Source: Tridacna crocea
Lineage: Eukaryota > Mollusca > Bivalvia > Cardiida > Cardiidae
Length of the DNA stretch: 64,000 nt
Direction: 5' to 3'
Assembly: GCA_943736015.1 (NCBI GenBank)
Contig: OX031072.1
Coordinates: 9,451,501-9,515,500 of the forward strand
In this document: in pieces, positions 1 to 64,000 of the stretch
How the letters are laid out: the number at the start of each line of letters is the position of its first letter
How positions within the stretch are numbered: the first letter of the stretch is position 1
The notes under the pieces: model-generated
Database searches by the model: none
What the model was told of the DNA's origin: nothing
The model's input: only the letters and a program-made list of their open reading frames with translations
Position numbers and translations under genes: made by a program

Positions 1-99
1 AAATACTGGTTACCAGCATTTTCTCCTTTTCCCACAATGTTTTCAAAAGGCTACTATTCCAGACCCGTAAAAACCAGGGATTGTCTGGAAAAGGGTTAA
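1..99. mobile_element. TTAA hairpin MITE, truncated by the window start
   Basis: Right half of the hairpin followed by the CAAAAGGCT...AAGGGTTAA end. The left half lies outside the window. Confidence 0.65.
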
Positions 100-239
100 G
101 CAACCTTTATATTTATCATCAGCATTTTTTTCCTTTTCCCACCAATCAGATAACTAAGACACATTTGTACAATTTTGAAACTAAAGCCATCACAAAATCT
201 GATTATACCCCCAACCAGCTCCTTGTCACAAAAACAGGT

Positions 240-520
240 CTTTTGTCACAGAATCCAGAACAATCTAGTACAAAAGTAAGGGTTGAAAAACGTTCAAGGG
301 GAGATAATTCTGTGATAAATTGCAGCAGGGTCATGATAATGGCACAAGCACAACTTCATATATATATCAGTATTGTGTAGAAATTTGAGTTCAGTACATG
401 AAAAACTGTTGGAGTATTTCCTGGACAAATTTGTGTCTAAGGATGGACAGACAGACAGCCACGGCGATTCCAGTATACCCCCCTCCATTACATTGTAGGG
501 GTGAGGGGGTATAATTACTG
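240..520. repeat. Bivalve-type interspersed repeat fragment
   Basis: Shares 'GGGGAGATAATT', 'GACAGACAG', 'GATTCCAGTATACCCCC' and a terminal 'GGGGTATAAT' with the elements at 7486-7812 and 12088-12262. No coding capacity. Confidence 0.5.
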
Positions 521-755
521 TCTGCAAATGTTTTAAACTTAACTTGGAGTTTCAATAGACACATAGTCTGGGACTGACCCTCGATCAGTCCTCACTTTCA
601 TGATCCTTAGTAAGAAGCCTTTTGAAATCATTCAGCAAAATTGAGAAAATGCTTGTAAACAGCATTTTATCCAGTCTTCAACCATTCTGTAAACAAAAGT
701 ATCATATGCATAACAGCTGCCAAAGTTTTGTTGTCTGGCTAAGTGTAAACCCTGT

Positions 756-976
756 ACCAAACAATTATCTGGTTTTACGACCCTGCAATAGAAGCCTTTT
801 GAAAACATTGTGGGAAAAAGAGAAAATGCCGGTATCCAGCATTTTCTGCATTTCACACAATGTTTTCTACCATACTAGAAACAAATTTCAATTTTTGAGT
901 CACATTTACTTTGTCGTCTGCAAGTGTTTTCACTTTGGACCAGTCTAAAATTTTGTCGTTTGGTAAAGAGTTAAGC
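756..976. mobile_element. TTAA hairpin MITE, degenerate
   Basis: Diverged hairpin (GAAAATGCCGGTATCCAGCATTTT). The right end GTTTGGTAAAGAGTTAA at about 960-975 abuts the next copy. A more decayed partial copy lies at about 610-680. Confidence 0.55.
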
Positions 977-1199
977 CTTTCCCAGATGACAAACTCTTGG
1001 ACTAGACCAAATTGAAAGCATTTGCAGACGACAATTCAACTCTTGCTGAAAAGATGATTTCTGTCTATGATAGGGTAGAAAACATTGTGGGAAAAGGAGA
1101 AAATGCTGGTTACCAGCATTTTCTCCTTTTCCCACAATGTTTTCAAAAGGCTACTATTCCAGACCTGTAAAAACCAGGGATTGTTTGGGAAAGGGTTAA
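973..1199. mobile_element. TTAA hairpin MITE in the 3' UTR side of the gene
   Basis: Complete copy with an intact central hairpin at about 1080-1145, ending in AAGGGTTAA. It lies 58 bp past the stop codon of the HMG-box gene. Confidence 0.65.
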
Positions 1200-1256
1200 G
1201 GAGGTACTGCATAGAATGTAACTAACTTTTTTCTGTTTTCAGTCGCTGATAGTTCT

Positions 1257-1301
1257 TCATCCTTCTTCATTCATTTCTTCCGCTAATTTTTTGTATTTCT
1301 C
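1257..1301 (-). CDS. Terminal coding exon 10 with stop (HMG-box gene)
   Basis: Acceptor TATTTTAACAG at 1303-1302. EKYKKLAEEMNEEG then TGA at 1259-1257 completes helix 3 of box B in frame. No AATAAA or ATTAAA was found on the minus strand between here and base 1, so the poly(A) site lies outside the window or uses a variant. Confidence 0.75.
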   Translation of the reverse strand, partial: EKYKKLAEEMNEEG

Positions 1302-4300
1302 CTGTTAAAATACAACAGAGGAAAAAAAATCACACAAGTTATCACTTTTTTCACTCAAAAGTATTCATAATACAACATGTGAATTTTTTCTCTTGATAAT
1401 CATTTGACTTTTCTTTTTTAACAACCTTTATGCACATGTTTTCTTTTTTTATCTTATGGCTGACCTCTTTCAACAAATAGTGTGATAACACATAACAGGA
1501 AATAGGACAAGTGAACGAAAAAGCACCTCATGCAGTGCCAACAGTCTGATCAGTGGAAATTCAAAGTGGAAAAGCAGGTATAACTGTGTAAAAAAGCATT
1601 GATGGCTACCTGCCCTTGTAAACTCTTTACCACACCAACCACCTCGAGAAAGATACTTATAGAAAGTATTGTGAGAAAAAGAGAAAATGCTGGCAACCAA
1701 CATTTTCTCCTTTTCCCGCAATATTTTTCACCTCATCGAAGTCAGAAATCATCATGTTACCACGATTTGATTTTTTGCCTGCAGATGCATTGAATTTGGT
1801 CCAGTCCAAAAATTTGTTTGGTAAAGAGTTAAAAAAATTTCCAATTACAATGTTATTTGTCCAAGTCTGAAGTAAATATTGTTAGGAAAGACCACTCCTT
1901 CAGGCATGGCTTCATTCCGGTTGAAGTACAATACCTAACAAATATGAGGGGAGAATTCTCTTTAGCTTAGTGGTTGTGGTGTAGCCCTTTCGTGCAGGCG
2001 TACAAGGTTCAAATCCTGCCCTGTTCTATCTTTGCGAGCCAAGGTTACAATCACTATGTGGCCGATTTCGAGATTCCTTTGTTGTGCCCTCTATTGGATG
2101 CTGGTTACTACCCCCCTTTACATAGTATTTCTAAAAGCCAATGAAATATCGCTTTACAAACCCCTTATGAATGCACATGATGTGATACGCAGACATCCAC
2201 GTGGGTTTCCATGTTTACCTTCTATTCGAAAGGTGGCGACCTTGTTCTATTTTTAATCAAAGATGAAATGCTACGAGTGATTTCATTCGTTGCAGTTAGA
2301 GCTGGCTGCATCCAATGAAAAAGCGTATCAGGGAATGTAAAAATCAAGCTTGATCCGCCAAGCGTAGAGTAGAGTAGTAAATCGTCAGCCTTGGCTTGCG
2401 AAGATGGCCCATTTCCTGTATTTCTGCTATACATTCATTCATTTGTTTCTTTGTTACAGACACTGTTCAAAAGGATATCTTCAGTGATGTCAGATGTCAT
2501 AAAATGTCATGCTTTTGCACAATACTGCAGACAACAACTGTGATACCATGTATATTCTGTCATGTAGTAAAAGATTTAACCATGCAACAAATATTTAAAA
2601 AAAACCCTCACTCTTAATGAATACAATTGCAATTGCAAAGGACAAAATAAATGTGTTTGTGTTGTAAAACGCAAACAAAAAAAACTATTTTATCCCATCT
2701 TTCAACTCTGACATTGGCAGCCATTTCTACAACCTACCTTCCGACTGTCTGACATCTTTTCATACTTTTTCTTTAATTTTTGCAATATTTCTTCTTCGTC
2801 CATGTCAGGGTTTTCTACTGTTAATTCTTCCTTTTTTTTCTCAACAAAAACATCAAACCCTGTCCATTCTTTCTTAGGTGTTTCCACTTTCTTTTTCTTG
2901 TTTTTGGAAGGCATACTTACAACCGTCTGAAAATTATACACTGATCTGTTTTAGAGTATGTTAACTCATTACCAAACGACAGAATTTTAGGTTTTTCCAA
3001 ATCGAAAGTATTTGCAGACGACAAAATAAAAGTACCTAAAAATTTTTAATTTGTTTTGAGAAGGGCAGAAAACATTGTGGGTAAAGGAGAAAATGCTGGT
3101 TACCAGCATTTTCTCCTTTTCCCACAATGTTTTCCAAAGGCTTCTTTCTCAGGGGCGTCAAAAGTAGGGATTGTGTGGTAATGGGTTAACTCATTACCAA
3201 ACAACAATATTTTAAGCTTGTCCAAACTGAAAGCATTTGCAGACGACAAAATAATAGTGACTGAAAATTTGAAATTTCTTTTTTGAAGGGTAAAAAACAT
3301 TGTGGGAAAAGGAGAAAATGCTGTTTACCAGTATGTTCTCTTTTTCCCACTATGTTTTCTTAAGGCTTCTTTCTCAGGGGCATCAGAAATAGGGATTGTG
3401 TGGTAATGGGTTAAACTCAAGGCTATTAAGAATGTGCAGTGTGATCTTGGGTCGACACTATACAGTATTAGTTGTACCGTCATGTGGCAGGGGTGTTGTT
3501 GGAAACTTGTTCACAGCTGTGGTGAATCATTTCTCCCCGAGCCGAAGGTGAGGTGGCGACATGATTCGATACAGCTATGAAAAGGCTTCCAAGTCCCCTG
3601 CCACTTGACTGCACAACAAATTAATTACACTTTCAAAGCATGTTAAGCGAAATTTTCCTGTATTATAATCTCACATATCGAGTATGCTGACGAAATAGGA
3701 ATTCCGTTCTGAGTGCCCTAATTCAATGAAAACTGATGTCACTGGAAATTGACATCACTAAAACATGCAGTGTGGTGCATAAATGTGAAGTCTGGTGATC
3801 GATTGACGCCGCTATTTCGGATGTGTGTTGCATGTGTAGTGATGTTTACAGGGCACTCAAAAGGGAATCTGGCTTAACGTGATTTTTGCCAGGGAACATG
3901 ATATATATGTTCCCAGCATGTTAACCAATCAGATCACAAGAAATTTCCTTGCAGTCTAATAATACAAATTTTCATGAAGAAACGAACTTAAAAACTGCGC
4001 AATGAGCTTTTTTTTTTTTTTTAAATTTTTTTGTAAATTTTATCTTATTCTTCCTGAAATTTACCAGACCTCTTATTTATGTAATACAGGTGGAAATAAA
4101 ATTCTGAAATTCTCTAAATAAAACAAATTTATAAACTACAAACTTAAAGAGGAGGCCAAAATAATGGAATATATCTTTGAAGGAATTTTTCGACAAGATT
4201 GTTGGAGAAGGAGAAAATGCTGGTAACTGGCATTCTTTTCCTTTTCCCATAAAATTTTCTATCCTATCATAGTCAGAAATCATCATATTACTAAGATTTA

Positions 4301-7300
4301 ATTTGTCTGCAAAATTGCTTTGAACTGGGACAAGTCCAAAATTTTTGTAGTTTGGTACAGAGTTAAATGCAGCCAAGGCAATAAAATTCCAGAGGTATTA
4401 AAAACTTACCTCATCATTTGTATTCGTCCTTTTGGCATTCTTTGGTTTAGAGTGCTGAAATAATCGAATCACACAGTTACATCATAAGGCGAATCATACA
4501 GAAAAGTTATAACTTTTTATCTTTAGAAGCACATTTGCAGCAGACATGAATTATGGGTTCTTTTTACTAAACATTTAGCCCATTTGAACATGACTAGGTA
4601 TAAACATCAGTATCAGTAACTCTCACTGAAAAACTGGACATTTTCTATGCAAAAATCTTGAATACCTAACACAAATCATACAAGATTGCACTTTGATAAC
4701 CAAGGAAGGTAAATAGTAGCACACTATATATTAGGGCTCCGTATCGGTCAGTTTGATCGATACGATATTTGTATCGATACAAAATGATCGATATTCGATA
4801 TATCATATGATATTTCAATTTTCAAGAAAAGAAAGAAAAAAATGCGAAAATTGTGTTTGTTCTTTTTTCAGCATACCTGAAAAACAAAATACCGCAAATT
4901 TAACACTTCTAGATTGTATTGAAATTTCATAATTATGTAGGCCTAAGTTAATATGAATTCTAACTAGATCTACATTTACTACTCATTAAAAAGCTGAAAA
5001 GACAGTCTAAGAGGACTCTGATCGGACAATGTCAAGGACACATTTTGTTGTGTCATGGGTTTCCGTGTTTTTTTTTTCACCGAACAATTTTTCATGCGTG
5101 TTAATTTCTGGATAGGTATGTTTGCATGATTCGACATAGATTTCTCAATAAGGATTAGAACTAGCATCAAAACCTGTTACTTTACTCACAATAAACAGAT
5201 AATGGCCTTTTTTGTCCATGTTTTTTCTTACGTGAGGTCTCGCGTGTGATTAATATTTGTTATGCAAATTTCAAGTCTATAAAATGATTTACACAATAAT
5301 TTATGCGAGTCGGAACACTGATTTCAGATAATCTAATGGAAAAAGAGATTTGATTTTCGAGCCACATTTTTCGGCAATATTAAAAGATCGACCAAATAAA
5401 ATCTTAGGAAGGTTGAAAGGTCACGGCTTCAATTATTTCCATCGCTACCTCTCGATCACATCACAAGATGTTCATTACCTTTCTTCAATCAACTATATTG
5501 ACCAATTATCAGCGTAAATTTGTCTGCACTCTGCTGATTGATGCATAATTTGCAGATTTCAATCAACATGACGGGGGAACGAGAATAGGGGTATTAGCTA
5601 ATTGTCATCCATTGTGTAACGGGTACAGGGCGAGTAATAAAGAATGACGCATTTCGATTGGTTGTAAGTTTCCCAGGTAGCCACACCTACCTCTACGACT
5701 ACTCGACTTTAGAGATTACCTAAAGTAAACTCGTAATGAATTTCGCCGTTAAAAACAACTAAACTGGGTATTTATATGCTTACTTTTATTTTCTTTTGAT
5801 GATCGATATTTTGTTCGATACAGAAACGTTCGATCCGATATATCTATCGAACGTAAAATACCGGTTTTCGATATATATCGAGTACCGGTACGGAGCCCTA
5901 CTATATATCTGTATAACGGAAGTTATTTCCTCTCATCAGTACAACTGCTACTTTGTAAATTTTCCCTCATCAATACAAGCCTAAATTTAAACCATAGAAA
6001 CTTCATGAAGACTTAGAAGTTTCAACACTTTAACTCTTTACCACACGGGAAAATTTTAGACTAGGCTTAATTGAAAGCATTTGCAGACGAGAAAATAAAG
6101 GTGACTGAAAAATTGAAATTCGTTCTACGGTAGAAAACACTGTGGGAAAAGGAGAAAATGCTGGTCACCAGCATTTTCTCCTTTTCCCACAGTGTTTTCA
6201 AAAGGCTTCTTTCTCAGGGGCGTCAAAAGTAGGAATTGTGTGGTAATGGGTTAAGTCCTTGTAAAGTGCTCTACCCCCCCAGGGAATAGGTTTAACAATC
6301 TTGCTACAGTTCCATCAGATGAGATACTGGTAAACTTGGTAAGCACCTTCAGGATACACCCTCCAGCCAGGGCCAGTTTTGACCCCAGGGCTATACATGG
6401 GACTATCTTGGTAGAGATCTACTATATGAAGCAACTTGCCGAATTTGGTAGCCCTGGACCAAACAGTAGGATTAAAATTTCTTTAGAATTTTTCACAATA
6501 TGAGCCCATGTAAAACTCGTGATCCCTGGGGTGAGGGCAATGTGAATAGTATTAGTAGGGATCCAGCAGATGCAAAATTCAGTATCCCCATGCTTTCCTG
6601 TTAAAAGAAAAAGATTTAAAAGTTTTCACTATATAAGGCATTGTAAAACTTGTGACCCCTTGGGCAGAGCCCATTTTGTCAATATGGCTGTAATTCAAGA
6701 ATTTTGGTAGGGGTCTATTAGATGAAGCGACATACCATATATGGTAGCCCTAAGCCATATGGTTCCAGACAAGAATATTCTTACAGATTTTCAGTATTTT
6801 CAATTTCATTACCATGGTAACCAGAGTCTTTATTGGAAGCAAATTCTTTGCAGAAATTCTAAATGGCAGGATTATTTCTTTTTCATCAAAACCATAATTA
6901 GAGAACACAGTTTGTAAAGCCTGGCATTGATCTATACTGTCTAAAACAGCATTTAAAACTACAAGTAGCCTTTTATAAGATAAGAAGCCTTACTGTTTTT
7001 AAAAATTTCTTGTGTAAGTCCTTGGCATAATCATCATCAGGGTGCTCCTGCAAGAATTTTTCCAATTTCTTCAAATATTCTTCTGCTAACTGTAAATAAA
7101 GAGAGAGAGAACCTTTAACCCATTGCAACACAATCCCTATTTTTGACAACACTGAGAGAGAAGCTTTTAAAAAACATTGTGGGAATAGGAGAAAATGCTG
7201 GTAACCAGCATTTTCTCCTTTTCCCGCAATCTTTTCTACCCTTAACAAAACAAATTTCAAATTTCCCGTCTTTTCTATTTTGTTGTCTGCAATTGCTTTC

Positions 7301-10300
7301 GATTTGGAGAAACCTAAAATTTTGTTGTTAGGTAATGAGTTAAAAAATTTTGCTGAAAATCAAGCAGCTGCAGCCAAGCACCCAGTGCACCTATCCATGC
7401 TTTCAAGGAGTTTTATTGTAGTAGTTACTGTGCTTCCAACAACAGTCCTACCAAGCCACCTTCACCTTCCAACATGACCATCTTTGAATAAACTAGAGCT
7501 GTCAGTGAATGTGACTTAATACCCCCGCCAGCCCTTTAACAGAAAAAAGCGTGAAGTTCAAGAGGAGATAATTTCTCAACAGGAAGAGTTGAGACTTGAA
7601 AATTGCGTCCTGCAAATCTTCAATAATGTTCAGTATATGTGCAAAGTGTCAGTACAATTGAAGGAAAACTGTAGGAGGAGTTTGCGAATTCCGATGCAAA
7701 ATCACTGGTATTTTGTACACAGACGGACACACGGATTGAGGGACATATGGACAGACAGGCTGATTCCAGTATACCCCCAAAAACATTCATTCTGCAGGGG
7801 TATAATGATAACTGATGAGAAAGGAATGAATCCTGTCACACTGATAATTATTATCTCTTTACCATACAATCCGGACTTTTAACAATCCTGAGAAAGAAGC
7901 CTTTAGAAAATCATGTGGGAAAAGGAGAAAATGCTGGTAACCATGTCTTCTTCCCTTCCGAAAACAAATTTCTATTTTTCAGTCACATTTATATTTATCC
8001 TCTGCAAATGCTTTCAATTTGGTCTGGTCCAAAAACTTGTCCTTTGGCAAAGAGTTTAAGAAGGAAAGAAATAAGAAGAGCAGCCGATTTCAACCAGCCA
8101 CCTCCTGATCCTGTACATTACAGATTATTATACTGCAAGGAAATTTCTTGTAATCTGATTGGTTAACAGGCTGGGAACATATACCATAAAACGGTTTTTT
8201 TTTTTTACTGCTGTAAAAGTTTACGAATTTCAGCTAAAAACATGTGATTTCAATTTTTACAATTTTATTTTTTACTAATTCTAAACATGCGTAAAAAATT
8301 ACAGCATTAAAAATATCAATGCATTGTCCACTCTTTCATTTAAGATTATAAGTGAATTGTTTGTTTTACATACAGGTTGAAAGAAAAGTAACACTCTTTG
8401 TTTGGAGTGCGAATAGCGGTAATTGTTTTGACGTGCGAATAACTGTTTTAACAGATACCTGTATGGTCATAATTGATAACTAACTGTGGAGGCACATTAT
8501 CATCTGTCATTACTTTTTTCACTCTGTTTAGAAAGCCCTCCTTTAGCTCATCGAAATTTTAAAACCTCCTGTTTTGCAGTTGTACAGCCACGTCTTTTCA
8601 CACGCCTCATTTGTGACATTTTTGGAGGGTCCCAATGCCGAGTCAAATTCTCATCACCGCCATAATCAACGTGTTGAGTATCATGAAGGTGCCTCTTTTA
8701 CGTGGTGTCAAAGCATTTTTAACCTAAATATTCAGTTCACGTATAGTATGGATAAGAATTCTCTGTTAGTTTTCCGTTTGGGCACAGAAGTCGTGGCTTC
8801 AAATATCCAAATAGAGATGACTGATTGAGAGAAGTCATATCACACGTAATATATCAGAACACAAGTGAAAAAATTCTTATATTGCGTGTATTTAGTGCAC
8901 AGGTATTACATACTGATAACCCTTTATTTCATATCGATACAATACTACGGTTTTGCGCTGTAATTACTTACGCGTCAAATTTTTACGAATCCTTTTTATG
9001 CATAAAAATTAGTAAAAATTGGCAGCATGTTAAAAAAAACCCTGTTATACAGTATATCATTTACCCTGACAAAAACCATGTAAAGCTAGTTTCCTTTTTG
9101 AGTGGTACGTAAACATCACCACACTTGCAACACAACATCCCAAATGGTGGCGGCAATCAATCACCAGACTGCATGGTTATGCACCAAACTGCACAATTCA
9201 AAGACGTCATGTTCCAGTTACGTCAGTTTTCATTGAATTGGGGCACTCTGAAGATTTCGTTGGCATACTTGATTCTTTAGATTATAAAAAAAACAGGAAA
9301 ATTTCACTTAACGCAATTTGAAAGGGTAAAACTTTGCAGTATAATAAATTTGTTGTACGGTCAAGTGGCAGGGGACTTGGAAAGTTGTTCATGGCTGTGC
9401 CAAATCATGTCGCCAACCCACCTTTAGCTCGAAGCGACATGACTCACCACAGCCATTTCCAAGTCCCTTGCCACCTGACCGTACAACTAATACTGCACAA
9501 CTGGACTGTGCACATACCTCAGTTGCCATATTGAAATAATGAGCATGTTCCTGATCATCAAGGGCCTTCCACAGGGCTGATATCTCACCCATCTTATGTG
9601 TCTTTAATTTTTCTTGAACGAATAACTGGTAGCCTGTTCTTAAAGTATAGAAAGAAAAAATCTCAAAAAAAAGACAGTCTGCTGTTTGAGGCTAAATGAT
9701 CATGATACTACAGAGATCAATTAACCAATTACCACACAATACCGACTTTTAACAACCCTGAGAAAAAACAAGAGGGCCAAGATGGCCCTGGATCGCTCAC
9801 CTGAATTTTTGAGATGACCATAGTCTTTTTTTTTTTTTTTTGAGGTATTGAAACATTGGAACAAAATTTATAATTTTGCCAAGCAATTTTCAAAAGGTCA
9901 CCTGTAAAAGTCATTTCGAAATCTAACCATCAGTTTCAAAAAGAAGAATTTTTAAGAATTCTTCATTTCTGTATAAGAGCAAGTAGCCCCCATCCACGAG
10001 AGCCATGTTTCTTGATGGATCAAAATTTACAAACAAGTTTTGAAAAGGGTCACCCAAGGAACATCTCTCTGATATTATTTCAAAATCTGACCAGAGGTTT
10101 CAGAGAAAGAGAATTTTAAAGAATTTCATCATGTCCGTATAGTGCAAGTAGCCCCCATTCACAAGAGCCATGTTTCTTGACGGATCAAAATTATATGTAC
10201 AGCTTTTGGAAAGGGTCACCCAAGGAACATCTCTGTCAGATTATTTTACAATCTGACCACGGGTTTCAGAGAAGAAGAATTTTCAAGAATTTCTTCATTT

Positions 10301-13300
10301 CCATATAGTGCAAGTAGCCCCCATTCACTAGAGCAATGTTTCTTGGCCAATCAAAATTTCGCGAACAATTTTAGAAAAGGGTCACCCAAGGAACATTTCT
10401 GTGAAATTATTTCAAAATCTGGCCAGCGGTTTCAGAGAAGAAGAATTTTTAAGAATTTATTCATTTCTGTATAGTGCAAGAAGCCCCCATTCACCAGAGC
10501 CATGTTTCTTGACGGTTCAAAATTTCGCGAACAATGTTTGAAAAGGGTCACCCAAGGAACATCTGTGTGAAATTATTTTAAAATCTGGCCAGCGGTTTCA
10601 GAGAAGAAGAATTTTTAAGAATTTCTTCATTTCTGTATAGTGCAAGTAGCCCCCATTCACCAGAGCCATGTTTCTTGACCAATCAAAATTTTGCGAACAA
10701 TTTTTGAAAAGGGTCACCCAAAGAACATATCTGTGAAATTATTTCAAAATCCCACCAGCGGTTTCAGAGGAGAAGATTTTTAAAAAATTCCTTCATTTCT
10801 GTATAGTGCAAGAAGCCCCCATTCACCAGAGCCACATTTTTTGACGAATCAAAATTTCACGAACAATTTTTGAAAAGGGTCACCCAAGGAACATACCTGT
10901 GAAATTATTTCAAAATCTGACCAGCGGTTTCAGAGGAGAAGATTTTTAAAGAATTTGCTAAAAAATTCCATTTGGTTGCCATGGCAACCAGAGTTTTTGA
11001 TGGAATCAAATTCTGTGAACAATTTTTAAAGAGGACCTCCCAAGGAACATTCCTGCCAAGTTTGGTCAAAATCCACCCAGCGGTTTAGGAGGAGTTGATG
11101 TTTAAAGACGGACGACGGACGACGGACACCGGGTGATCCTAAAAGCTCCCCTTGAGCACTTTGTGCTCAGGTGAGCTAAAAAGAGAAGCCTTTTGAAAAC
11201 ATTGTGGGAAAAGGAGAAAATGCTGGTAATCAGCATTTTCTTCTTTTCCCACAATGTTTTCTACCCTATCAAAGTACAATTGAACCATTTGAGCCAGACT
11301 GAATTTGTCATCTGCAAATGCTTTCAATCTGGACAAGGCTAAAATTTTGTCGTCTGGTAAAGGTTTAAAATTCATTGGCCTTTTCTGACTCGCTTGTTGC
11401 CAAGATCATAAAATTTTAATTCATCTAATTCTTATTGATTCCCTTGCTGCTAACATAGTAAAGTTTCCATGCACTATGTTGGCTCTTCTGTCATAGATCA
11501 TATGGCCTGCAAACACGCAAAAAGGGGCATTCGGACATTTGTGTAAAGTGTCATCTCGAATCAGGTTACGCGGTCGGCGCAGGCTAATGCGAAAGGACGC
11601 TTTCGGTTTCTATGTAATTTCCTTTTTTTCGCAAGTATACTGGAGCGCAAAATCTAATGTAGTCGTAAAGTGCCGTCTCAGATCAGCCTGCACAGGGTGA
11701 TCCGAGAGGACACTTTACGCAAATGCACGAATGCCCCTTTTTCATGTGTTGCAAGCCATATCATATTTTCTCCCCTTCACTGCTGTACTTGGCTAATTAT
11801 ACTTACTTCGGTTTACTTGGGTATTTTTTTAATTCTTCTTTTAGTTCCTTCTTTTCCTTGGCAGTCAGATTTTTTTTGCTACAAAGAGATGTAAATCAAG
11901 TGGTTAATTAGAGAAATAATCTACCCCACTGGGTTTTACTAATCTGTGCATTACAGTGCAAAAGGGAATCTCTAAATTGTGTACTAAAGGACAAAATTTT
12001 GGGCTAGACAAAATTGAAAGCATTCGTAGATGGCAAATTGAATGTTACTCGAACGATGTTTTTCTTCCTTGGACGGGAAGAAAAGATTGAGAGAACTAGA
12101 GCTGTCACTAATTGTGACTTAATACCCCCACCAGCGCTTTGATAGTAACAGGCAATTACAAGTATTTTGGACACACAGACAGACACATGGATGGACGCAC
12201 AGACAAACAGATGATTCCAGTATACCCCCCAAAAACATTCGTTTTGCGGAGGTATAATGAAGAAAATACTTGTCACCAGCATTTCCCACAATGTTTTCAG
12301 AAGGCTTTACTCTCAGGGTCTTCAAAAGTCCTAATTGTGTGTTGAAGAATTAAATGTTGTCTGAAAGTATATCATACACTTTCAATTGGCCTTAAATTTT
12401 AGTGCCTGATACAAAGACAACCTAAGAGTTACCAATTGACAAAACGATTCCAATTAGAAAAAATAAAGTATTTTTCTGGCTAAAATGATGAAAGTCTAAG
12501 AAAGGCAAAAACACATTTTGGGAGATAGACAAAATGCTAATTGAAAGCATTTTCTCCTATTTCAACCATGTTTTTAAATGCCTTTTTCTCTGGGTCAGGG
12601 AAGTTTGGTTAAGTATTTAACCCTATACTTCCCCATACCAACCTTTTAAAAACACAAACAAGCTTTTGAAAACATATTGGAAAAAGGAGGTATTGTTGGT
12701 AAACAAAATTTTCTGCTTTTCCTGTAGTGTTTTCTACATTTAAGTTCAGAGAAAAATTACACTTTTTAACTCTTAACCAAACAATAAAACATTAGACTGG
12801 TCTAAATTGAAAGCATTTCCAGATGAGAAAAATTGGAATTTGTTTTCAGTAGGGTAGAAAACATTGTGGGAAAAGGAGAAAATGGTTACCAGCATTTTCT
12901 CCTTTTCCCACAATGTTTTCAAAAGGCCTCTATCTTAGGGTCGTAAAAACCAGGGATTGTTTGGTAAAGGGTTAAGCTACATTTAACATGCCATTTCTAA
13001 GTTATTTCAATTTGGGCAAGCCCAAAATTTTGTTGCCAAGGGAAGACTTATTAGTCATTTCATGACAAATTTTTTTTTGTGACGGATCCAAACTGGAAGC
13101 ATTTTCAAAGGACACAGTAAATATGGCATAAACAATGGGATTTGTCGGCAAAAGATATAAAAAAAAAACATAGTGGGAAAAGAAGAAAAATGCTGGTGAC
13201 CAGCATTCTCTCCTTTTCCCACAATGTTTCAAAAGCTTTCTTTTCCAGGGTCATTAAAATGAATGATTGTATTGTAAAGGGTTAAGACACTCAAAATACA

Positions 13301-16300
13301 TGGACCAGATTCAAACATCACCCTTTGTCTCTTACCCTTTGTCAAACAAAGGTGTCAATATGTGGTAATGGGTTAAGCTAACAGTAAAATCCCTATGTAT
13401 TTAAAACTTTTTTTTTGCGAAAAGTATTAAAAGTATCAATTTATCAGACAGTGTAGATCCAAGATAAGACTGCACAGAATGTGCAGTCTGATCTTGGATC
13501 TACACTATCTGCAGAAGGTCAGTGAGTTGAGCCTCACAGCCCTAGGGTTAAAAATCACATACTCTTTGAGCATCAGCAGGTGGTTATTCTGTGACTCTGT
13601 CTCCTCCACTTTCTGAACTTCAGCCCATCTGAAAGAAAAAAAACAAAAAACTAGTAATTCAAGTTTAACCCTTTACCACACAATCCCTACTTTTGACAAT
13701 CCTGAGAAAGAAGCCTTTCGAAGACATAGTGGGAAAAGGAGAAAATGTAGGTAATCAGCATTTTCCCACAATGTTTTTGACTCTTCATGGAACAAATTTC
13801 AAATTTTCAGTCAATTTCATTTTGTCTTCTGCAAATGCTTTCAATTTGGACAAGCCTAAACTGTCATTGGGTAATGAGTTAAACCCTTTGGGTTGAAGTC
13901 TAAAAAGTCTGAAACTTGTCTGCTCCCTGGGATGGCAATGATGATTTGTTATTTTGCATTTGTAGATAAATTCACAACATATTATAACTGCTTATGATTG
14001 TGATGTGAACGATGTAATTTCCACTCAACTTCGGATCTACATGTATACATTATGCATTTTGTATACAATTTATCACACCCTTTTTACACTTATATCAAAT
14101 TCTTTTTTTGTATTGGGGTTTAAAATAGTTAGTCAGGTGATCAAGTTTTCTGTCTTGAATCAGGAAACTCCCATTGAAATCAAGAGGGTGGGGAGCCATG
14201 CGTACGACGATATGTGTGTAGAAATGGAACTGTGCGAAATAAATGCTTCTAAACAAATGGTATCAAACAAATTGGTGATTTTTTTTTTTTTAAATAAATA
14301 TTGACTGCCCCAATTCTTTGGACCCAAAACATACTGATCTTGATGTGCAATTTTCAGTATGGCCCAAATCTTTGGGTCATGACAAATAACCATTATTGTG
14401 ATAATTCTTCATATCCTTAAGAGAAAATGGAAATTTCACAATTCTGATTTAGCCTTAAAGATACATATTCACATTTTGTGCTGCTTGGGTCCATATTCAT
14501 CAACCATTCTTTACAATGTTTTTGTCTTATTCTTCAAGATATCTCCCCTTGCCTTTGGTGGGGGATAACAATACAGAGCTACTATGAGTAGAACCAGTAT
14601 GTACAATATTTGCTACTGTCAGCATATATTACAAAATAGCAGACATTGTTATAAGATCAGAGTGTCTGTTCTGTGCAGTTCGATCTTGATCTACATTGTC
14701 TGCAAAACCACAAGTCTAGCGCAAGTCTAAATGAAAAACATACACAACTAGGTGAACATGACAGTCAAATTTTACTTACACATCTGATGAGTTTGAAGAG
14801 TTCATTCTACTCAAGTATCTCTGATTCCAATTCTTTATTGTAGGATTCTGTAAGGAAGGAATATTAACCCCTTACTACCCAATCACGGGACCAACGACCC
14901 CAGACTGAGCCTTTTGAAAACATTGTGGGATAAGGAGAAAATGCTGGTAACCAGCATTTCCTCCTTTTTTCACAATATTTTTTCTATCTAACACAGACAA
15001 ATCTTACCATCCGCTCAAAATATGTCATCTGCAAATGCGTTGAATTTGAACCAGTCAAAGAAATCTGTCATTTGGTAAAGAGGTAAAAAACAAATGAACC
15101 TTGCCCTATGAAAAGAACAGCTATTTAACTCTTTACCACACGAGAAAATTTTAGACTGGTCCAAATTGAAAGCATTTGCAGACAGCAAAATAAAAGTGAC
15201 TGAAAAATTGAAAATTATTCTGGGAAGGGTAGGAAACACTAAGGGAAAAGGAGAAAGTGCTGGTTACCAGCATTTTCTCCTTTTCCCACAGTGTTTTCAA
15301 AAGGCTTCTTTCTCAGGGGCGTCAAAAGTAGGGATTGTGTGGTAATGGGTTAACCTTTTCCCAAATGATAAAATTTTGTGCTAGACCGAATTGTAAGCCT
15401 TTGCAGACGACAAATCAAATATAATGAATGTGGTGGTTTTTGTCGATGAAAGGGTAGAAAACATTGTAGATTACCAGCATTTTCTCCTTTTCCTACAGTG
15501 TTTTCAAAAGCCTTCTTTCCCAGCATCGTAAAAACCAGAGATTGTTTGGGAAAGCTATAACATATAGCATTCGCCTAGGTCAGACTGCCCATTCCTGTAT
15601 AGAATATTTTGGCTACTTCTGGGATTCTGCATATCAAAGGACCATTCTATCTCACAATTAGGTCAGATGTCAGACAAAATTGATTTCCTTAACCCTTTCC
15701 CAAACAATCCCTGGTTTTTATGGATCTAGAATAGTAGCCCTTTGAAAACATTGTGGGAAAAGGAGAAAATGCTGGTAACCAGCATTTTCTCCTTTTCCCA
15801 CAATATTTTCTACCCTAACATAGACAGAAATAATCTTTTCAGCAAGAGTTGAATTGTCGTCTGCAAATGCTTTCAATTTGGTCTGATCCAAAAGTTTATC
15901 GTTTGGGAAAGGGTTAATTACATGATGGTTTGCTTGGCTTAATATATGGCTTGCAGCACATGAAAAGGGACATTTGTGTAAAGTGTCCTCTCCCATCAGC
16001 CTGCCCATGTCCACACAGTCCGCATGTAGGCACAGGCTAACCCAAGATGGTACTTTACAAGTATATCAGAATTTGTCCAAAAGTAGACTTGCACAAGCAC
16101 AAAACAGAAACTAACACAATAACATAGAGTATCGTTTTGGATCAGTCTGCGCGGACCACACAGACTGATCCAAGACGATATTTTATGCAAACGTCCGACT
16201 GCCCATTTTCGCCTACTGCACCCCATATCATGTAGACCCCCTTTTGCAGGCAGCGTATGTCTCAAATGTATTGCAGATCAATGGATAAATGCCCAAGTGA

Positions 16301-19300
16301 GCTTGTCATATCAAATGACTAATACCAAACTTCAAGGGCACATTACGCTGATGAGCTTTATATATCTATCAAAAGAGTAAGGTTAAAAAAAAAAAAACTT
16401 GAAAGCAAGTATGAAAATGTGCAATGAACACAATGATATGCCTGAAATAATTTTGAAAACACCATTTGACACCAAACAAAGAGTTTAGGCACCAGTACAG
16501 AAAAAACTGGGATGGTGCCTTTAACCACACAATCCCAAATTTCAATGACCTTGAGAAAGGAAGTCTATGAAACAGAAAGGCAGCAGACAAAAAGTGACTC
16601 AAATACCAAAATTTTGCCTTGGAAGTATAGAAAACTTTGTAGGAAGAGGGGAAAATGATGGCTATCACTGGTTAATCTTGTTACAGCATTTCCTCCCTTT
16701 CTATTTGAAAAGCTTTCTTCCTTAAGGTTGTGAAAACTCAGTGATGTGTGATACAGGGTTAGTCATTACTCTCGGATCTATCTTGACCAACCATTCTGAA
16801 CTTTCTAAACATGAAAAGTAGTAACGACTTCCGACTGGCTAAACCAATGGTTTAAAAGTAACACAACATCTAATTGGCTAAACCAACGGTTTAAAAGTAA
16901 CAAAACTTCTAATTGGCTAAATCAGAAGTTGTATTACTGTGAAACTAAGAAAATTCTTGACAGTGAAACTTAAAATGTTCTAAAGAATGGTTCGTAAATA
17001 TGGACCCCAGGATTATCATTATCTGTCCCATAATGTATTGGCTGGGAAACCCATCTACGCTGGAATAAGCAAACCACTTACACACTGTTTGTGGGGGTTT
17101 TCCATAAAAGATAACAATATATCTCCGCCTGTTCTGTATAAACGTTCCTACAAAAATCAATCAGAACACTGTGACCTAGAAAATCCTCAACAAAGCAGAT
17201 ATTTAATAATACTCTTAGTAAAACTACCAAGTAATATATGACCCTGTGGGAAAAAGCCTGAAAATACTGAGGGAAAGAATTATAGGACAAGTTCAGTCCT
17301 GCAGGCTTACCTGTGTCTAAACCTCTTGCTATTGGTCAATTTTCTGAATGGCAAAGGGCAAGTGTGATGTTTTGCATGGTATCATGCATCACAGAGATGC
17401 ATTAACTCTTTACCACACAAGAAAATTTTAGACTGGTCCAAATTGAGAGCATTTGCAGACAACAAAATAAAGGTGACTAAAAAATAGAAATTTGTTCTAG
17501 GAAGGGTAGAAAACACTGTGGGAAAAGGAGAAAAATGCTAATTATCAGCATTTTCTCCTTTTCCCATAGTGTTTTCAAAAGGCTCCTTTCTTATGGGCAT
17601 CAAAAGTAGGGATTGTGTGGTAATGGGTTAAGCCTCCTTTTGCCAGAGCATAGCTCAATTTTTTTTCTGCCCTTACAAGATAATCTAATAGAATTAGAAA
17701 CCACCTGCTTTAAGAGACCGCCTGCTTTAAGAGACCACTGTTCTGATACAACCCTTCTTACATTAACCTAATATAACCTGTATTTAAAGACCACCTACTG
17801 TAAGAGACCAATTTCAGTACTTCCCTTGAGTGGTCTCTGAATACAGGTTGTACTGTACTTGTCTGTTTGCATCACATCCAATGTAAAAGAATCCAAAATT
17901 TTAAAAAAAGTTAAGTAAAGAAATAGAGATTGAAAGATCTTAATTGTTTTTCAAATGAACAAATGCATTCTATAAATCATAATGATGTGACCCACCAGGT
18001 AAAAAAGGGACCATCTGGGAATTTTGTTCATCAATTAGATGAAAACAGATCAATGAATAGTGCAGGTCAGTTTAAGTTGATAACACAAAAATGATTTTAT
18101 AATAAGGGATTATGACCACTTTTCACACAGAAAATGTCATTAAAGTGAAAAGTGTCAACCCTAGTCAGACTGCGCAGTCTGACCATGGTGGACACTTTTC
18201 GCAGACCCCAGAAGGTCTCTTTTTGCGTGACAGGTCACAATTAGATAAAACATTCTGTGCAGTCTTTGTCCATAGTTACCAACCATTTCTTACAATGTTC
18301 TTTGTCTAACTCTCAAGAATTGTCTAGATTTGGAAATACCACAACATCTGATTGACTGACTCAAATACATGAGCATTGCTATGTGAAAAGGGGGCTTGAT
18401 GCATCTGCCACAAATATCAACTTATGTCAACCTGTGCAGTCCATGCAGGCTGACAAGGGTCAATTCATTTTGCTATCGGTCAATATTTTTGTGTGTCCAA
18501 GAACAACTCTTCCTTCAGATTCAGTCAAGTGTCAGATGAAATTGATTCTATGGATCCCAAATTATGTGATCTCTTTTGTATAACAAATCATGGGCATGCA
18601 TTAAGCCCCTTTTTGCCAGAGCATGGCTCATATAGTTTAGCCAATCAGTTGTGTCACTTTCATATTTTGAAAATTCTTCAGCATATAACTAGAACATTCT
18701 TCAGAATGGTTGGTGAATATTACTCCCTATTCACCAACCATTCTTGAGAATATTTTTAGTCTTATTCTCCAAAGTTTTCTAAATTTGTAAGTAACACAAC
18801 TTCTGATTGGCTAAACCAAATGGTTTAGCCAATCAGAAGTTGTGTTACTTACAAATGTAGAAAATTCTGGAGAATAAGACAAAGACAGTTCTTAAGAATG
18901 GTTGTTGAATACGGGCCCTGATCTCAATCTACTCTAGCCACAAAATTAACTTCAACTGTGATAAGAACTTCGAAAGTGAAGGCTAAGTACATGTATTTGC
19001 CCTTGAATAATTGGCCATACCTTTGAAAGAATTCCCTCCCATGTTGACTTCAGCTGTGTCTTGGTCATTGCACCACATTTGATTTTCTCCCAGTCAATAT
19101 GAAGAAGTTCTATTGGAACGGTCATCAGATCCTCGGCAGAAACCTGTTTCAATACCCGAGTAACTAGTTGCTTTTGTGTGTCTACTGATTCCTCATCAGT
19201 TTCATCTGAAACAGAGACAAGAAAACCTTTACCTTATACCAGAAAAAAATTCTCCTTTCTAATATTACCAGTGTATGCTCCTTTTCACACAAATGTTTTT

Positions 19301-20948
19301 CCCAAAATATACTAAAAACAGATCTGTTATCAGCATACTCAAACCTTGGTCACAGTGTCAACTTTCACTCATTTCTACACATTGCTTGTAGGAGCCTTTG
19401 GAAAACATTCTGGCAAAAGGTGAAATTGCTCATGATGAGCAATTTCACCTTTTGCCACAATGTTTTCTACAAAAGGTGTCATATACACATAAGAAACGGC
19501 TTCATCCTTGCTGTTATTTTGGGTCATTTAGAGATTCCATAGAAAGGTCTTATAGGGTAAAAGGTTAAGACAGTAGAAATGTAAATTTTCGATATATATA
19601 TGAGCATATTCAGTGTTTAACTCTTTACCACACAGTCCAGAATTTTAACAACCTTGAGACAGACAGCTTACAAAAACATTGTGGGAAAAGGAGAAAATGC
19701 TGGTTCCCAACAATGTTTTCAACATTTCCCAAATTGAATTTCAATATTTGATTCGTGTCTATATTGCTTTGAATTCGGACTATATGTAGTCCAATATTCT
19801 GTCGTTTGGTAAAGAGTTCAACAAGGCTTTAAAGTACAAATCTTTCAAAAAAGAAAATTCTAATTGTCTTCTTTCACCCTTTACCAAACAATGCATGGTT
19901 TTTACAGTCCAGAGGAAGAAGCCATCTGTAAAACATTGCTTTGAAGGAGAAGATGCTTGAATCCAGCATTTTCTCCTTTTCCCACAGTTTTTTTTTTTAC
20001 TCTTTCACAGCCAAGTTTCAATTTTTGAGTCATGTTCATTTTGTCGTCAACAAATGCTTTAAATTTTGGCAAGTCCAAAATTAGGGCCAAGCCTTGGTAG
20101 CTCAGTCACTGGCATACAGGACTTGATAACATGGAATATTGGGTTTGATCCCTGCCTATGCCAATACCAATTTTTTTCTAAGGATTGATGGCAGTCATGG
20201 CAACAGGATTCATTCCTCTCTCACCGCTGACCATTGCTTCAATGATGGTTATAAGGGAAGGCAGCCAGTGGCCTGGGAAGAAAGTTATGCCGAGTAGCAA
20301 TAAAAGAAACTCCAGGAAAGCATGGATAGGTGCACTGGCCACAACGATCAAACTGAAATAATGCAAAAGATGGCGTTAAACACCATAGAATCAATCTAAC
20401 TCTTTACCAAACAACAAAATTTTGGACCTGTCCAAATTGAAAGCATTTGCAGACGACTAAATCAGTGCGACTCAAAAACTTGACCTGGATTTGGAAAGGG
20501 TAGAAAACATAGTGGGAAAAGAAGAAAATGCTGGTTATCAGTATTTTCTCCTTTTCCTACAATGTTTTCAAAAGCTTTCTTTTTCAGGGTCATTAAAAGT
20601 CAGGATTGTGTGGTAAAGAGTTAAGTCATTACCAAAAAACAACATTTTAGGTTTGTCTGAATCGAAAGCATTTGCAGACGACAAAATAAGTGACTGAAAA
20701 TTTGAAATTTGTTTTGTGAAGAGTAGAAAACATTGTGGGAAAAGGAGAAAATGCTGGTTACCAGCATTTTCTCCTTTTCCCACATTGTTTTCTAAAGGCT
20801 TCTTTCTCAGGGGCGTCAAAAGTAGGGATTGTGTGGTAATGGGTTAACTATGGACAAGTCTTAATTTTTATTATGTTATAAAGGTACAAGTAAAGTAATT
20901 ATGCATACAACCATCACTCAAACTGGCAATTCCTGTCAAATTCGACAT
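1257..20948 (-). CDS. UBF-like protein with two HMG boxes; 10 coding exons, 307 residues
   Basis: Exons (minus strand, 5' to 3'): 20948-20912, 19205-19021, 14847-14780, 13628-13563, 11878-11807, 9638-9518, 7089-6994, 4454-4410, 2926-2738, 1301-1257. They total 924 nt (307 codons plus TGA), and all nine junctions keep frame at AG/GT sites. Residues about 1-23 are acidic. Residues 50-68 (DWEK...LKSTW) resemble the segment before box 1 of UBF. Box A spans about 142-210 (PKTGYQLF, ALWKAL). A basic stretch lies at 238-249 (KNKKKKVETPKK). Box B spans about 247-305 (WTGFDVFVEKKK, LKKKYEKMSDSRKEKY). HMG boxes bend DNA; UBF works in rRNA transcription, so a nuclear or nucleolar role is inferred. Vertebrate UBF has more boxes and a long acidic tail; this protein has two boxes and ends just after box B. 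An extra in-frame exon in the 4.2-kb intron 2 cannot be excluded. The HMG-box call is firm; orthology to UBTF is not. Confidence 0.8.
1617..1832. mobile_element. TTAA hairpin MITE, degenerate
   Basis: Starts TAAACTCTTTACCACACC, has a diverged hairpin (GAGAAAATGCTGGCAACCAACATTTTCTCC), and ends TTTGGTAAAGAGTTAA. Confidence 0.55.
1956..2025 (+). repeat. tRNA-derived SINE head
   Basis: Pol III A-box-like TAGCTTAGTGGTTG at 1963 and B-box-like GGTTCAAATCC at 2006-2016, at tRNA spacing. The T-stem pairs poorly and the acceptor stem does not close, so this is a SINE head and not a tRNA gene. Confidence 0.45.
2026..2700. other. Intron 9 sequence with nothing recognised
   Basis: Unassigned intronic sequence between the SINE head and exon 9. 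Short open frames on both strands lack recognisable domains. Confidence 0.4.
2738..2926 (-). CDS. Coding exon 9 (HMG-box gene), HMG box B
   Basis: Acceptor ATTTTCAG at 2928-2927; donor GTAGGT at 2737. It has 63 codons: a lysine-rich, nuclear-localisation-like stretch (KNKKKKVETPKK), then WTGFDVFVEKKKEEL, ENPDMDEEEIL and LKKKYEKMSDSRK. This is a clear HMG box with UBF-box-1-like spacing of helix 2 and KKY. Confidence 0.85.
2961..3189. mobile_element. TTAA hairpin MITE (family description)
   Basis: Typical full-length copy, about 229 bp including the TTAA at both ends. Outer inverted ends read TTAACYCNTTACCACAC and GTGTGGTAATGGGTTAA. The centre is a nearly perfect hairpin: AACATTGTGGGAAAAGGAG and AAAATGCTGGT facing ACCAGCATTTTCTCC and TTTTCCCACAATGTT. 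TTAA targets and CCC/GGG-type ends match piggyBac-superfamily elements; no transposase is present. The outer halves differ: one carries AAAGCATTTGCAGACGACAA, the other GGCTTCTTTCTCAGGGG. Confidence 0.75.
3186..3414. mobile_element. TTAA hairpin MITE, tandem with the previous copy
   Basis: A second copy shares the TTAA at 3186-3189 with its neighbour, so the two lie head-to-tail with no spacer. Its hairpin is more diverged (CAGTATGTTCTC in the right arm). Confidence 0.7.
3460..3975 (+). mobile_element. Foldback-ended element, short copy
   Basis: 3460-3620 is a foldback (AGTTGTACCGTCATGTGGCA facing TGCCACTTGACTGCACAAC). It is followed by a body ending CAGATCACAAGAAATTTCC...AATAATAC. The same arrangement in reverse orientation occurs at 8130-9495, so the two are copies of one non-autonomous element. 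This copy lacks about 850 bp of internal sequence. Confidence 0.55.
4180..4366. mobile_element. TTAA hairpin MITE, degenerate
   Basis: Diverged hairpin at about 4205-4250 and right end GTTTGGTACAGAGTTAA. It ends 44 bp beyond the donor of exon 8. Confidence 0.5.
4410..4454 (-). CDS. Coding exon 8 (HMG-box gene), short basic linker
   Basis: Acceptor ATTTCAG at 4456-4455; donor GTAAGT at 4409. It has 15 codons in phase 0 (HSKPKNAKRTNTNDE) and links the two boxes with a basic run. Confidence 0.7.
4732..5900. mobile_element. Non-autonomous hAT-type DNA transposon with 8-bp TSD
   Basis: Terminal inverted repeats TAGGGCTCCGTATCGGT and TAGGGCTCCGTACCGGT (minus strand of the right end) bound a 1,169-bp element. 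CTATATAT occurs directly on both sides (4724-4731 and 5901-5908): a perfect 8-bp target duplication, as hAT elements make. Subterminal regions are rich in ATCGAT/TCGATA inverted motifs. No transposase domain was seen, so it is presumably mobilised in trans. Confidence 0.8.
6030..6254. mobile_element. TTAA hairpin MITE, well preserved
   Basis: TTAACTCTTTACCACACGGG start, GTGTGGTAATGGGTTAA end, and a near-perfect central hairpin with 'CACTGTGGG/CCCACAGTG' covariation relative to the usual CATTGTGGG/CCCACAATG. Confidence 0.7.
6280..6850. repeat. Degenerate tandem-core interspersed repeat
   Basis: Phrases recur about 160-190 bp apart: 'GTAAAACTCGTGATCCCTGGG' / 'GTAAAACTTGTGACCCCTTGG', and 'ATGAAGCAACTTGCCGAATTTGG' / 'ATGAAGCGACATACCATATATGG'. 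The layout fits the bivalve elements with tandem cores seen elsewhere in the window. The ends are not clear. Confidence 0.45.
6994..7089 (-). CDS. Coding exon 7 (HMG-box gene), end of box A
   Basis: Acceptor TTTATTTACAG at 7091-7090; donor GTAAGG at 6993. It has 32 codons (LAEEYLKKLEKFLQEHPDDD...), matching the long third helix and tail of UBF-type boxes (compare 'YEVELLRFLESLPEEE' in UBF box 3). A MITE ends 25 bp upstream of the acceptor. Confidence 0.8.
7115..7343. mobile_element. TTAA hairpin MITE beside exon 7
   Basis: Complete copy from TTAACCCATTGCAACAC to GGTAATGAGTTAA. Its left TTAA is 25 bp upstream of the exon 7 acceptor, so the branch-point region of that intron is inside or beside the MITE. 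Confidence 0.65.
7365..7480. repeat. SINE-body-like fragment
   Basis: 'CCAGTGCACCTATCCATGCTTTC' with surrounding sequence matches the minus strand of 20300-20345, which follows a tRNA-like head, suggesting shared SINE body sequence. A further match ('AAGGAATGAATCCTGT') is at about 7822-7840. Confidence 0.35.
7486..7812 (+). mobile_element. Bivalve-type hairpin-ended element (ACTAGAG family)
   Basis: Begins ACTAGAGCTGTCA...TGTGAC, followed by TTAATACCCCC. Ends with a GGAC/GACAGAC stretch, GATTCCAGTATACCCCC and GGGGTATAATG. It is the same family as 12088-12262. The ACTAGAG start plus a short hairpin parallels the ACAAGAG starts of the larger elements. Confidence 0.5.
7856..8060. mobile_element. 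TTAA hairpin MITE with deleted hairpin arm
   Basis: Both flanks are recognisable (CTCTTTACCATACAATCC..., ...GGCAAAGAGTTTAAG). The central palindrome stops after GAAAATGCTGGTAACCA, and the right arm is mostly missing. Confidence 0.5.
8130..9495 (-). mobile_element. Foldback-ended element, long copy
   Basis: Inverted relative to 3460-3975. The foldback at 9345-9495 (TTGTACGGTCAAGTGGCAGG facing CTTGCCACCTGACCGTACAA) marks one end; ATTATACTGCAAGGAAATTT at about 8137 marks the other. Internal 8210-9060 is absent from the short copy and has no recognised protein domain. It ends 23 bp from the exon 6 donor. Confidence 0.5.
9518..9638 (-). CDS. Coding exon 6 (HMG-box gene), body of HMG box A
   Basis: Acceptor TTTAAG at 9640-9639; donor GTATGT at 9517. 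It has 40 full codons (TGYQLFVQEKLK...ALWKALDDQEHAHYFNMATE). The aromatic/W pattern of an HMG box is visible: Y and F in helix 1, W in helix 2, then a Y/F-rich helix 3 start. Confidence 0.8.
9720..11368. mobile_element. TTAA hairpin MITE split by a nested element
   Basis: Left part 9720-9767 (TTAACCAATTACCACACAATAC... to CCCTGAGAAA), right part 11178-11368 (AGAGAAGCCTTTTG, hairpin, to GGTAAAGGTTTAA). The 1.4 kb between them is a separate element. Confidence 0.65.
9768..11177 (+). mobile_element. ACAAGAGGGCC element with ~174-bp tandem core, nested in a MITE
   Basis: Starts ACAAGAGGGCCAAGATGGCC (a hairpin) and GCTCACCTGA. About six core units of roughly 174 bp follow, each with 'AAGTAGCCCCCATTCACCAG', 'TTTCTTGACGGATCAAAATT' and 'GGGTCACCCAAGGAACAT'. 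It ends with a GACGGACGACGG run, the hairpin TGAGCACTTTGTGCTCA, and GGTGAGCTAA. The architecture resembles the pearl/HINE group of tandem-core non-autonomous elements in bivalves, often attributed to Helentrons. No coding capacity. Confidence 0.6.
11500..11762. mobile_element. MITE with ~60-bp imperfect TIRs
   Basis: Left end ATGGCCTGCAAACACGC, AAAAAGGGGCATTCGGAC, TTTGTGTAAAGTGTC; right end is the inverse (GACACTTTACGCAAAT, GAATGCCCCTTTTTCATG, TTGCAAGCCAT). CATAT flanks both sides. It lies in intron 4, just upstream of exon 5's donor side. Confidence 0.55.
11807..11878 (-). CDS. Coding exon 5 (HMG-box gene), lysine-rich start of box A
   Basis: Acceptor CTCTTTGTAG at 11880-11879; donor GTAAGT at 11806. 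It encodes KKNLTAKEKKELKEELKKYPSKP. The last two bases join exon 6 to give the PKTGYQLF start of HMG box A, and this junction is the strongest single proof of the splice model. The TxxE-rich helix before the box resembles the lead-in to UBF box 3. Confidence 0.8.
11960..12356. mobile_element. TTAA hairpin MITE interrupted by an ACTAGAG element
   Basis: MITE flanks at about 11960-12087 (AAATTGAAAGCATTCGTAG...) and 12263-12356 (CACCAGCATTTCCCACAATG...). The 175 bp in between belong to the element at 12088-12262. Confidence 0.5.
12088..12262 (+). mobile_element. Bivalve-type hairpin-ended element (ACTAGAG family), nested
   Basis: Starts ACTAGAGCTGTCACTAATTG with hairpin GTCAC-TAATT-GTGAC, and ends GATTCCAGTATACCCCC...GGAGGTATAATGA. 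A short derivative of the 7486-7812 type, inserted in a MITE. Confidence 0.5.
12412..12766. mobile_element. Two highly decayed TTAA MITE copies
   Basis: Hairpin remnants at about 12510-12570 (GACAAAATGCTAATTG...CATTTTCTCC) and 12675-12735, with eroded ends. Confidence 0.4.
12766..12975. mobile_element. TTAA hairpin MITE
   Basis: TTAACTCTTAACCAAAC start and TTTGGTAAAGGGTTAA end. The hairpin lacks a few bases at its tip (GAGAAAATGGTTACC). Confidence 0.65.
13045..13285. mobile_element. TTAA hairpin MITE, diverged
   Basis: Hairpin at 13170-13228 (GAAAAATGCTGGTGACCAGC...) and right end TTGTAAAGGGTTAAG. The left half is strongly diverged. Confidence 0.5.
13445..13512. repeat. Short near-perfect foldback
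   Basis: The left arm (AGTGTAGATCCAAGAT, AAGACTGCACA) pairs with its reverse complement on the right (TGTGCAGTCTGATCTTGG, ATCTACACT), about 30 bp of stem with a tiny loop. Not related to the TTAA MITE. Confidence 0.55.
13563..13628 (-). CDS. Coding exon 4 (HMG-box gene)
   Basis: Pyrimidine-rich acceptor (TTTTTTTTCTTTCAG) at 13630-13629; donor GTATGT at 13562. One nt completes a Val codon, then 21 codons (WAEVQKVEETESQ...), then 2 nt. It encodes a polar linker before HMG box A. Confidence 0.7.
13665..13882. mobile_element. TTAA hairpin MITE beside exon 4
   Basis: TTAACCCTTTACCACACAATCC start and GGGTAATGAGTTAA end, with part of the hairpin's right arm deleted. Its left TTAA is 35 bp upstream of the exon 4 acceptor. 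Confidence 0.6.
13885..14770. other. Intron 3 sequence without recognised elements
   Basis: AT-rich intronic sequence. A short stretch near 14490-14530 ('TCATCAACCATTCTTTACAATG...') is related to the foldback arms at 18635-18912. No coding signal. Confidence 0.4.
14780..14847 (-). CDS. Coding exon 3 (HMG-box gene)
   Basis: Acceptor CTTCCTTACAG at 14849-14848; consensus donor GTAAGT from 14779. It has 22 codons plus 2 nt (NPTIKNWNQRYLSR..., then Ser/Asn-rich). Phase 0 in and phase 2 out fit both neighbours. A TTAA MITE end lies only 15 bp upstream of the acceptor. Confidence 0.7.
14864..15088. mobile_element. TTAA hairpin MITE beside exon 3
   Basis: TTAACCCCTTACTACCCAATC start, hairpin at about 14920-14985, diverged end TTTGGTAAAGAGGTAAA. 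The left TTAA is only 15 bp upstream of the exon 3 acceptor. Confidence 0.55.
15125..15353. mobile_element. TTAA hairpin MITE, well preserved
   Basis: TTAACTCTTTACCACACGAG start and GTGTGGTAATGGGTTAA end; shares its right TTAA (15350-15353) with the next copy. Confidence 0.7.
15350..15560. mobile_element. TTAA hairpin MITE, left hairpin arm deleted
   Basis: Starts TTAACCTTTTCCCAAATG and retains the right arm CAGCATTTTCTCCTTTTCC. The right end is eroded (TTTGGGAAAGCTATAAC). Confidence 0.55.
15689..15916. mobile_element. TTAA hairpin MITE, well preserved
   Basis: TTAACCCTTTCCCAAACAATCC start and TTTGGGAAAGGGTTAA end. The CCCAAAC/GTTTGGG end variant marks a sub-family (also at 973-1199 and 1-99) distinct from the ACCACAC/GTGTGGT type. 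Confidence 0.7.
15945..16236. mobile_element. MITE related to 11500-11762
   Basis: Left end TATGGCTTGCAGCACATG, AAAAGGGACATTTGTGTA; right end is the imperfect inverse (AACGTCCGACTGCCCATTTT, GCACCCCATA). An internal inverted pair GGATCAGTCTG / CAGACTGATCC lies at about 16140-16172. Confidence 0.45.
16520..16762. mobile_element. TTAA hairpin MITE, strongly decayed
   Basis: Left flank TTTAACCACACAATCCC, remnants of the hairpin at about 16640-16700, and a degraded right end near 16760. Confidence 0.4.
16780..17000. repeat. Decayed foldback with GATTGGCTAAACC motifs
   Basis: CCAACCATTCTGAAC on the left faces AAGAATGGTTCGTAAAT on the right. Three internal copies of '(A/C)TGGCTAAACCA..GGTTTAAAAGTAAC' lie between. 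Same family as 18635-18912. Confidence 0.4.
17402..17631. mobile_element. TTAA hairpin MITE, well preserved
   Basis: TTAACTCTTTACCACACAAG start and GTGTGGTAATGGGTTAA end, with a nearly intact hairpin at about 17513-17580. Confidence 0.7.
17690..17860. repeat. Interspersed repeat with GAGACCACC phrases
   Basis: 'CCACCTGCTTTAAGAGACC' and its variants recur three times, and 'GTGGTCTCTGAATACAGG' is the inverted counterpart of 'CCTGTATTTAAAGACCAC'. A foldback-type repeat of unknown class. Confidence 0.4.
18635..18912. mobile_element. Foldback element with three alternating arms
   Basis: Arms at 18635-18718, 18730-18817 (inverted) and 18821-18905. Each runs between GGTTTAGCCAATCAGAAGTT-type and GAATGGTTG(G/T)TGAAT-type ends. 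The inner junction CTAAACCAAATGGTTTAG is a tight palindrome. No coding capacity. Confidence 0.5.
19021..19205 (-). CDS. Coding exon 2 (HMG-box gene), UBF-like N-terminal segment
   Basis: Acceptor GTTTCAG at 19207-19206; donor GTATGG at 19020. The exon holds 61 full codons after completing an Asp codon and ends in phase 0. It encodes the acidic start (ETDEESVD) and the HIDWEKIK...KSTWEGILSK segment, which resembles the UBF region just before its first HMG box. Confidence 0.75.
19380..19570. repeat. Hairpin repeat distantly related to the TTAA MITE
   Basis: AAACATTCTGGCAAAAGGTG, AAATTGCTCAT pairs with ATGAGCAATTTC, ACCTTTTGCCACAATGTTT. It has the same arm order as the TTAA MITE hairpin (AACATTGTGGGAAAAGGAG) but a different tip, and ends AAAAGGTTAAG. 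Confidence 0.45.
19617..20092. mobile_element. Two degenerate TTAA MITE copies in tandem
   Basis: The first at 19617-19829 (TTAACTCTTTACCACACAGTC; half the hairpin lost). The second at about 19872-20092 (CACCCTTTACCAAACAATGC; hairpin diverged, right end lost at the SINE head). Confidence 0.5.
20090..20370 (+). repeat. tRNA-derived SINE
   Basis: A-box-like TAGCTCAGTCACTGG at 20098 and B-box-like GGGTTTGATCCCTGCC at 20141, at tRNA spacing. The following body matches fragments at 7365-7480 and about 7822-7840 on the other strand. It has replaced the right end of a MITE. Confidence 0.5.
20397..20624. mobile_element. TTAA hairpin MITE
   Basis: CTAACTCTTTACCAAACAAC start and GTGTGGTAAAGAGTTAA end; shares the TTAA at 20621-20624 with the next copy. 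Confidence 0.65.
20621..20846. mobile_element. TTAA hairpin MITE, 65 bp downstream of exon 1
   Basis: TTAAGTCATTACCAAAAAAC start and GTGTGGTAATGGGTTAA end, with an intact hairpin at 20725-20792. On the gene strand it lies 65 bp beyond the exon 1 donor. Confidence 0.65.
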
Positions 20949-20962
20949 TTCTTTGCTTTTTC
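20912..20962 (-). CDS. Coding exon 1 with start codon (HMG-box gene)
   Basis: The ATG is at 20948-20946, followed by MSNLTGIASLSD. A good acceptor (TTTCTTTCTAG) at 20964-20963 implies a further, non-coding 5' exon upstream. The donor is either GTTGTA (exon end 20912) or GTATGC (exon end 20909). Both keep the same phase and differ by one residue (D versus GY before ETDEES). Bases 20949-20962 are 5' UTR. Confidence 0.65.
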
Positions 20963-22019
20963 CTAGAAAGAAAATATGAAGATAAATAAGAAGGTTGTCC
21001 AAAAAAGAGTGACAGATGTTTCGGTAAGAGATGTGTTTGGTAACATAGACTTATATAGTAAATCATTTGGATGTTTCCGTAACAAAGCAGTTATATTGTG
21101 CTTATGTCCTGTTACACCTAATGTATGGCTTTATGTTAAAACCTTTTATTTTTGCACTTTTCACCCAGTTATCCCTTGATAGATAGGTTCAAACCCTTTA
21201 TTTTTTCACTTTCCATCCTCTTTCGCTTGAACGATAGGCAATCCACATGGTCAATACATAAAGAAGGTGATGAGGTACATAACTTAAAAATATTTATGAA
21301 ACAGAGGAAATTACAAATTAAATTTTTAACTAACGAAATAAGCCATGCGTTGGGTGTAAAGAACATCACGATACATATAAAACACTATATAATTGCTTTA
21401 TTACCGAAACATCCAATTGATTTACTCTATAAGTCTATGTTAACTCGTCTGTTACGGAAACATCCGTAAATCTATAAAAAGTATGAAGACTTTTCCAATA
21501 ACTCAGCTATTGATCAACAGTTTAATACCTTAGACATGCTTAGTACACGCTACAAATAGGCTACATCGATCAAGTAAAATACTACTAGGATATAAAAAAC
21601 CCACCAATTGCTACCTGGCGCACAACATAGGCTAGAGACAACAGGTAACGTTACGTTCATGTGAATGTATTTAAACTCAGAGTGTCATAAATATATGGCC
21701 ACACTGACCAATCCCTAACCCTATGCCAAAATACCACTGAAACACCCTTATTTTCTTCATTCTATAGAATTTTGATTTCCGATAAAGAAGATCACATGGG
21801 TATGAAATTTCTCGTAAACAGAAGACATTGGATATTTAAAACGTGGGCACGAAAACTAGTGAAAGATTAAAATTCATCACCGGCAGGACAGTGTAAGCAT
21901 ATCTTCATGATTATCGCGCAAAATAATAACATGTAAATACAAAATAAATCTAAAGCTCTTAACATCTCTATGTACAATCAATAAGAATCAATGTTCAATA
22001 AACATTCATGTAATCTTAC
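20963..22019. other. MITE-free AT-rich stretch, probable intron 1
   Basis: Unlike the rest of the gene, this kilobase contains no copy of the TTAA MITE. Short open frames on the plus strand (for example 21152-21469) show no recognisable motif. If the donor near 22019 is real, this is intron 1. Confidence 0.35.
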
Positions 22020-22160
22020 ATGTGCGGCTGGATTCGTCTAAATTGCGAAAAGGATTCCTTTTCGCGAAAAGAAGTTATTTTGACTCCTTTTCGCGAAAAG
22101 ACTAGATTTTATGAAAGGGAGCCATAGGAGTTAGTCCTTTTCGCGAAAAGGACGTAGAAG
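22020..22160 (-). promoter_or_regulatory. Candidate promoter or 5' UTR of the HMG-box gene with three CGCG palindromes
   Basis: CTTTTCGCGAAAAG occurs at 22058-22071 and 22087-22100. The third copy extends to a perfect 20-bp palindrome, GTCCTTTTCGCGAAAAGGAC, at 22134-22153. A half-site (GCGAAAAGGA) lies at 22045-22054. A minus-strand donor-like CAT/GTAAGA at 22020/22019 could end the non-coding first exon that the acceptor at 20964 requires. TTTCGCG resembles E2F-type and CGCG-box sites. The promoter role is inferred from position only. Confidence 0.3.
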
Positions 22161-22271
22161 TTCAAGAAAAAGAACCCTTCTCAAATAGGATTTTTCTTTT
22201 TGTACATCGTTTTCAAAATCATTACACTGTAGATCTATACTTTCCCAGTGTTCTGAAAAGGGGTGTATAAA

Positions 22272-23835
22272 TTAACCCTTTCCCAAACGACAAAATTTAA
22301 GACTCGTTCAGATGAAAGCAACGACAAACAGAACACATATGTAACTGGAACAAGAGATGTTTGTAAAACATGTATGCCCCCCTAATGGCATCCAATGTGA
22401 TTATAAACTCTTACGTTCAAAGTGTAAAAACGAACAAAAGGTAATTACTCAAAAATTATTAATGATAAATTAACAATTCTTGGGCACTGTACTTCCCATT
22501 TATGTGAAGATTTATGTGAACTATCAACTTTTAAAGTTTCATGATTTTACCTCACATACTTTTTGAGTTATGCTCCAGAAAAAAAAATAAGTACGAAAAT
22601 CCACAAAGGGCAGTAATTGCAAAAATATAATGGGCAGAGTTATGGTTCTTGTGCAATGCACTTCTCCTGAAAAAGATCTATCCACATATAAAGTTTCAAG
22701 GTGATACCTGAAAAACCTTTTGAGTTATGCTCTGGACAAAAATTAAGTATGAAAATCTACAAAGGGCAAAAACTCCAAAAATATAATGGGCAGAGTTATG
22801 GTTCTTGTGCACTGCACTTCTCCTTAATAAGGTTAATCCACCTATGAGGTTTCAAGGTGATACCTGAAATACTTTTTGAGTTATGCTCCAGACAAAAATT
22901 GACTATAAAAATCAACAAAGGGCAATAACTCCAAAAATATGATGGGCAGAGTTATGGTACCTGTGCACTGAACTTCTCCTTAGTAAGATCTATCCACCTA
23001 TGAGGTTTTAAGATGATACCTGAAATACTTTTAGAGTTATGCTCCGGACAAAAATTAAGTATGAAAATCAACAAAGGGCAATAACTCCATAAATATGATG
23101 GGCAGAGTTGTTGTTCATGTGCCCTGCACTTCTCCTTAATGAGATCTATCCACCTATGTAGTTTCAAGATGATACCTGAAATACTTTTTGAGTTATGCTC
23201 CGGACAAAAATTGAGTCTGAAAATCAACAAAGAGCAATAACTCAATAACAATGGTTCTTGTGCACTGCACTTCTCCTTAATAAGATCTTTTCACATATGA
23301 GGTTTCAAGGTGATACCTGAAATACTTTTAGAGTTATGCTACGGACAAAAATTAAATATGAAAATCAACAAAGGGCAATAACTCCAAAAATATGATGGGC
23401 AGAGTTATGGTTCTTGTACACTGCACTTCTCCTTAATGAGATCTGTCCACCTATGTAGTTTCAAGATGATACCTGAAATAGTTTTTGAGTTACGCTCCGG
23501 ACAAAAATTAAGTATGAAAATCAACAAAGGGCAATAATCCAAAAATATGATGGGCAGAGTTATGGTTCTTGTGCCCTGCACTTCTCCTTAATGAGATCTA
23601 TCCACCTATGTAGTTTCAAGATGATACCTGAAATAGTTTTTGAGTTATGCTCCGGATAAACTTGGTCTACGGACCGACGGACCGACGGACAAGCGCAAAG
23701 CAATATACCCCCATTTCTTCGAAAGGGGGGCATAAAAATGAAGTTTGTTTTGGGAAGGGTAGAAAACATTATGGGAAAAAGAGGTCACTGGTTCGGAACC
23801 TCATTTTGCAATTGTTCTCAAAGGATTGATGATCA
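22272..23835. mobile_element. TTAA hairpin MITE split by a tandem-core element
   Basis: Left part 22272-22349 (TTAACCCTTTCCCAAACGAC...). The right part from about 23735 (AATGAAGTTTGTTTTGGG, AAGGGTAGAAAACATTATGG) breaks off after the hairpin's left arm. Confidence 0.5.
22350..23734 (+). mobile_element. ACAAGAG element with ~160-bp tandem core, nested in a MITE
   Basis: Starts ACAAGAGATGTTTGTAAAACAT (ACAAGAG plus hairpin ATGTTT-GTA-AAACAT), then TATGCCCCCC. About seven core units follow, each with 'GGGCAATAACTCCAAAAATA', 'GATGGGCAGAGTTATGGTTC' and 'TTTTGAGTTATGCTCCGGAC'. It ends with a GACCGACGGACC run and GGGGGGCATAAA, inverted to the TATGCCCCCC near the start. Same plan as 9768-11177 but unrelated core sequence. 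No coding capacity. Confidence 0.6.
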
Positions 23836-26800
23836 GTTATTATCCCCCGCCGTAGGCGGAGGGATATAGTTTTAGCGTTGTCCGTCCGTGTGTCCGTCCG
23901 TCCGTCCGTGCGTGTGTCCGTCCCGGCAATTATCTACAATACCATTGTACGGAATTTCGAGAAACTTTATACACGTGTACAATAACCCATTCTCCCGAGA
24001 CACTCTTTTTCGTTTTTTGTTTTTTTTTTTTTTTGTTCGATGTAAAATGGCTGACTGAGAGCGATTTTAAGTTTGACTTAAGTTACACTTAAGTACACTT
24101 TTGATGTTTGGAGTCTTGTCTTCAAACTATACAAAGTTTTTACATTGAACTTGTCGCATCTGTCAACCTCCATTAGGAAATGCAGGAAAAAAAGTTCCAC
24201 GTACATTGACCGTGCAACACCACAGTTATTTTCCCTTGCTTTTGTAATACGGTGTCATGGAAAAAGGGGGCTTCATGTTACATTTCATTCCATTTCTTGT
24301 GAAGGCAACTCCTTCCACATTTCTTGAAGGAATTGATTAGAATTTTGACATAATATTTCTGACCTATTGCATATTGTCAACATTTTGCGATTTGTAGCTG
24401 CGACATGAAAAAAGAGGGCTTCATGTTTTATTTCATTTTATTTCTTGTGAATGCAACTCGTCCCACATTTCTTGACAGAATTGAAAAGAATTTTCACAGA
24501 ATGTTTCTCATCATTTGATCTATCGCATATTCTCAAGATTTTGCGATTTGTAGCTGCGTCATGAAAAAAGGGGGCTTCATGTTTTATCACATTCTATTTC
24601 TTGTGAAGGTAACTCCCACATTTCTTGGCAGATTTGAATGGAATTTTCACATTATCATGTGACCTAACCCAACGCCTTCCATATTTCTTGGCAGATTTAG
24701 ATGGAATTTTCACATGATCGTGTGACCTACGGCATATTGTCAAGGTTTTGGGATTTGTAGCTGCATCATGGAATAAGGGGGCTTCATGTAACAATCATGT
24801 TAGTATTTCATTTTTCACCAGAATCTCGATCTTTATTTACTGGACATATCTCAACAGATTTGGACGAGATTTTCACAAATCATGCGACCTAGCACATGTT
24901 GTCAGGGTTTTGCAATTCATTACTGTATCATGGAAAAAGAGGATTTCATGTCAAATTTAATTTTTTATCAGTGCATCTCCAACTTTTGCACATATTTTCA
25001 TAGAACTTCATATATTTATTGCTTGATCAAAGCCAGTGACCAATGAGTCAATTGTGCATTCGTCTCTCCATGCATCAGTCTGTTCATAAACCTTTTAGAT
25101 CACAAGTAATACTATATATCCATTCAGATACCCAGGCAGGTGCTACAAATTTCAACACTTTAGTCTCTATATAGCTACCTGCTTGAAATGGCAGTAGTGT
25201 TGCGGCTTATATTGTGAGTGGGATATCCTCTAAAGTCCTTGATAAAAATTGATGAAACTTCACGCATGTTTTCCATTGGATAGTCCATTGATACATCCCC
25301 CCCCCCACATATATGAAATCCTGAAATGAAAACAAATAAAGGAAATATACATAAAACCCACTTTTTCCATGACATGTCATATTTCCTTTTTTTGTTTTCA
25401 TTTTATGAAATGCCAAGTTCTGCAAAAAGGTACATAATGTATAATCCTGTTATGGACCTCTTTTATTTTTTTAGCTCACCTGAGCACAACGTGCTCAAGG
25501 GGATCTTTTAGGATCATCCGGTGTCCGTTGTCCGTCGTGCGTCAGCGCGTCGTCTACAATTCTTCAAACATCAACTCCTCCTAAACCGCTGGCCCAATTT
25601 GGACCAAACTTGGCTGGAATGTTCCTTGGGAGGTCCTCTTTAAAAATTGTTCACAGAATTTGATTCCGTAAAAATCTGTGGTTGCCATGGCAACGAAATG
25701 GATTTTTTTTAGGAAATTCTTTAAAAATCTTCTTCTCTAAAACCTCCGGCCAGATTTTAAAATAATTTCACAGAGATGTTCCTTGGATGACCCTTTTCAA
25801 AAATTGTTCGCGAAATTTTGATCCGTCTAGAAACATGGCTCTGGTGAATGGGGGTTTCTTGCACTATACAGAAATGAAGAAATTCTTAAAAATTCTTCTT
25901 CTCAGAAACCGCTGGCCAGATTTTAAAATAATTTCAGAGATGTTCCTTGGGTGACCCTTTTCAATAATTGTTCGCGAAATTTTGATAGGTCAAGAAACAT
26001 GGCTCTGGTGAATGGGGGCTTCTTGCACTATACAGAAATGGAGAAATTCTTAAAAATTCTTCTTCTCTGAAACCGCTGGTCAGATTTTGAAATAATTTCA
26101 CAGAGATGTTCCTTGGGTGACCCTTTTCAAAAACTATTCGCGAAATTTTGATCTGTCGAGAAACATGGCTCTGGTGAATGGGGGCTTCTTGCACTATACA
26201 GAAATGAAGAAATTCTTAAAAATTCTTCTTCTCAGAAACCGCCGGTCAGATTTTGAAATAAGTTCACAGAGATGTTCCTTGGATGACCCTTTTCAAAAAT
26301 TGTTTGCGAAATTTTGATCCGTCAAGAAACATAGCTCTGGTGAATGGGGGCTTCTTGCACTATACAGAAATTAAGCAATTCTTTAAAATTCTTCTTCTCT
26401 GAAACCGCTGGTCAGATTTTGAAATAATTTCACAGAGATGTTCCTTGGATGACCCTTTCCAAATTTTGTTCGTGAAATTTTGATAGGTCAAGAAACCTGG
26501 CTCTGGGGAATGGTGGCTACTTGCGCTATAGGGAAATGAAGAAATTCTTAAAAATTCTTCTTCTCTCGAAAGGTTGGTCAGATTTTGAAGTAATTTCACA
26601 GAGATGTTCCCTGGGTGACCCTTTTCAAAAATGGTTCGTGAAATTTTGATTCATCAAGAAACATGGCTCTGGTGAATGGGGGCTACTTGCACTATAGGGC
26701 AGTGATGAAATTCTAAAAAATTCTTCTTCTCTGAAACGGCTTGTCAGTCTTTGGAAAATTTTCACAGAGATATTCCTTGGGTGACCCTTTTCAAAAATTG

Positions 26801-28032
26801 TTCGTGAAAGTTTGATTCGTCGAGAAACATTGCTGTAGTGAATGGGGGCTACTTGCACTACATGTATATGGAAATGAAGAAATTCTTGAAAATTCTTCTT
26901 CTCTGAAACTGCTGGTCAGATTAAGGACTTTTACAGGTGACCTTTTAAAAATTGCTTGTCAAAATGATGATTTTGTTTCCAGTGTTTCAATACCTTAAGA
27001 AAACAAGAGGGCCAAGATGGCCCTGGATCGCTCACCTGAATTTTTGAGATGACCATAGCCTATTTTTTTTTTTTTTTTTTTTTTTTGAGGTATTGAAACA
27101 TTGGAACCAAAATTTATAATTTTGCTAAGCAATTTTCAAAAGGTCACCTGTAAAATTCATTTCGAAATCTGACCATCAGTTTCAAAAAGAAGAATTTTTA
27201 AGAACTCTCATTTCTGTATAAGAACAAGTATCCCCCATCCACGAGAGCCATGTTTCTTGATGGATCAAAATTTACGAACAAGTTTTGAAAAGGGTCAACC
27301 AAGGATCATTTCGGAAAATTTCTTTTAAAATCTGACCAGGGGTTTCAGAGAAAGAGAATTTTCAAGAATTTCATCATGTCCATATAGTGCAAGTAGCTCC
27401 CATTCACAAGAGCAAGGATCACCAAAGGAAAATCTCTGTCAAATTATTTTAAAATCTGACTAGGGGTTTCAGAGAAAAAGAATTTTCAAAAATTTCTTCA
27501 TTTCCATATAGTGCAAGTAGCCCCCATTCACCAGAGCCATGTTTCTTGACAGATCAAAATTTTGTGAACAGTTTTTGAAAAGGGTCACCCAAGGATCATC
27601 TCTGTGAAATCATTTCAAAATCTGTCCATCCGTTTCAGAGAAGAACAATTTTTAAGAATTTCTTCATTTCCCTATAGTACAAGTTGCCCCCATTCACCAG
27701 AGCCATGTTTCTTGACGGATCAAAATTTTGTGAACATTTTTTGAAAAGGGTCACCCAAGGAACATCACTGAGAAATTATTTCAAAATCTGACCAGCAGTT
27801 TCAGAGAAGAAATTTTTTTAAGAATTTCCTCATTTCCCTATAGTGCAAGTAGCCCCCATTCACCAGAGCCATGTTTCTTGACGGATCAAAATTTCACAAA
27901 CAATTTTTGAAAAGGGTCACCCAAGGAACAATTCTGTGAAATTATTTCAAAATCTGACAAGCGGTTTCAGAGAAGAAGATTTTTTAAGAATTCCCTGATT
28001 TCTGTATAGTGCAAGAAACCCCAATTCACCAG

Positions 28033-29725
28033 GGTGCCGTTTTACTAACATTTACGTAAGTTTTTGCGTATCTTTAAGGTTACGAAAAACTTACGTAATT
28101 CTTAAGTGCGTTTTACTAACCTTGCGTAAGTTTAGCGTGAGCGTTCGCGCCATATTTTTTCGTAACTCTTCAAAAAAGTAGGGTTTTTTTTCGGAGGAAT
28201 CGGACGTTTAGTCAGTGAAAGTAGCTGAATGTCAGCCGAAGTGGACACTCTCTATTATAAATATTCCGCTATTCCTGTGCCTACAGTAATTGTAAACCGG
28301 GCACTCCCCACACGTACAGTATATCATGAAAACCCATGAAAATCATAATTACGCTTCATAGTATCTAATTTCAGTAGGTATCCATGAAGAACAATAATGA
28401 TCTACCGTAATAATTGCACTCATTGTGTAAAATCGTTTTTTGATCGGTCAGAATCGGGTCATGTGATGAAAAAAACTGCATGTTATTTTTCGATGAACGC
28501 AATAGCACTACTTTCGGTTTTTCCAAATTGTTGTAGGTATCTAATTTTAGATTTCATGCAAACTGTTTATGGGCTATATTTAGAGTTCCATCGCTGAATC
28601 AGTCAAATGCAAAAAGATCAATTTTTTTTTTCTTTAAAAAACTTGCAAAAAGGAAACTAACGAATAATCCTTGATAAAATGACGCATATTTAACTTTATT
28701 TGCACCTAAAAATAAAATGCCAACAGTGAACAGAGAGTCTGAATGGTCGACGTCATCAGTTACATCATTCAATACGTCAGCGATCGATTTCTTGGAAGCC
28801 AAGGCCACTGAGTTAAATTTAGTACACTGTGTAAACGGAAAAATCACTCTTGCCTAAATGAACTTGACTTCTTGTTTCATGACGGAGTTAAACTTTTGTA
28901 TTGCGGGGGATTAGGTTAAAAAATGCTAATGCCCAGAAAAAAGTTATCGTGGATTTGATGGAATATATATAGTGAAAGAACTATTGGAGAAAGGATCGAA
29001 GGAAGCGAATATACTGTGTTAAGAATTTTTGAAATGTTGGCGTGATAGGAACGATATTAAGCCTAGAACTGGGAAACCAGAAATACATATTGAAAAATTA
29101 ACAGCTGCGACACTGTTTTTTTTTTGTGTGTGTGTTCTAATAAGTAGGTCACAAAACGTTGGCGTCATTCGATTCATATCTAACAAAAAACATAGGATAA
29201 ACCAAGTCTTATATCTGAAACAGATAGATACTCATCGAGAACAGATCTGCCGACGGTATGTACGCATGCTTATTCTTTACAAATTATCTATGAAAAGGTA
29301 ACTAGAAAGAACACAGCGTCCGCTTAGCCTCAAGTTTAGATAGTTGATTGTATTGTTCATATAGATCTATGTAGACATAATTATGGCTCCTGTTGGTTTG
29401 GGGCTCAATTTCGTCCCTTATCAATTCGTTAAGCCACCGGATTCTATCTTTCGTCAAACGGTACTTTTCCTTTACCTCTCTCTCACTTAATTCGTCTAAC
29501 CAGTTTGTACTTTCACGAAAAACTCTTTCGGCCCGCACTTTGCCTCTGTTGTCAGCCATTTTTACGCGAGAGTTACGGTAGGTTTTTTTTTACGTAAAGT
29601 TACGCAAAAACTTACGCTCGGATCACTTACGAACTCTTTTAGTAAAACGCACTTACGCACTTTTTTTAGACTTACGTAAAAACTTACGAAAATTTTGTTC
29701 GTAACTATCTTAGTAAAACGGGCCC
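28033..29725. mobile_element. PIF/Harbinger DNA transposon, internally deleted
   Basis: TIRs GGTGCCGTTTTACTAA (left) and GGGCCCGTTTTACTAA (right, minus strand) match at 14 of 16 positions. CAG is duplicated at 28030-28032 and 29726-29728; the host core unit has a single CAG there ('TTCACCAGAGCC'), so the 3-bp duplication is direct evidence of insertion. Both subterminal regions carry many copies of ACGTAAG / CTTACG, and an inner GCGTTTTACTAA / TTAGTAAAACGC pair repeats the TIR about 80 bp inside. A broken transposase is inside. Confidence 0.8.
29302..29559 (-). pseudogene. Harbinger transposase (HARBI1-like) N-terminal remnant
   Basis: An 85-residue frame from ATG 29559. Residues about 10-58 (RVFRESTNWLDELSEREVKE, KYRLTKDRIRWLNELIRDEI, EPQTNRSH) match the N-terminal region of HARBI1-type transposases, where a 'D...F..RFRLSKE.. 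..L...I...L...T.R.H' pattern precedes the catalytic core. After NRSH the sequence leaves the family, and no DDE domain follows within the 1.7-kb element. It is a deletion derivative and probably needs a transposase supplied elsewhere. Confidence 0.6.
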
Positions 29726-30329
29726 CAGAGCCACATTTTTTGACGTATCAAAATTTCACGAACTATTTCTGAAAAGGGTCACCCAAGGAACATATCTGTG
29801 AAATTATTTCAAAATCCGACCAGCGGTTTCAGAGGAGAAGATTTTTAAAGAATTTGGTTAAAAATTCCATTTCGTTGCCATGGCAACCAGAGTTTTTGAC
29901 GGATTCAAATTCTGTGAACATTTTTTAAATAGGACCTCCCAAGGAACATTCCTACCAAGTTTGGTCCAAATTGGCCCAGCGGTTTAGGAGGAGTTGATGT
30001 TTAACGAATTGTTGACGACGACGACGCACGACGGACGACGGACGACGCACGACGGACGTCGCATGACGCACGACGGACGACGGACTTCTTATGACCCTAA
30101 AAGCTCCCCTTGAGCACGTTGTGCTCAGGTGAGCTAAAGAAAAGGCTATGGTCCTCTCAAAAATTCAGGTGGGCGATCCAGGGCCATTTTGGCCCTCTTG
30201 TTTTATGTAATGAAATCCTGTGCCATGTAACAAGGGGGCTTAATGTATAATTTCATCCTGGACCAATAACAAAAAGGCCACATGTACATGCAAAATACAA
30301 TACCTCTTTTACTTTTGTGTCAAAAAAGG

Positions 30330-33310
30330 TCTTAGGAGATTAGGTACATACCCAACAAAAATGATGACTCTAAAGAGATTCGGTGCCACTGGCGGATCTA
30401 GGGGTGGGGGGGGGGGGGGTCGGGGGTTCATACACAACAACGTAATCTCGTTAGAGTCTTTACCAATGTTGTGTAATCAACGAATCTCTTTAGAGTCATC
30501 ATTTCTGCTGTGTATGTACCTAATTTCTTTATAGTTCTTTTTTCTGTTGTCTATGTACCTAACCTCTTTAGAGTCTTCATTTCTGTTTTGATGTACCTAA
30601 TCCTCTTAGAGTTGTTATCATTGTTGATGTGTATATGTAATCTCTTTAGGGTCTTTTTTCTGTTTTGTATGTACCTTAATCCTTTAGAGTCTTTAATTCT
30701 GTTTAGTATGTACCTAATCCTTTTAGAGTCTTCATTTCTGTTTTGATGTACCTAATCCCTTTAGAGTTTTCATCATTGTGAACCTCATCTCAGTAGAGTC
30801 TTTATCACTGTTGTGTACCCACCGATTTACTTTTCAGTCGTCATATCTGATTAGTATGTACATAAACTCTTTAGAGTGTTCATTTTTGTATTGTATGTAC
30901 CTTAATTCTTTAGGATCTTCATATCTGTTGTGTGTGTACCTAAACTCTTTAGAGTCTTCATATCTGTTGTGTTTGTACCTAAACTCTTAAGAGTCTTTGT
31001 TTTTGTGGTTTATGTACCTTATCTCTTTAGAGTCTATATTTCCGTTTTTGAATGTACCTTATCTCCTTAGTGTCTTCATTTCTGTTTTGTAGGTACCTAA
31101 TCTCTCAAGAGTATTCATCACAGTTGTGTAGGCACCTAATCTCTTTAGAGTATTAGTCACTGTTGTGAATGTACATAACTTCTTTGGAGTTCTCATTTCT
31201 GGTGTCCCTATACCTAATCTCCTTAGAGTTCTCATTTCTACTGTCTATGTACCTAATCTCTTTAGGGTCTTTATTTCTGTTTTGTATGTACCTAAACTCT
31301 TAAGGATCTTTATTTCAGTTTTGCATATACCTAATCTCTTTAGAGTCTGCCTTTCTGTTTTGATGTACCTAATCCCTTTAGAGTTGTCATCATTGTTGAT
31401 GTGTATGTACCTTAACTCTTTAGGGTCTTTTTTTCTGTTTTGTATGTACCTTAACTCTTCAGAGTCTTTATTTCTGTTTTATATGTACCCAATCTCTTTA
31501 GAGTCTTCATTTCTGTTTTGATGTACCTAATCCCTTTAGAGTTGTCATCGTTGTTGATGTGTCTGTACATAATATATTTTGGGTCTTCATTTCTGTTTTG
31601 TATGTACCTAAACTATTTAGAGTCTTCATTTCGGTTTTATATGTACCTAATCGCTTTAGAGTCTTTATTTCTGTTTTGATGTACCTAATCCCTTTAGAGT
31701 TTTGATCATTGTTTATAGGAACCTAATCTCATTACAGTCTTTATTTCTGTCTTGTATGTACCTAATCCCTTTAGAGTATTCATTTTCATCTTGGTGCACC
31801 TAATTTTTTGTGACTCGTCATCATTCTTGTTATAAACCTAATCTCGTTAGAGTCTTTACCAATGTTTTGTACGCACCGAATCTCTTTAGAGTCATCATTT
31901 CTGCTGTGTATGTACCCAATCCCTTTAGAGTTCTTATTTCTGTTGTATATGTACCTAATCTCTTTGGGGTCTTTATTTCTGTTTTGTATGTACATAGTCT
32001 CGTTAGAGTCTTCATTTCTATTTTGATGTACCTTATACTTTTAGAGTTGTCATCATTTTTTATGTATTTGTACCTAATCTCTTTAGGTTTTTTTGTTTTG
32101 TTTTGTTTTGTTTTGTATGTACCTTAAATCTTTAGAGTCTTTATTTCTGTTTTGTAAGTTCCTAATCTCTTTAAAGTCTTCATTTCCGTTTTATATGTAC
32201 CTAATCTCTTTAGAGTCTTCATTTCTGTTTTGATGTACACAATCTCTTTAGAGTTGTCATCGTTGTTGATGTGTATGTCCGTAATCTACTTAGGGTCTTT
32301 ATTTCTGTTTTGTATGTACCTAAACTCTTTATAGCCTTCATTTCCGTTTTGTATGTACCTAATCGCTTTAGAGTCTTCATTCCTGTCTTGATGTACTTAA
32401 TCCCTTTAGATATTTCATCATTGTTGTCATGATTCTAATCTCATTAGTCTTTATCACTGTTGTGTACGCACCGATTTTCTTTTAAGTCATCATTTCTGAT
32501 GTGTATGTACATAAACTCTTTAAAGTCTTTATTTCTGTTTTGTATGTACCTTAACTCTGTAGGGTCGTCATTTCTGTTGTGTATGTACCTTATCTCTTTA
32601 GAGTCATCATTTCTGTTGTCCCTGTACCTTATCCCTTTCGAGTCTTCGTTTCTGTTGTGTATGTACCTAAACCCTTTAGAGTCTTCATATCTGTTGTGTT
32701 TGTACCTTGACTCTTTAGATTTTTCATTTCTGTTGTGCATGTACCTTATCTCTTTAGGGTCTTCATTTCTGTCTTGTAGTCCTATGTACCTAATCCCTTT
32801 AGAGTATTCATTTCCATTTGTGTGCACCTAATTTTTTATGAGTCGTCATCATTGTTGTTATTAACCTAATCTCGTTAGAGTCTTTACCAATGATGTGTAC
32901 GCACCGAATCTCTTTAGAGTCATCATTTCTGCTGTGTATGTACCCAATCTATTTACAGTCTTCATCACAGTTGTGTAGGCACTTGATCTCTTTAGAGTAT
33001 TAATCACTGTTGTGTATGTACCTAATCTCTTTAGAGTTATCATTTCTGTTGTCCCTGTACCTAATCTCTTCTGAGTATTTATCATTGTTGTTATGTGCCT
33101 AATCTCTTTATAGTCTTCATCATGGTTGCATCATGGTTGCCATGTAACTTATATCCTTAATTTATTCACCACGTTTGTCTATGTGCCTACTCTTCTTATA
33201 GTCATCTATGTTGTCTTTCATCTATCTAAGACGGGGTCCTTATCAAATTCAGGTACCTTATCTCTTTTGAGTCCTCATTCCTGTTATCTATGTACCTAAA
33301 TTATTTAGAT
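30330..33310. repeat. Minisatellite, ~39-bp period, ~70 copies
   Basis: The consensus unit, in two pieces, is TATGTACCTAATCTCTTTAG and AGTCTTCATTTCTGTTTTG (39 bp). Units vary by 1-3 bp in length, and a sub-type has CATCATTGTTGATGTG. 39 bp is 13 codons, so repeated 13-residue frames appear on both strands (MYLISLESSFLFC-like on plus, YIHNRNEDSKGIR-like on minus). They are by-products of the period, not genes. One unit at 30332-30390 is inverted and separated from the main array by a G-rich run (about 30403-30421). Confidence 0.8.
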
Positions 33311-33400
33311 GGCCATGCTTTAAATGGTGCTTAAAAATTGATTAATTGTACGAATGTTTGACGGATGGCTAAGTAAATGAACGCGAGATCAGATTTTCAC
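33311..33400. other. Unassigned spacer
   Basis: Short sequence between the minisatellite and a MITE; nothing recognised. Confidence 0.4.
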
Positions 33401-33624
33401 TCAATACAAAAAGACAAAATTTTAGTTGTGCCCAAATCGAAAACATTTGCAGACAACAAAATAAAAGTGACTGAAAATTTGAAATTTGCTTTATGAAGGG
33501 TAGAAAACATTGTGGGAAAGAGAGAAATAGCTAGTTACCAGCATTTTCTCCTTTTACCACAATATTTTCTAAAGGCTTCTTTATCAGGGTCGTCAGAAGT
33601 AGGTATTGTGTGGTAATGAGTTAA
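33401..33624. mobile_element. TTAA hairpin MITE, left end eroded
   Basis: AAAACATTGTGGGAAAGAG hairpin arm at about 33507, right arm ACCAGCATTTTCTCC at about 33537, and right end GTGTGGTAATGAGTTAA. The left TTAA end is not recognisable. Confidence 0.6.
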
Positions 33625-33811
33625 AAGTGGCCCTTCAGAATTTGGGACGAAAATCTTACAAAAATGCAAAAGAATCATCCTTATATTCCCAAAGCCTTTT
33701 AGTTTTCATTCATAAAACCCCAGTAGTCGAAAACTGTCCGACAACACGAGAAATTAGAGATGTACTACAGCCAAGGTTGACACCAACGGGAGACACGTTC
33801 TATTTTTAGAT
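33625..33811. other. Junction sequence between MITE and satellite
   Basis: About 190 bp that occurs once in the window. An open frame (33606-33809, plus) runs through it but starts inside the MITE and has no recognised domain. It ends abruptly where the first satellite monomer begins at GACTGCACAACAGCC. Confidence 0.45.
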
Positions 33812-36800
33812 GACTGCACAACAGCCTTAAAAGAAGACTTTAAATCCACTTTTATGCCTTTTTTTTCACTGTTTTTTATCGAGAAATTATGGCGCCATTT
33901 TGGAGCGATTTTGAAGCTCTCTGATTGGCTGTTGAATATCTGATTGGCTATTGGTTCCCATTCTGATTTGGCTCCTTGGTTCCCATTATGATTTCCTTAA
34001 AGCTTCTCTGATTGGATTATTTCAGAGAGAGAAGAGATTTGATTGGCTGATGGGAAGGGGGGAATATCTGTTTATTCTTAGTAACCTTTTACCACACAAT
34101 GACGTCTTTTAACACCCCTGAAAGAGAAGGCTTTTGAAAATAATCTGAGGAAAGGAGACAATGCAGGTTACCAGCATTTTCTCCTTTTCCCACAATGTTT
34201 ACTACCCTATCAAGAAAAAGTTGATTTTTAGTTCTTCTTACATCTTATTGTATCTTTATGGCCTACTTCTAAATTCATCAAACAAGAACAAGATTTTTTT
34301 ATCGGAAAAAGTTTCCGCAACAGCAAACGGTTGCTTCTGAATTTTATATTTTTGCGCAGCGATTAAACATAAAATTGACTTTTGACTCGCGCGGTCGTCA
34401 AAATTGGTTCAATGTTTTCGTGACCCTGGTAAGAAAACATGGAAAAACTTTGTTTACCTTTCATTTATTTGTTTAACAGGTATCAGTTGCCTCCGAAAGT
34501 GTCAAAGTTGATTTTACGATTTTATGCGCAGCACGTATCAGTCACGTATGGGTGAGATGGTCATCGTAACCAAATCATTGGCCCTAGTGAGAGAAAATGA
34601 AAAAGAAAAATAGAAAAATCCCTATAATTGACTTTAAGCAACAGTTGTCATCTGCTATAAAATATATTCCGTAAGTCGATTCTGCATGTTTTCGCGGGTA
34701 TGTAACTGGCACCTGCGAGACAATAGACAACCTAAATGGGTTTGTCGTCACGGTAAAAAAAGACTTGAGAAGTAAAAAACAGATATCAGAAATTAAGTTC
34801 CCTATATTTGATCCATTAAGCAACAGGTGTCATCTGCTATGAAGTGGTCCGTAAGTCGATTTTTCGCGTTTTCGCGGATACGTAACAGGAACCTATGAGA
34901 CGGTTGTCAACATAAATAGATTTGTCGTCATGGTATAAAGAGATTGGAGGAAAAAAATATACATTAAAAATTTTGTTCCATTTGTTTGATTTATGCAATA
35001 AGAAGCATTCAGTCTTTTTTTAGCCACTTGTCGCATTATTTTCTGGGGTTTTCGCATGAGCGTAACTGGCACATATGAGACGGTAGTCAACGTAACTGGG
35101 TTTCTTGTTGTGGTTTGAAGAGATTAGAAAAATTACACTTCAGTTGCCTTTGTTTGATATATGCAACAGGAAGCAACTAAAAGAGTTTTCAGTCTTTTTT
35201 TAGCCACTTGTCGCATTAATTTCTGGGGCTTTTTTACACTGTACATTGATCACTTTGGCTTATTGAAAGTTTCAATGTGCAGCATTTATTGTGGGCTGAG
35301 TTAGAAAAGCAAATCCAGTTAAGGGCTGGGGGGGGGTGCATCGAGGGTCTAAGGGAAGTAATTCTTGCAAGGGGCTTGAAAAGACCAAAACAAGGTCTGC
35401 TGCGCCCCTATTTTCTTGAATGTTTGGCCATTTTCAGTGAAATCTGGCATGTGTGGATGGTGCATGCCTAGCAATTCGCCAAGGACTGAACAACAGCCTT
35501 TAAAGAAGACTTTAAATCCACTTTTATGCCTTTTTTTTCACTGTTTTTTATCGAGAAATTATAGCGCCATTTTGGAGCGATTTTGAAGCTCTCTGATTGG
35601 CTGTTGAATATCTGATTGGCTATTGGTTCCCATTCTGATTTGGCTCCTTGGTTCCCATTCTGATTTCCTTAAAGCTTCTCTGATTGGATTATTTCAGAGA
35701 GAGAAGAGATTTGATTCGCTGATGGGAAGGGGGGGGGGAATAGCTGTTTATTCTTATTAACCTTTTACCACACAATGACGCCTTTTAACACCCCTGAAAG
35801 AGAAGGCTTTTGAAAATAATCTGAGGAAAGGAGACAATGCAGGTTACCAGCATTTTCTCCTTTTCCCACAATGTTTACTACCCTATCAAAGAAAAAGTTG
35901 ATTTTTAGTTATTCTTACATCTTATTGTATCTTTATGGCCTACTTCTAAATTCTTCAAACAAGAACAAGATTTTTTTATTGGAAAAAGTTTCCGCAACAG
36001 CAAATGGTTGCTTCTGAATTTTATATTTTTGCGCAGCGATTAAACATAAAATTGACTTTTGACTCGCGCGGTCGTCAAAATTGGTTCAATGTTTCCGTGA
36101 CCCTGGTACGAAAACAGAGAAAAACTTTGTTAACCTTTCTTTGATTTGTTTAACAGGTATCAGTTGCCTCCGAAAGTGTCAAAGTTGATTTTACGATTTT
36201 ATGCGCAGCACGTATCAGTCACATATGGGTGAGATGGTCATCGTAACCAAATCATTGGCCCTAGTGAGAGAAAATGAAAAAGAAAAATAGAAAAATCCCT
36301 ATAATTGACTTTAAGCAACAGTTGTCGTCTGCTATAAAATATATTCCGTAAGTCAATTTGCATGTTTTCGCCGGTATGTAACCGGCACCTGTGAGACAAT
36401 AGACAACCTAAATGGGTTTGTCGTCACGGTAAAAAAAGACTTGAGAAGTAAAAAACAGATATCAGAAATTAAGTTCCCTATATTTGATCCATTAAGCAAC
36501 AGGTGTCATCTGCTATGAAGTGGTCCGTAAGTCGATTTTTCGCGTTTTCGCGGATACGTAACCGGAACCTATGAGACAGCTGTCAACATAAATAGATTTG
36601 TCGTCATGGTATAAAGAGATTGGAGGAAAAAAATATACATTAAAAAATTTGTTCCATTTGTTTGATTTATGCAATAAGAAGCATTCAGTCTTTTTTTAGC
36701 CACTTGTCGCATTATTTTCTGGGGTTTTCGCATGAGCCTAACTGGCACATATGAGACGGTAGTCAACGTAACTGGGTTTCTTGTTGTGGTTTGAAGAGAT

Positions 36801-39800
36801 TAGAAAAATTACACTTCAGTTGCCTTTGTTTGATATATGCAACAGGAAGCAACTAAAAGAGTTTTCAGTCTTTTTTTAGCCACTTGTCGCATTAATTTCT
36901 GGGGCTTTTTTATACTGTACATTGATCACTTTGGCTTATTGAAAGTTTCAATGTGCAGCATTTATTGTGGGCTGAGTTAGAAAAGCAAATCCAGTTTAGG
37001 GCTGGGGGGGTGCATCGAGGGTCTAAGGGAAGTAATTCTTGCAAGGGGCTTGAAAAGACCAAAACAAGGTCTGCTGCGCCCCTATTTTCTTAAATGTTTG
37101 GCCATTTTCAGTGAAATCTGGCATGTGTGGATAGTGCATGCCTGGCAGTTCGCCAAGGACTGCACAACAGCCTTTAAAGAAGACTTTAAATCCACTTTTA
37201 TGTCCTTTCTTTCACTGTTTGTTATCGAGAAATTATGGCGCCATTTTGGAGCGATTTTGAAGGTCTCTGATTGGCTGTTGAATATCTGATTGGCTATTGG
37301 TTCCCATTCTGATTTGGCTCCTTGGTTCCCATTCTGATTTCCTTAAAGCTTCTCTGATTGGATTATTTCAGAGAGAGAAGAGATTTGATTCGCTGATGGG
37401 AAGGGGGGGGGGAATAGCTGTTTATTCTTATTAACCTTTTACCACACAATGACGCCTTTTAACACCCCTGAAAGAGAAGGCTTTTGAAAATAATCTGAGG
37501 AAAGGAGACAATGCAGGTTACCAGCATTTTCTCCTTTTCCCACAATGTTTACTACCCTATCAAAGAAAAAGGTGATTTTTAGTTATTCTTACATCTTATT
37601 GTATCTTTATGGCCTACTTCTAAATTCTTCAAACAAGAACAAGATTTTTTTATCGGAAAAAGTTTCCGCAACAGCAAATGGTTGCTTCTGAATTTTATAT
37701 TTTTTCACAGCGATTAAACATAAAATTGACTTTTGACTCGCGCAGTCGTCAAAATTGGTTCAATGTTTTCGTGACCCTGGTAAGAAAACAGGGAAAAACT
37801 TTGTTTACCTTTCTTTGATTTGTTTAACAGGTATCAGTTGCCTCCGAAAGTGTCAAAGTTGATTTTACGATTTTATGCGCAGCACGTATCAGTCACGTAT
37901 GGGTGAGATGGTCATCGTAACCAAATCATTGGCCCTAGTGAGAGAAAATGAAAAAGAAAAATAGAAAAATCCCTATAATTGACTTTAAGCAACAGTTGTC
38001 GTCTGCTATAAAATATATTCCGTAATTCGATTTTGCATGTTTTCGCGGGTATGTAACCGGAACCTGCGAGACAGTAGACAACCTAAATGGGTTTGTCGTC
38101 ACGGTAAAAAAAGACTTGAGAAGTAAAAAACAGATATCAGAAATTAAGTTCCCTATATTTGATCCATTAAGCAACAGGTGTCATCTGCTATGAAGTGGTC
38201 CGTAAGTCGATTTTTCGCGTTTTCGCGGATACGTAACCGGAACCTATGAGACAGCTGTCAACATAAATGGATTTGTCGTCATGGTATAAAGAGATTGGAG
38301 GAAAAAAATATACATTAAAAATTTTGTTCCATTTGTTTGATTTATGCAATAAGAAGCATTCAGTCTTTTTTTAGCCACTTGTCGCATTATTTTCTGGGGT
38401 TTTCGCATGAGCGTAACTGGCACATATGAGACGGTAGTCAACGTAACTGGGTTTCTTGTTGTGGTTTGAAGAGATTAGAAAAATTACACTTCAGTTGCCT
38501 TTGTTTGATATATGCAACAGGAAGCAACTAAAAGAGTTTTCAGTCTTTTTTTAGCCACTTGTCGCATTAATTTCTGGGGCTTTTTTACACTGTACATTGA
38601 TCACTTTGGCTTATTGAAAGTTTCAATGTGCAGCATTTATTGTGGGCTGAGTTAGAAAAGCAAATCCAGTTAAGGGCTGGGGGGGGTGCATCGAGGGTCT
38701 AAGGGAAGTAATTCTTGCAAGGGGCTTGAAAAGACCAAAACAAGGTCTGCTGCGCCCCTATTGTCTTAAATGTTTGGCCATTTTCAGTGAAATCTGGCAT
38801 GTGTGGATGGTGCATGCCTGGCAGTTCGCCAAGGACTGCACAACAGCCTTTAAAGAAGACTTTAAATCCACTTTTATGCCTTTTTTTTCACTGTTTTTTA
38901 TCGAGAAATTATGGCGCCATTTTGGAGCGATTTTGAAGCTCTCTGATTGGCTGTTGAATATCTGATTGGCTATTGGTTCCCATTCTGATTTGGCTCCTTG
39001 GTTCCCATTCTGATTTCCTTAAAGCTTCTCTGATTGGATAATTTCAGAGAGAGAAGAGATTTGATTGGCTGATGGGAAGGGGGGGGGGAATAGCTGTTTA
39101 TTCTTATTAACCTTTTACTACACAATGACGCCTTTTAACACCCCTGAAAGAGAAGGCTTTTGAAAATAATCTGCGGAAAGGAGACAATGCAGGTTACCAG
39201 CATTTTCTCCTTTTCCCACAATGTTTACTACCCTATCAAAGAAAAAGTTGATTTTTAGTTATTCTTACATCTTATTGTATCTTTATGGCCTACTTCTAAA
39301 TTCTTCAAACAAGAACAAGATTTTTTTATCGGAAAAGTTTCCGCAACAGCAAACGGTTGCTTCTGAATTTTATATTTTTGCGCAGCGATTAAACATAAAA
39401 TTGACTTTTGACTCGCGCGGTCGTCAAAATTGGTTCAATGTTTTCGTGACCCTGGTAAGAAAACAGGGAAAAACTTTGTTTACCTTTCATTTATTTGTTT
39501 AACAGGTATCAGTTGCCTCCGAAAGTGTCAAAGTTGATTTTACGATTTTATGCGCAGCACGTATCAGTCACGTATGGGTGAGATGGTCATCGTAACCAAA
39601 TCATTGGCCCTAGTGAGAGAAAATGAAAAAGAAAAATAGAAAAATCCCTATAATTGACTTTAAGCAACAGTTGTCGTCTGCTATAAAATATATTCCGTAA
39701 GTCAATTTTGCATGTTTTCGCGGGTATGTAACCGGCAACTGCGAGACAATAGACAACCTAAATGGGTTTGTCGTCACGGTAAAAAAAGACTTGAGAAGTA

Positions 39801-42800
39801 AAAAACAGATATCAGAAATTAAGTTCCCTATATTTGATCCATTAAGCAACAGGTGTCATCTGCTATGAAGTGGTCTGTAAGTCGATTTTTCGCGTTTTTG
39901 CGGATACGTAACCGGAACCTATGAGACGGTTGTCAACATAAATAGATTTGTCGTCATGGTATAAAGAGATTGGCGGAAAAAAATATACATTAAAAATTTT
40001 GTTCCATTTGTTTGATTTATGCAATAAGAAGCATTCAGTCTTTTTTTAGCCACTTGTCGCATTATTTTCTGGGGTTTTCGCATGAGCGTAACTGGCACAT
40101 ATGAGACGGTAGTCAACGTAACTGGGTTTCTTGTTGTGGTTTGAAGAGATTAGAAAAATTACACTTCAGTTGCCTTTGTTTGATATATGCAACAGGAAGC
40201 AACTAAAAGAGTTTTCAGTCTTTTTTTAGCCACTTGTCGCATTAATTTCTGGGGCTTTTTTACACTGTACATTGATCACTTTGGCTTATTGAAAGTTTCA
40301 ATGTGCAGCATTTATTGTGGGCTGAGTTAGAAAAGCAAATCCAGTTAAGGGCTGGGGGGATGCATCGAGGGTCTAAGGGAAGTAATTCTTGCAAGGGGCT
40401 TGAAAAGACCAAAACAAGGTCTGCTGCGCCTCTATTTTCTTAAATGTTTGGCCATTTTAAGTGAAATCTGGCATGTGTGGATGGTGCATGCCTGGCAGTT
40501 CGCCAAGAACTGCACAACAGCCTTTAAAGAAGACTTTAAATCCACTTTTATGTCCTTTTTTTCACTGTTTTTTATCGAGAAATTATGGCGCCATTTTGGA
40601 GCGATTTTGAAGCTCTCTGATTGGCTGTTGAATATCTGATTGGCTATTGGTTCCCATTCTGATTTGGCTCCTTGGTTCCCATTCTGATTTCCTTAAAGCT
40701 TCTCTGATTGGATAATTTCAGAGAGAGAAGAGATTTGATTCGCTGATGGGAAGGGGGGGGAATAGCTGTTTATTCTTATTAACCCTTTACCACACAATGA
40801 CGCCTTTTAACACCCCTGAAAGAGAAGGCTTTTGAAAATGATCTGAGGAAAGGAGACAATGCAAGTTACCAGCATTTTCTCCTTTTCCCACAATGTTTAC
40901 TACCCTATCAAAGAAAAAGTTGATTTTTAGTTATTCTTACATCTTATTGTATCTTTATGGCCTACTTCTAAATTCTTCAAACAAGAACAAGATCTTTTTA
41001 TCGGAAAAAGTTTCCGCAACAGCAAACGGTTGCTTCTGAATTTTATATTTTTGCGCACCGATTAAACATAAAATTGACTTTTGACTCGCGCGGTCGTCAA
41101 AATTGGTTCAATGTTTTCGTGACCCTGGTAAGAAAACAGGGAAAAACTTTGTTTACCTTTCTTTGATTTGTTTAACAGGTATCAGTTGCCTCCGAAAGTG
41201 TCAAAGTTGATTTTACGATTTTATGCGCAGCACGTATCAGTCACATATGGGTGAGATGGTCATCGTAACCAAATCATTGGCCCTAGTGAGAGAAAATGAA
41301 AAAGAAAAATAGAAAAATCCCTATAATTGACTTTAAGCAACAGTTGTCGTCTGCTATAAAATATATTCCGTAAGTCGATTTTGCATGTTTTCGCGGGTAT
41401 GTAACCGGCACCTGCGAGACAATAGACAACCTAAATGGGTTTGTCGTCACGGTAAAAAAAGACTTGAGAAGTAAAAAACAGATATCAGAAATTAAGTTCC
41501 CTATATTTGATCCATTAAGCAACAGGTGTCATCTGCTATGAAGTGGTCTGTAAGTCGATTTTTCGCGTTTTCGCGGATACGTAACCAGAACCTATGAGAC
41601 GGTTGTCAACATAAATAGATTTGTCGTCATGGTATAAAGAGATTGGAGGAAAAAAATATACATTAAAAATTTTGTTCCATTTGTTTGATTTATGCAATAA
41701 GAAGCATTCAGTCTTTTTTTAGCCACTTGTCGCATTATTTTCTGGGGTTTTCGCATGAGCGTAACTGGCACATATGAGACGGTAGTCAACGTAACTGGGT
41801 TTCTTGTTGTGGTTTGAAGATATTAGAAAAATTACACTTCAGTTGCCTTTGATTGATATATGCAACAGGAAGCAACTAAAAGAGTTTTCAGTCTTTTTTT
41901 AGCCACTTGTCGCATTAATTTCTGGGGCTTTTTTACACTGTACATTGATCACTTTGGCTTATTGAAAGTTTCAATGTGCAGCATTTATTGTGGGCTGAGT
42001 TAGAAAAGCAAATCCAGTTAAGGGCTGGGGGGGTGCATCGAGGGTCTAAGGGAAGTAATTCTTGCAAGGGACTTGAAAAGACCAAAACAAGGTCTGCTGC
42101 GCCCCTATTTTCTTAAATGTTTGGCCATTTTCAGTGAAATCTGGCATGTGTGGATGGTGCATGCCTGGCAGTTCGCCAAGGACTGCACAACAGCCTTTAA
42201 AGAAGACTTTAAATCCACTTTTATGCCTTTTTTTTCACTGTTTTTTATCGAGAAATTATGGCGCCATTTTGGAGCGATTTTGAAGCTCTCTGATTGGCTG
42301 TTGAATATCTGATTGGCTATTGGTTCCCATTCTGATTTGGCTCCTTGGTTCCCATTCTGATTTCCTTAAAGCTTCTCTGATTGGATAATTTCAGAGAGAG
42401 AAGAGATTTGATTGGCTGATGGGAAGGGGGGGGAATAGCTGTTTATTCTTATTAACCTTTTACCACACAATGACGCCTTTTAACACCCCTGGCTTTCGAA
42501 AATAATCTGAGGAAAGGAGACAATGCAGGTTACCAGCATTTTCTCCTTTTCCCACAATGTTTACTACCCTATCAAAGAAAAAGTTGATTTTTAGTTATTC
42601 TTACATCTTATTGTATCTTTATGGCCTACTTCTAAATTCTTCAAACAAGAACAAGATTTTTTTATCGGAAAAAGTTTCCGCAACAGCAAACGGTTGCTTC
42701 TGAATTTTATATTTTTGCGCAGCGATTAAACATAAAATTGACTTTTGACTCGCGCGGTCACAAAATTGGTTGAATGTTTTCGTGACCCTGGTAAGAAAAC

Positions 42801-45800
42801 AGGGAAAAACTTTGTTTACCTTTCTTTGATTTGTTTAACAGGTATCAGTTGCCTCTGAAAGTGTCAAAATTGATTTTACGATTTTATGCGCAGCACGTAT
42901 CAGTCACATATGGGTGAGATGGTCATCGTAACCAAATCATTGGCCCTAGTGAGAGAAAATGAAAAAGAAAAATAGAAAAATCCCTATAATTGACTTTAAG
43001 CAACAGTTGTCGTCTGCTATAAAATATATTCCGTAAGTCGATTTTGCATGTTTTCGCGGGTATGTAACCGGCACCTGCGAGACAATAGACAACCTAAATG
43101 GGTTTGTCGTCACGGTAAAAAAAAACTTGAGAAGTAAAAAACAGATATCAGAAATTAAGTTCCCTATATTTGATCCATTAAGCAACAGGTGTCATCTGCT
43201 ATGAAGTGGTCCGTAAGTCGATTTTTCGCGTTTTCGCGGATACGTAACCGGAACCTATGAGACGGTTGTCAACATAAATAGATTTGTCGTCATGGTATAA
43301 AGAGATTGGAGGAAAAAAATATACATTAAAAATTTTGTTCCATTTGTTTGATTTATGCAATAAGAAGCATTCAGTCTTTTTTTAGCCACTTGTCGCATTA
43401 TTTTCTGGGGTTTTCGCATGAGCGTAACTGGCACATATGAGACGGTAGTCAACGTAACTGGGTTTCTTGTTGTGGTTTGAAGATATTAGAAAAATTACAC
43501 TTCAGTTGCCTTTGTTTGATATATGCAACAGGAAGCAAGTAAAAGAGTTTTCAGTCTTTTTTTAGCCACTTGTCGCATTAATTTCTGGGGCTTTTTTACA
43601 CTGTACATTGATCACTTTGGCTTATTGAAAGTTTCAATGTGCAGCATTTATTGTGGGCTGAGTTAGAAAAGCAAATCCAGTTAAGGGCTGGGGGGGTGCA
43701 TCGAGGGTCTAAGGGAAGTAATTCTTGCAAGGGGCTTGAAAAGACCAAAACAAGGTCTGCTGCGCCCCTATTTTCTTAAATGTTTGGCCATTTTCAGTGA
43801 AATCTGGCATGTGTGGATGGTGCATGCCTGGCAGTTCGCCAAGGACTGCACAACAGCCTTTAAAGAAGACTTTAAATCCACTTTTATGCCTTTTTTTTCA
43901 CTGTTTTTTATCGAGAAATTATGGCGCCATTTTGGAGCGATTTTGAAGCTCTCTGATTGGCTGTTGAATATCTGATTGGCTATTGGTTCCCATTCTGATT
44001 TGGCTCCTTGGTTCCCATTCTGATTTCCTTAAAGCTTCTCTGATTGGATAATTTCAGAGAGAGAAGAGATTTGATTGGCTGATGGGAAGGGGGGGAATAG
44101 CTGTTTATTCTTATTAACCTTTTACCACACAATGACGCCTTTTAACACCCCTGAAAGAGAAGGCTTTTGAAAATAATCTGAGGAAAGGAGACAATGCAGG
44201 TTACCAGCATTTTCTCCTTTTCCCACAATGTTTACTACCCTATCAAAGAAAAAGTTGATTTTTAGTTATTCTTACATCTTATTGTATCTTTATGGCCTAC
44301 TTCTAAATTCTTCAAACAAGAACAAGATTTTTTTATCGGAAAAAGTTTCCGCAACAGCAAACGGTTGCTTCTGAATTTTATATTTTTGCGCAGCGATTAA
44401 ACATAAAATTGACTTTTGACTCGCGCGGTCGTCAAAATTGGTTGAATGTTTTTGTGACCCTGGTAAGAAAACAGGGAAAAACTTTGTTTACCTTTCTTTG
44501 ATTTGTTTAACAGGTATCAGTTGCCTCCGAAAGTGTCAAAGTTGATTTTACGATTTTATGCGCAGCACGTATCAGTCACATATGGGTGAGATGGTCATCG
44601 TAACCAAATCATTGGCCCTAGTGAGAGAAAATGAAAAAGAAAAATAGAAAAATCCCTATAATTGACTTTAAGCAACAGTTGTCGTCTGCTATAAAATATA
44701 TTCCGTAAGTCGATTTTGCATGTTTTCGCGGGTATGTAACCGGCACCTGCGAGACAATAGACAACCTAAATGGGTTTGTCGTCACGGTAAAAAAAGACTT
44801 GAGAAGTAAAAAACAGATATCAGAAATTAAGTTCCCTATATTTGATCCATTAAGCAACAGGTGTCATCTGCTATGAAGTGGTCCGTAAGTCGATTTTTCG
44901 CGTTTTCGCGGATACGTAACCGGAACCTATGAGACGGTTGTCAACATAAATAGATTTGTCGTCATGGTATAAAGAGATTGGAGGAAAAAAATATACATTA
45001 AAAATTTTGTTCCATTTGTTTGATTTATGCAATAAGAAGCATTCAGTCTTTTTTTAGCCACTTGTCGCATTATTTTCTGGGGTTTTCGCATGAGCGTAAC
45101 TGGCACATATGAGACGGTAGTCAACGTAACTGGGTTTCTTGTTGTGGTTTGAAGAGATTAGAAAAATTACACTTCAGTTGCCTTTGTTTGATATATGCAA
45201 CAGGAAGCAAGTAAAAGAGTTTTCAGTCTTTTTTTAGCCACTTGTCGCATTAATTTCTGGGGCTTTTTTACACTGTACATTGATCACTTTGGCTTATTGA
45301 AAGTTTCAATGTGCAGCATTTATTGTGGGCTGAGTTAGAAAAGCAAATCCAGTTAAGGGCTGGGGGGGGTGCATCGAGGGTCTAAGGGAAGTAATTCTTG
45401 CAAGGTGCTTGAAAAGACCAAAACAAGGTCTGCTGCGCCCCTATTTTCTTAAATGTTTGGCCATTTTCAGTGAAATCTGGCATGTGTGGATGGTGCATGC
45501 CTGGCAGTTCGCCAAGGACTGCACAACAGCCTTTAAAGAAGACTTTAAATCCACTTTTATGCCTTTTTTTTCACTGTTTTTTATCGAGAAATTATGGCGC
45601 CATTTTGGAGCGATTTTGAAGCTCTCTGACTGGCTGTTGAATATCTGATTGGCTATTGGTTCCCATTCTGATTTGGCTCCTTGGTTCCCATTCTGATTTC
45701 CTTAAAGCTTCTCTGATTGGATAATTTCAGAGAGAGAAGAGATTTGATTGGCTGATGGGAAGGGGGGGGGGAATAGCTGTTTATTCTTATTAACCTTTTA

Positions 45801-48800
45801 CCACACAATGACGCCTTTTAACACCCCTGAAAGAGAAGGCTTTTGAAAATAATCTGAGGAAAGGAGACAATGCAGGTTACCAGCATTTTCTCCTTTTCCC
45901 ACAATGTTTACTACCCTATCAAAGAAAAAGTTGATTTTTAGTTATTCTTACATCTTATTGTATCTTTATGGCCTACTTCTAAATTCTTCAAACAAGAACA
46001 AGATCTTTTTATCGGAAAAAGTTTCCGCAACAGCAAACGGTTGCTTCTGAATTTTATATTTTTGCGCAGCGATTAAACATAAAATTGACTTTTGACTCGC
46101 GCGGTCGTCAAAATTGGTTGAATGTTTTCGTGACCCTGGTAAGAAAACAGGGAAAAACTTTGTTTACCTTTCTTTGATTTGTTTAACAGGTATCAGTTGC
46201 CTCCGAAAGTGTCAAAGTTGATTTTACAATTTTATGCGCAGCACGTATCAGTCACATATGGGTGAGATGGTCATCGTAACCAAATCATTGGCCCTAGTGA
46301 GAGAAAATGAGAAAGAAAAATAGAAAAATCCCTATAATTGACTTTAAGCAACAGTTGTCGTCTGCTATAAAATATATTCCGTAAGTCGATTTTGCATGTT
46401 TTCGCGGGTATGTAACCGGCACCTGCGAGACAATAGACAACCTAAATGGGTTTGTCGTCACGGTAAAAAAAGACTTGAGAAGTAAAAAACAGATATCAGA
46501 AATTAAGTTCCCTATATTTGATCCATTAAGCAACAGGTGTCATCTGCTATGAAGTGGTCCGTAAGTCGATTTTTCGCGTTTTCGCGGATACGTAACCGGA
46601 ACCTATGAGACGGTTGTCAACATAAATAGATTTGTCGTCATGGTATAAAGAGATTGGAGGAAAAAAATATACATTAAAAATTTTGTTCCATTTGTTTGAT
46701 TTATGCAATAAGAAGCATTCAGTCTTTTTTTAGCCACTTGTCGCATTATTTTCTGGGGTTTTCGCATGAGCGTAACTGGCACATATGAGACGGTAGTCAA
46801 CGTAACTGGGTTTCTTGTTGTGGTTTGAAGAGATTAGAAAAATTACACTTCAGTTGCCTTTGTTTGATATATGCAACAGGAAGCAAGTAAAAGAGTTTTC
46901 AGTCTTTTTTTAGCCACTTGTCGCATTAATTTCTGGGGCTTTTTTACACTGTACATTGATCACTTTGGCTTATTGAAAGTTTCAATGTGCAGCATTTATT
47001 GTGGGCTGAGTTAGAAAAGCAAATCCAGTTAAGGGCTGGGGGGGTGCATCGAGGGTCTAAGGGAAGTAATTCTTGCAAGGGGCTTGAAAAGACCAAAACA
47101 AGGTCTGCTGCGCCCCTATTTTCTTAAATGTTTGGCCATTTTCAGTGAAATCTGGCATGTGTGGATGGTGCATGCCTGGCAGTTCGCCAAGGACTGCACA
47201 ACAGCCTTTAAAGAAGACTTTAAATCCACTTTTATGCCTTTTTTTTCACTGTTTTTTATCGAGAAATTATGGCGCCATTTTGGAGCGATTTTGAAGCTCT
47301 CTGATTGGCTGTTGAATATCTGATTGGCTATTGGTTCCCATTCTGATTTGGCTCCTTGGTTCCCATTCTGATTTCCTTAAAGCTTCTCTGATTGGATAAT
47401 TTCAGAGAGAGAAGAGATTTGATTGGCTGATGGGAAGGGGGGGGGAATAGCTGTTTATTCTTATTAACCTTTTACCACACAATGACGCCTTTTAACACCC
47501 CTGAAAGAGAAGGCTTTTGAAAATAATCTGAGGAAAGGAGACAATGCAGGTTACCAGCATTTTCTCCTTTTCCCAAAATGTTTACTACCCTATCAAAGAA
47601 AAAGTTGATTTTTAGTTATTCTTACATCTTATTGTATCTTTATGGCCTACTTCTAAATTCTTCAAACAAGAACAAGATTTTTTTATCGGAAAAAGTTTCC
47701 GCAACAGCAAACGGTTGCTTCTGAATTTTATATTTTTGCGCAGCGATTAAACATAAAATTGACTTTTGACTCGCGCGGTCGTCAAAATTGGTTCAATGTT
47801 TTCGTGACTCTGGTAAGAAAACAGGGAAAAACTTTGTTTACCTTTCTTTGATTTGTTTAACAGGTATCAGTTGCCTCCGAAAGTGTCAAAGTTGATTTTA
47901 CGATTTTATGCACAGCACGTATCAGTCACGTATGGGTGAGATGGTCATCGTAACCAAATCATTGGCCCTAGTGAGAGAAAATGAAAAAGAAAAATAGAAA
48001 AATCCCTATAATTGACTTTAAGCAACAGTTGTCGTCTGCTATAAAATATATTCCGTAAGTCGATTTTGCATGTTTTCGCGGGTATGTAACCGGCACCTGC
48101 GAGACAATAGACAACCTAAATGGGTTTGTCGTCACGGTAAAAAAAGACTTGAGAAGTAGAAAACAGATATCAGAAATTAAGTTCCCTATATTTGATCCAT
48201 TAAGCAACAGGTGTCATCTGCTATGAAGTGGTCCGTAAGTCGATTTTTCGCGTTTTCGCGGATACGTAACCGGAACCTATGAGACGGTTGTCAACATAAA
48301 TAGATTTGTCGTCATGGTATAAAGAGATTGGAGGAAAAAAATATACATTAAAAATTTTGTTCCATTTGTTTGATTTATGCAATAAGAAGCATTCAGTCTT
48401 TTTTTAGCCACTTGTCGCATTATTTTCTGGGGTTTTCGCATGAGCGTAACTGGCACATATGAGACGGTAGTCAACGTAACTGGGTTTCTTGTTGTGGTTT
48501 GAAGAGATTAGAAAAATTACACTTCAGTTGCCTTTGTTTGATATATGCAACAGGAAGCAACTAAAAGATTTTTCAGTCTTTTTTTAGCCACTTGTCGCAT
48601 TAATTTCTGGGGCTTTTTTACACTGTACATTGATCACTTTGGCTTATTGAAAGTTTCAATGTGCAGCATTTATTGTGGGCTGAGTTAGAAAAGCAAATCC
48701 AGTTAAAGGCTGGGGGGGTGCATCGAGGGTCTAATGGAAGTAATTCTTGCAAGGGGCTTGAAAAGACCAAAACAAGGTCTGCTGCGCCCCTATTTTCTTA

Positions 48801-48975
48801 AATGTTTGGCCATTTTCAGTGAAATCTGGCATGTGTGGATGGTGCATGCCTGGCAGTTCGCCAAGGACTGCACAACAGCCTTTAAAGAAGACTTTAAATC
48901 CACTTTTATGCCTTTTTTTTCACTGTTTTTTATCGAGAAATTATGGCGCCATTTTGGAGCGATTTTGAAGCTCTC

Positions 48976-49105
48976 TGATTGGCTGTTGAATATCTGATTG
49001 GCTATTGGTTCCCATTCTGATTTGGCTCCTTGGTTCCCATTCTGATTTCCTTACAGCTTCTCTGATTGGATAATTTCAGAGAGAGAAGAGATTTGATTGG
49101 CTGAT
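48976..49105 (-). promoter_or_regulatory. Inverted CCAAT-box cluster in the satellite monomer
   Basis: Five ATTGG pentamers within about 130 bp, three of them as GATTGGCT, whose complement AGCCAATC fits the NF-Y consensus well. The cluster is present in essentially every monomer. Just before it, GGCGCCATTTTGG includes a YY1-like CCATTTT core. Function is inferred from motifs only. Confidence 0.35.
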
Positions 49106-49137
49106 GGGAAGGGGGGGGAAATAGCTGTTTATTCTTA

Positions 49138-49290
49138 TTAACCTTTTACCACACAATGACGCCTTTTAACACCCCTGAAAGAGAAGGCTTTTGAAAATAA
49201 TCTGAGGAAAGGAGACAATGCAAGTTACCAGCATTTTCTCCTTTTCCCACAATGTTTACTACCCTATCAAAGAAAAAGTTGATTTTTAGT
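49138..49290 (+). mobile_element. Half TTAA MITE captured in the satellite monomer
   Basis: TTAACCTTTTACCACACAATG, AGAGAAGGCTTTTGAAAATA, GGTTACCAGCATTTTCTCC and TTTTCCCACAATGTTTACTACCC follow the order of the TTAA MITE's one outer half plus its hairpin. The hairpin's left arm is degraded (GAGGAAAGGAGACAATGC), and the other outer half and its TTAA end are gone. The same remnant sits at this position in all monomers, so capture preceded amplification. Confidence 0.75.
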
Positions 49291-49579
49291 TATTCTTACA
49301 TCTTATTGTATCTTTATGGCCTACTTCTAAATTCTTCAAACAAGAACAAGATTTTTTTATCGGAAAAAGTTTCCGCAACAGCAAACGGTTGCTTCTGAAT
49401 TTTATATTTTTGCGCAGCGATTAAACATAAAATTGACTTTTGACTCGCGCGGTCGTCAAAATTGGTTCAATGTTTTCGTGACCCTGGTAAGAAAACAGGG
49501 AAAAACTTTGTTTACCTTTCTTTGATTTGTTTAACAGGTATCAGTTGCCTCCGAAAGTGTCAAAGTTGATTTTACGATT

Positions 49580-50330
49580 TTATGCGCAGCACGTATCAGT
49601 CACATATGGGTGAGATGGTCATCGTAACCAAATCATTGGCCCTAGTGAGAGAAAATGAAAAAGAAAAATAGAAAAATCCCTATAATTGACTTTAAGCAAC
49701 AGTTGTCGTCTGCTATAAAATATATTCCGTAAGTCGATTTTGCATGTTTTCGCGGGTATGTAACCGGCACCTGCGAGACAATAGACAACCTAAATGGGTT
49801 TGTCGTCACGGTAAAAAAAGACTTGAGAAGTAAAAAACAGATATCAGAAATTAAGTTCCCTATATTTGATCCATTAAGCAACAGGTGTCATCTGCTATGA
49901 AGTGGTCCGTAAGTCGATTTTTCGCGTTTTCGCGGATACGTAACCTGAACCTATGAGACGGTTGTCAACATAAATAGATTTGTCGTCATGGTATAAAGAG
50001 ATTGGAGGAAAAAAATATACATTAAAAATTTTGTTCCATTTGTTTGATTTATGCAATAAGAAGCATTCAGTCTTTTTTTAGCCACTTGTCGCATTATTTT
50101 CTGGGGTTTTCGCATGAGCGTAACTGGCACATATGAGACGGTAGTCAACGTAACTGGGTTTCTTGTTGTGGTTTGAAGAGATTGAAAAATTACACTTCAG
50201 TTGCCTTTGTTTGATATATGCAACAGGAAGCAACTAAAAGAGTTTTCAGTCTTTTTTTAGCCACTTGTCGCATTAATTTCTAGGGCTTTTTTACACTGTA
50301 CATTGATCACTTTGGCTTATTGAAAGTTTC
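49580..50330 (+). repeat. ~180-bp degenerate sub-repeats inside the monomer
   Basis: Anchors 'TATGTAACCGGCACCTGCGA' (49757), 'TACGTAACCTGAACCTATGA' (49937) and 'GCGTAACTGGCACATATGAG' (50118) are 180 bp apart. A weaker copy lies about 170 bp before (CGTATCAGTCACATATGG, 49591) and a partial one after (GTCGCATTAATTTC...). 'TTTAGCCACTTGTCGCATTA' occurs twice, 180 bp apart. Confidence 0.65.
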
Positions 50331-53300
50331 AATGTGCAGCATTTATTGTGGGCTGAGTTAGAAAAGCAAATCCAGTTAAGGGCTGGGGGGTGCATCGAGG
50401 GTCTAAGGGAAGTAATTCTTGCAAGGGGCTTGAAAAGACCAAAACAAGGTCTGCTGCGCCCCTATTTTCTTAAATGTTTGGCCATTTTCAGTGAAATCTG
50501 GCATGTGTGGATGGTGCATGCCTGGCACTTCGCCAAGGACTGCACAACAGCCTTTAAAGAAGACTTTAAATCCACTTTTATGCCTTTTTTTTCACTGTTT
50601 TTTATCGAGAAATTATGGCGCCATTTTGGAGCGATTTTGAAGCTCTCTGATTGGCTGTTGAATATCTGATTGGCTATTGGTTCCCATTCTGATTTGGCTC
50701 CTTGGTTCCCATTCTGATTTCCTTAAAGCTTCTCTGATTGGATAATTTCAGAGAGAGAAGAGATTTGATTGGCTGATGGGAAGGGGGGGAATAGCTGTTT
50801 ATTCTTATTAACCTTTTACCACACAATGACGCCTTTTAACACCCCTGAAAGAGAAGGCTTTTGAAAATAATCTGAGGAAAGGAGACAATGCAGGTTACCA
50901 GCATTTTCTCCTTTTCCCACAATGTTTACTACCCTATCAAAGAAAAAGTTGATTTTTAGTTATTCTTACATCTTATTGTATCTTTATGGCCTACTTCTAA
51001 ATTCTTCAAACTAGAACAAGATTTCTTTATCGGAAAAAGTTTCCGCAACAGCAAACGGTTGCTTCTGAATTTTATATTTTTGCACAGCGATTAAACATAA
51101 AATTGACTTTTGACTCGCGTGGTCGTCAAAATTGGTTCAATGTTTTCGTGACCCTGGTAAGAAAACAGGGAAAAACTTTGTTTACCTTTCTTTGATTTGT
51201 TTAACAGGTATCAGTTGCCTCCGAAAGTGTCAAAGTTGATTTTACGATTTTATGCGCAGCACGTATCAGTCACGTATGGGTGAGATGGTCATCGTAACCA
51301 AATCATTGGCCCTAGTGAGAGAAAATGAAAAAGAAAAATAGAAAAATCCCTAGAATTGACTTTAAGCAACAGTTGTCGTCTGCTATAAAATATATTCCGT
51401 AAGTCGATTTTGCATGTTTTCGCGGGTATGTAACCGGCACCTGCGAGACAATAGACAACCTAAATGGGTTTGTCGTCACGGTAAAAAAAGACTTGAGAAG
51501 TAAAAAACAGATATCAGAAATTAAGTTCCCTATATTTGATCCATTAAGCAACAGGTGTCATCTGCTATGAAGTGGTCCGTAAGTCGATTTTTCGCGTTTT
51601 CGCGGATACGTAACCGGAACCTTTGAGACGGTTGTCAACATAAATAGATTTGTCGTCATGGTATAAAGAGATTGGAGGAAAAAAATATACATTAAAAATT
51701 TTGTTCCATTTGTTTGATTTATGCAATAAGAAGCATTCAGTCTTTTTTTAGCCACTTGTCGCATTATTTTCTGGGGTTTTCGCATGAGCGTAACTGGCAC
51801 ATATGAGACGGTAGTCAACGTAACTGGGTTTCTTGTTGTGGTTTGAAGAGATTAGAAAAATTACACTTCAGTTGCCTTTGTTTGATATATGCAACAGGAA
51901 GCAAGTAAAAGAGTTTTCAGTCTTTTTTTAGCCACTTGTCGCATTAATTTCTGGGGCTTTTTTACACTGTACATTGATCACTTTGGCTTATTGAAAGTTT
52001 CAATGTGCAGCATTTATTGTGGGCTGAGTTAGAAAAGCAAATCCAGTTAAGGGCTTGGGGGGTGCATCGAGGGTCTAAGGGAAGTAATTCTTGCAAGGGG
52101 CTTGAAAAGACCAAAACAAGGTCTGCTGCGCCCCTATTTTCTTAAATGTTTGGCCATTTTCAGTGAAATCTGGCATGTGTGGATGGTGCATGCCTGGCAG
52201 TTCGCCAAGGACTGCACAACAGCCTTTAAAGAAGATTTTAAATCCACTTTTATGCCTTTTTTTTCACTGTTTTTTATCGAGAAATTATGGCGCCATTTTG
52301 GAGCGATTTTGAAGCTCTCTGATTGGCTGTTGAATATCTGATTGGCTATTGGTTCCCATTCTGATTTGGCTCCTTGGTTCCCATTCTGATTTCCTTAAAG
52401 CTTCTCTGATTGGATAATTTCAGAGAGAGAAGAGATTTGATTGGCTGATGGGAAGGGGGGGGAATAGCTGTTTATTCTTATTAACCTTTTACCACACAAT
52501 GACGCCTTTTAACACCCCTGAAAGAGAAGGCTTTTGAAAATAATCTGAGGAAAGGAGACAATGCAGGTTACCAGCATTTTCTCCTTTTCCCACAATGTTT
52601 ACTACCCTATCAAAGAAAAAGTTGATTTTTAGTTATTCTTACATCTTATTGTATCTTTATGGCCTACTTCTAAATTCTTCAAACAAGAACAAGATTTTTT
52701 TATCGGAAAAAGTTTCCGCAACAGCAAACGGTTGCTTCTGAATTTTATATTTTTGCGCAGCGATTAAACATAAAATTGACTTTTGACTCACGCGGTCGTC
52801 AAAATTGGTTCAATGTTTTCGTGACCCTGGTAAGAAAACAGGGAAAAACTTTGTTTACCTTTCTTTGATTTGTTTAACAGGTATCAGTTGCCTCCGAAAG
52901 TGTCAAAGTTGATTTTACGATTTTATGCGCAGCACGTATCAGTCACATATGGGTGAGATGGTCATCGTAACCAAATCTTTGGCCCTAGTGGGAGAAAATG
53001 AAAAAGAAAAATAGAAAAATCCCTAGAATTGACTTTAAGCAACAGTTGTTGTCTGCTATAAAATATATTCCGTAAGTCGATTTTGCATGTTTTCGCAGGT
53101 ATGTAACCGGCACCTGCGAGACAATAGACAACCTAAATGGGTTTGTCGTCACGGTAAAAAAAGACTTGAGAAGTAAAAAACAGATATCAGAAATTAAGTT
53201 CCCTATATTTGATCCATTAAGCAACAGGTGCCATCTGCTATGAAGTGGTCCGTAAGTCGATTTTTCGCGTTTTCGCGGATACGTAACCGGAACCTATGAG

Positions 53301-56300
53301 ACGGTTGTCAACATAAATAGATTTGTCGTCATGGTATAAAGAGATTGGAGGAAAAAAATATACATCAAAAATTTTGTTCCATTTGTTTGATTTATGCAAT
53401 AAGAAGCATTCAGTCTTTTTTTAGCCACTTGTCGCATTATTTTCTGGGGTTTTCGCATGAGCGTAACTGGCACATATGAGACGGTAGTCAACGTAACAGG
53501 GTTTCTTGTTGTGGTTTGAAGAGATTAGAAAAATTACACTTCAGTTGCCTTTGTTTGATATATGCAACAGGAAGCAACTAAAAGAGTTTTCAGTCTTTTT
53601 TTAGCCACTTGTCGCATTAATTTCTGGGGCTTTTTTACACTGTACATTGATCACTTTGGCTTATTGAAAGTTTCAATGTGCAGCATTTATTGTGGGCTGA
53701 GTTAGAAAAGCAAATCCAGTTAAGGGCTGGGGGGGTGCATCGAGGGTCTAGGGGAAGTAATTCTTGCAAGGGACTTGAAAAGACCAAAACAAGGTCTGCT
53801 GCGCCCCTATTTTCTTAAATGTTTGGCCATTTTCAGTGAAATCTGGCATGTGTGGATGGTGCATGCCTGGCAGTTCGCCAAGGACTGCACAACAGCCTTT
53901 AAAGAAGACTTTAAATCCACTTTTATGCCTTTTTTTCCACTGTTTTTTATCGAGAAATTATGGCGCCATTTTGGAGCGATTTTGAAGCTCTCTGATTGGC
54001 TGTTGAATATCTGATTGGCTATTGGTTCCCATTCTGATTTGGCTCCTTGGTTCCCATTCTGATTTCCTTACAGCTTCTCTGATTGGATATTTTCAGAGAG
54101 AGAAGAGATTTGATTGGCTGATGGGAAGGGGGGGGAATAGCTGTTTATTCTTATTAACCTTTTACCACACAATGACGCCTTTTAACACCCCTGAAAGAAA
54201 AGGCTTTTGAAAATAATCTGAGGAAAGGAGACAATGCAGGTTACCAGCATTTTCTCCTTTTCCCACAATGTTTATTACCCTATCAAAGAAAAAGTTGATT
54301 TTTAGTTACTCTTACATCTTATTGTATCTTTATGGCCTACTTCTAAATTCTTCAAACAAGAACAAGATTTTTTTATCGGAAAAAGTTTCCGCAACAGCGA
54401 ACGGTTGCTTCTGAATTTTATATTTTTGCACAGCGATTAAACATAAAATTGACTTTTGACTCACGCGGTCGTCAAAATTGGTTCAATGTTTTCGTGACCC
54501 TGGTAAGAAAACAGGGAAAAACTTTGTTTACCTTTCTTTGATTTGTTTAACAGGTATCAGTTGCCTCCGAAAGTGTCAAAGTTGATTTTACGATTTTATG
54601 CGCAGCACGTATCAGTCACATATGGGTGAGATGGTCATCGTAACCAATTTTTTGGCCGTAGTGGGAGAAAATGAAAAAGAAAAATAGAAAAATCCCTATA
54701 ATTGACTTTAAGCAACAGTTGTCGTCTGCTATAAAATATATTCCGTAAGTCGATTTTGCATGTTTTCGCGGGTATGTAACCGGCACCTGCGAGACAATAG
54801 ACAACCTAAATGGGTTTGTCGTCACGGTAAAAAAAGACTTGAGAAGTAAAAAACAGATATCAGAAATTAAGTTCCCTATATTTGATCCATTAAGCAACAG
54901 GTGCCATCTGCTATGAAGTGGTCCGTAAGTCGATTTTTCGCGTTTTCGCGGATACGTAACCGGACCCTATGAGACGGTTGTCAACATAAATAGATTTGTC
55001 GTCATGGTATAAAGAGATTGGAGGAAAAAAATATACATCAAAAATTTTGTTCCATTTGTTTGATTTATGCAATAAGAAGCATTCAGTCTTTTTTTAGCCA
55101 CTTGTCACATTATTTTCTGGGGTTTTCGCATGAGCGTAACTGGCACATATGAGACGGTAGTCAACGTAACTGGGTTTCTTGTTGTGGTTTGAAGAGATTA
55201 GAAAAATTACACTGCAGTTGCCTTTGTTTGATATATGCAACAGGAAGCAACTAAAAGAGTTTTCAGTCTTTTTTTAGCCACTTGTCGCATTAATTTCTGG
55301 GGCTTTTTTACACTGTACATTGATCACTTTGGCTTATTGAAAGTTTCAGTGTGCAGCATTTATTGTGGGCTGAGTTAGAAAAGCAAATCCAGTTAAGGGC
55401 TTGGGGGGTGCATCGAGGGTCTAAGGGAAGTAATTCTTGCAAGGGGCTTGAAAAGACCAAAACAAGGTCTGCTGCGCCCCTATTTTCTTAAATGTTTGGC
55501 CATTTTCAGTGAAATCTGGCATGTGTGGATGGTGCATGCCTGGCAGTTCGCCAAGGACTGCACAACAGCCTTTAAAGAAGACTTTAAATCCACTTTTATG
55601 CCTTTTTTTTCACTGTTTTTTATCGAGAAATTATGGCGCCATTTTGGAGCGATTTTGAAGCTCTCTGATTGGCTGTTGAATATCTGATTGGCTATTGGTT
55701 CCCATTCTGATTTGGCTCCTTGGTTCCCATTCTGATTTCCTTAAAGCTTCTCTGATTGGATAATTTCAGAGAGAGAAGAGATTTGATTGGCTGATGGGAA
55801 GGGGGGGGAATAGCTGTTTATTCTTATTAACCTTTTACCACACAATGACGCCTTTTAACACCCCTGAAAGAGAAGGCTTTTGAAAATAATCTGAGGAAAG
55901 GAGACAATGCAGGTTACCAGCATTTTCTCCTTTTCCCACAATGTTTACTACCCTATCAAAGAAAAAGTTGATTTTTAGTTATTCTTACATCTTATTGTAT
56001 CTTTATGGCCTACTTCTAAATTCTTCAAACAAGAACAAGATTTTTTTATCGGAAAAAGTTTCCGCAACAGCAAACGGTTGCTTCTGAATTTTATATTTTT
56101 GCGCAGCGATTAAACATAAAATTGACTTTTGACTCATGCGGTCGTCAAAATTGGTTCAATGTTTTCGTGACCCTGGTAAGAAAACAGGGAAAAACTTTGT
56201 TTACCTTTCTTTGATTTGTTTAACAGGTATCAGTTGCCTCCGAAAGTGTCAAAGTTGATTTTACGATTTTATGCGCAGCACGTATCAGTCACATATGGGT

Positions 56301-59300
56301 GAGATGGTCATCGTAACCAAATCTTTGGCCCTAGTGGGAGAAAATGAAAAAGAAAAATAGAAAAATCCCTATAATTGACTTTAAGCAACAGTTGTCGTCT
56401 GGTATAAAATATATTCCATAAGTCGATTTTGCATGTTTTCGCGGGTATGTAACCGGCACCTGCGAGACAATAGACAACCTAAATGGGTTTGTCATCACGG
56501 TAAAAAAAGACTTGAGAAGTAAAAAACAGATATCAGAAATTAAGTTCCCTATATTTGATCCATTAAGCAACAGGTGTCATCTGCTATGAAGTGGTCCGTA
56601 AGTCGATTTTTCGCGTTTTCGCGGATACGTAACCGGAACCTATGAGACGGTTGTCAACATAAATAGATTTGTCGTCATGGTATAAAGAGATTGGAGGAAA
56701 AAAATATACATTAAAAATTTTGTTCCATTTGTTTGATTTATGCAATAAGAAGCATTCAGTCTTTTTTTAGCCACTTGTCGCATTATTTTCTGGGGTTTTC
56801 GCATGAGCGTAACTGGCACATATGAGACGGTAGTCAACGTAACTGGGTTTCTTATTGTGGTTTGAAGATATTAGAAAAATTACACTTCAGTTGCCTTTGA
56901 TTGATATATGCAACAGGAAGCAACTAAAAGAGTTTTCAGTCTTTTTTTAGCCACTTGTCGCATTAATTTCTGGGGCTTTTTTACACTGTACATTGATCAC
57001 TTTGGCTTATTGAAAGTTTCAATGTGCAGCATTTATTGTGGGCTGAGTTAGAAAAGCAAATCCAGTTAAGGGCTGGGGGGGTGCATCGAGGGTCTAAGGG
57101 AAGTAATTCTTGCAAGGGACTTGAAAAGACCAAAACAAGGTCTGCTGCGCCCCTATTTTCTTAAATGTTTGGCCATTTTCAGTGAAATCTGGCATGTGTG
57201 GATGGTGCATGCCTGGCAGTTCGCCAAGGACTGCACAACAGCCTTTAAAGAAGACTTTAAATCCACTTTTATGCCTTTTTTTTCACTGTTTTTTATCGAG
57301 AAATTATGGCGCCATTTTGGAGCGATTTTGAAGCTCTCTGATTGGCTGTTGAATATCTGATTGGCTATTGGTTCCCATTCTGATTTGGCTCCTTGGTTCC
57401 CATTCTGATTTCCTTAAAGCTTCTCTGATTGGATAATTTCAGAGAGAGAAGAGATTTGATTGGCTGATGGGAAGGGGGGGGAATAGCTGTTTATTCTTAG
57501 TAACATTTTACCACACAATGACGCCTTTTAACATCCCTGAAAGAGAAGGCTTTTGAAAATAATCTGAGGAAAGGAGACAATGCAGGTTACCAGCATTTTC
57601 TCCTTTTCCCACAATGTTTACTACCCTATCAAAGAAAAAGTTGATTTTTAGTTATTCTTACATCTTATTGTATCTTTATGGCCTACTTCTAAATTCTTCA
57701 AACAAGAACAAGATTTTTTTATCGGAAAAAGTTTCCGCAACAGCAAACGGTTGCTTCTGAATTTTATATTTTTGCGCAGCGATTAAACATAAAATTGACT
57801 TTTGACTCACGCGGTCGTCAAAATTGGTTCAATGTTTTCGTGACCCTGGTAAGAAAACAGGGAAAAACTTTGTTTACCTTTCTTTGATTTGTTTAACAGG
57901 TATCAGTTGCCTCCGAAAGTGTCAAAGTTGATTTTACGATTTTATGCGCAGCACGTATCAGTCACATATGGGTGAGATGGTCATCGTAACCAAATCTTTG
58001 GCCCTAGTGGGAGAAAATGAAAAAGAAAAATAGAAAAATCCCTAGAATTGACTTTAAGCAACAGTTGTTGTCTGCTATAAAATATATTCCGTAAGTCGAT
58101 TTTGCATGTTTTCGCGGGTATGTAACCGGCACCTGCGAGACAATAGACAACCTAAATGGGTTTGTCGTCACGGTAAAAAAAGACTTGAGAAGTAAAAAAC
58201 AGATATCAGAAATTAAGTTCCCTATATTTGATCCATTAAGCAACAGGTGCCATCTGCTATGAAGTGGTCCGTAAGTCGATTTTTCGCGTTTTCGCGGATA
58301 CGTAACCGGAACCTATGAGACGGTTGTCAACATAAATAGATTTGTCGTCATGGTATAAAGAGATTGGAGGAAAAAAATATACATCAAAAATTTTGTTCCA
58401 TTTGTTTGATTTATGCAATAAGAAGCATTCAGTCTTTTTTTAGCCACTTGTCGCATTATTTTCTGGGGTTTTCGCATGAGCGTAACTGGCACATATGAGA
58501 CGGTAGTCAACGTAACTGGGTTTCTTGTTGTGGTTTGAAGAGATTAGAAAAATTACACTTCAGTTGCCTTTGTTTGATATATGCAACAGGAAGCAACTAA
58601 AAGAGTTTTCAGTCTTTTTTTAGCCACTTGTCGCATTAATTTCTGGGGCTTTTTTACACTGTACATTGATCACTTTGGCTTATTGAAAGTTTCAATGTGC
58701 AGCATTTATTGTGGGCTGAGTTAGAAAAGCAAATCCAGTTAAGGGCTGGGGGGGTGCATCGAGGGTCTAGGGGAAGTAATTCTTGCAAGGGACTTGAAAA
58801 GACCAAAACAAGGTCTGCTGCGCCCCTATTTTCTTAAATGTTTGGCCATTTTCAGTGAAATCTGGCATGTGTGGATGGTGCATGCCTGGCAGTTCGCCAA
58901 GGACTGCACAACAGCCTTTAAAGAAGACTTTAAATCCACTTTTATGCCTTTTTTTCCACTGTTTTTTATCGAGAAATTATGGCGCCATTTCGGAGCGATT
59001 TTGAAGCTCTCTGATTGGCTGTTGAATATCTGATTGGCTATTGGTTCCCATTCTGATTTGGCTCCTTGGTTCCCATTCTGATTTCCTTACAGCTTCTCTG
59101 ATTGGATATTTTCAGAGAGAGAAGAGATTTGATTGGCTGATGGGAAGGGGGGGAATAGCTGTTTATTCTTATTAACCTTTTACCACACAATGACGCCTTT
59201 TAACACCCCTGAAAGAAAAGGCTTTTGAAAATAATCTGAGGAAAGGAGACAATGCAGGTTACCAGCATTTTCTCCTTTTCCCACAATGTTTATTACCCTA

Positions 59301-62300
59301 TCAAAGAAAAAGTTGATTTTTAGTTACTCTTACATCTTATTGTATCTTTATGGCCTACTTCTAAATTCTTCAAACAAGAACAAGATTTTTTTATCGGAAA
59401 AAGTTTCCGCAACAGCAAACGGTTGCTTCTGAATTTTATATTTTTGCACAGCGATTAAACATAAAATTGACTTTTGACTCACGCGGTCGTCAAAATTGGT
59501 TCAATGTTTTCGTGACCCTGGTAAGAAAACAGGGAAAACTTTGTTTACCTTTCTTTGATTTGTTTAACAGGTATCAGTTGCCTCCGAAAGTGTCAAAGTT
59601 GATTTTACGATTTTATGCGCAGCACGTATCAGTCACATATGGGTGAGATGGTCATCGTAACCAATTTTTTGGCCCTAGTGGGAGAAAATGAAAAAGAAAA
59701 ATAGAAAAATCCCTATAATTGACTTTAAGCAACAGTTGTCGTCTGCTATAAAATATATTCCGTAAGTCGATTTTGCATGTTTTCGCGGGTATGTAACCGG
59801 CACCTGCGAGACAATAGACAACCTAAATGGGTTTGTCGTCACGGTAAAAAAAGACTTGAGAAGTAAAAAACAGATATCAGAAATTAAGTTCCCTATATTT
59901 GATCCATTAAGCAACAGGTGCCATCTGCTATGAAGTGGTCCGTAAGTCGATTTTTCGCGTTTTCGCGGATACGTAACTGGACCCTATGAGACGGTTGTCA
60001 ACATAAATAGATTTGTCGTCATGGTATAAAGAGATTGGAGGAAAAAAATATACATCAAAAATTTTGTTCCATTTGTTTGATTTATGCAATAAGAAGCATT
60101 CAGTCTTTTTTTAGCCACTTGTCACATTATTTTCTGGGGTTTTCGCATGAGCGTAACTGGCACATATGAGACGGTAGTCAACGTAACTGGGTTTCTTGTT
60201 GTGGTTTGAAGAGATTAGAAAAATTACACTGCAGTTGCCTTTGTTTGATATATGCAACAGGAAGCAACTAAAAGAGTTTTCAGTCTTTTTTTAGCCACTT
60301 GTCGCATTAATTTCTGGGGCTTTTTTACACTGTACATTGATCACTTTGGCTTATTGAAAGTTTCAGTGTGCAGCATTTATTGTGGGCTGAGTTAGAAAAG
60401 CAAATCCAGTTAAGGGCTTGGGGGGTGCATCGAGGGTCTAAGGGAAGTAATTCTTGCAAGGGGCTTGAAAAGACCAAAACAAGGTCTGCTGCGCCCCTAT
60501 TTTCTTAAATGTTTGGCCATTTTCAGTGAAATCTGGCATGTGTGGATGGTGCATGCCTGGCAGTTCGCCAAGGACTGCACAACAGCCTTTAAAGAAGACT
60601 TTTAATCCATTTTTATGCCTTTTTTTTCACTGTTTTTTATCGAGAAATTATGGCGCCATTTTGGAGCGATTTTGAAGCTCTCTGATTGGCTGTTGAATAT
60701 CTGATTGGCTATTGGTTCCCATTCTGATTTGGCTCCTTGGTTCCCATTCTGATTTCCTTAAAGCTTCTCTGATTGGATAATTTCAGAGAGAGAAGAGATT
60801 TGATTGGCTGATGGGAAGGGGGGGGAATAGCTGTTTATTCTTATTAACCTTTTACCACACAATGACGCCTTTTAACACCCCTGAAAGAGAAGGCTTTTGA
60901 AAATAATCTGAGGAAAGGAGACAATGCAGGTTACCAGCATTTTCTCCTTTTCCCACAATGTTTACTACCCTATCAAAGAAAAAGTTGATTTTTAGTTATT
61001 CTTACATCTTATTGTATCTTTATGGCCTACTTCTAAATTCTTCAAACAAGAACAAGATTTTTTTATCGGAAAAAGTTTCCGCAACAGCAAACGGTTGCTT
61101 CTGAATTTTATATTTTTGCGCAGCGATTAAACATAAAATTGACTTTTGACTCACGCGGTCGTCAAAATTGGTTCAATGTTTTCGTGACCCTGGTAAGAAA
61201 ACAGGGAAAAACTTTGTTTACCTTTCTTTGATTTGTTTAACAGGTATCAGTTGCCTCCGAAAGTGTCAAAGTTGATTTTACGATTTTATGCGCAGCACGT
61301 ATCAGTCACATATGGGTGAGATGGTCATCGTAACCAAATCTTTGGCCCTAGTGGGAGAAAATGAAAAAGAAAAATAGAAAAATCCCTATAATTGACTTTA
61401 AGCAACAGTTGTTGTCTGCTATAAAATATATTCCATAAGTCGATTTTGCATGTTTTCGCGGGTATGTAACCGGCACCTGCGAGACAATAGACAACCTAAA
61501 TGGGTTTGTCGTCACGGTAAAAAAAGACTTGAGAAGTAAAAAACAGATATCAGAAATTAAGTTCCCTATATTTGATCCATTAAGCAACAGGTGACATCTG
61601 CTATGAAGTGGTCCGTAAGTCGATTTTTCGCGTTTTCGCGGATACGTAACCGGAACCTATGAGACGGTTGTCAACATAAATAGATTTGTCGTCATGGTAT
61701 AAAGAGATTGGAGGAAAAAAATATACATCAAAAATTTTGTTCCATTTGTTTGATTTATGCAATAAGAAGCATTCAGTCTTTTTTTAGCCACTTGTCGCAT
61801 TATTTTCTGGGGTTTTCGCATGAGCGTAACTGGCACATATGAGACGGTAGTCAACGTAACTGGGTTTCTTGTTGTGGTTTGAAGAGATTAGAAAAATTAC
61901 ACTTCAGTTGCCTTTGTTTGATATATGCAACAGGAAGCAACTAAAAGAGTTTTCAGTCTTTTTTTAGCCACTTGTCGCATTAATTTCTGGGGCTTTTTTA
62001 CACTGTACATTGATCACTTTGGCTTATTGAAAGTTTCAGTGTGCAGCATTTATTGTGGGCTGAGTTAGAAAAGCAAATCCAGTTAAGGGCTTGGGGGGTG
62101 CATCGAGGGTCTAAGGGAAGTAATTCTTGCAAGGGGCTTGAAAAGACCAAAACAAGGTCTGCTGCGCCCCTATTTTCTTAAATGTTTGGCCATTTTCAGT
62201 GAAATCTGGCATGTGTGGATGGTGCATGCCTGGCAGTTCGCCAAGGACTGCACAACAGCCTTTAAAGAAGACTTTAAATCCACTTTTATGCCTTTTTTTT

Positions 62301-64000
62301 CACTGTTTTTTATCGAGAAATTATGGCGCCATTTTGGAGCGATTTTGAAGCTCTCTGATTGGCTGTTGAATATCTGATTGGCTATTGGTTCCCATTCTGA
62401 TTTGGCTCCTTGGTTCCCATTCTGATTTCCTTACAGCTTCTCTGATTGGATAATTTCAGAGAGAGAAGAGATTTGATTGGCTGATGGGAAGGGGGGGAAT
62501 AGCTGTTTATTCTTATTAACCTTTTACCACACAATGACGCCTTTTAACACCCCTGAAAGAGAAGGCTTTTGAAAATAATCTGAGGAAAGGAGACAATGCA
62601 GGTTACCAGCATTTTCTCCTTTTCCCACAATGTTTACTACCCTATCAAAGAAAAAGTTGATTTTTAGTTATTCTTACATCTTATTGTATCTTTATGGCCT
62701 ACTTCTAAATTCTTCAAACAAGAACAAGATTTTTTTATCGGAAAAAGTTTCCGCAACAGCAAACGGTTGCTTCTGAATTTTATATTTTTGCGCAGCAATT
62801 AAACATAAAATTGACTTTTGACTCACGCGGTCGTCAAAATTGGTTCAATGTTTTCGTGACCCTGGTAAGAAAACAGGGAAAAACTTTGTTTACCTTTCTT
62901 TGATTTGTTTAACAGGTATCAGTTGCCTCCGAAAGTGTCAAAGTTGATTTTACGATTTTATGCGCAGCACGTATCAGTCACATATGGGTGAGATGGTCAT
63001 CGTAACCAAATCTTTGGCCCTAGTGGGAGAAAATGAAAAAGAAAAATAGAAAAATCCCTATAATTGACTTTAAGCAACAGTTGTCGTCTGCTATAAAATA
63101 TATTCCATAAGTCGATTTTGCATGTTTTCGCGGGTATGTAACCGGCACCTGCGAGACAATAGACAACCTAAATGGGTTTGTCGTCACGGTAAAAAAAGAC
63201 TTGAGAAGTAAAAAACAGATATCAGAAATTAAGTTCCCTATATTTGATCCATTAAGCAACAGGTGCCATCTGCTATGAAGTGGTCCGTAAGTCGATTTTT
63301 CGCGTTTTCGCGGATACGTAACCGGAACCTATGAGACAGTTGTCAACATAAATAGATTTGTCGTCATGGTATAAAGAGATTGGAGGAAAAAAATATACAT
63401 CAAAAATTTTGTTCCATTTGTTTGATTTATGCAATAAGAAGCATTCAGTCTTTTTTTAGCCACTTGTCACATTATTTTCTGGGGTTTTTGCATGAGCGTA
63501 ACTGGCACATATGAGACGGTAGTCAACGTAACTGGGTTTCTTGTTGTGGTTTGAAGAGATTAGAAAATTTACACTTCAGTTGCCTTTGTTTGATATATGC
63601 AACAGGAAGCAACTAAAAGAGTTTTCAGTCTTTTTTTAGCCACTTGTCGCATTAATTTCTGGGGCTTTTTTACACTGTACATTGATCACTTTGGCTTATT
63701 GAAAGTTTCAATGTGCAGCATTTATTGTGGGCTGAGTTAGAAAAGCAAATCCAGTTAAGGGCTGGGGGGGTGCATCGAGGGTCTAAGGGAAGTAATTCTT
63801 GCAAGGGGCTTGAAAAGACCAAAACAAGGTCTGCTGCGCCCCTATTTTCTTAAATGTTTGGCCATTTTCAGTGAAATCTGGCATGTGTGGATGGTGCATG
63901 CCTGGCAGTTCGCCAAGGACTGCACAACAGCCTTTAACGAAGACTTTAAATCCACTTTTATGCCTTTTTTTTCACTGTTTTTTATCGAGAAATTATGGCG

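Follow-up and report, generated by a model that had tools for sequence, protein, structure and literature searches.

A Long Composite Satellite Unit Carrying a Truncated TTAA MITE in a Half-Megabase Array of Tridacna crocea

The right-hand part of a 64,000-nucleotide stretch of the Tridacna crocea genome, here called the window, is filled by head-to-tail repeats of a unit more than 1.6 kb long that carries a piece of a mobile element. The locus raises the question of what kind of sequence builds such an array, and whether its unit has a function. The window corresponds to C17:9,451,501-9,515,500 in an assembly of 1.049 Gb and 31 contigs, and all results on the array are drawn from this one assembly. 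We conclude that the repeats very probably form a complex non-coding satellite family, macrosatellite-like in character and kept uniform through unequal exchange. As far as the sequence takes us, the family is a new example of an already known type of satellite, and any function would be one of chromatin or non-coding transcription, no coding role having been seen.

Extent and unit types of the array on C17

The tandem array occupies window positions 33812 to 64000 on the forward strand, where 33812 is its left edge and 64000 is the limit of the window and not the end of the array. Self-comparison in kb blocks gives a best offset of 1663-1676 from about 34 kb onward to the end of the window; ungapped identity at the unit offset reaches 0.98-0.99 in blocks free of indels and drops to 0.6-0.8 in blocks interrupted by one. 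Units were counted from a 29-base marker, present in 18 whole copies from 33891 to 62325 with a 19th beginning at 63997, and the window holds 18 complete units (the first from the marker at 33891) with partial ends.

The array was read through to C17:9,665,500, 150 kb past the window, and sampled beyond. Markers were found as far as C17:9,719,417, all eight samples from C17 9,720,001 to 10,002,000 (L031-L038) are array in the + orientation, and sample L054 contains the right edge at C17:10,005,170. Seven samples from C17 10,008,001 to 10,202,000 contain MITE copies only or no match. The distance from edge to edge is about 520 kb, and we infer that the array is continuous between samples. The first-pass annotation had described more than 30 kb of head-to-tail monomers of about 1,673 bp; these are real, and the array is larger than claimed.

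The first 179 kb contain 100 copies of the marker (87 exact and 13 each carrying a single change) in a single orientation, and the 99 intervals between them fall into two unit types of about 1,672 and 1,912 bp. Type A accounts for 56 intervals of 1,655-1,676 bp, and the other 43, of 1,736-3,491 bp, lie in a type-B part that is flanked on both sides by type A. Consensus A was built from 56 intervals of 1,640-1,680 bp and consensus B from 27 of 1,890-1,925 bp, the other 16 of 99 being excluded. The two types differ by gains and losses of blocks, and the blocks that they share are about 94% identical. Identity to the consensus of the same type is 0.977-0.998 for 98 of the 99 intervals, the 3,491-bp one having been dropped. 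The closest resemblance among 19 type-B intervals is between units six apart (mean 0.992, one pair 1.000), which form a six-unit higher-order repeat. A long head-to-tail array of near-identical units, as seen in the 99 intervals and the later samples, is a hallmark of satellite DNA.

It is scarcely credible that the array is an artefact of assembly. It was seen in one assembly alone, but its units differ from one another, the two unit types are arranged in ordered blocks, the array passes into other sequence at each of its C17 edges, and many marker loci are present in both orientations.

Composition of the unit and its captured MITE

The layout is represented by a type-A unit of 1,673 bp at window positions 52289-53961, on the forward strand and counted from the marker. 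The marker itself, GGCGCCATTTTGGAGCGATTTTGAAGCTC (52289-52317, annotated on the minus strand), reads on that strand as AAAATGGCGCC, which is YY1-like. Beyond it are a CCAAT cluster (52320-52444, minus strand), with GATTGG on the forward strand and the NF-Y-like CCAATC on the minus strand; a truncated TTAA MITE (52481-52641, forward strand), consisting of the left end and inner palindrome with the right terminal repeat unrecognisable; and imperfect 180-bp sub-repeats (53020-53633, forward strand). Three of the components named in the first-pass annotation were confirmed: the sub-repeats match at 71.5% identity (unit positions 731-1164 versus 911-1344), five ATTGG within 130 bp occurred in 0 of 2000 Markov sequences, and the MITE piece is present in 11 of 11 unit rows. 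These rows stand for nine loci, on C1 (two rows), C2, C4, C6 (two loci), C8, C10, C12 and C17 (consensus A and B), and are mutually related and not independent; L049 (C13) and L050, which are without a complete interval, are absent from them. The GC content of the array is 36-40%, and its CpG ratio, 0.73 against 0.61 in flank windows with a standard deviation of 0.26, is uninformative.

The unit appears to be non-coding, as is typical of a satellite. Frames of at least 90 aa from stop to stop vary among the 11 rows, the longest having 167 aa in one row and another row having none, and a Pfam scan of three unit ORFs gave no family. A tandem array of ribosomal, snRNA or histone genes, or the spacer of such an array, is disfavoured to the point of being extremely improbable. 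The long unit, promoter-like patch and sub-repeats do resemble an intergenic spacer, but none of 4227 Rfam families matched anywhere in the window at the gathering score, and 98 of 99 intervals, at 1.65-2.28 kb, are too short for rRNA genes, the remaining one being 3,491 bp. When two units were searched against Rfam at E up to 1, only a Brucella sRNA family was returned (E 0.02, 29 bits against 155), and this match, which lies over the MITE palindrome, was taken as chance. An rDNA spacer or a known transposon had been named beforehand as what would overturn the satellite reading; neither Rfam in the window nor Pfam in the unit ORFs gave anything credible of the kind.

The annotation had considered monomers of this length unusual, which is overstated in light of units above 1 kb reported in oysters and a mussel. 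According to the portions of PMC11136912 consulted, the longest oyster satellite units measure 8,637 bp in C. angulata and 2,421-2,823 bp in three further Crassostrea species, with most oyster satellites staying below 200 bp; those of PMC12818792 give units of 22-2,891 bp in Limnoperna fortunei, including a 1,783-bp family selected for FISH. As described there, these satellites are likewise tandem with some units of 1-3 kb, and many of the oyster ones are related to DNA transposons. Compared by description, the transposon-related oyster satellites are mostly Helitron central repeats, whereas here a fragment of a TTAA MITE is one block of a larger unit.

The MITE was characterized from 48 copies, each 100 bp or longer, in the 84 kb left flank, which yielded a 229-bp consensus (TTAACCC...GAGTTAA) whose inner palindrome spans 67 bp. 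Both ends are spanned by 39 of the 48 copies; of these, 29 start with TTAACCC and approximately half finish with GAGTTAA (counted by eye), and the dispersed copies are bounded by terminal inverted repeats that carry TTAA at either end. A separate genomic copy lies beyond the left array edge at window positions 33401-33629 on the minus strand, its far end being approximate. The element is extraordinarily abundant, with 152,335 exact occurrences of its 39-base palindrome core genome-wide, which would amount to about 3% of the genome were every core part of a full 229-bp copy. Its TTAA ends suggest that its source may be the piggyBac superfamily.

Within the unit, the MITE match starts at HMM position 1 or 2 and ends at 156-163 in all 11 rows (E 3e-25 to 1e-39), and the right half of the HMM alone found nothing significant in the unit rows (best E 0.57); no complete element is recognisable in the unit. 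The earlier claim that every monomer carries the same truncated copy holds for the shared truncation, but about 70% of the element is kept rather than half. The piece makes up about a tenth of the unit. A decayed but complete MITE was considered and found no firm support: although a permissive alignment extended as far as the other end, 43 of 1000 shuffles equalled its score, and in per-row tests of nine rows 18-355 of 1000 shuffles were as good (below 50 in two), in keeping with the poor right-half score. Two further copies match to element positions 181 and 141. The one that reaches 181 is an older copy at C17:7.37 Mb, and since it reaches so far, the right end may have been lost by decay.

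The position and truncation of the MITE piece are common to all 11 rows and nine loci, which suggests that the unit already held it when the family began to spread and that the element was captured once. The proposal that the unit was assembled from mobile pieces and then amplified is thus upheld for the tandem amplification of a unit that already held the truncated MITE. It found no support for the rest of the unit, where a blastn search of the unit against the 84 kb left flank (E 1e-5) gave matches in the MITE part only and Rfam and Pfam returned nothing credible. Satellites tied to MITEs are known, and those treated in the available parts of PMC9659126 (Xstir, miDNA4, D1100, HindIII and BIV160) resemble the present family in that respect; in those satellites the array derives from the MITE or its motif, whereas here the MITE is a minor block.

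Copies across the genome and the spread of the unit

A whole-assembly search, as proposed with the first-pass annotation but run with the 29-base marker, yielded 4,085 exact copies (1,651 forward, 2,434 reverse, and 0 for the reversed control), and searches with marker sequences indicate at least 26 places on 12 contigs. A second probe, a 55-base stretch from elsewhere in the unit, has 3,178 copies genome-wide, and at about 1.7 kb per unit we estimate the family at approximately 7 Mb, or 0.7% of the assembly. Clustering 45 representative marker positions at 250 kb gave at least 25 loci on 12 contigs, and C4:23.95-24.15 Mb is the additional place; the other contigs were reached via rarer marker variants and the locus counts are lower bounds. 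Eleven of the 26 places were read (the main C17 array and ten that were fetched), and the others rest on marker matches, some of them single. The C4 array, which extends from 23.95 to at least 24.15 Mb, is regular, with steps mostly of about 1,828 bp.

A 33-base piece of a block found only in type A, shared exactly by the C4 array, which came to light through it, has 450 exact copies, all of them on C4 among the matches listed, and a 46-mer of type B has 234 copies, all on C6 among the matches listed. The presence of the family in several places, the higher-order repeat and the local subfamilies are the pattern of concerted evolution that characterizes a satellite. Several loci lying far apart on C6, C8 and C12 argue against the family being strictly centromeric.

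The many separate loci, together with an isolated unit at C17:7.37 Mb, would also suit a tandemly amplified non-autonomous transposon, for instance of the Helentron type with central repeats, and the 180-bp sub-repeats of the unit fit such an element as well. In the portions of PMC7492417 consulted, bivalve HINEs have satellite-like central repeats, and HINE/pearl sub-repeats are of a similar length class to those found here; a related oyster satellite of about 165 bp is described in the corresponding parts of PMC11136912. We nevertheless consider this origin very unlikely. A Helentron or HINE should have constant ends, with subterminal repeats, a microsatellite and a 3' palindrome. The three array edges that were read lie at three different places in the unit (about A1595 at the C17 left edge, A1384 at the C17 right edge and A348 on C2), and the isolated unit, a rearranged and roughly single copy of about 1.57 kb beside a small inverted piece (L050), ends near A1007 and A794, matching none of them. 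The three ORFs carry no Pfam domain, and the array part of the window has no four-base microsatellite according to Tandem Repeats Finder, which separates it from the HINE/pearl elements as described. Beside the isolated unit, at about L050 1770-1900, the sequence resembles a LINE reverse transcriptase by eye.

A satellite is the preferred explanation, for which the following history can be proposed. The MITE would have been inserted into, or joined to, an ancestral unit, and its right end would then have decayed or been lost. Unequal exchange would have amplified the MITE-bearing unit, and copies would have arrived on other chromosomes, where divergence gave rise to local subfamilies, each kept uniform within its own array. 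Spread by another route may also have taken place, since the copy at C17:7.37 Mb shows that units occur singly. Homology between MITEs at the array edges was considered as a route of spread and rejected: the C2 edge falls at MITE position 158 but is followed by unrelated sequence, and the C17 right edge is about 20 bp from a genomic MITE but MITEs are dense there. With an assembled half-megabase array that has two types of unit, and with related units at numerous loci, the path from MITE capture through spread to local homogenization becomes traceable.

A promoter-like patch in most of the units compared

The first part of the unit raises the possibility of a function. In consensus A, ATTGG occurs at positions 34, 53, 60, 121 and 152, four times as GATTGG, and this CCAAT cluster is adjoined by GGCGCCATTTT, the minus strand of which is the YY1-like AAAATGGCGCC noted above. 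The CCAAT motif resembles that of NF-Y and its neighbor that of YY1. These features may constitute a minus-strand promoter in the units, with CCAAT boxes followed by a YY1-like start site, from which a non-coding RNA would set the chromatin state of the array, as in human DXZ4 and D4Z4. Such a function is compatible with the satellite reading and would add to it, although we regard it as unlikely.

The arrangement of the boxes offers some encouragement. Five ATTGG lie in about 120 bp next to the YY1-like motif, and at least three GATTGG are found in the first 180 bp of 10 of the 11 rows even though the lowest conservation of any 25-bp window in the unit (A51-75, 0.67) falls in this stretch; an entirely passive repeat would not have to keep them, although the rows are related to one another. 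Box gaps of 31 and 42-43 bp recur, and one box lies within a highly conserved window (A101-125, 0.977, compared to a usual 0.92). The 84 kb flank contains no 130-bp stretch in which ATTGG occurs more than twice on one strand. The same data also weigh against a promoter: the cluster lies partly in that least conserved stretch, gaps of 8, 19, 38, 67-68, 74 and 93 bp are found as well, L046 keeps one box, and row L047 has one CCAAT in the opposite orientation. The 11-base YY1-like word is missing from the 84 kb flank, but this is the chance expectation. The marker was rejected as a selected island (0.978), as the rows were found by means of the marker and are biased in this respect; A276-300, within the MITE, and A376-400 reach 0.985 and 0.984. 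Strand asymmetry, an indirect sign of transcription, is not clear among variants of the 56 type-A units (per base, C>T 0.168 versus G>A 0.163; A>G 0.052 versus T>C 0.052), and rarer classes are uneven on small counts, such as 7 C>G and 14 G>C.

A CTCF core was found, at up to two mismatches, in 0 of 11 rows, and a 14-mer two mismatches from it occurs in 5 of the 99 C17 units; a CTCF site in each unit, as in DXZ4, is not seen. According to the consulted parts of PMC3491370 and PMC3334996, DXZ4 and D4Z4 likewise have kb-long units, arrays of up to hundreds of kb and a promoter or promoter-like region per unit. Human DXZ4 monomers each show promoter activity (PMC3491370) and D4Z4 has two promoters with putative YY1 sites (PMC3334996), but mouse Dxz4 units are without promoter activity in the same portion of PMC3491370. 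D4Z4 as described carries the DUX4 gene, whereas no Pfam match was found here, and DXZ4 is GC-rich and binds CTCF, in contrast to the present AT-richer array with its scarce CTCF-like cores and many loci. A literature search found nothing linking satellite DNA, molluscs, macrosatellites and promoters.

Transcription from the unit is accordingly a possibility to which we give little weight. A broader and decidedly doubtful proposal is that some four thousand units would carry an NF-Y/YY1-type promoter, with boxes being restored at helical intervals (31 and 42-43 bp) as the intervening sequence changes, and that the arrays would be large domains of non-coding transcription or chromatin, a DXZ4-like system that arose independently. 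If the patch works, the family would allow transcription of a satellite from inside its own units to be tested.

Several other repeats and one gene-like frame were observed to the left of the array. Directly adjoining it, at window 30483-33128, are about 67 copies of a T-rich 39-bp repeat with a higher period of 158 bp. A 166-bp repeat forms three arrays (window 9913-10956, 25713-26922 and 27414-28032) that by eye belong to one family in both orientations. Approximately seven copies of a 156-bp repeat lie at window 22534-23923, with a GTCC microsatellite about 220 bp further on; oyster HINE elements pair such repeats with GTCY-type microsatellites in the parts of PMC7492417 consulted. Further left, 9050 to 7533 bases before the window starts, the minus strand of C17:9,442,450-9,443,967 holds an uninterrupted frame of 506 aa that matches nearly the whole Pfam AA_permease_2 profile (E 3e-52), and because the uninterrupted match spans nearly the whole profile the frame is apparently intronless there.
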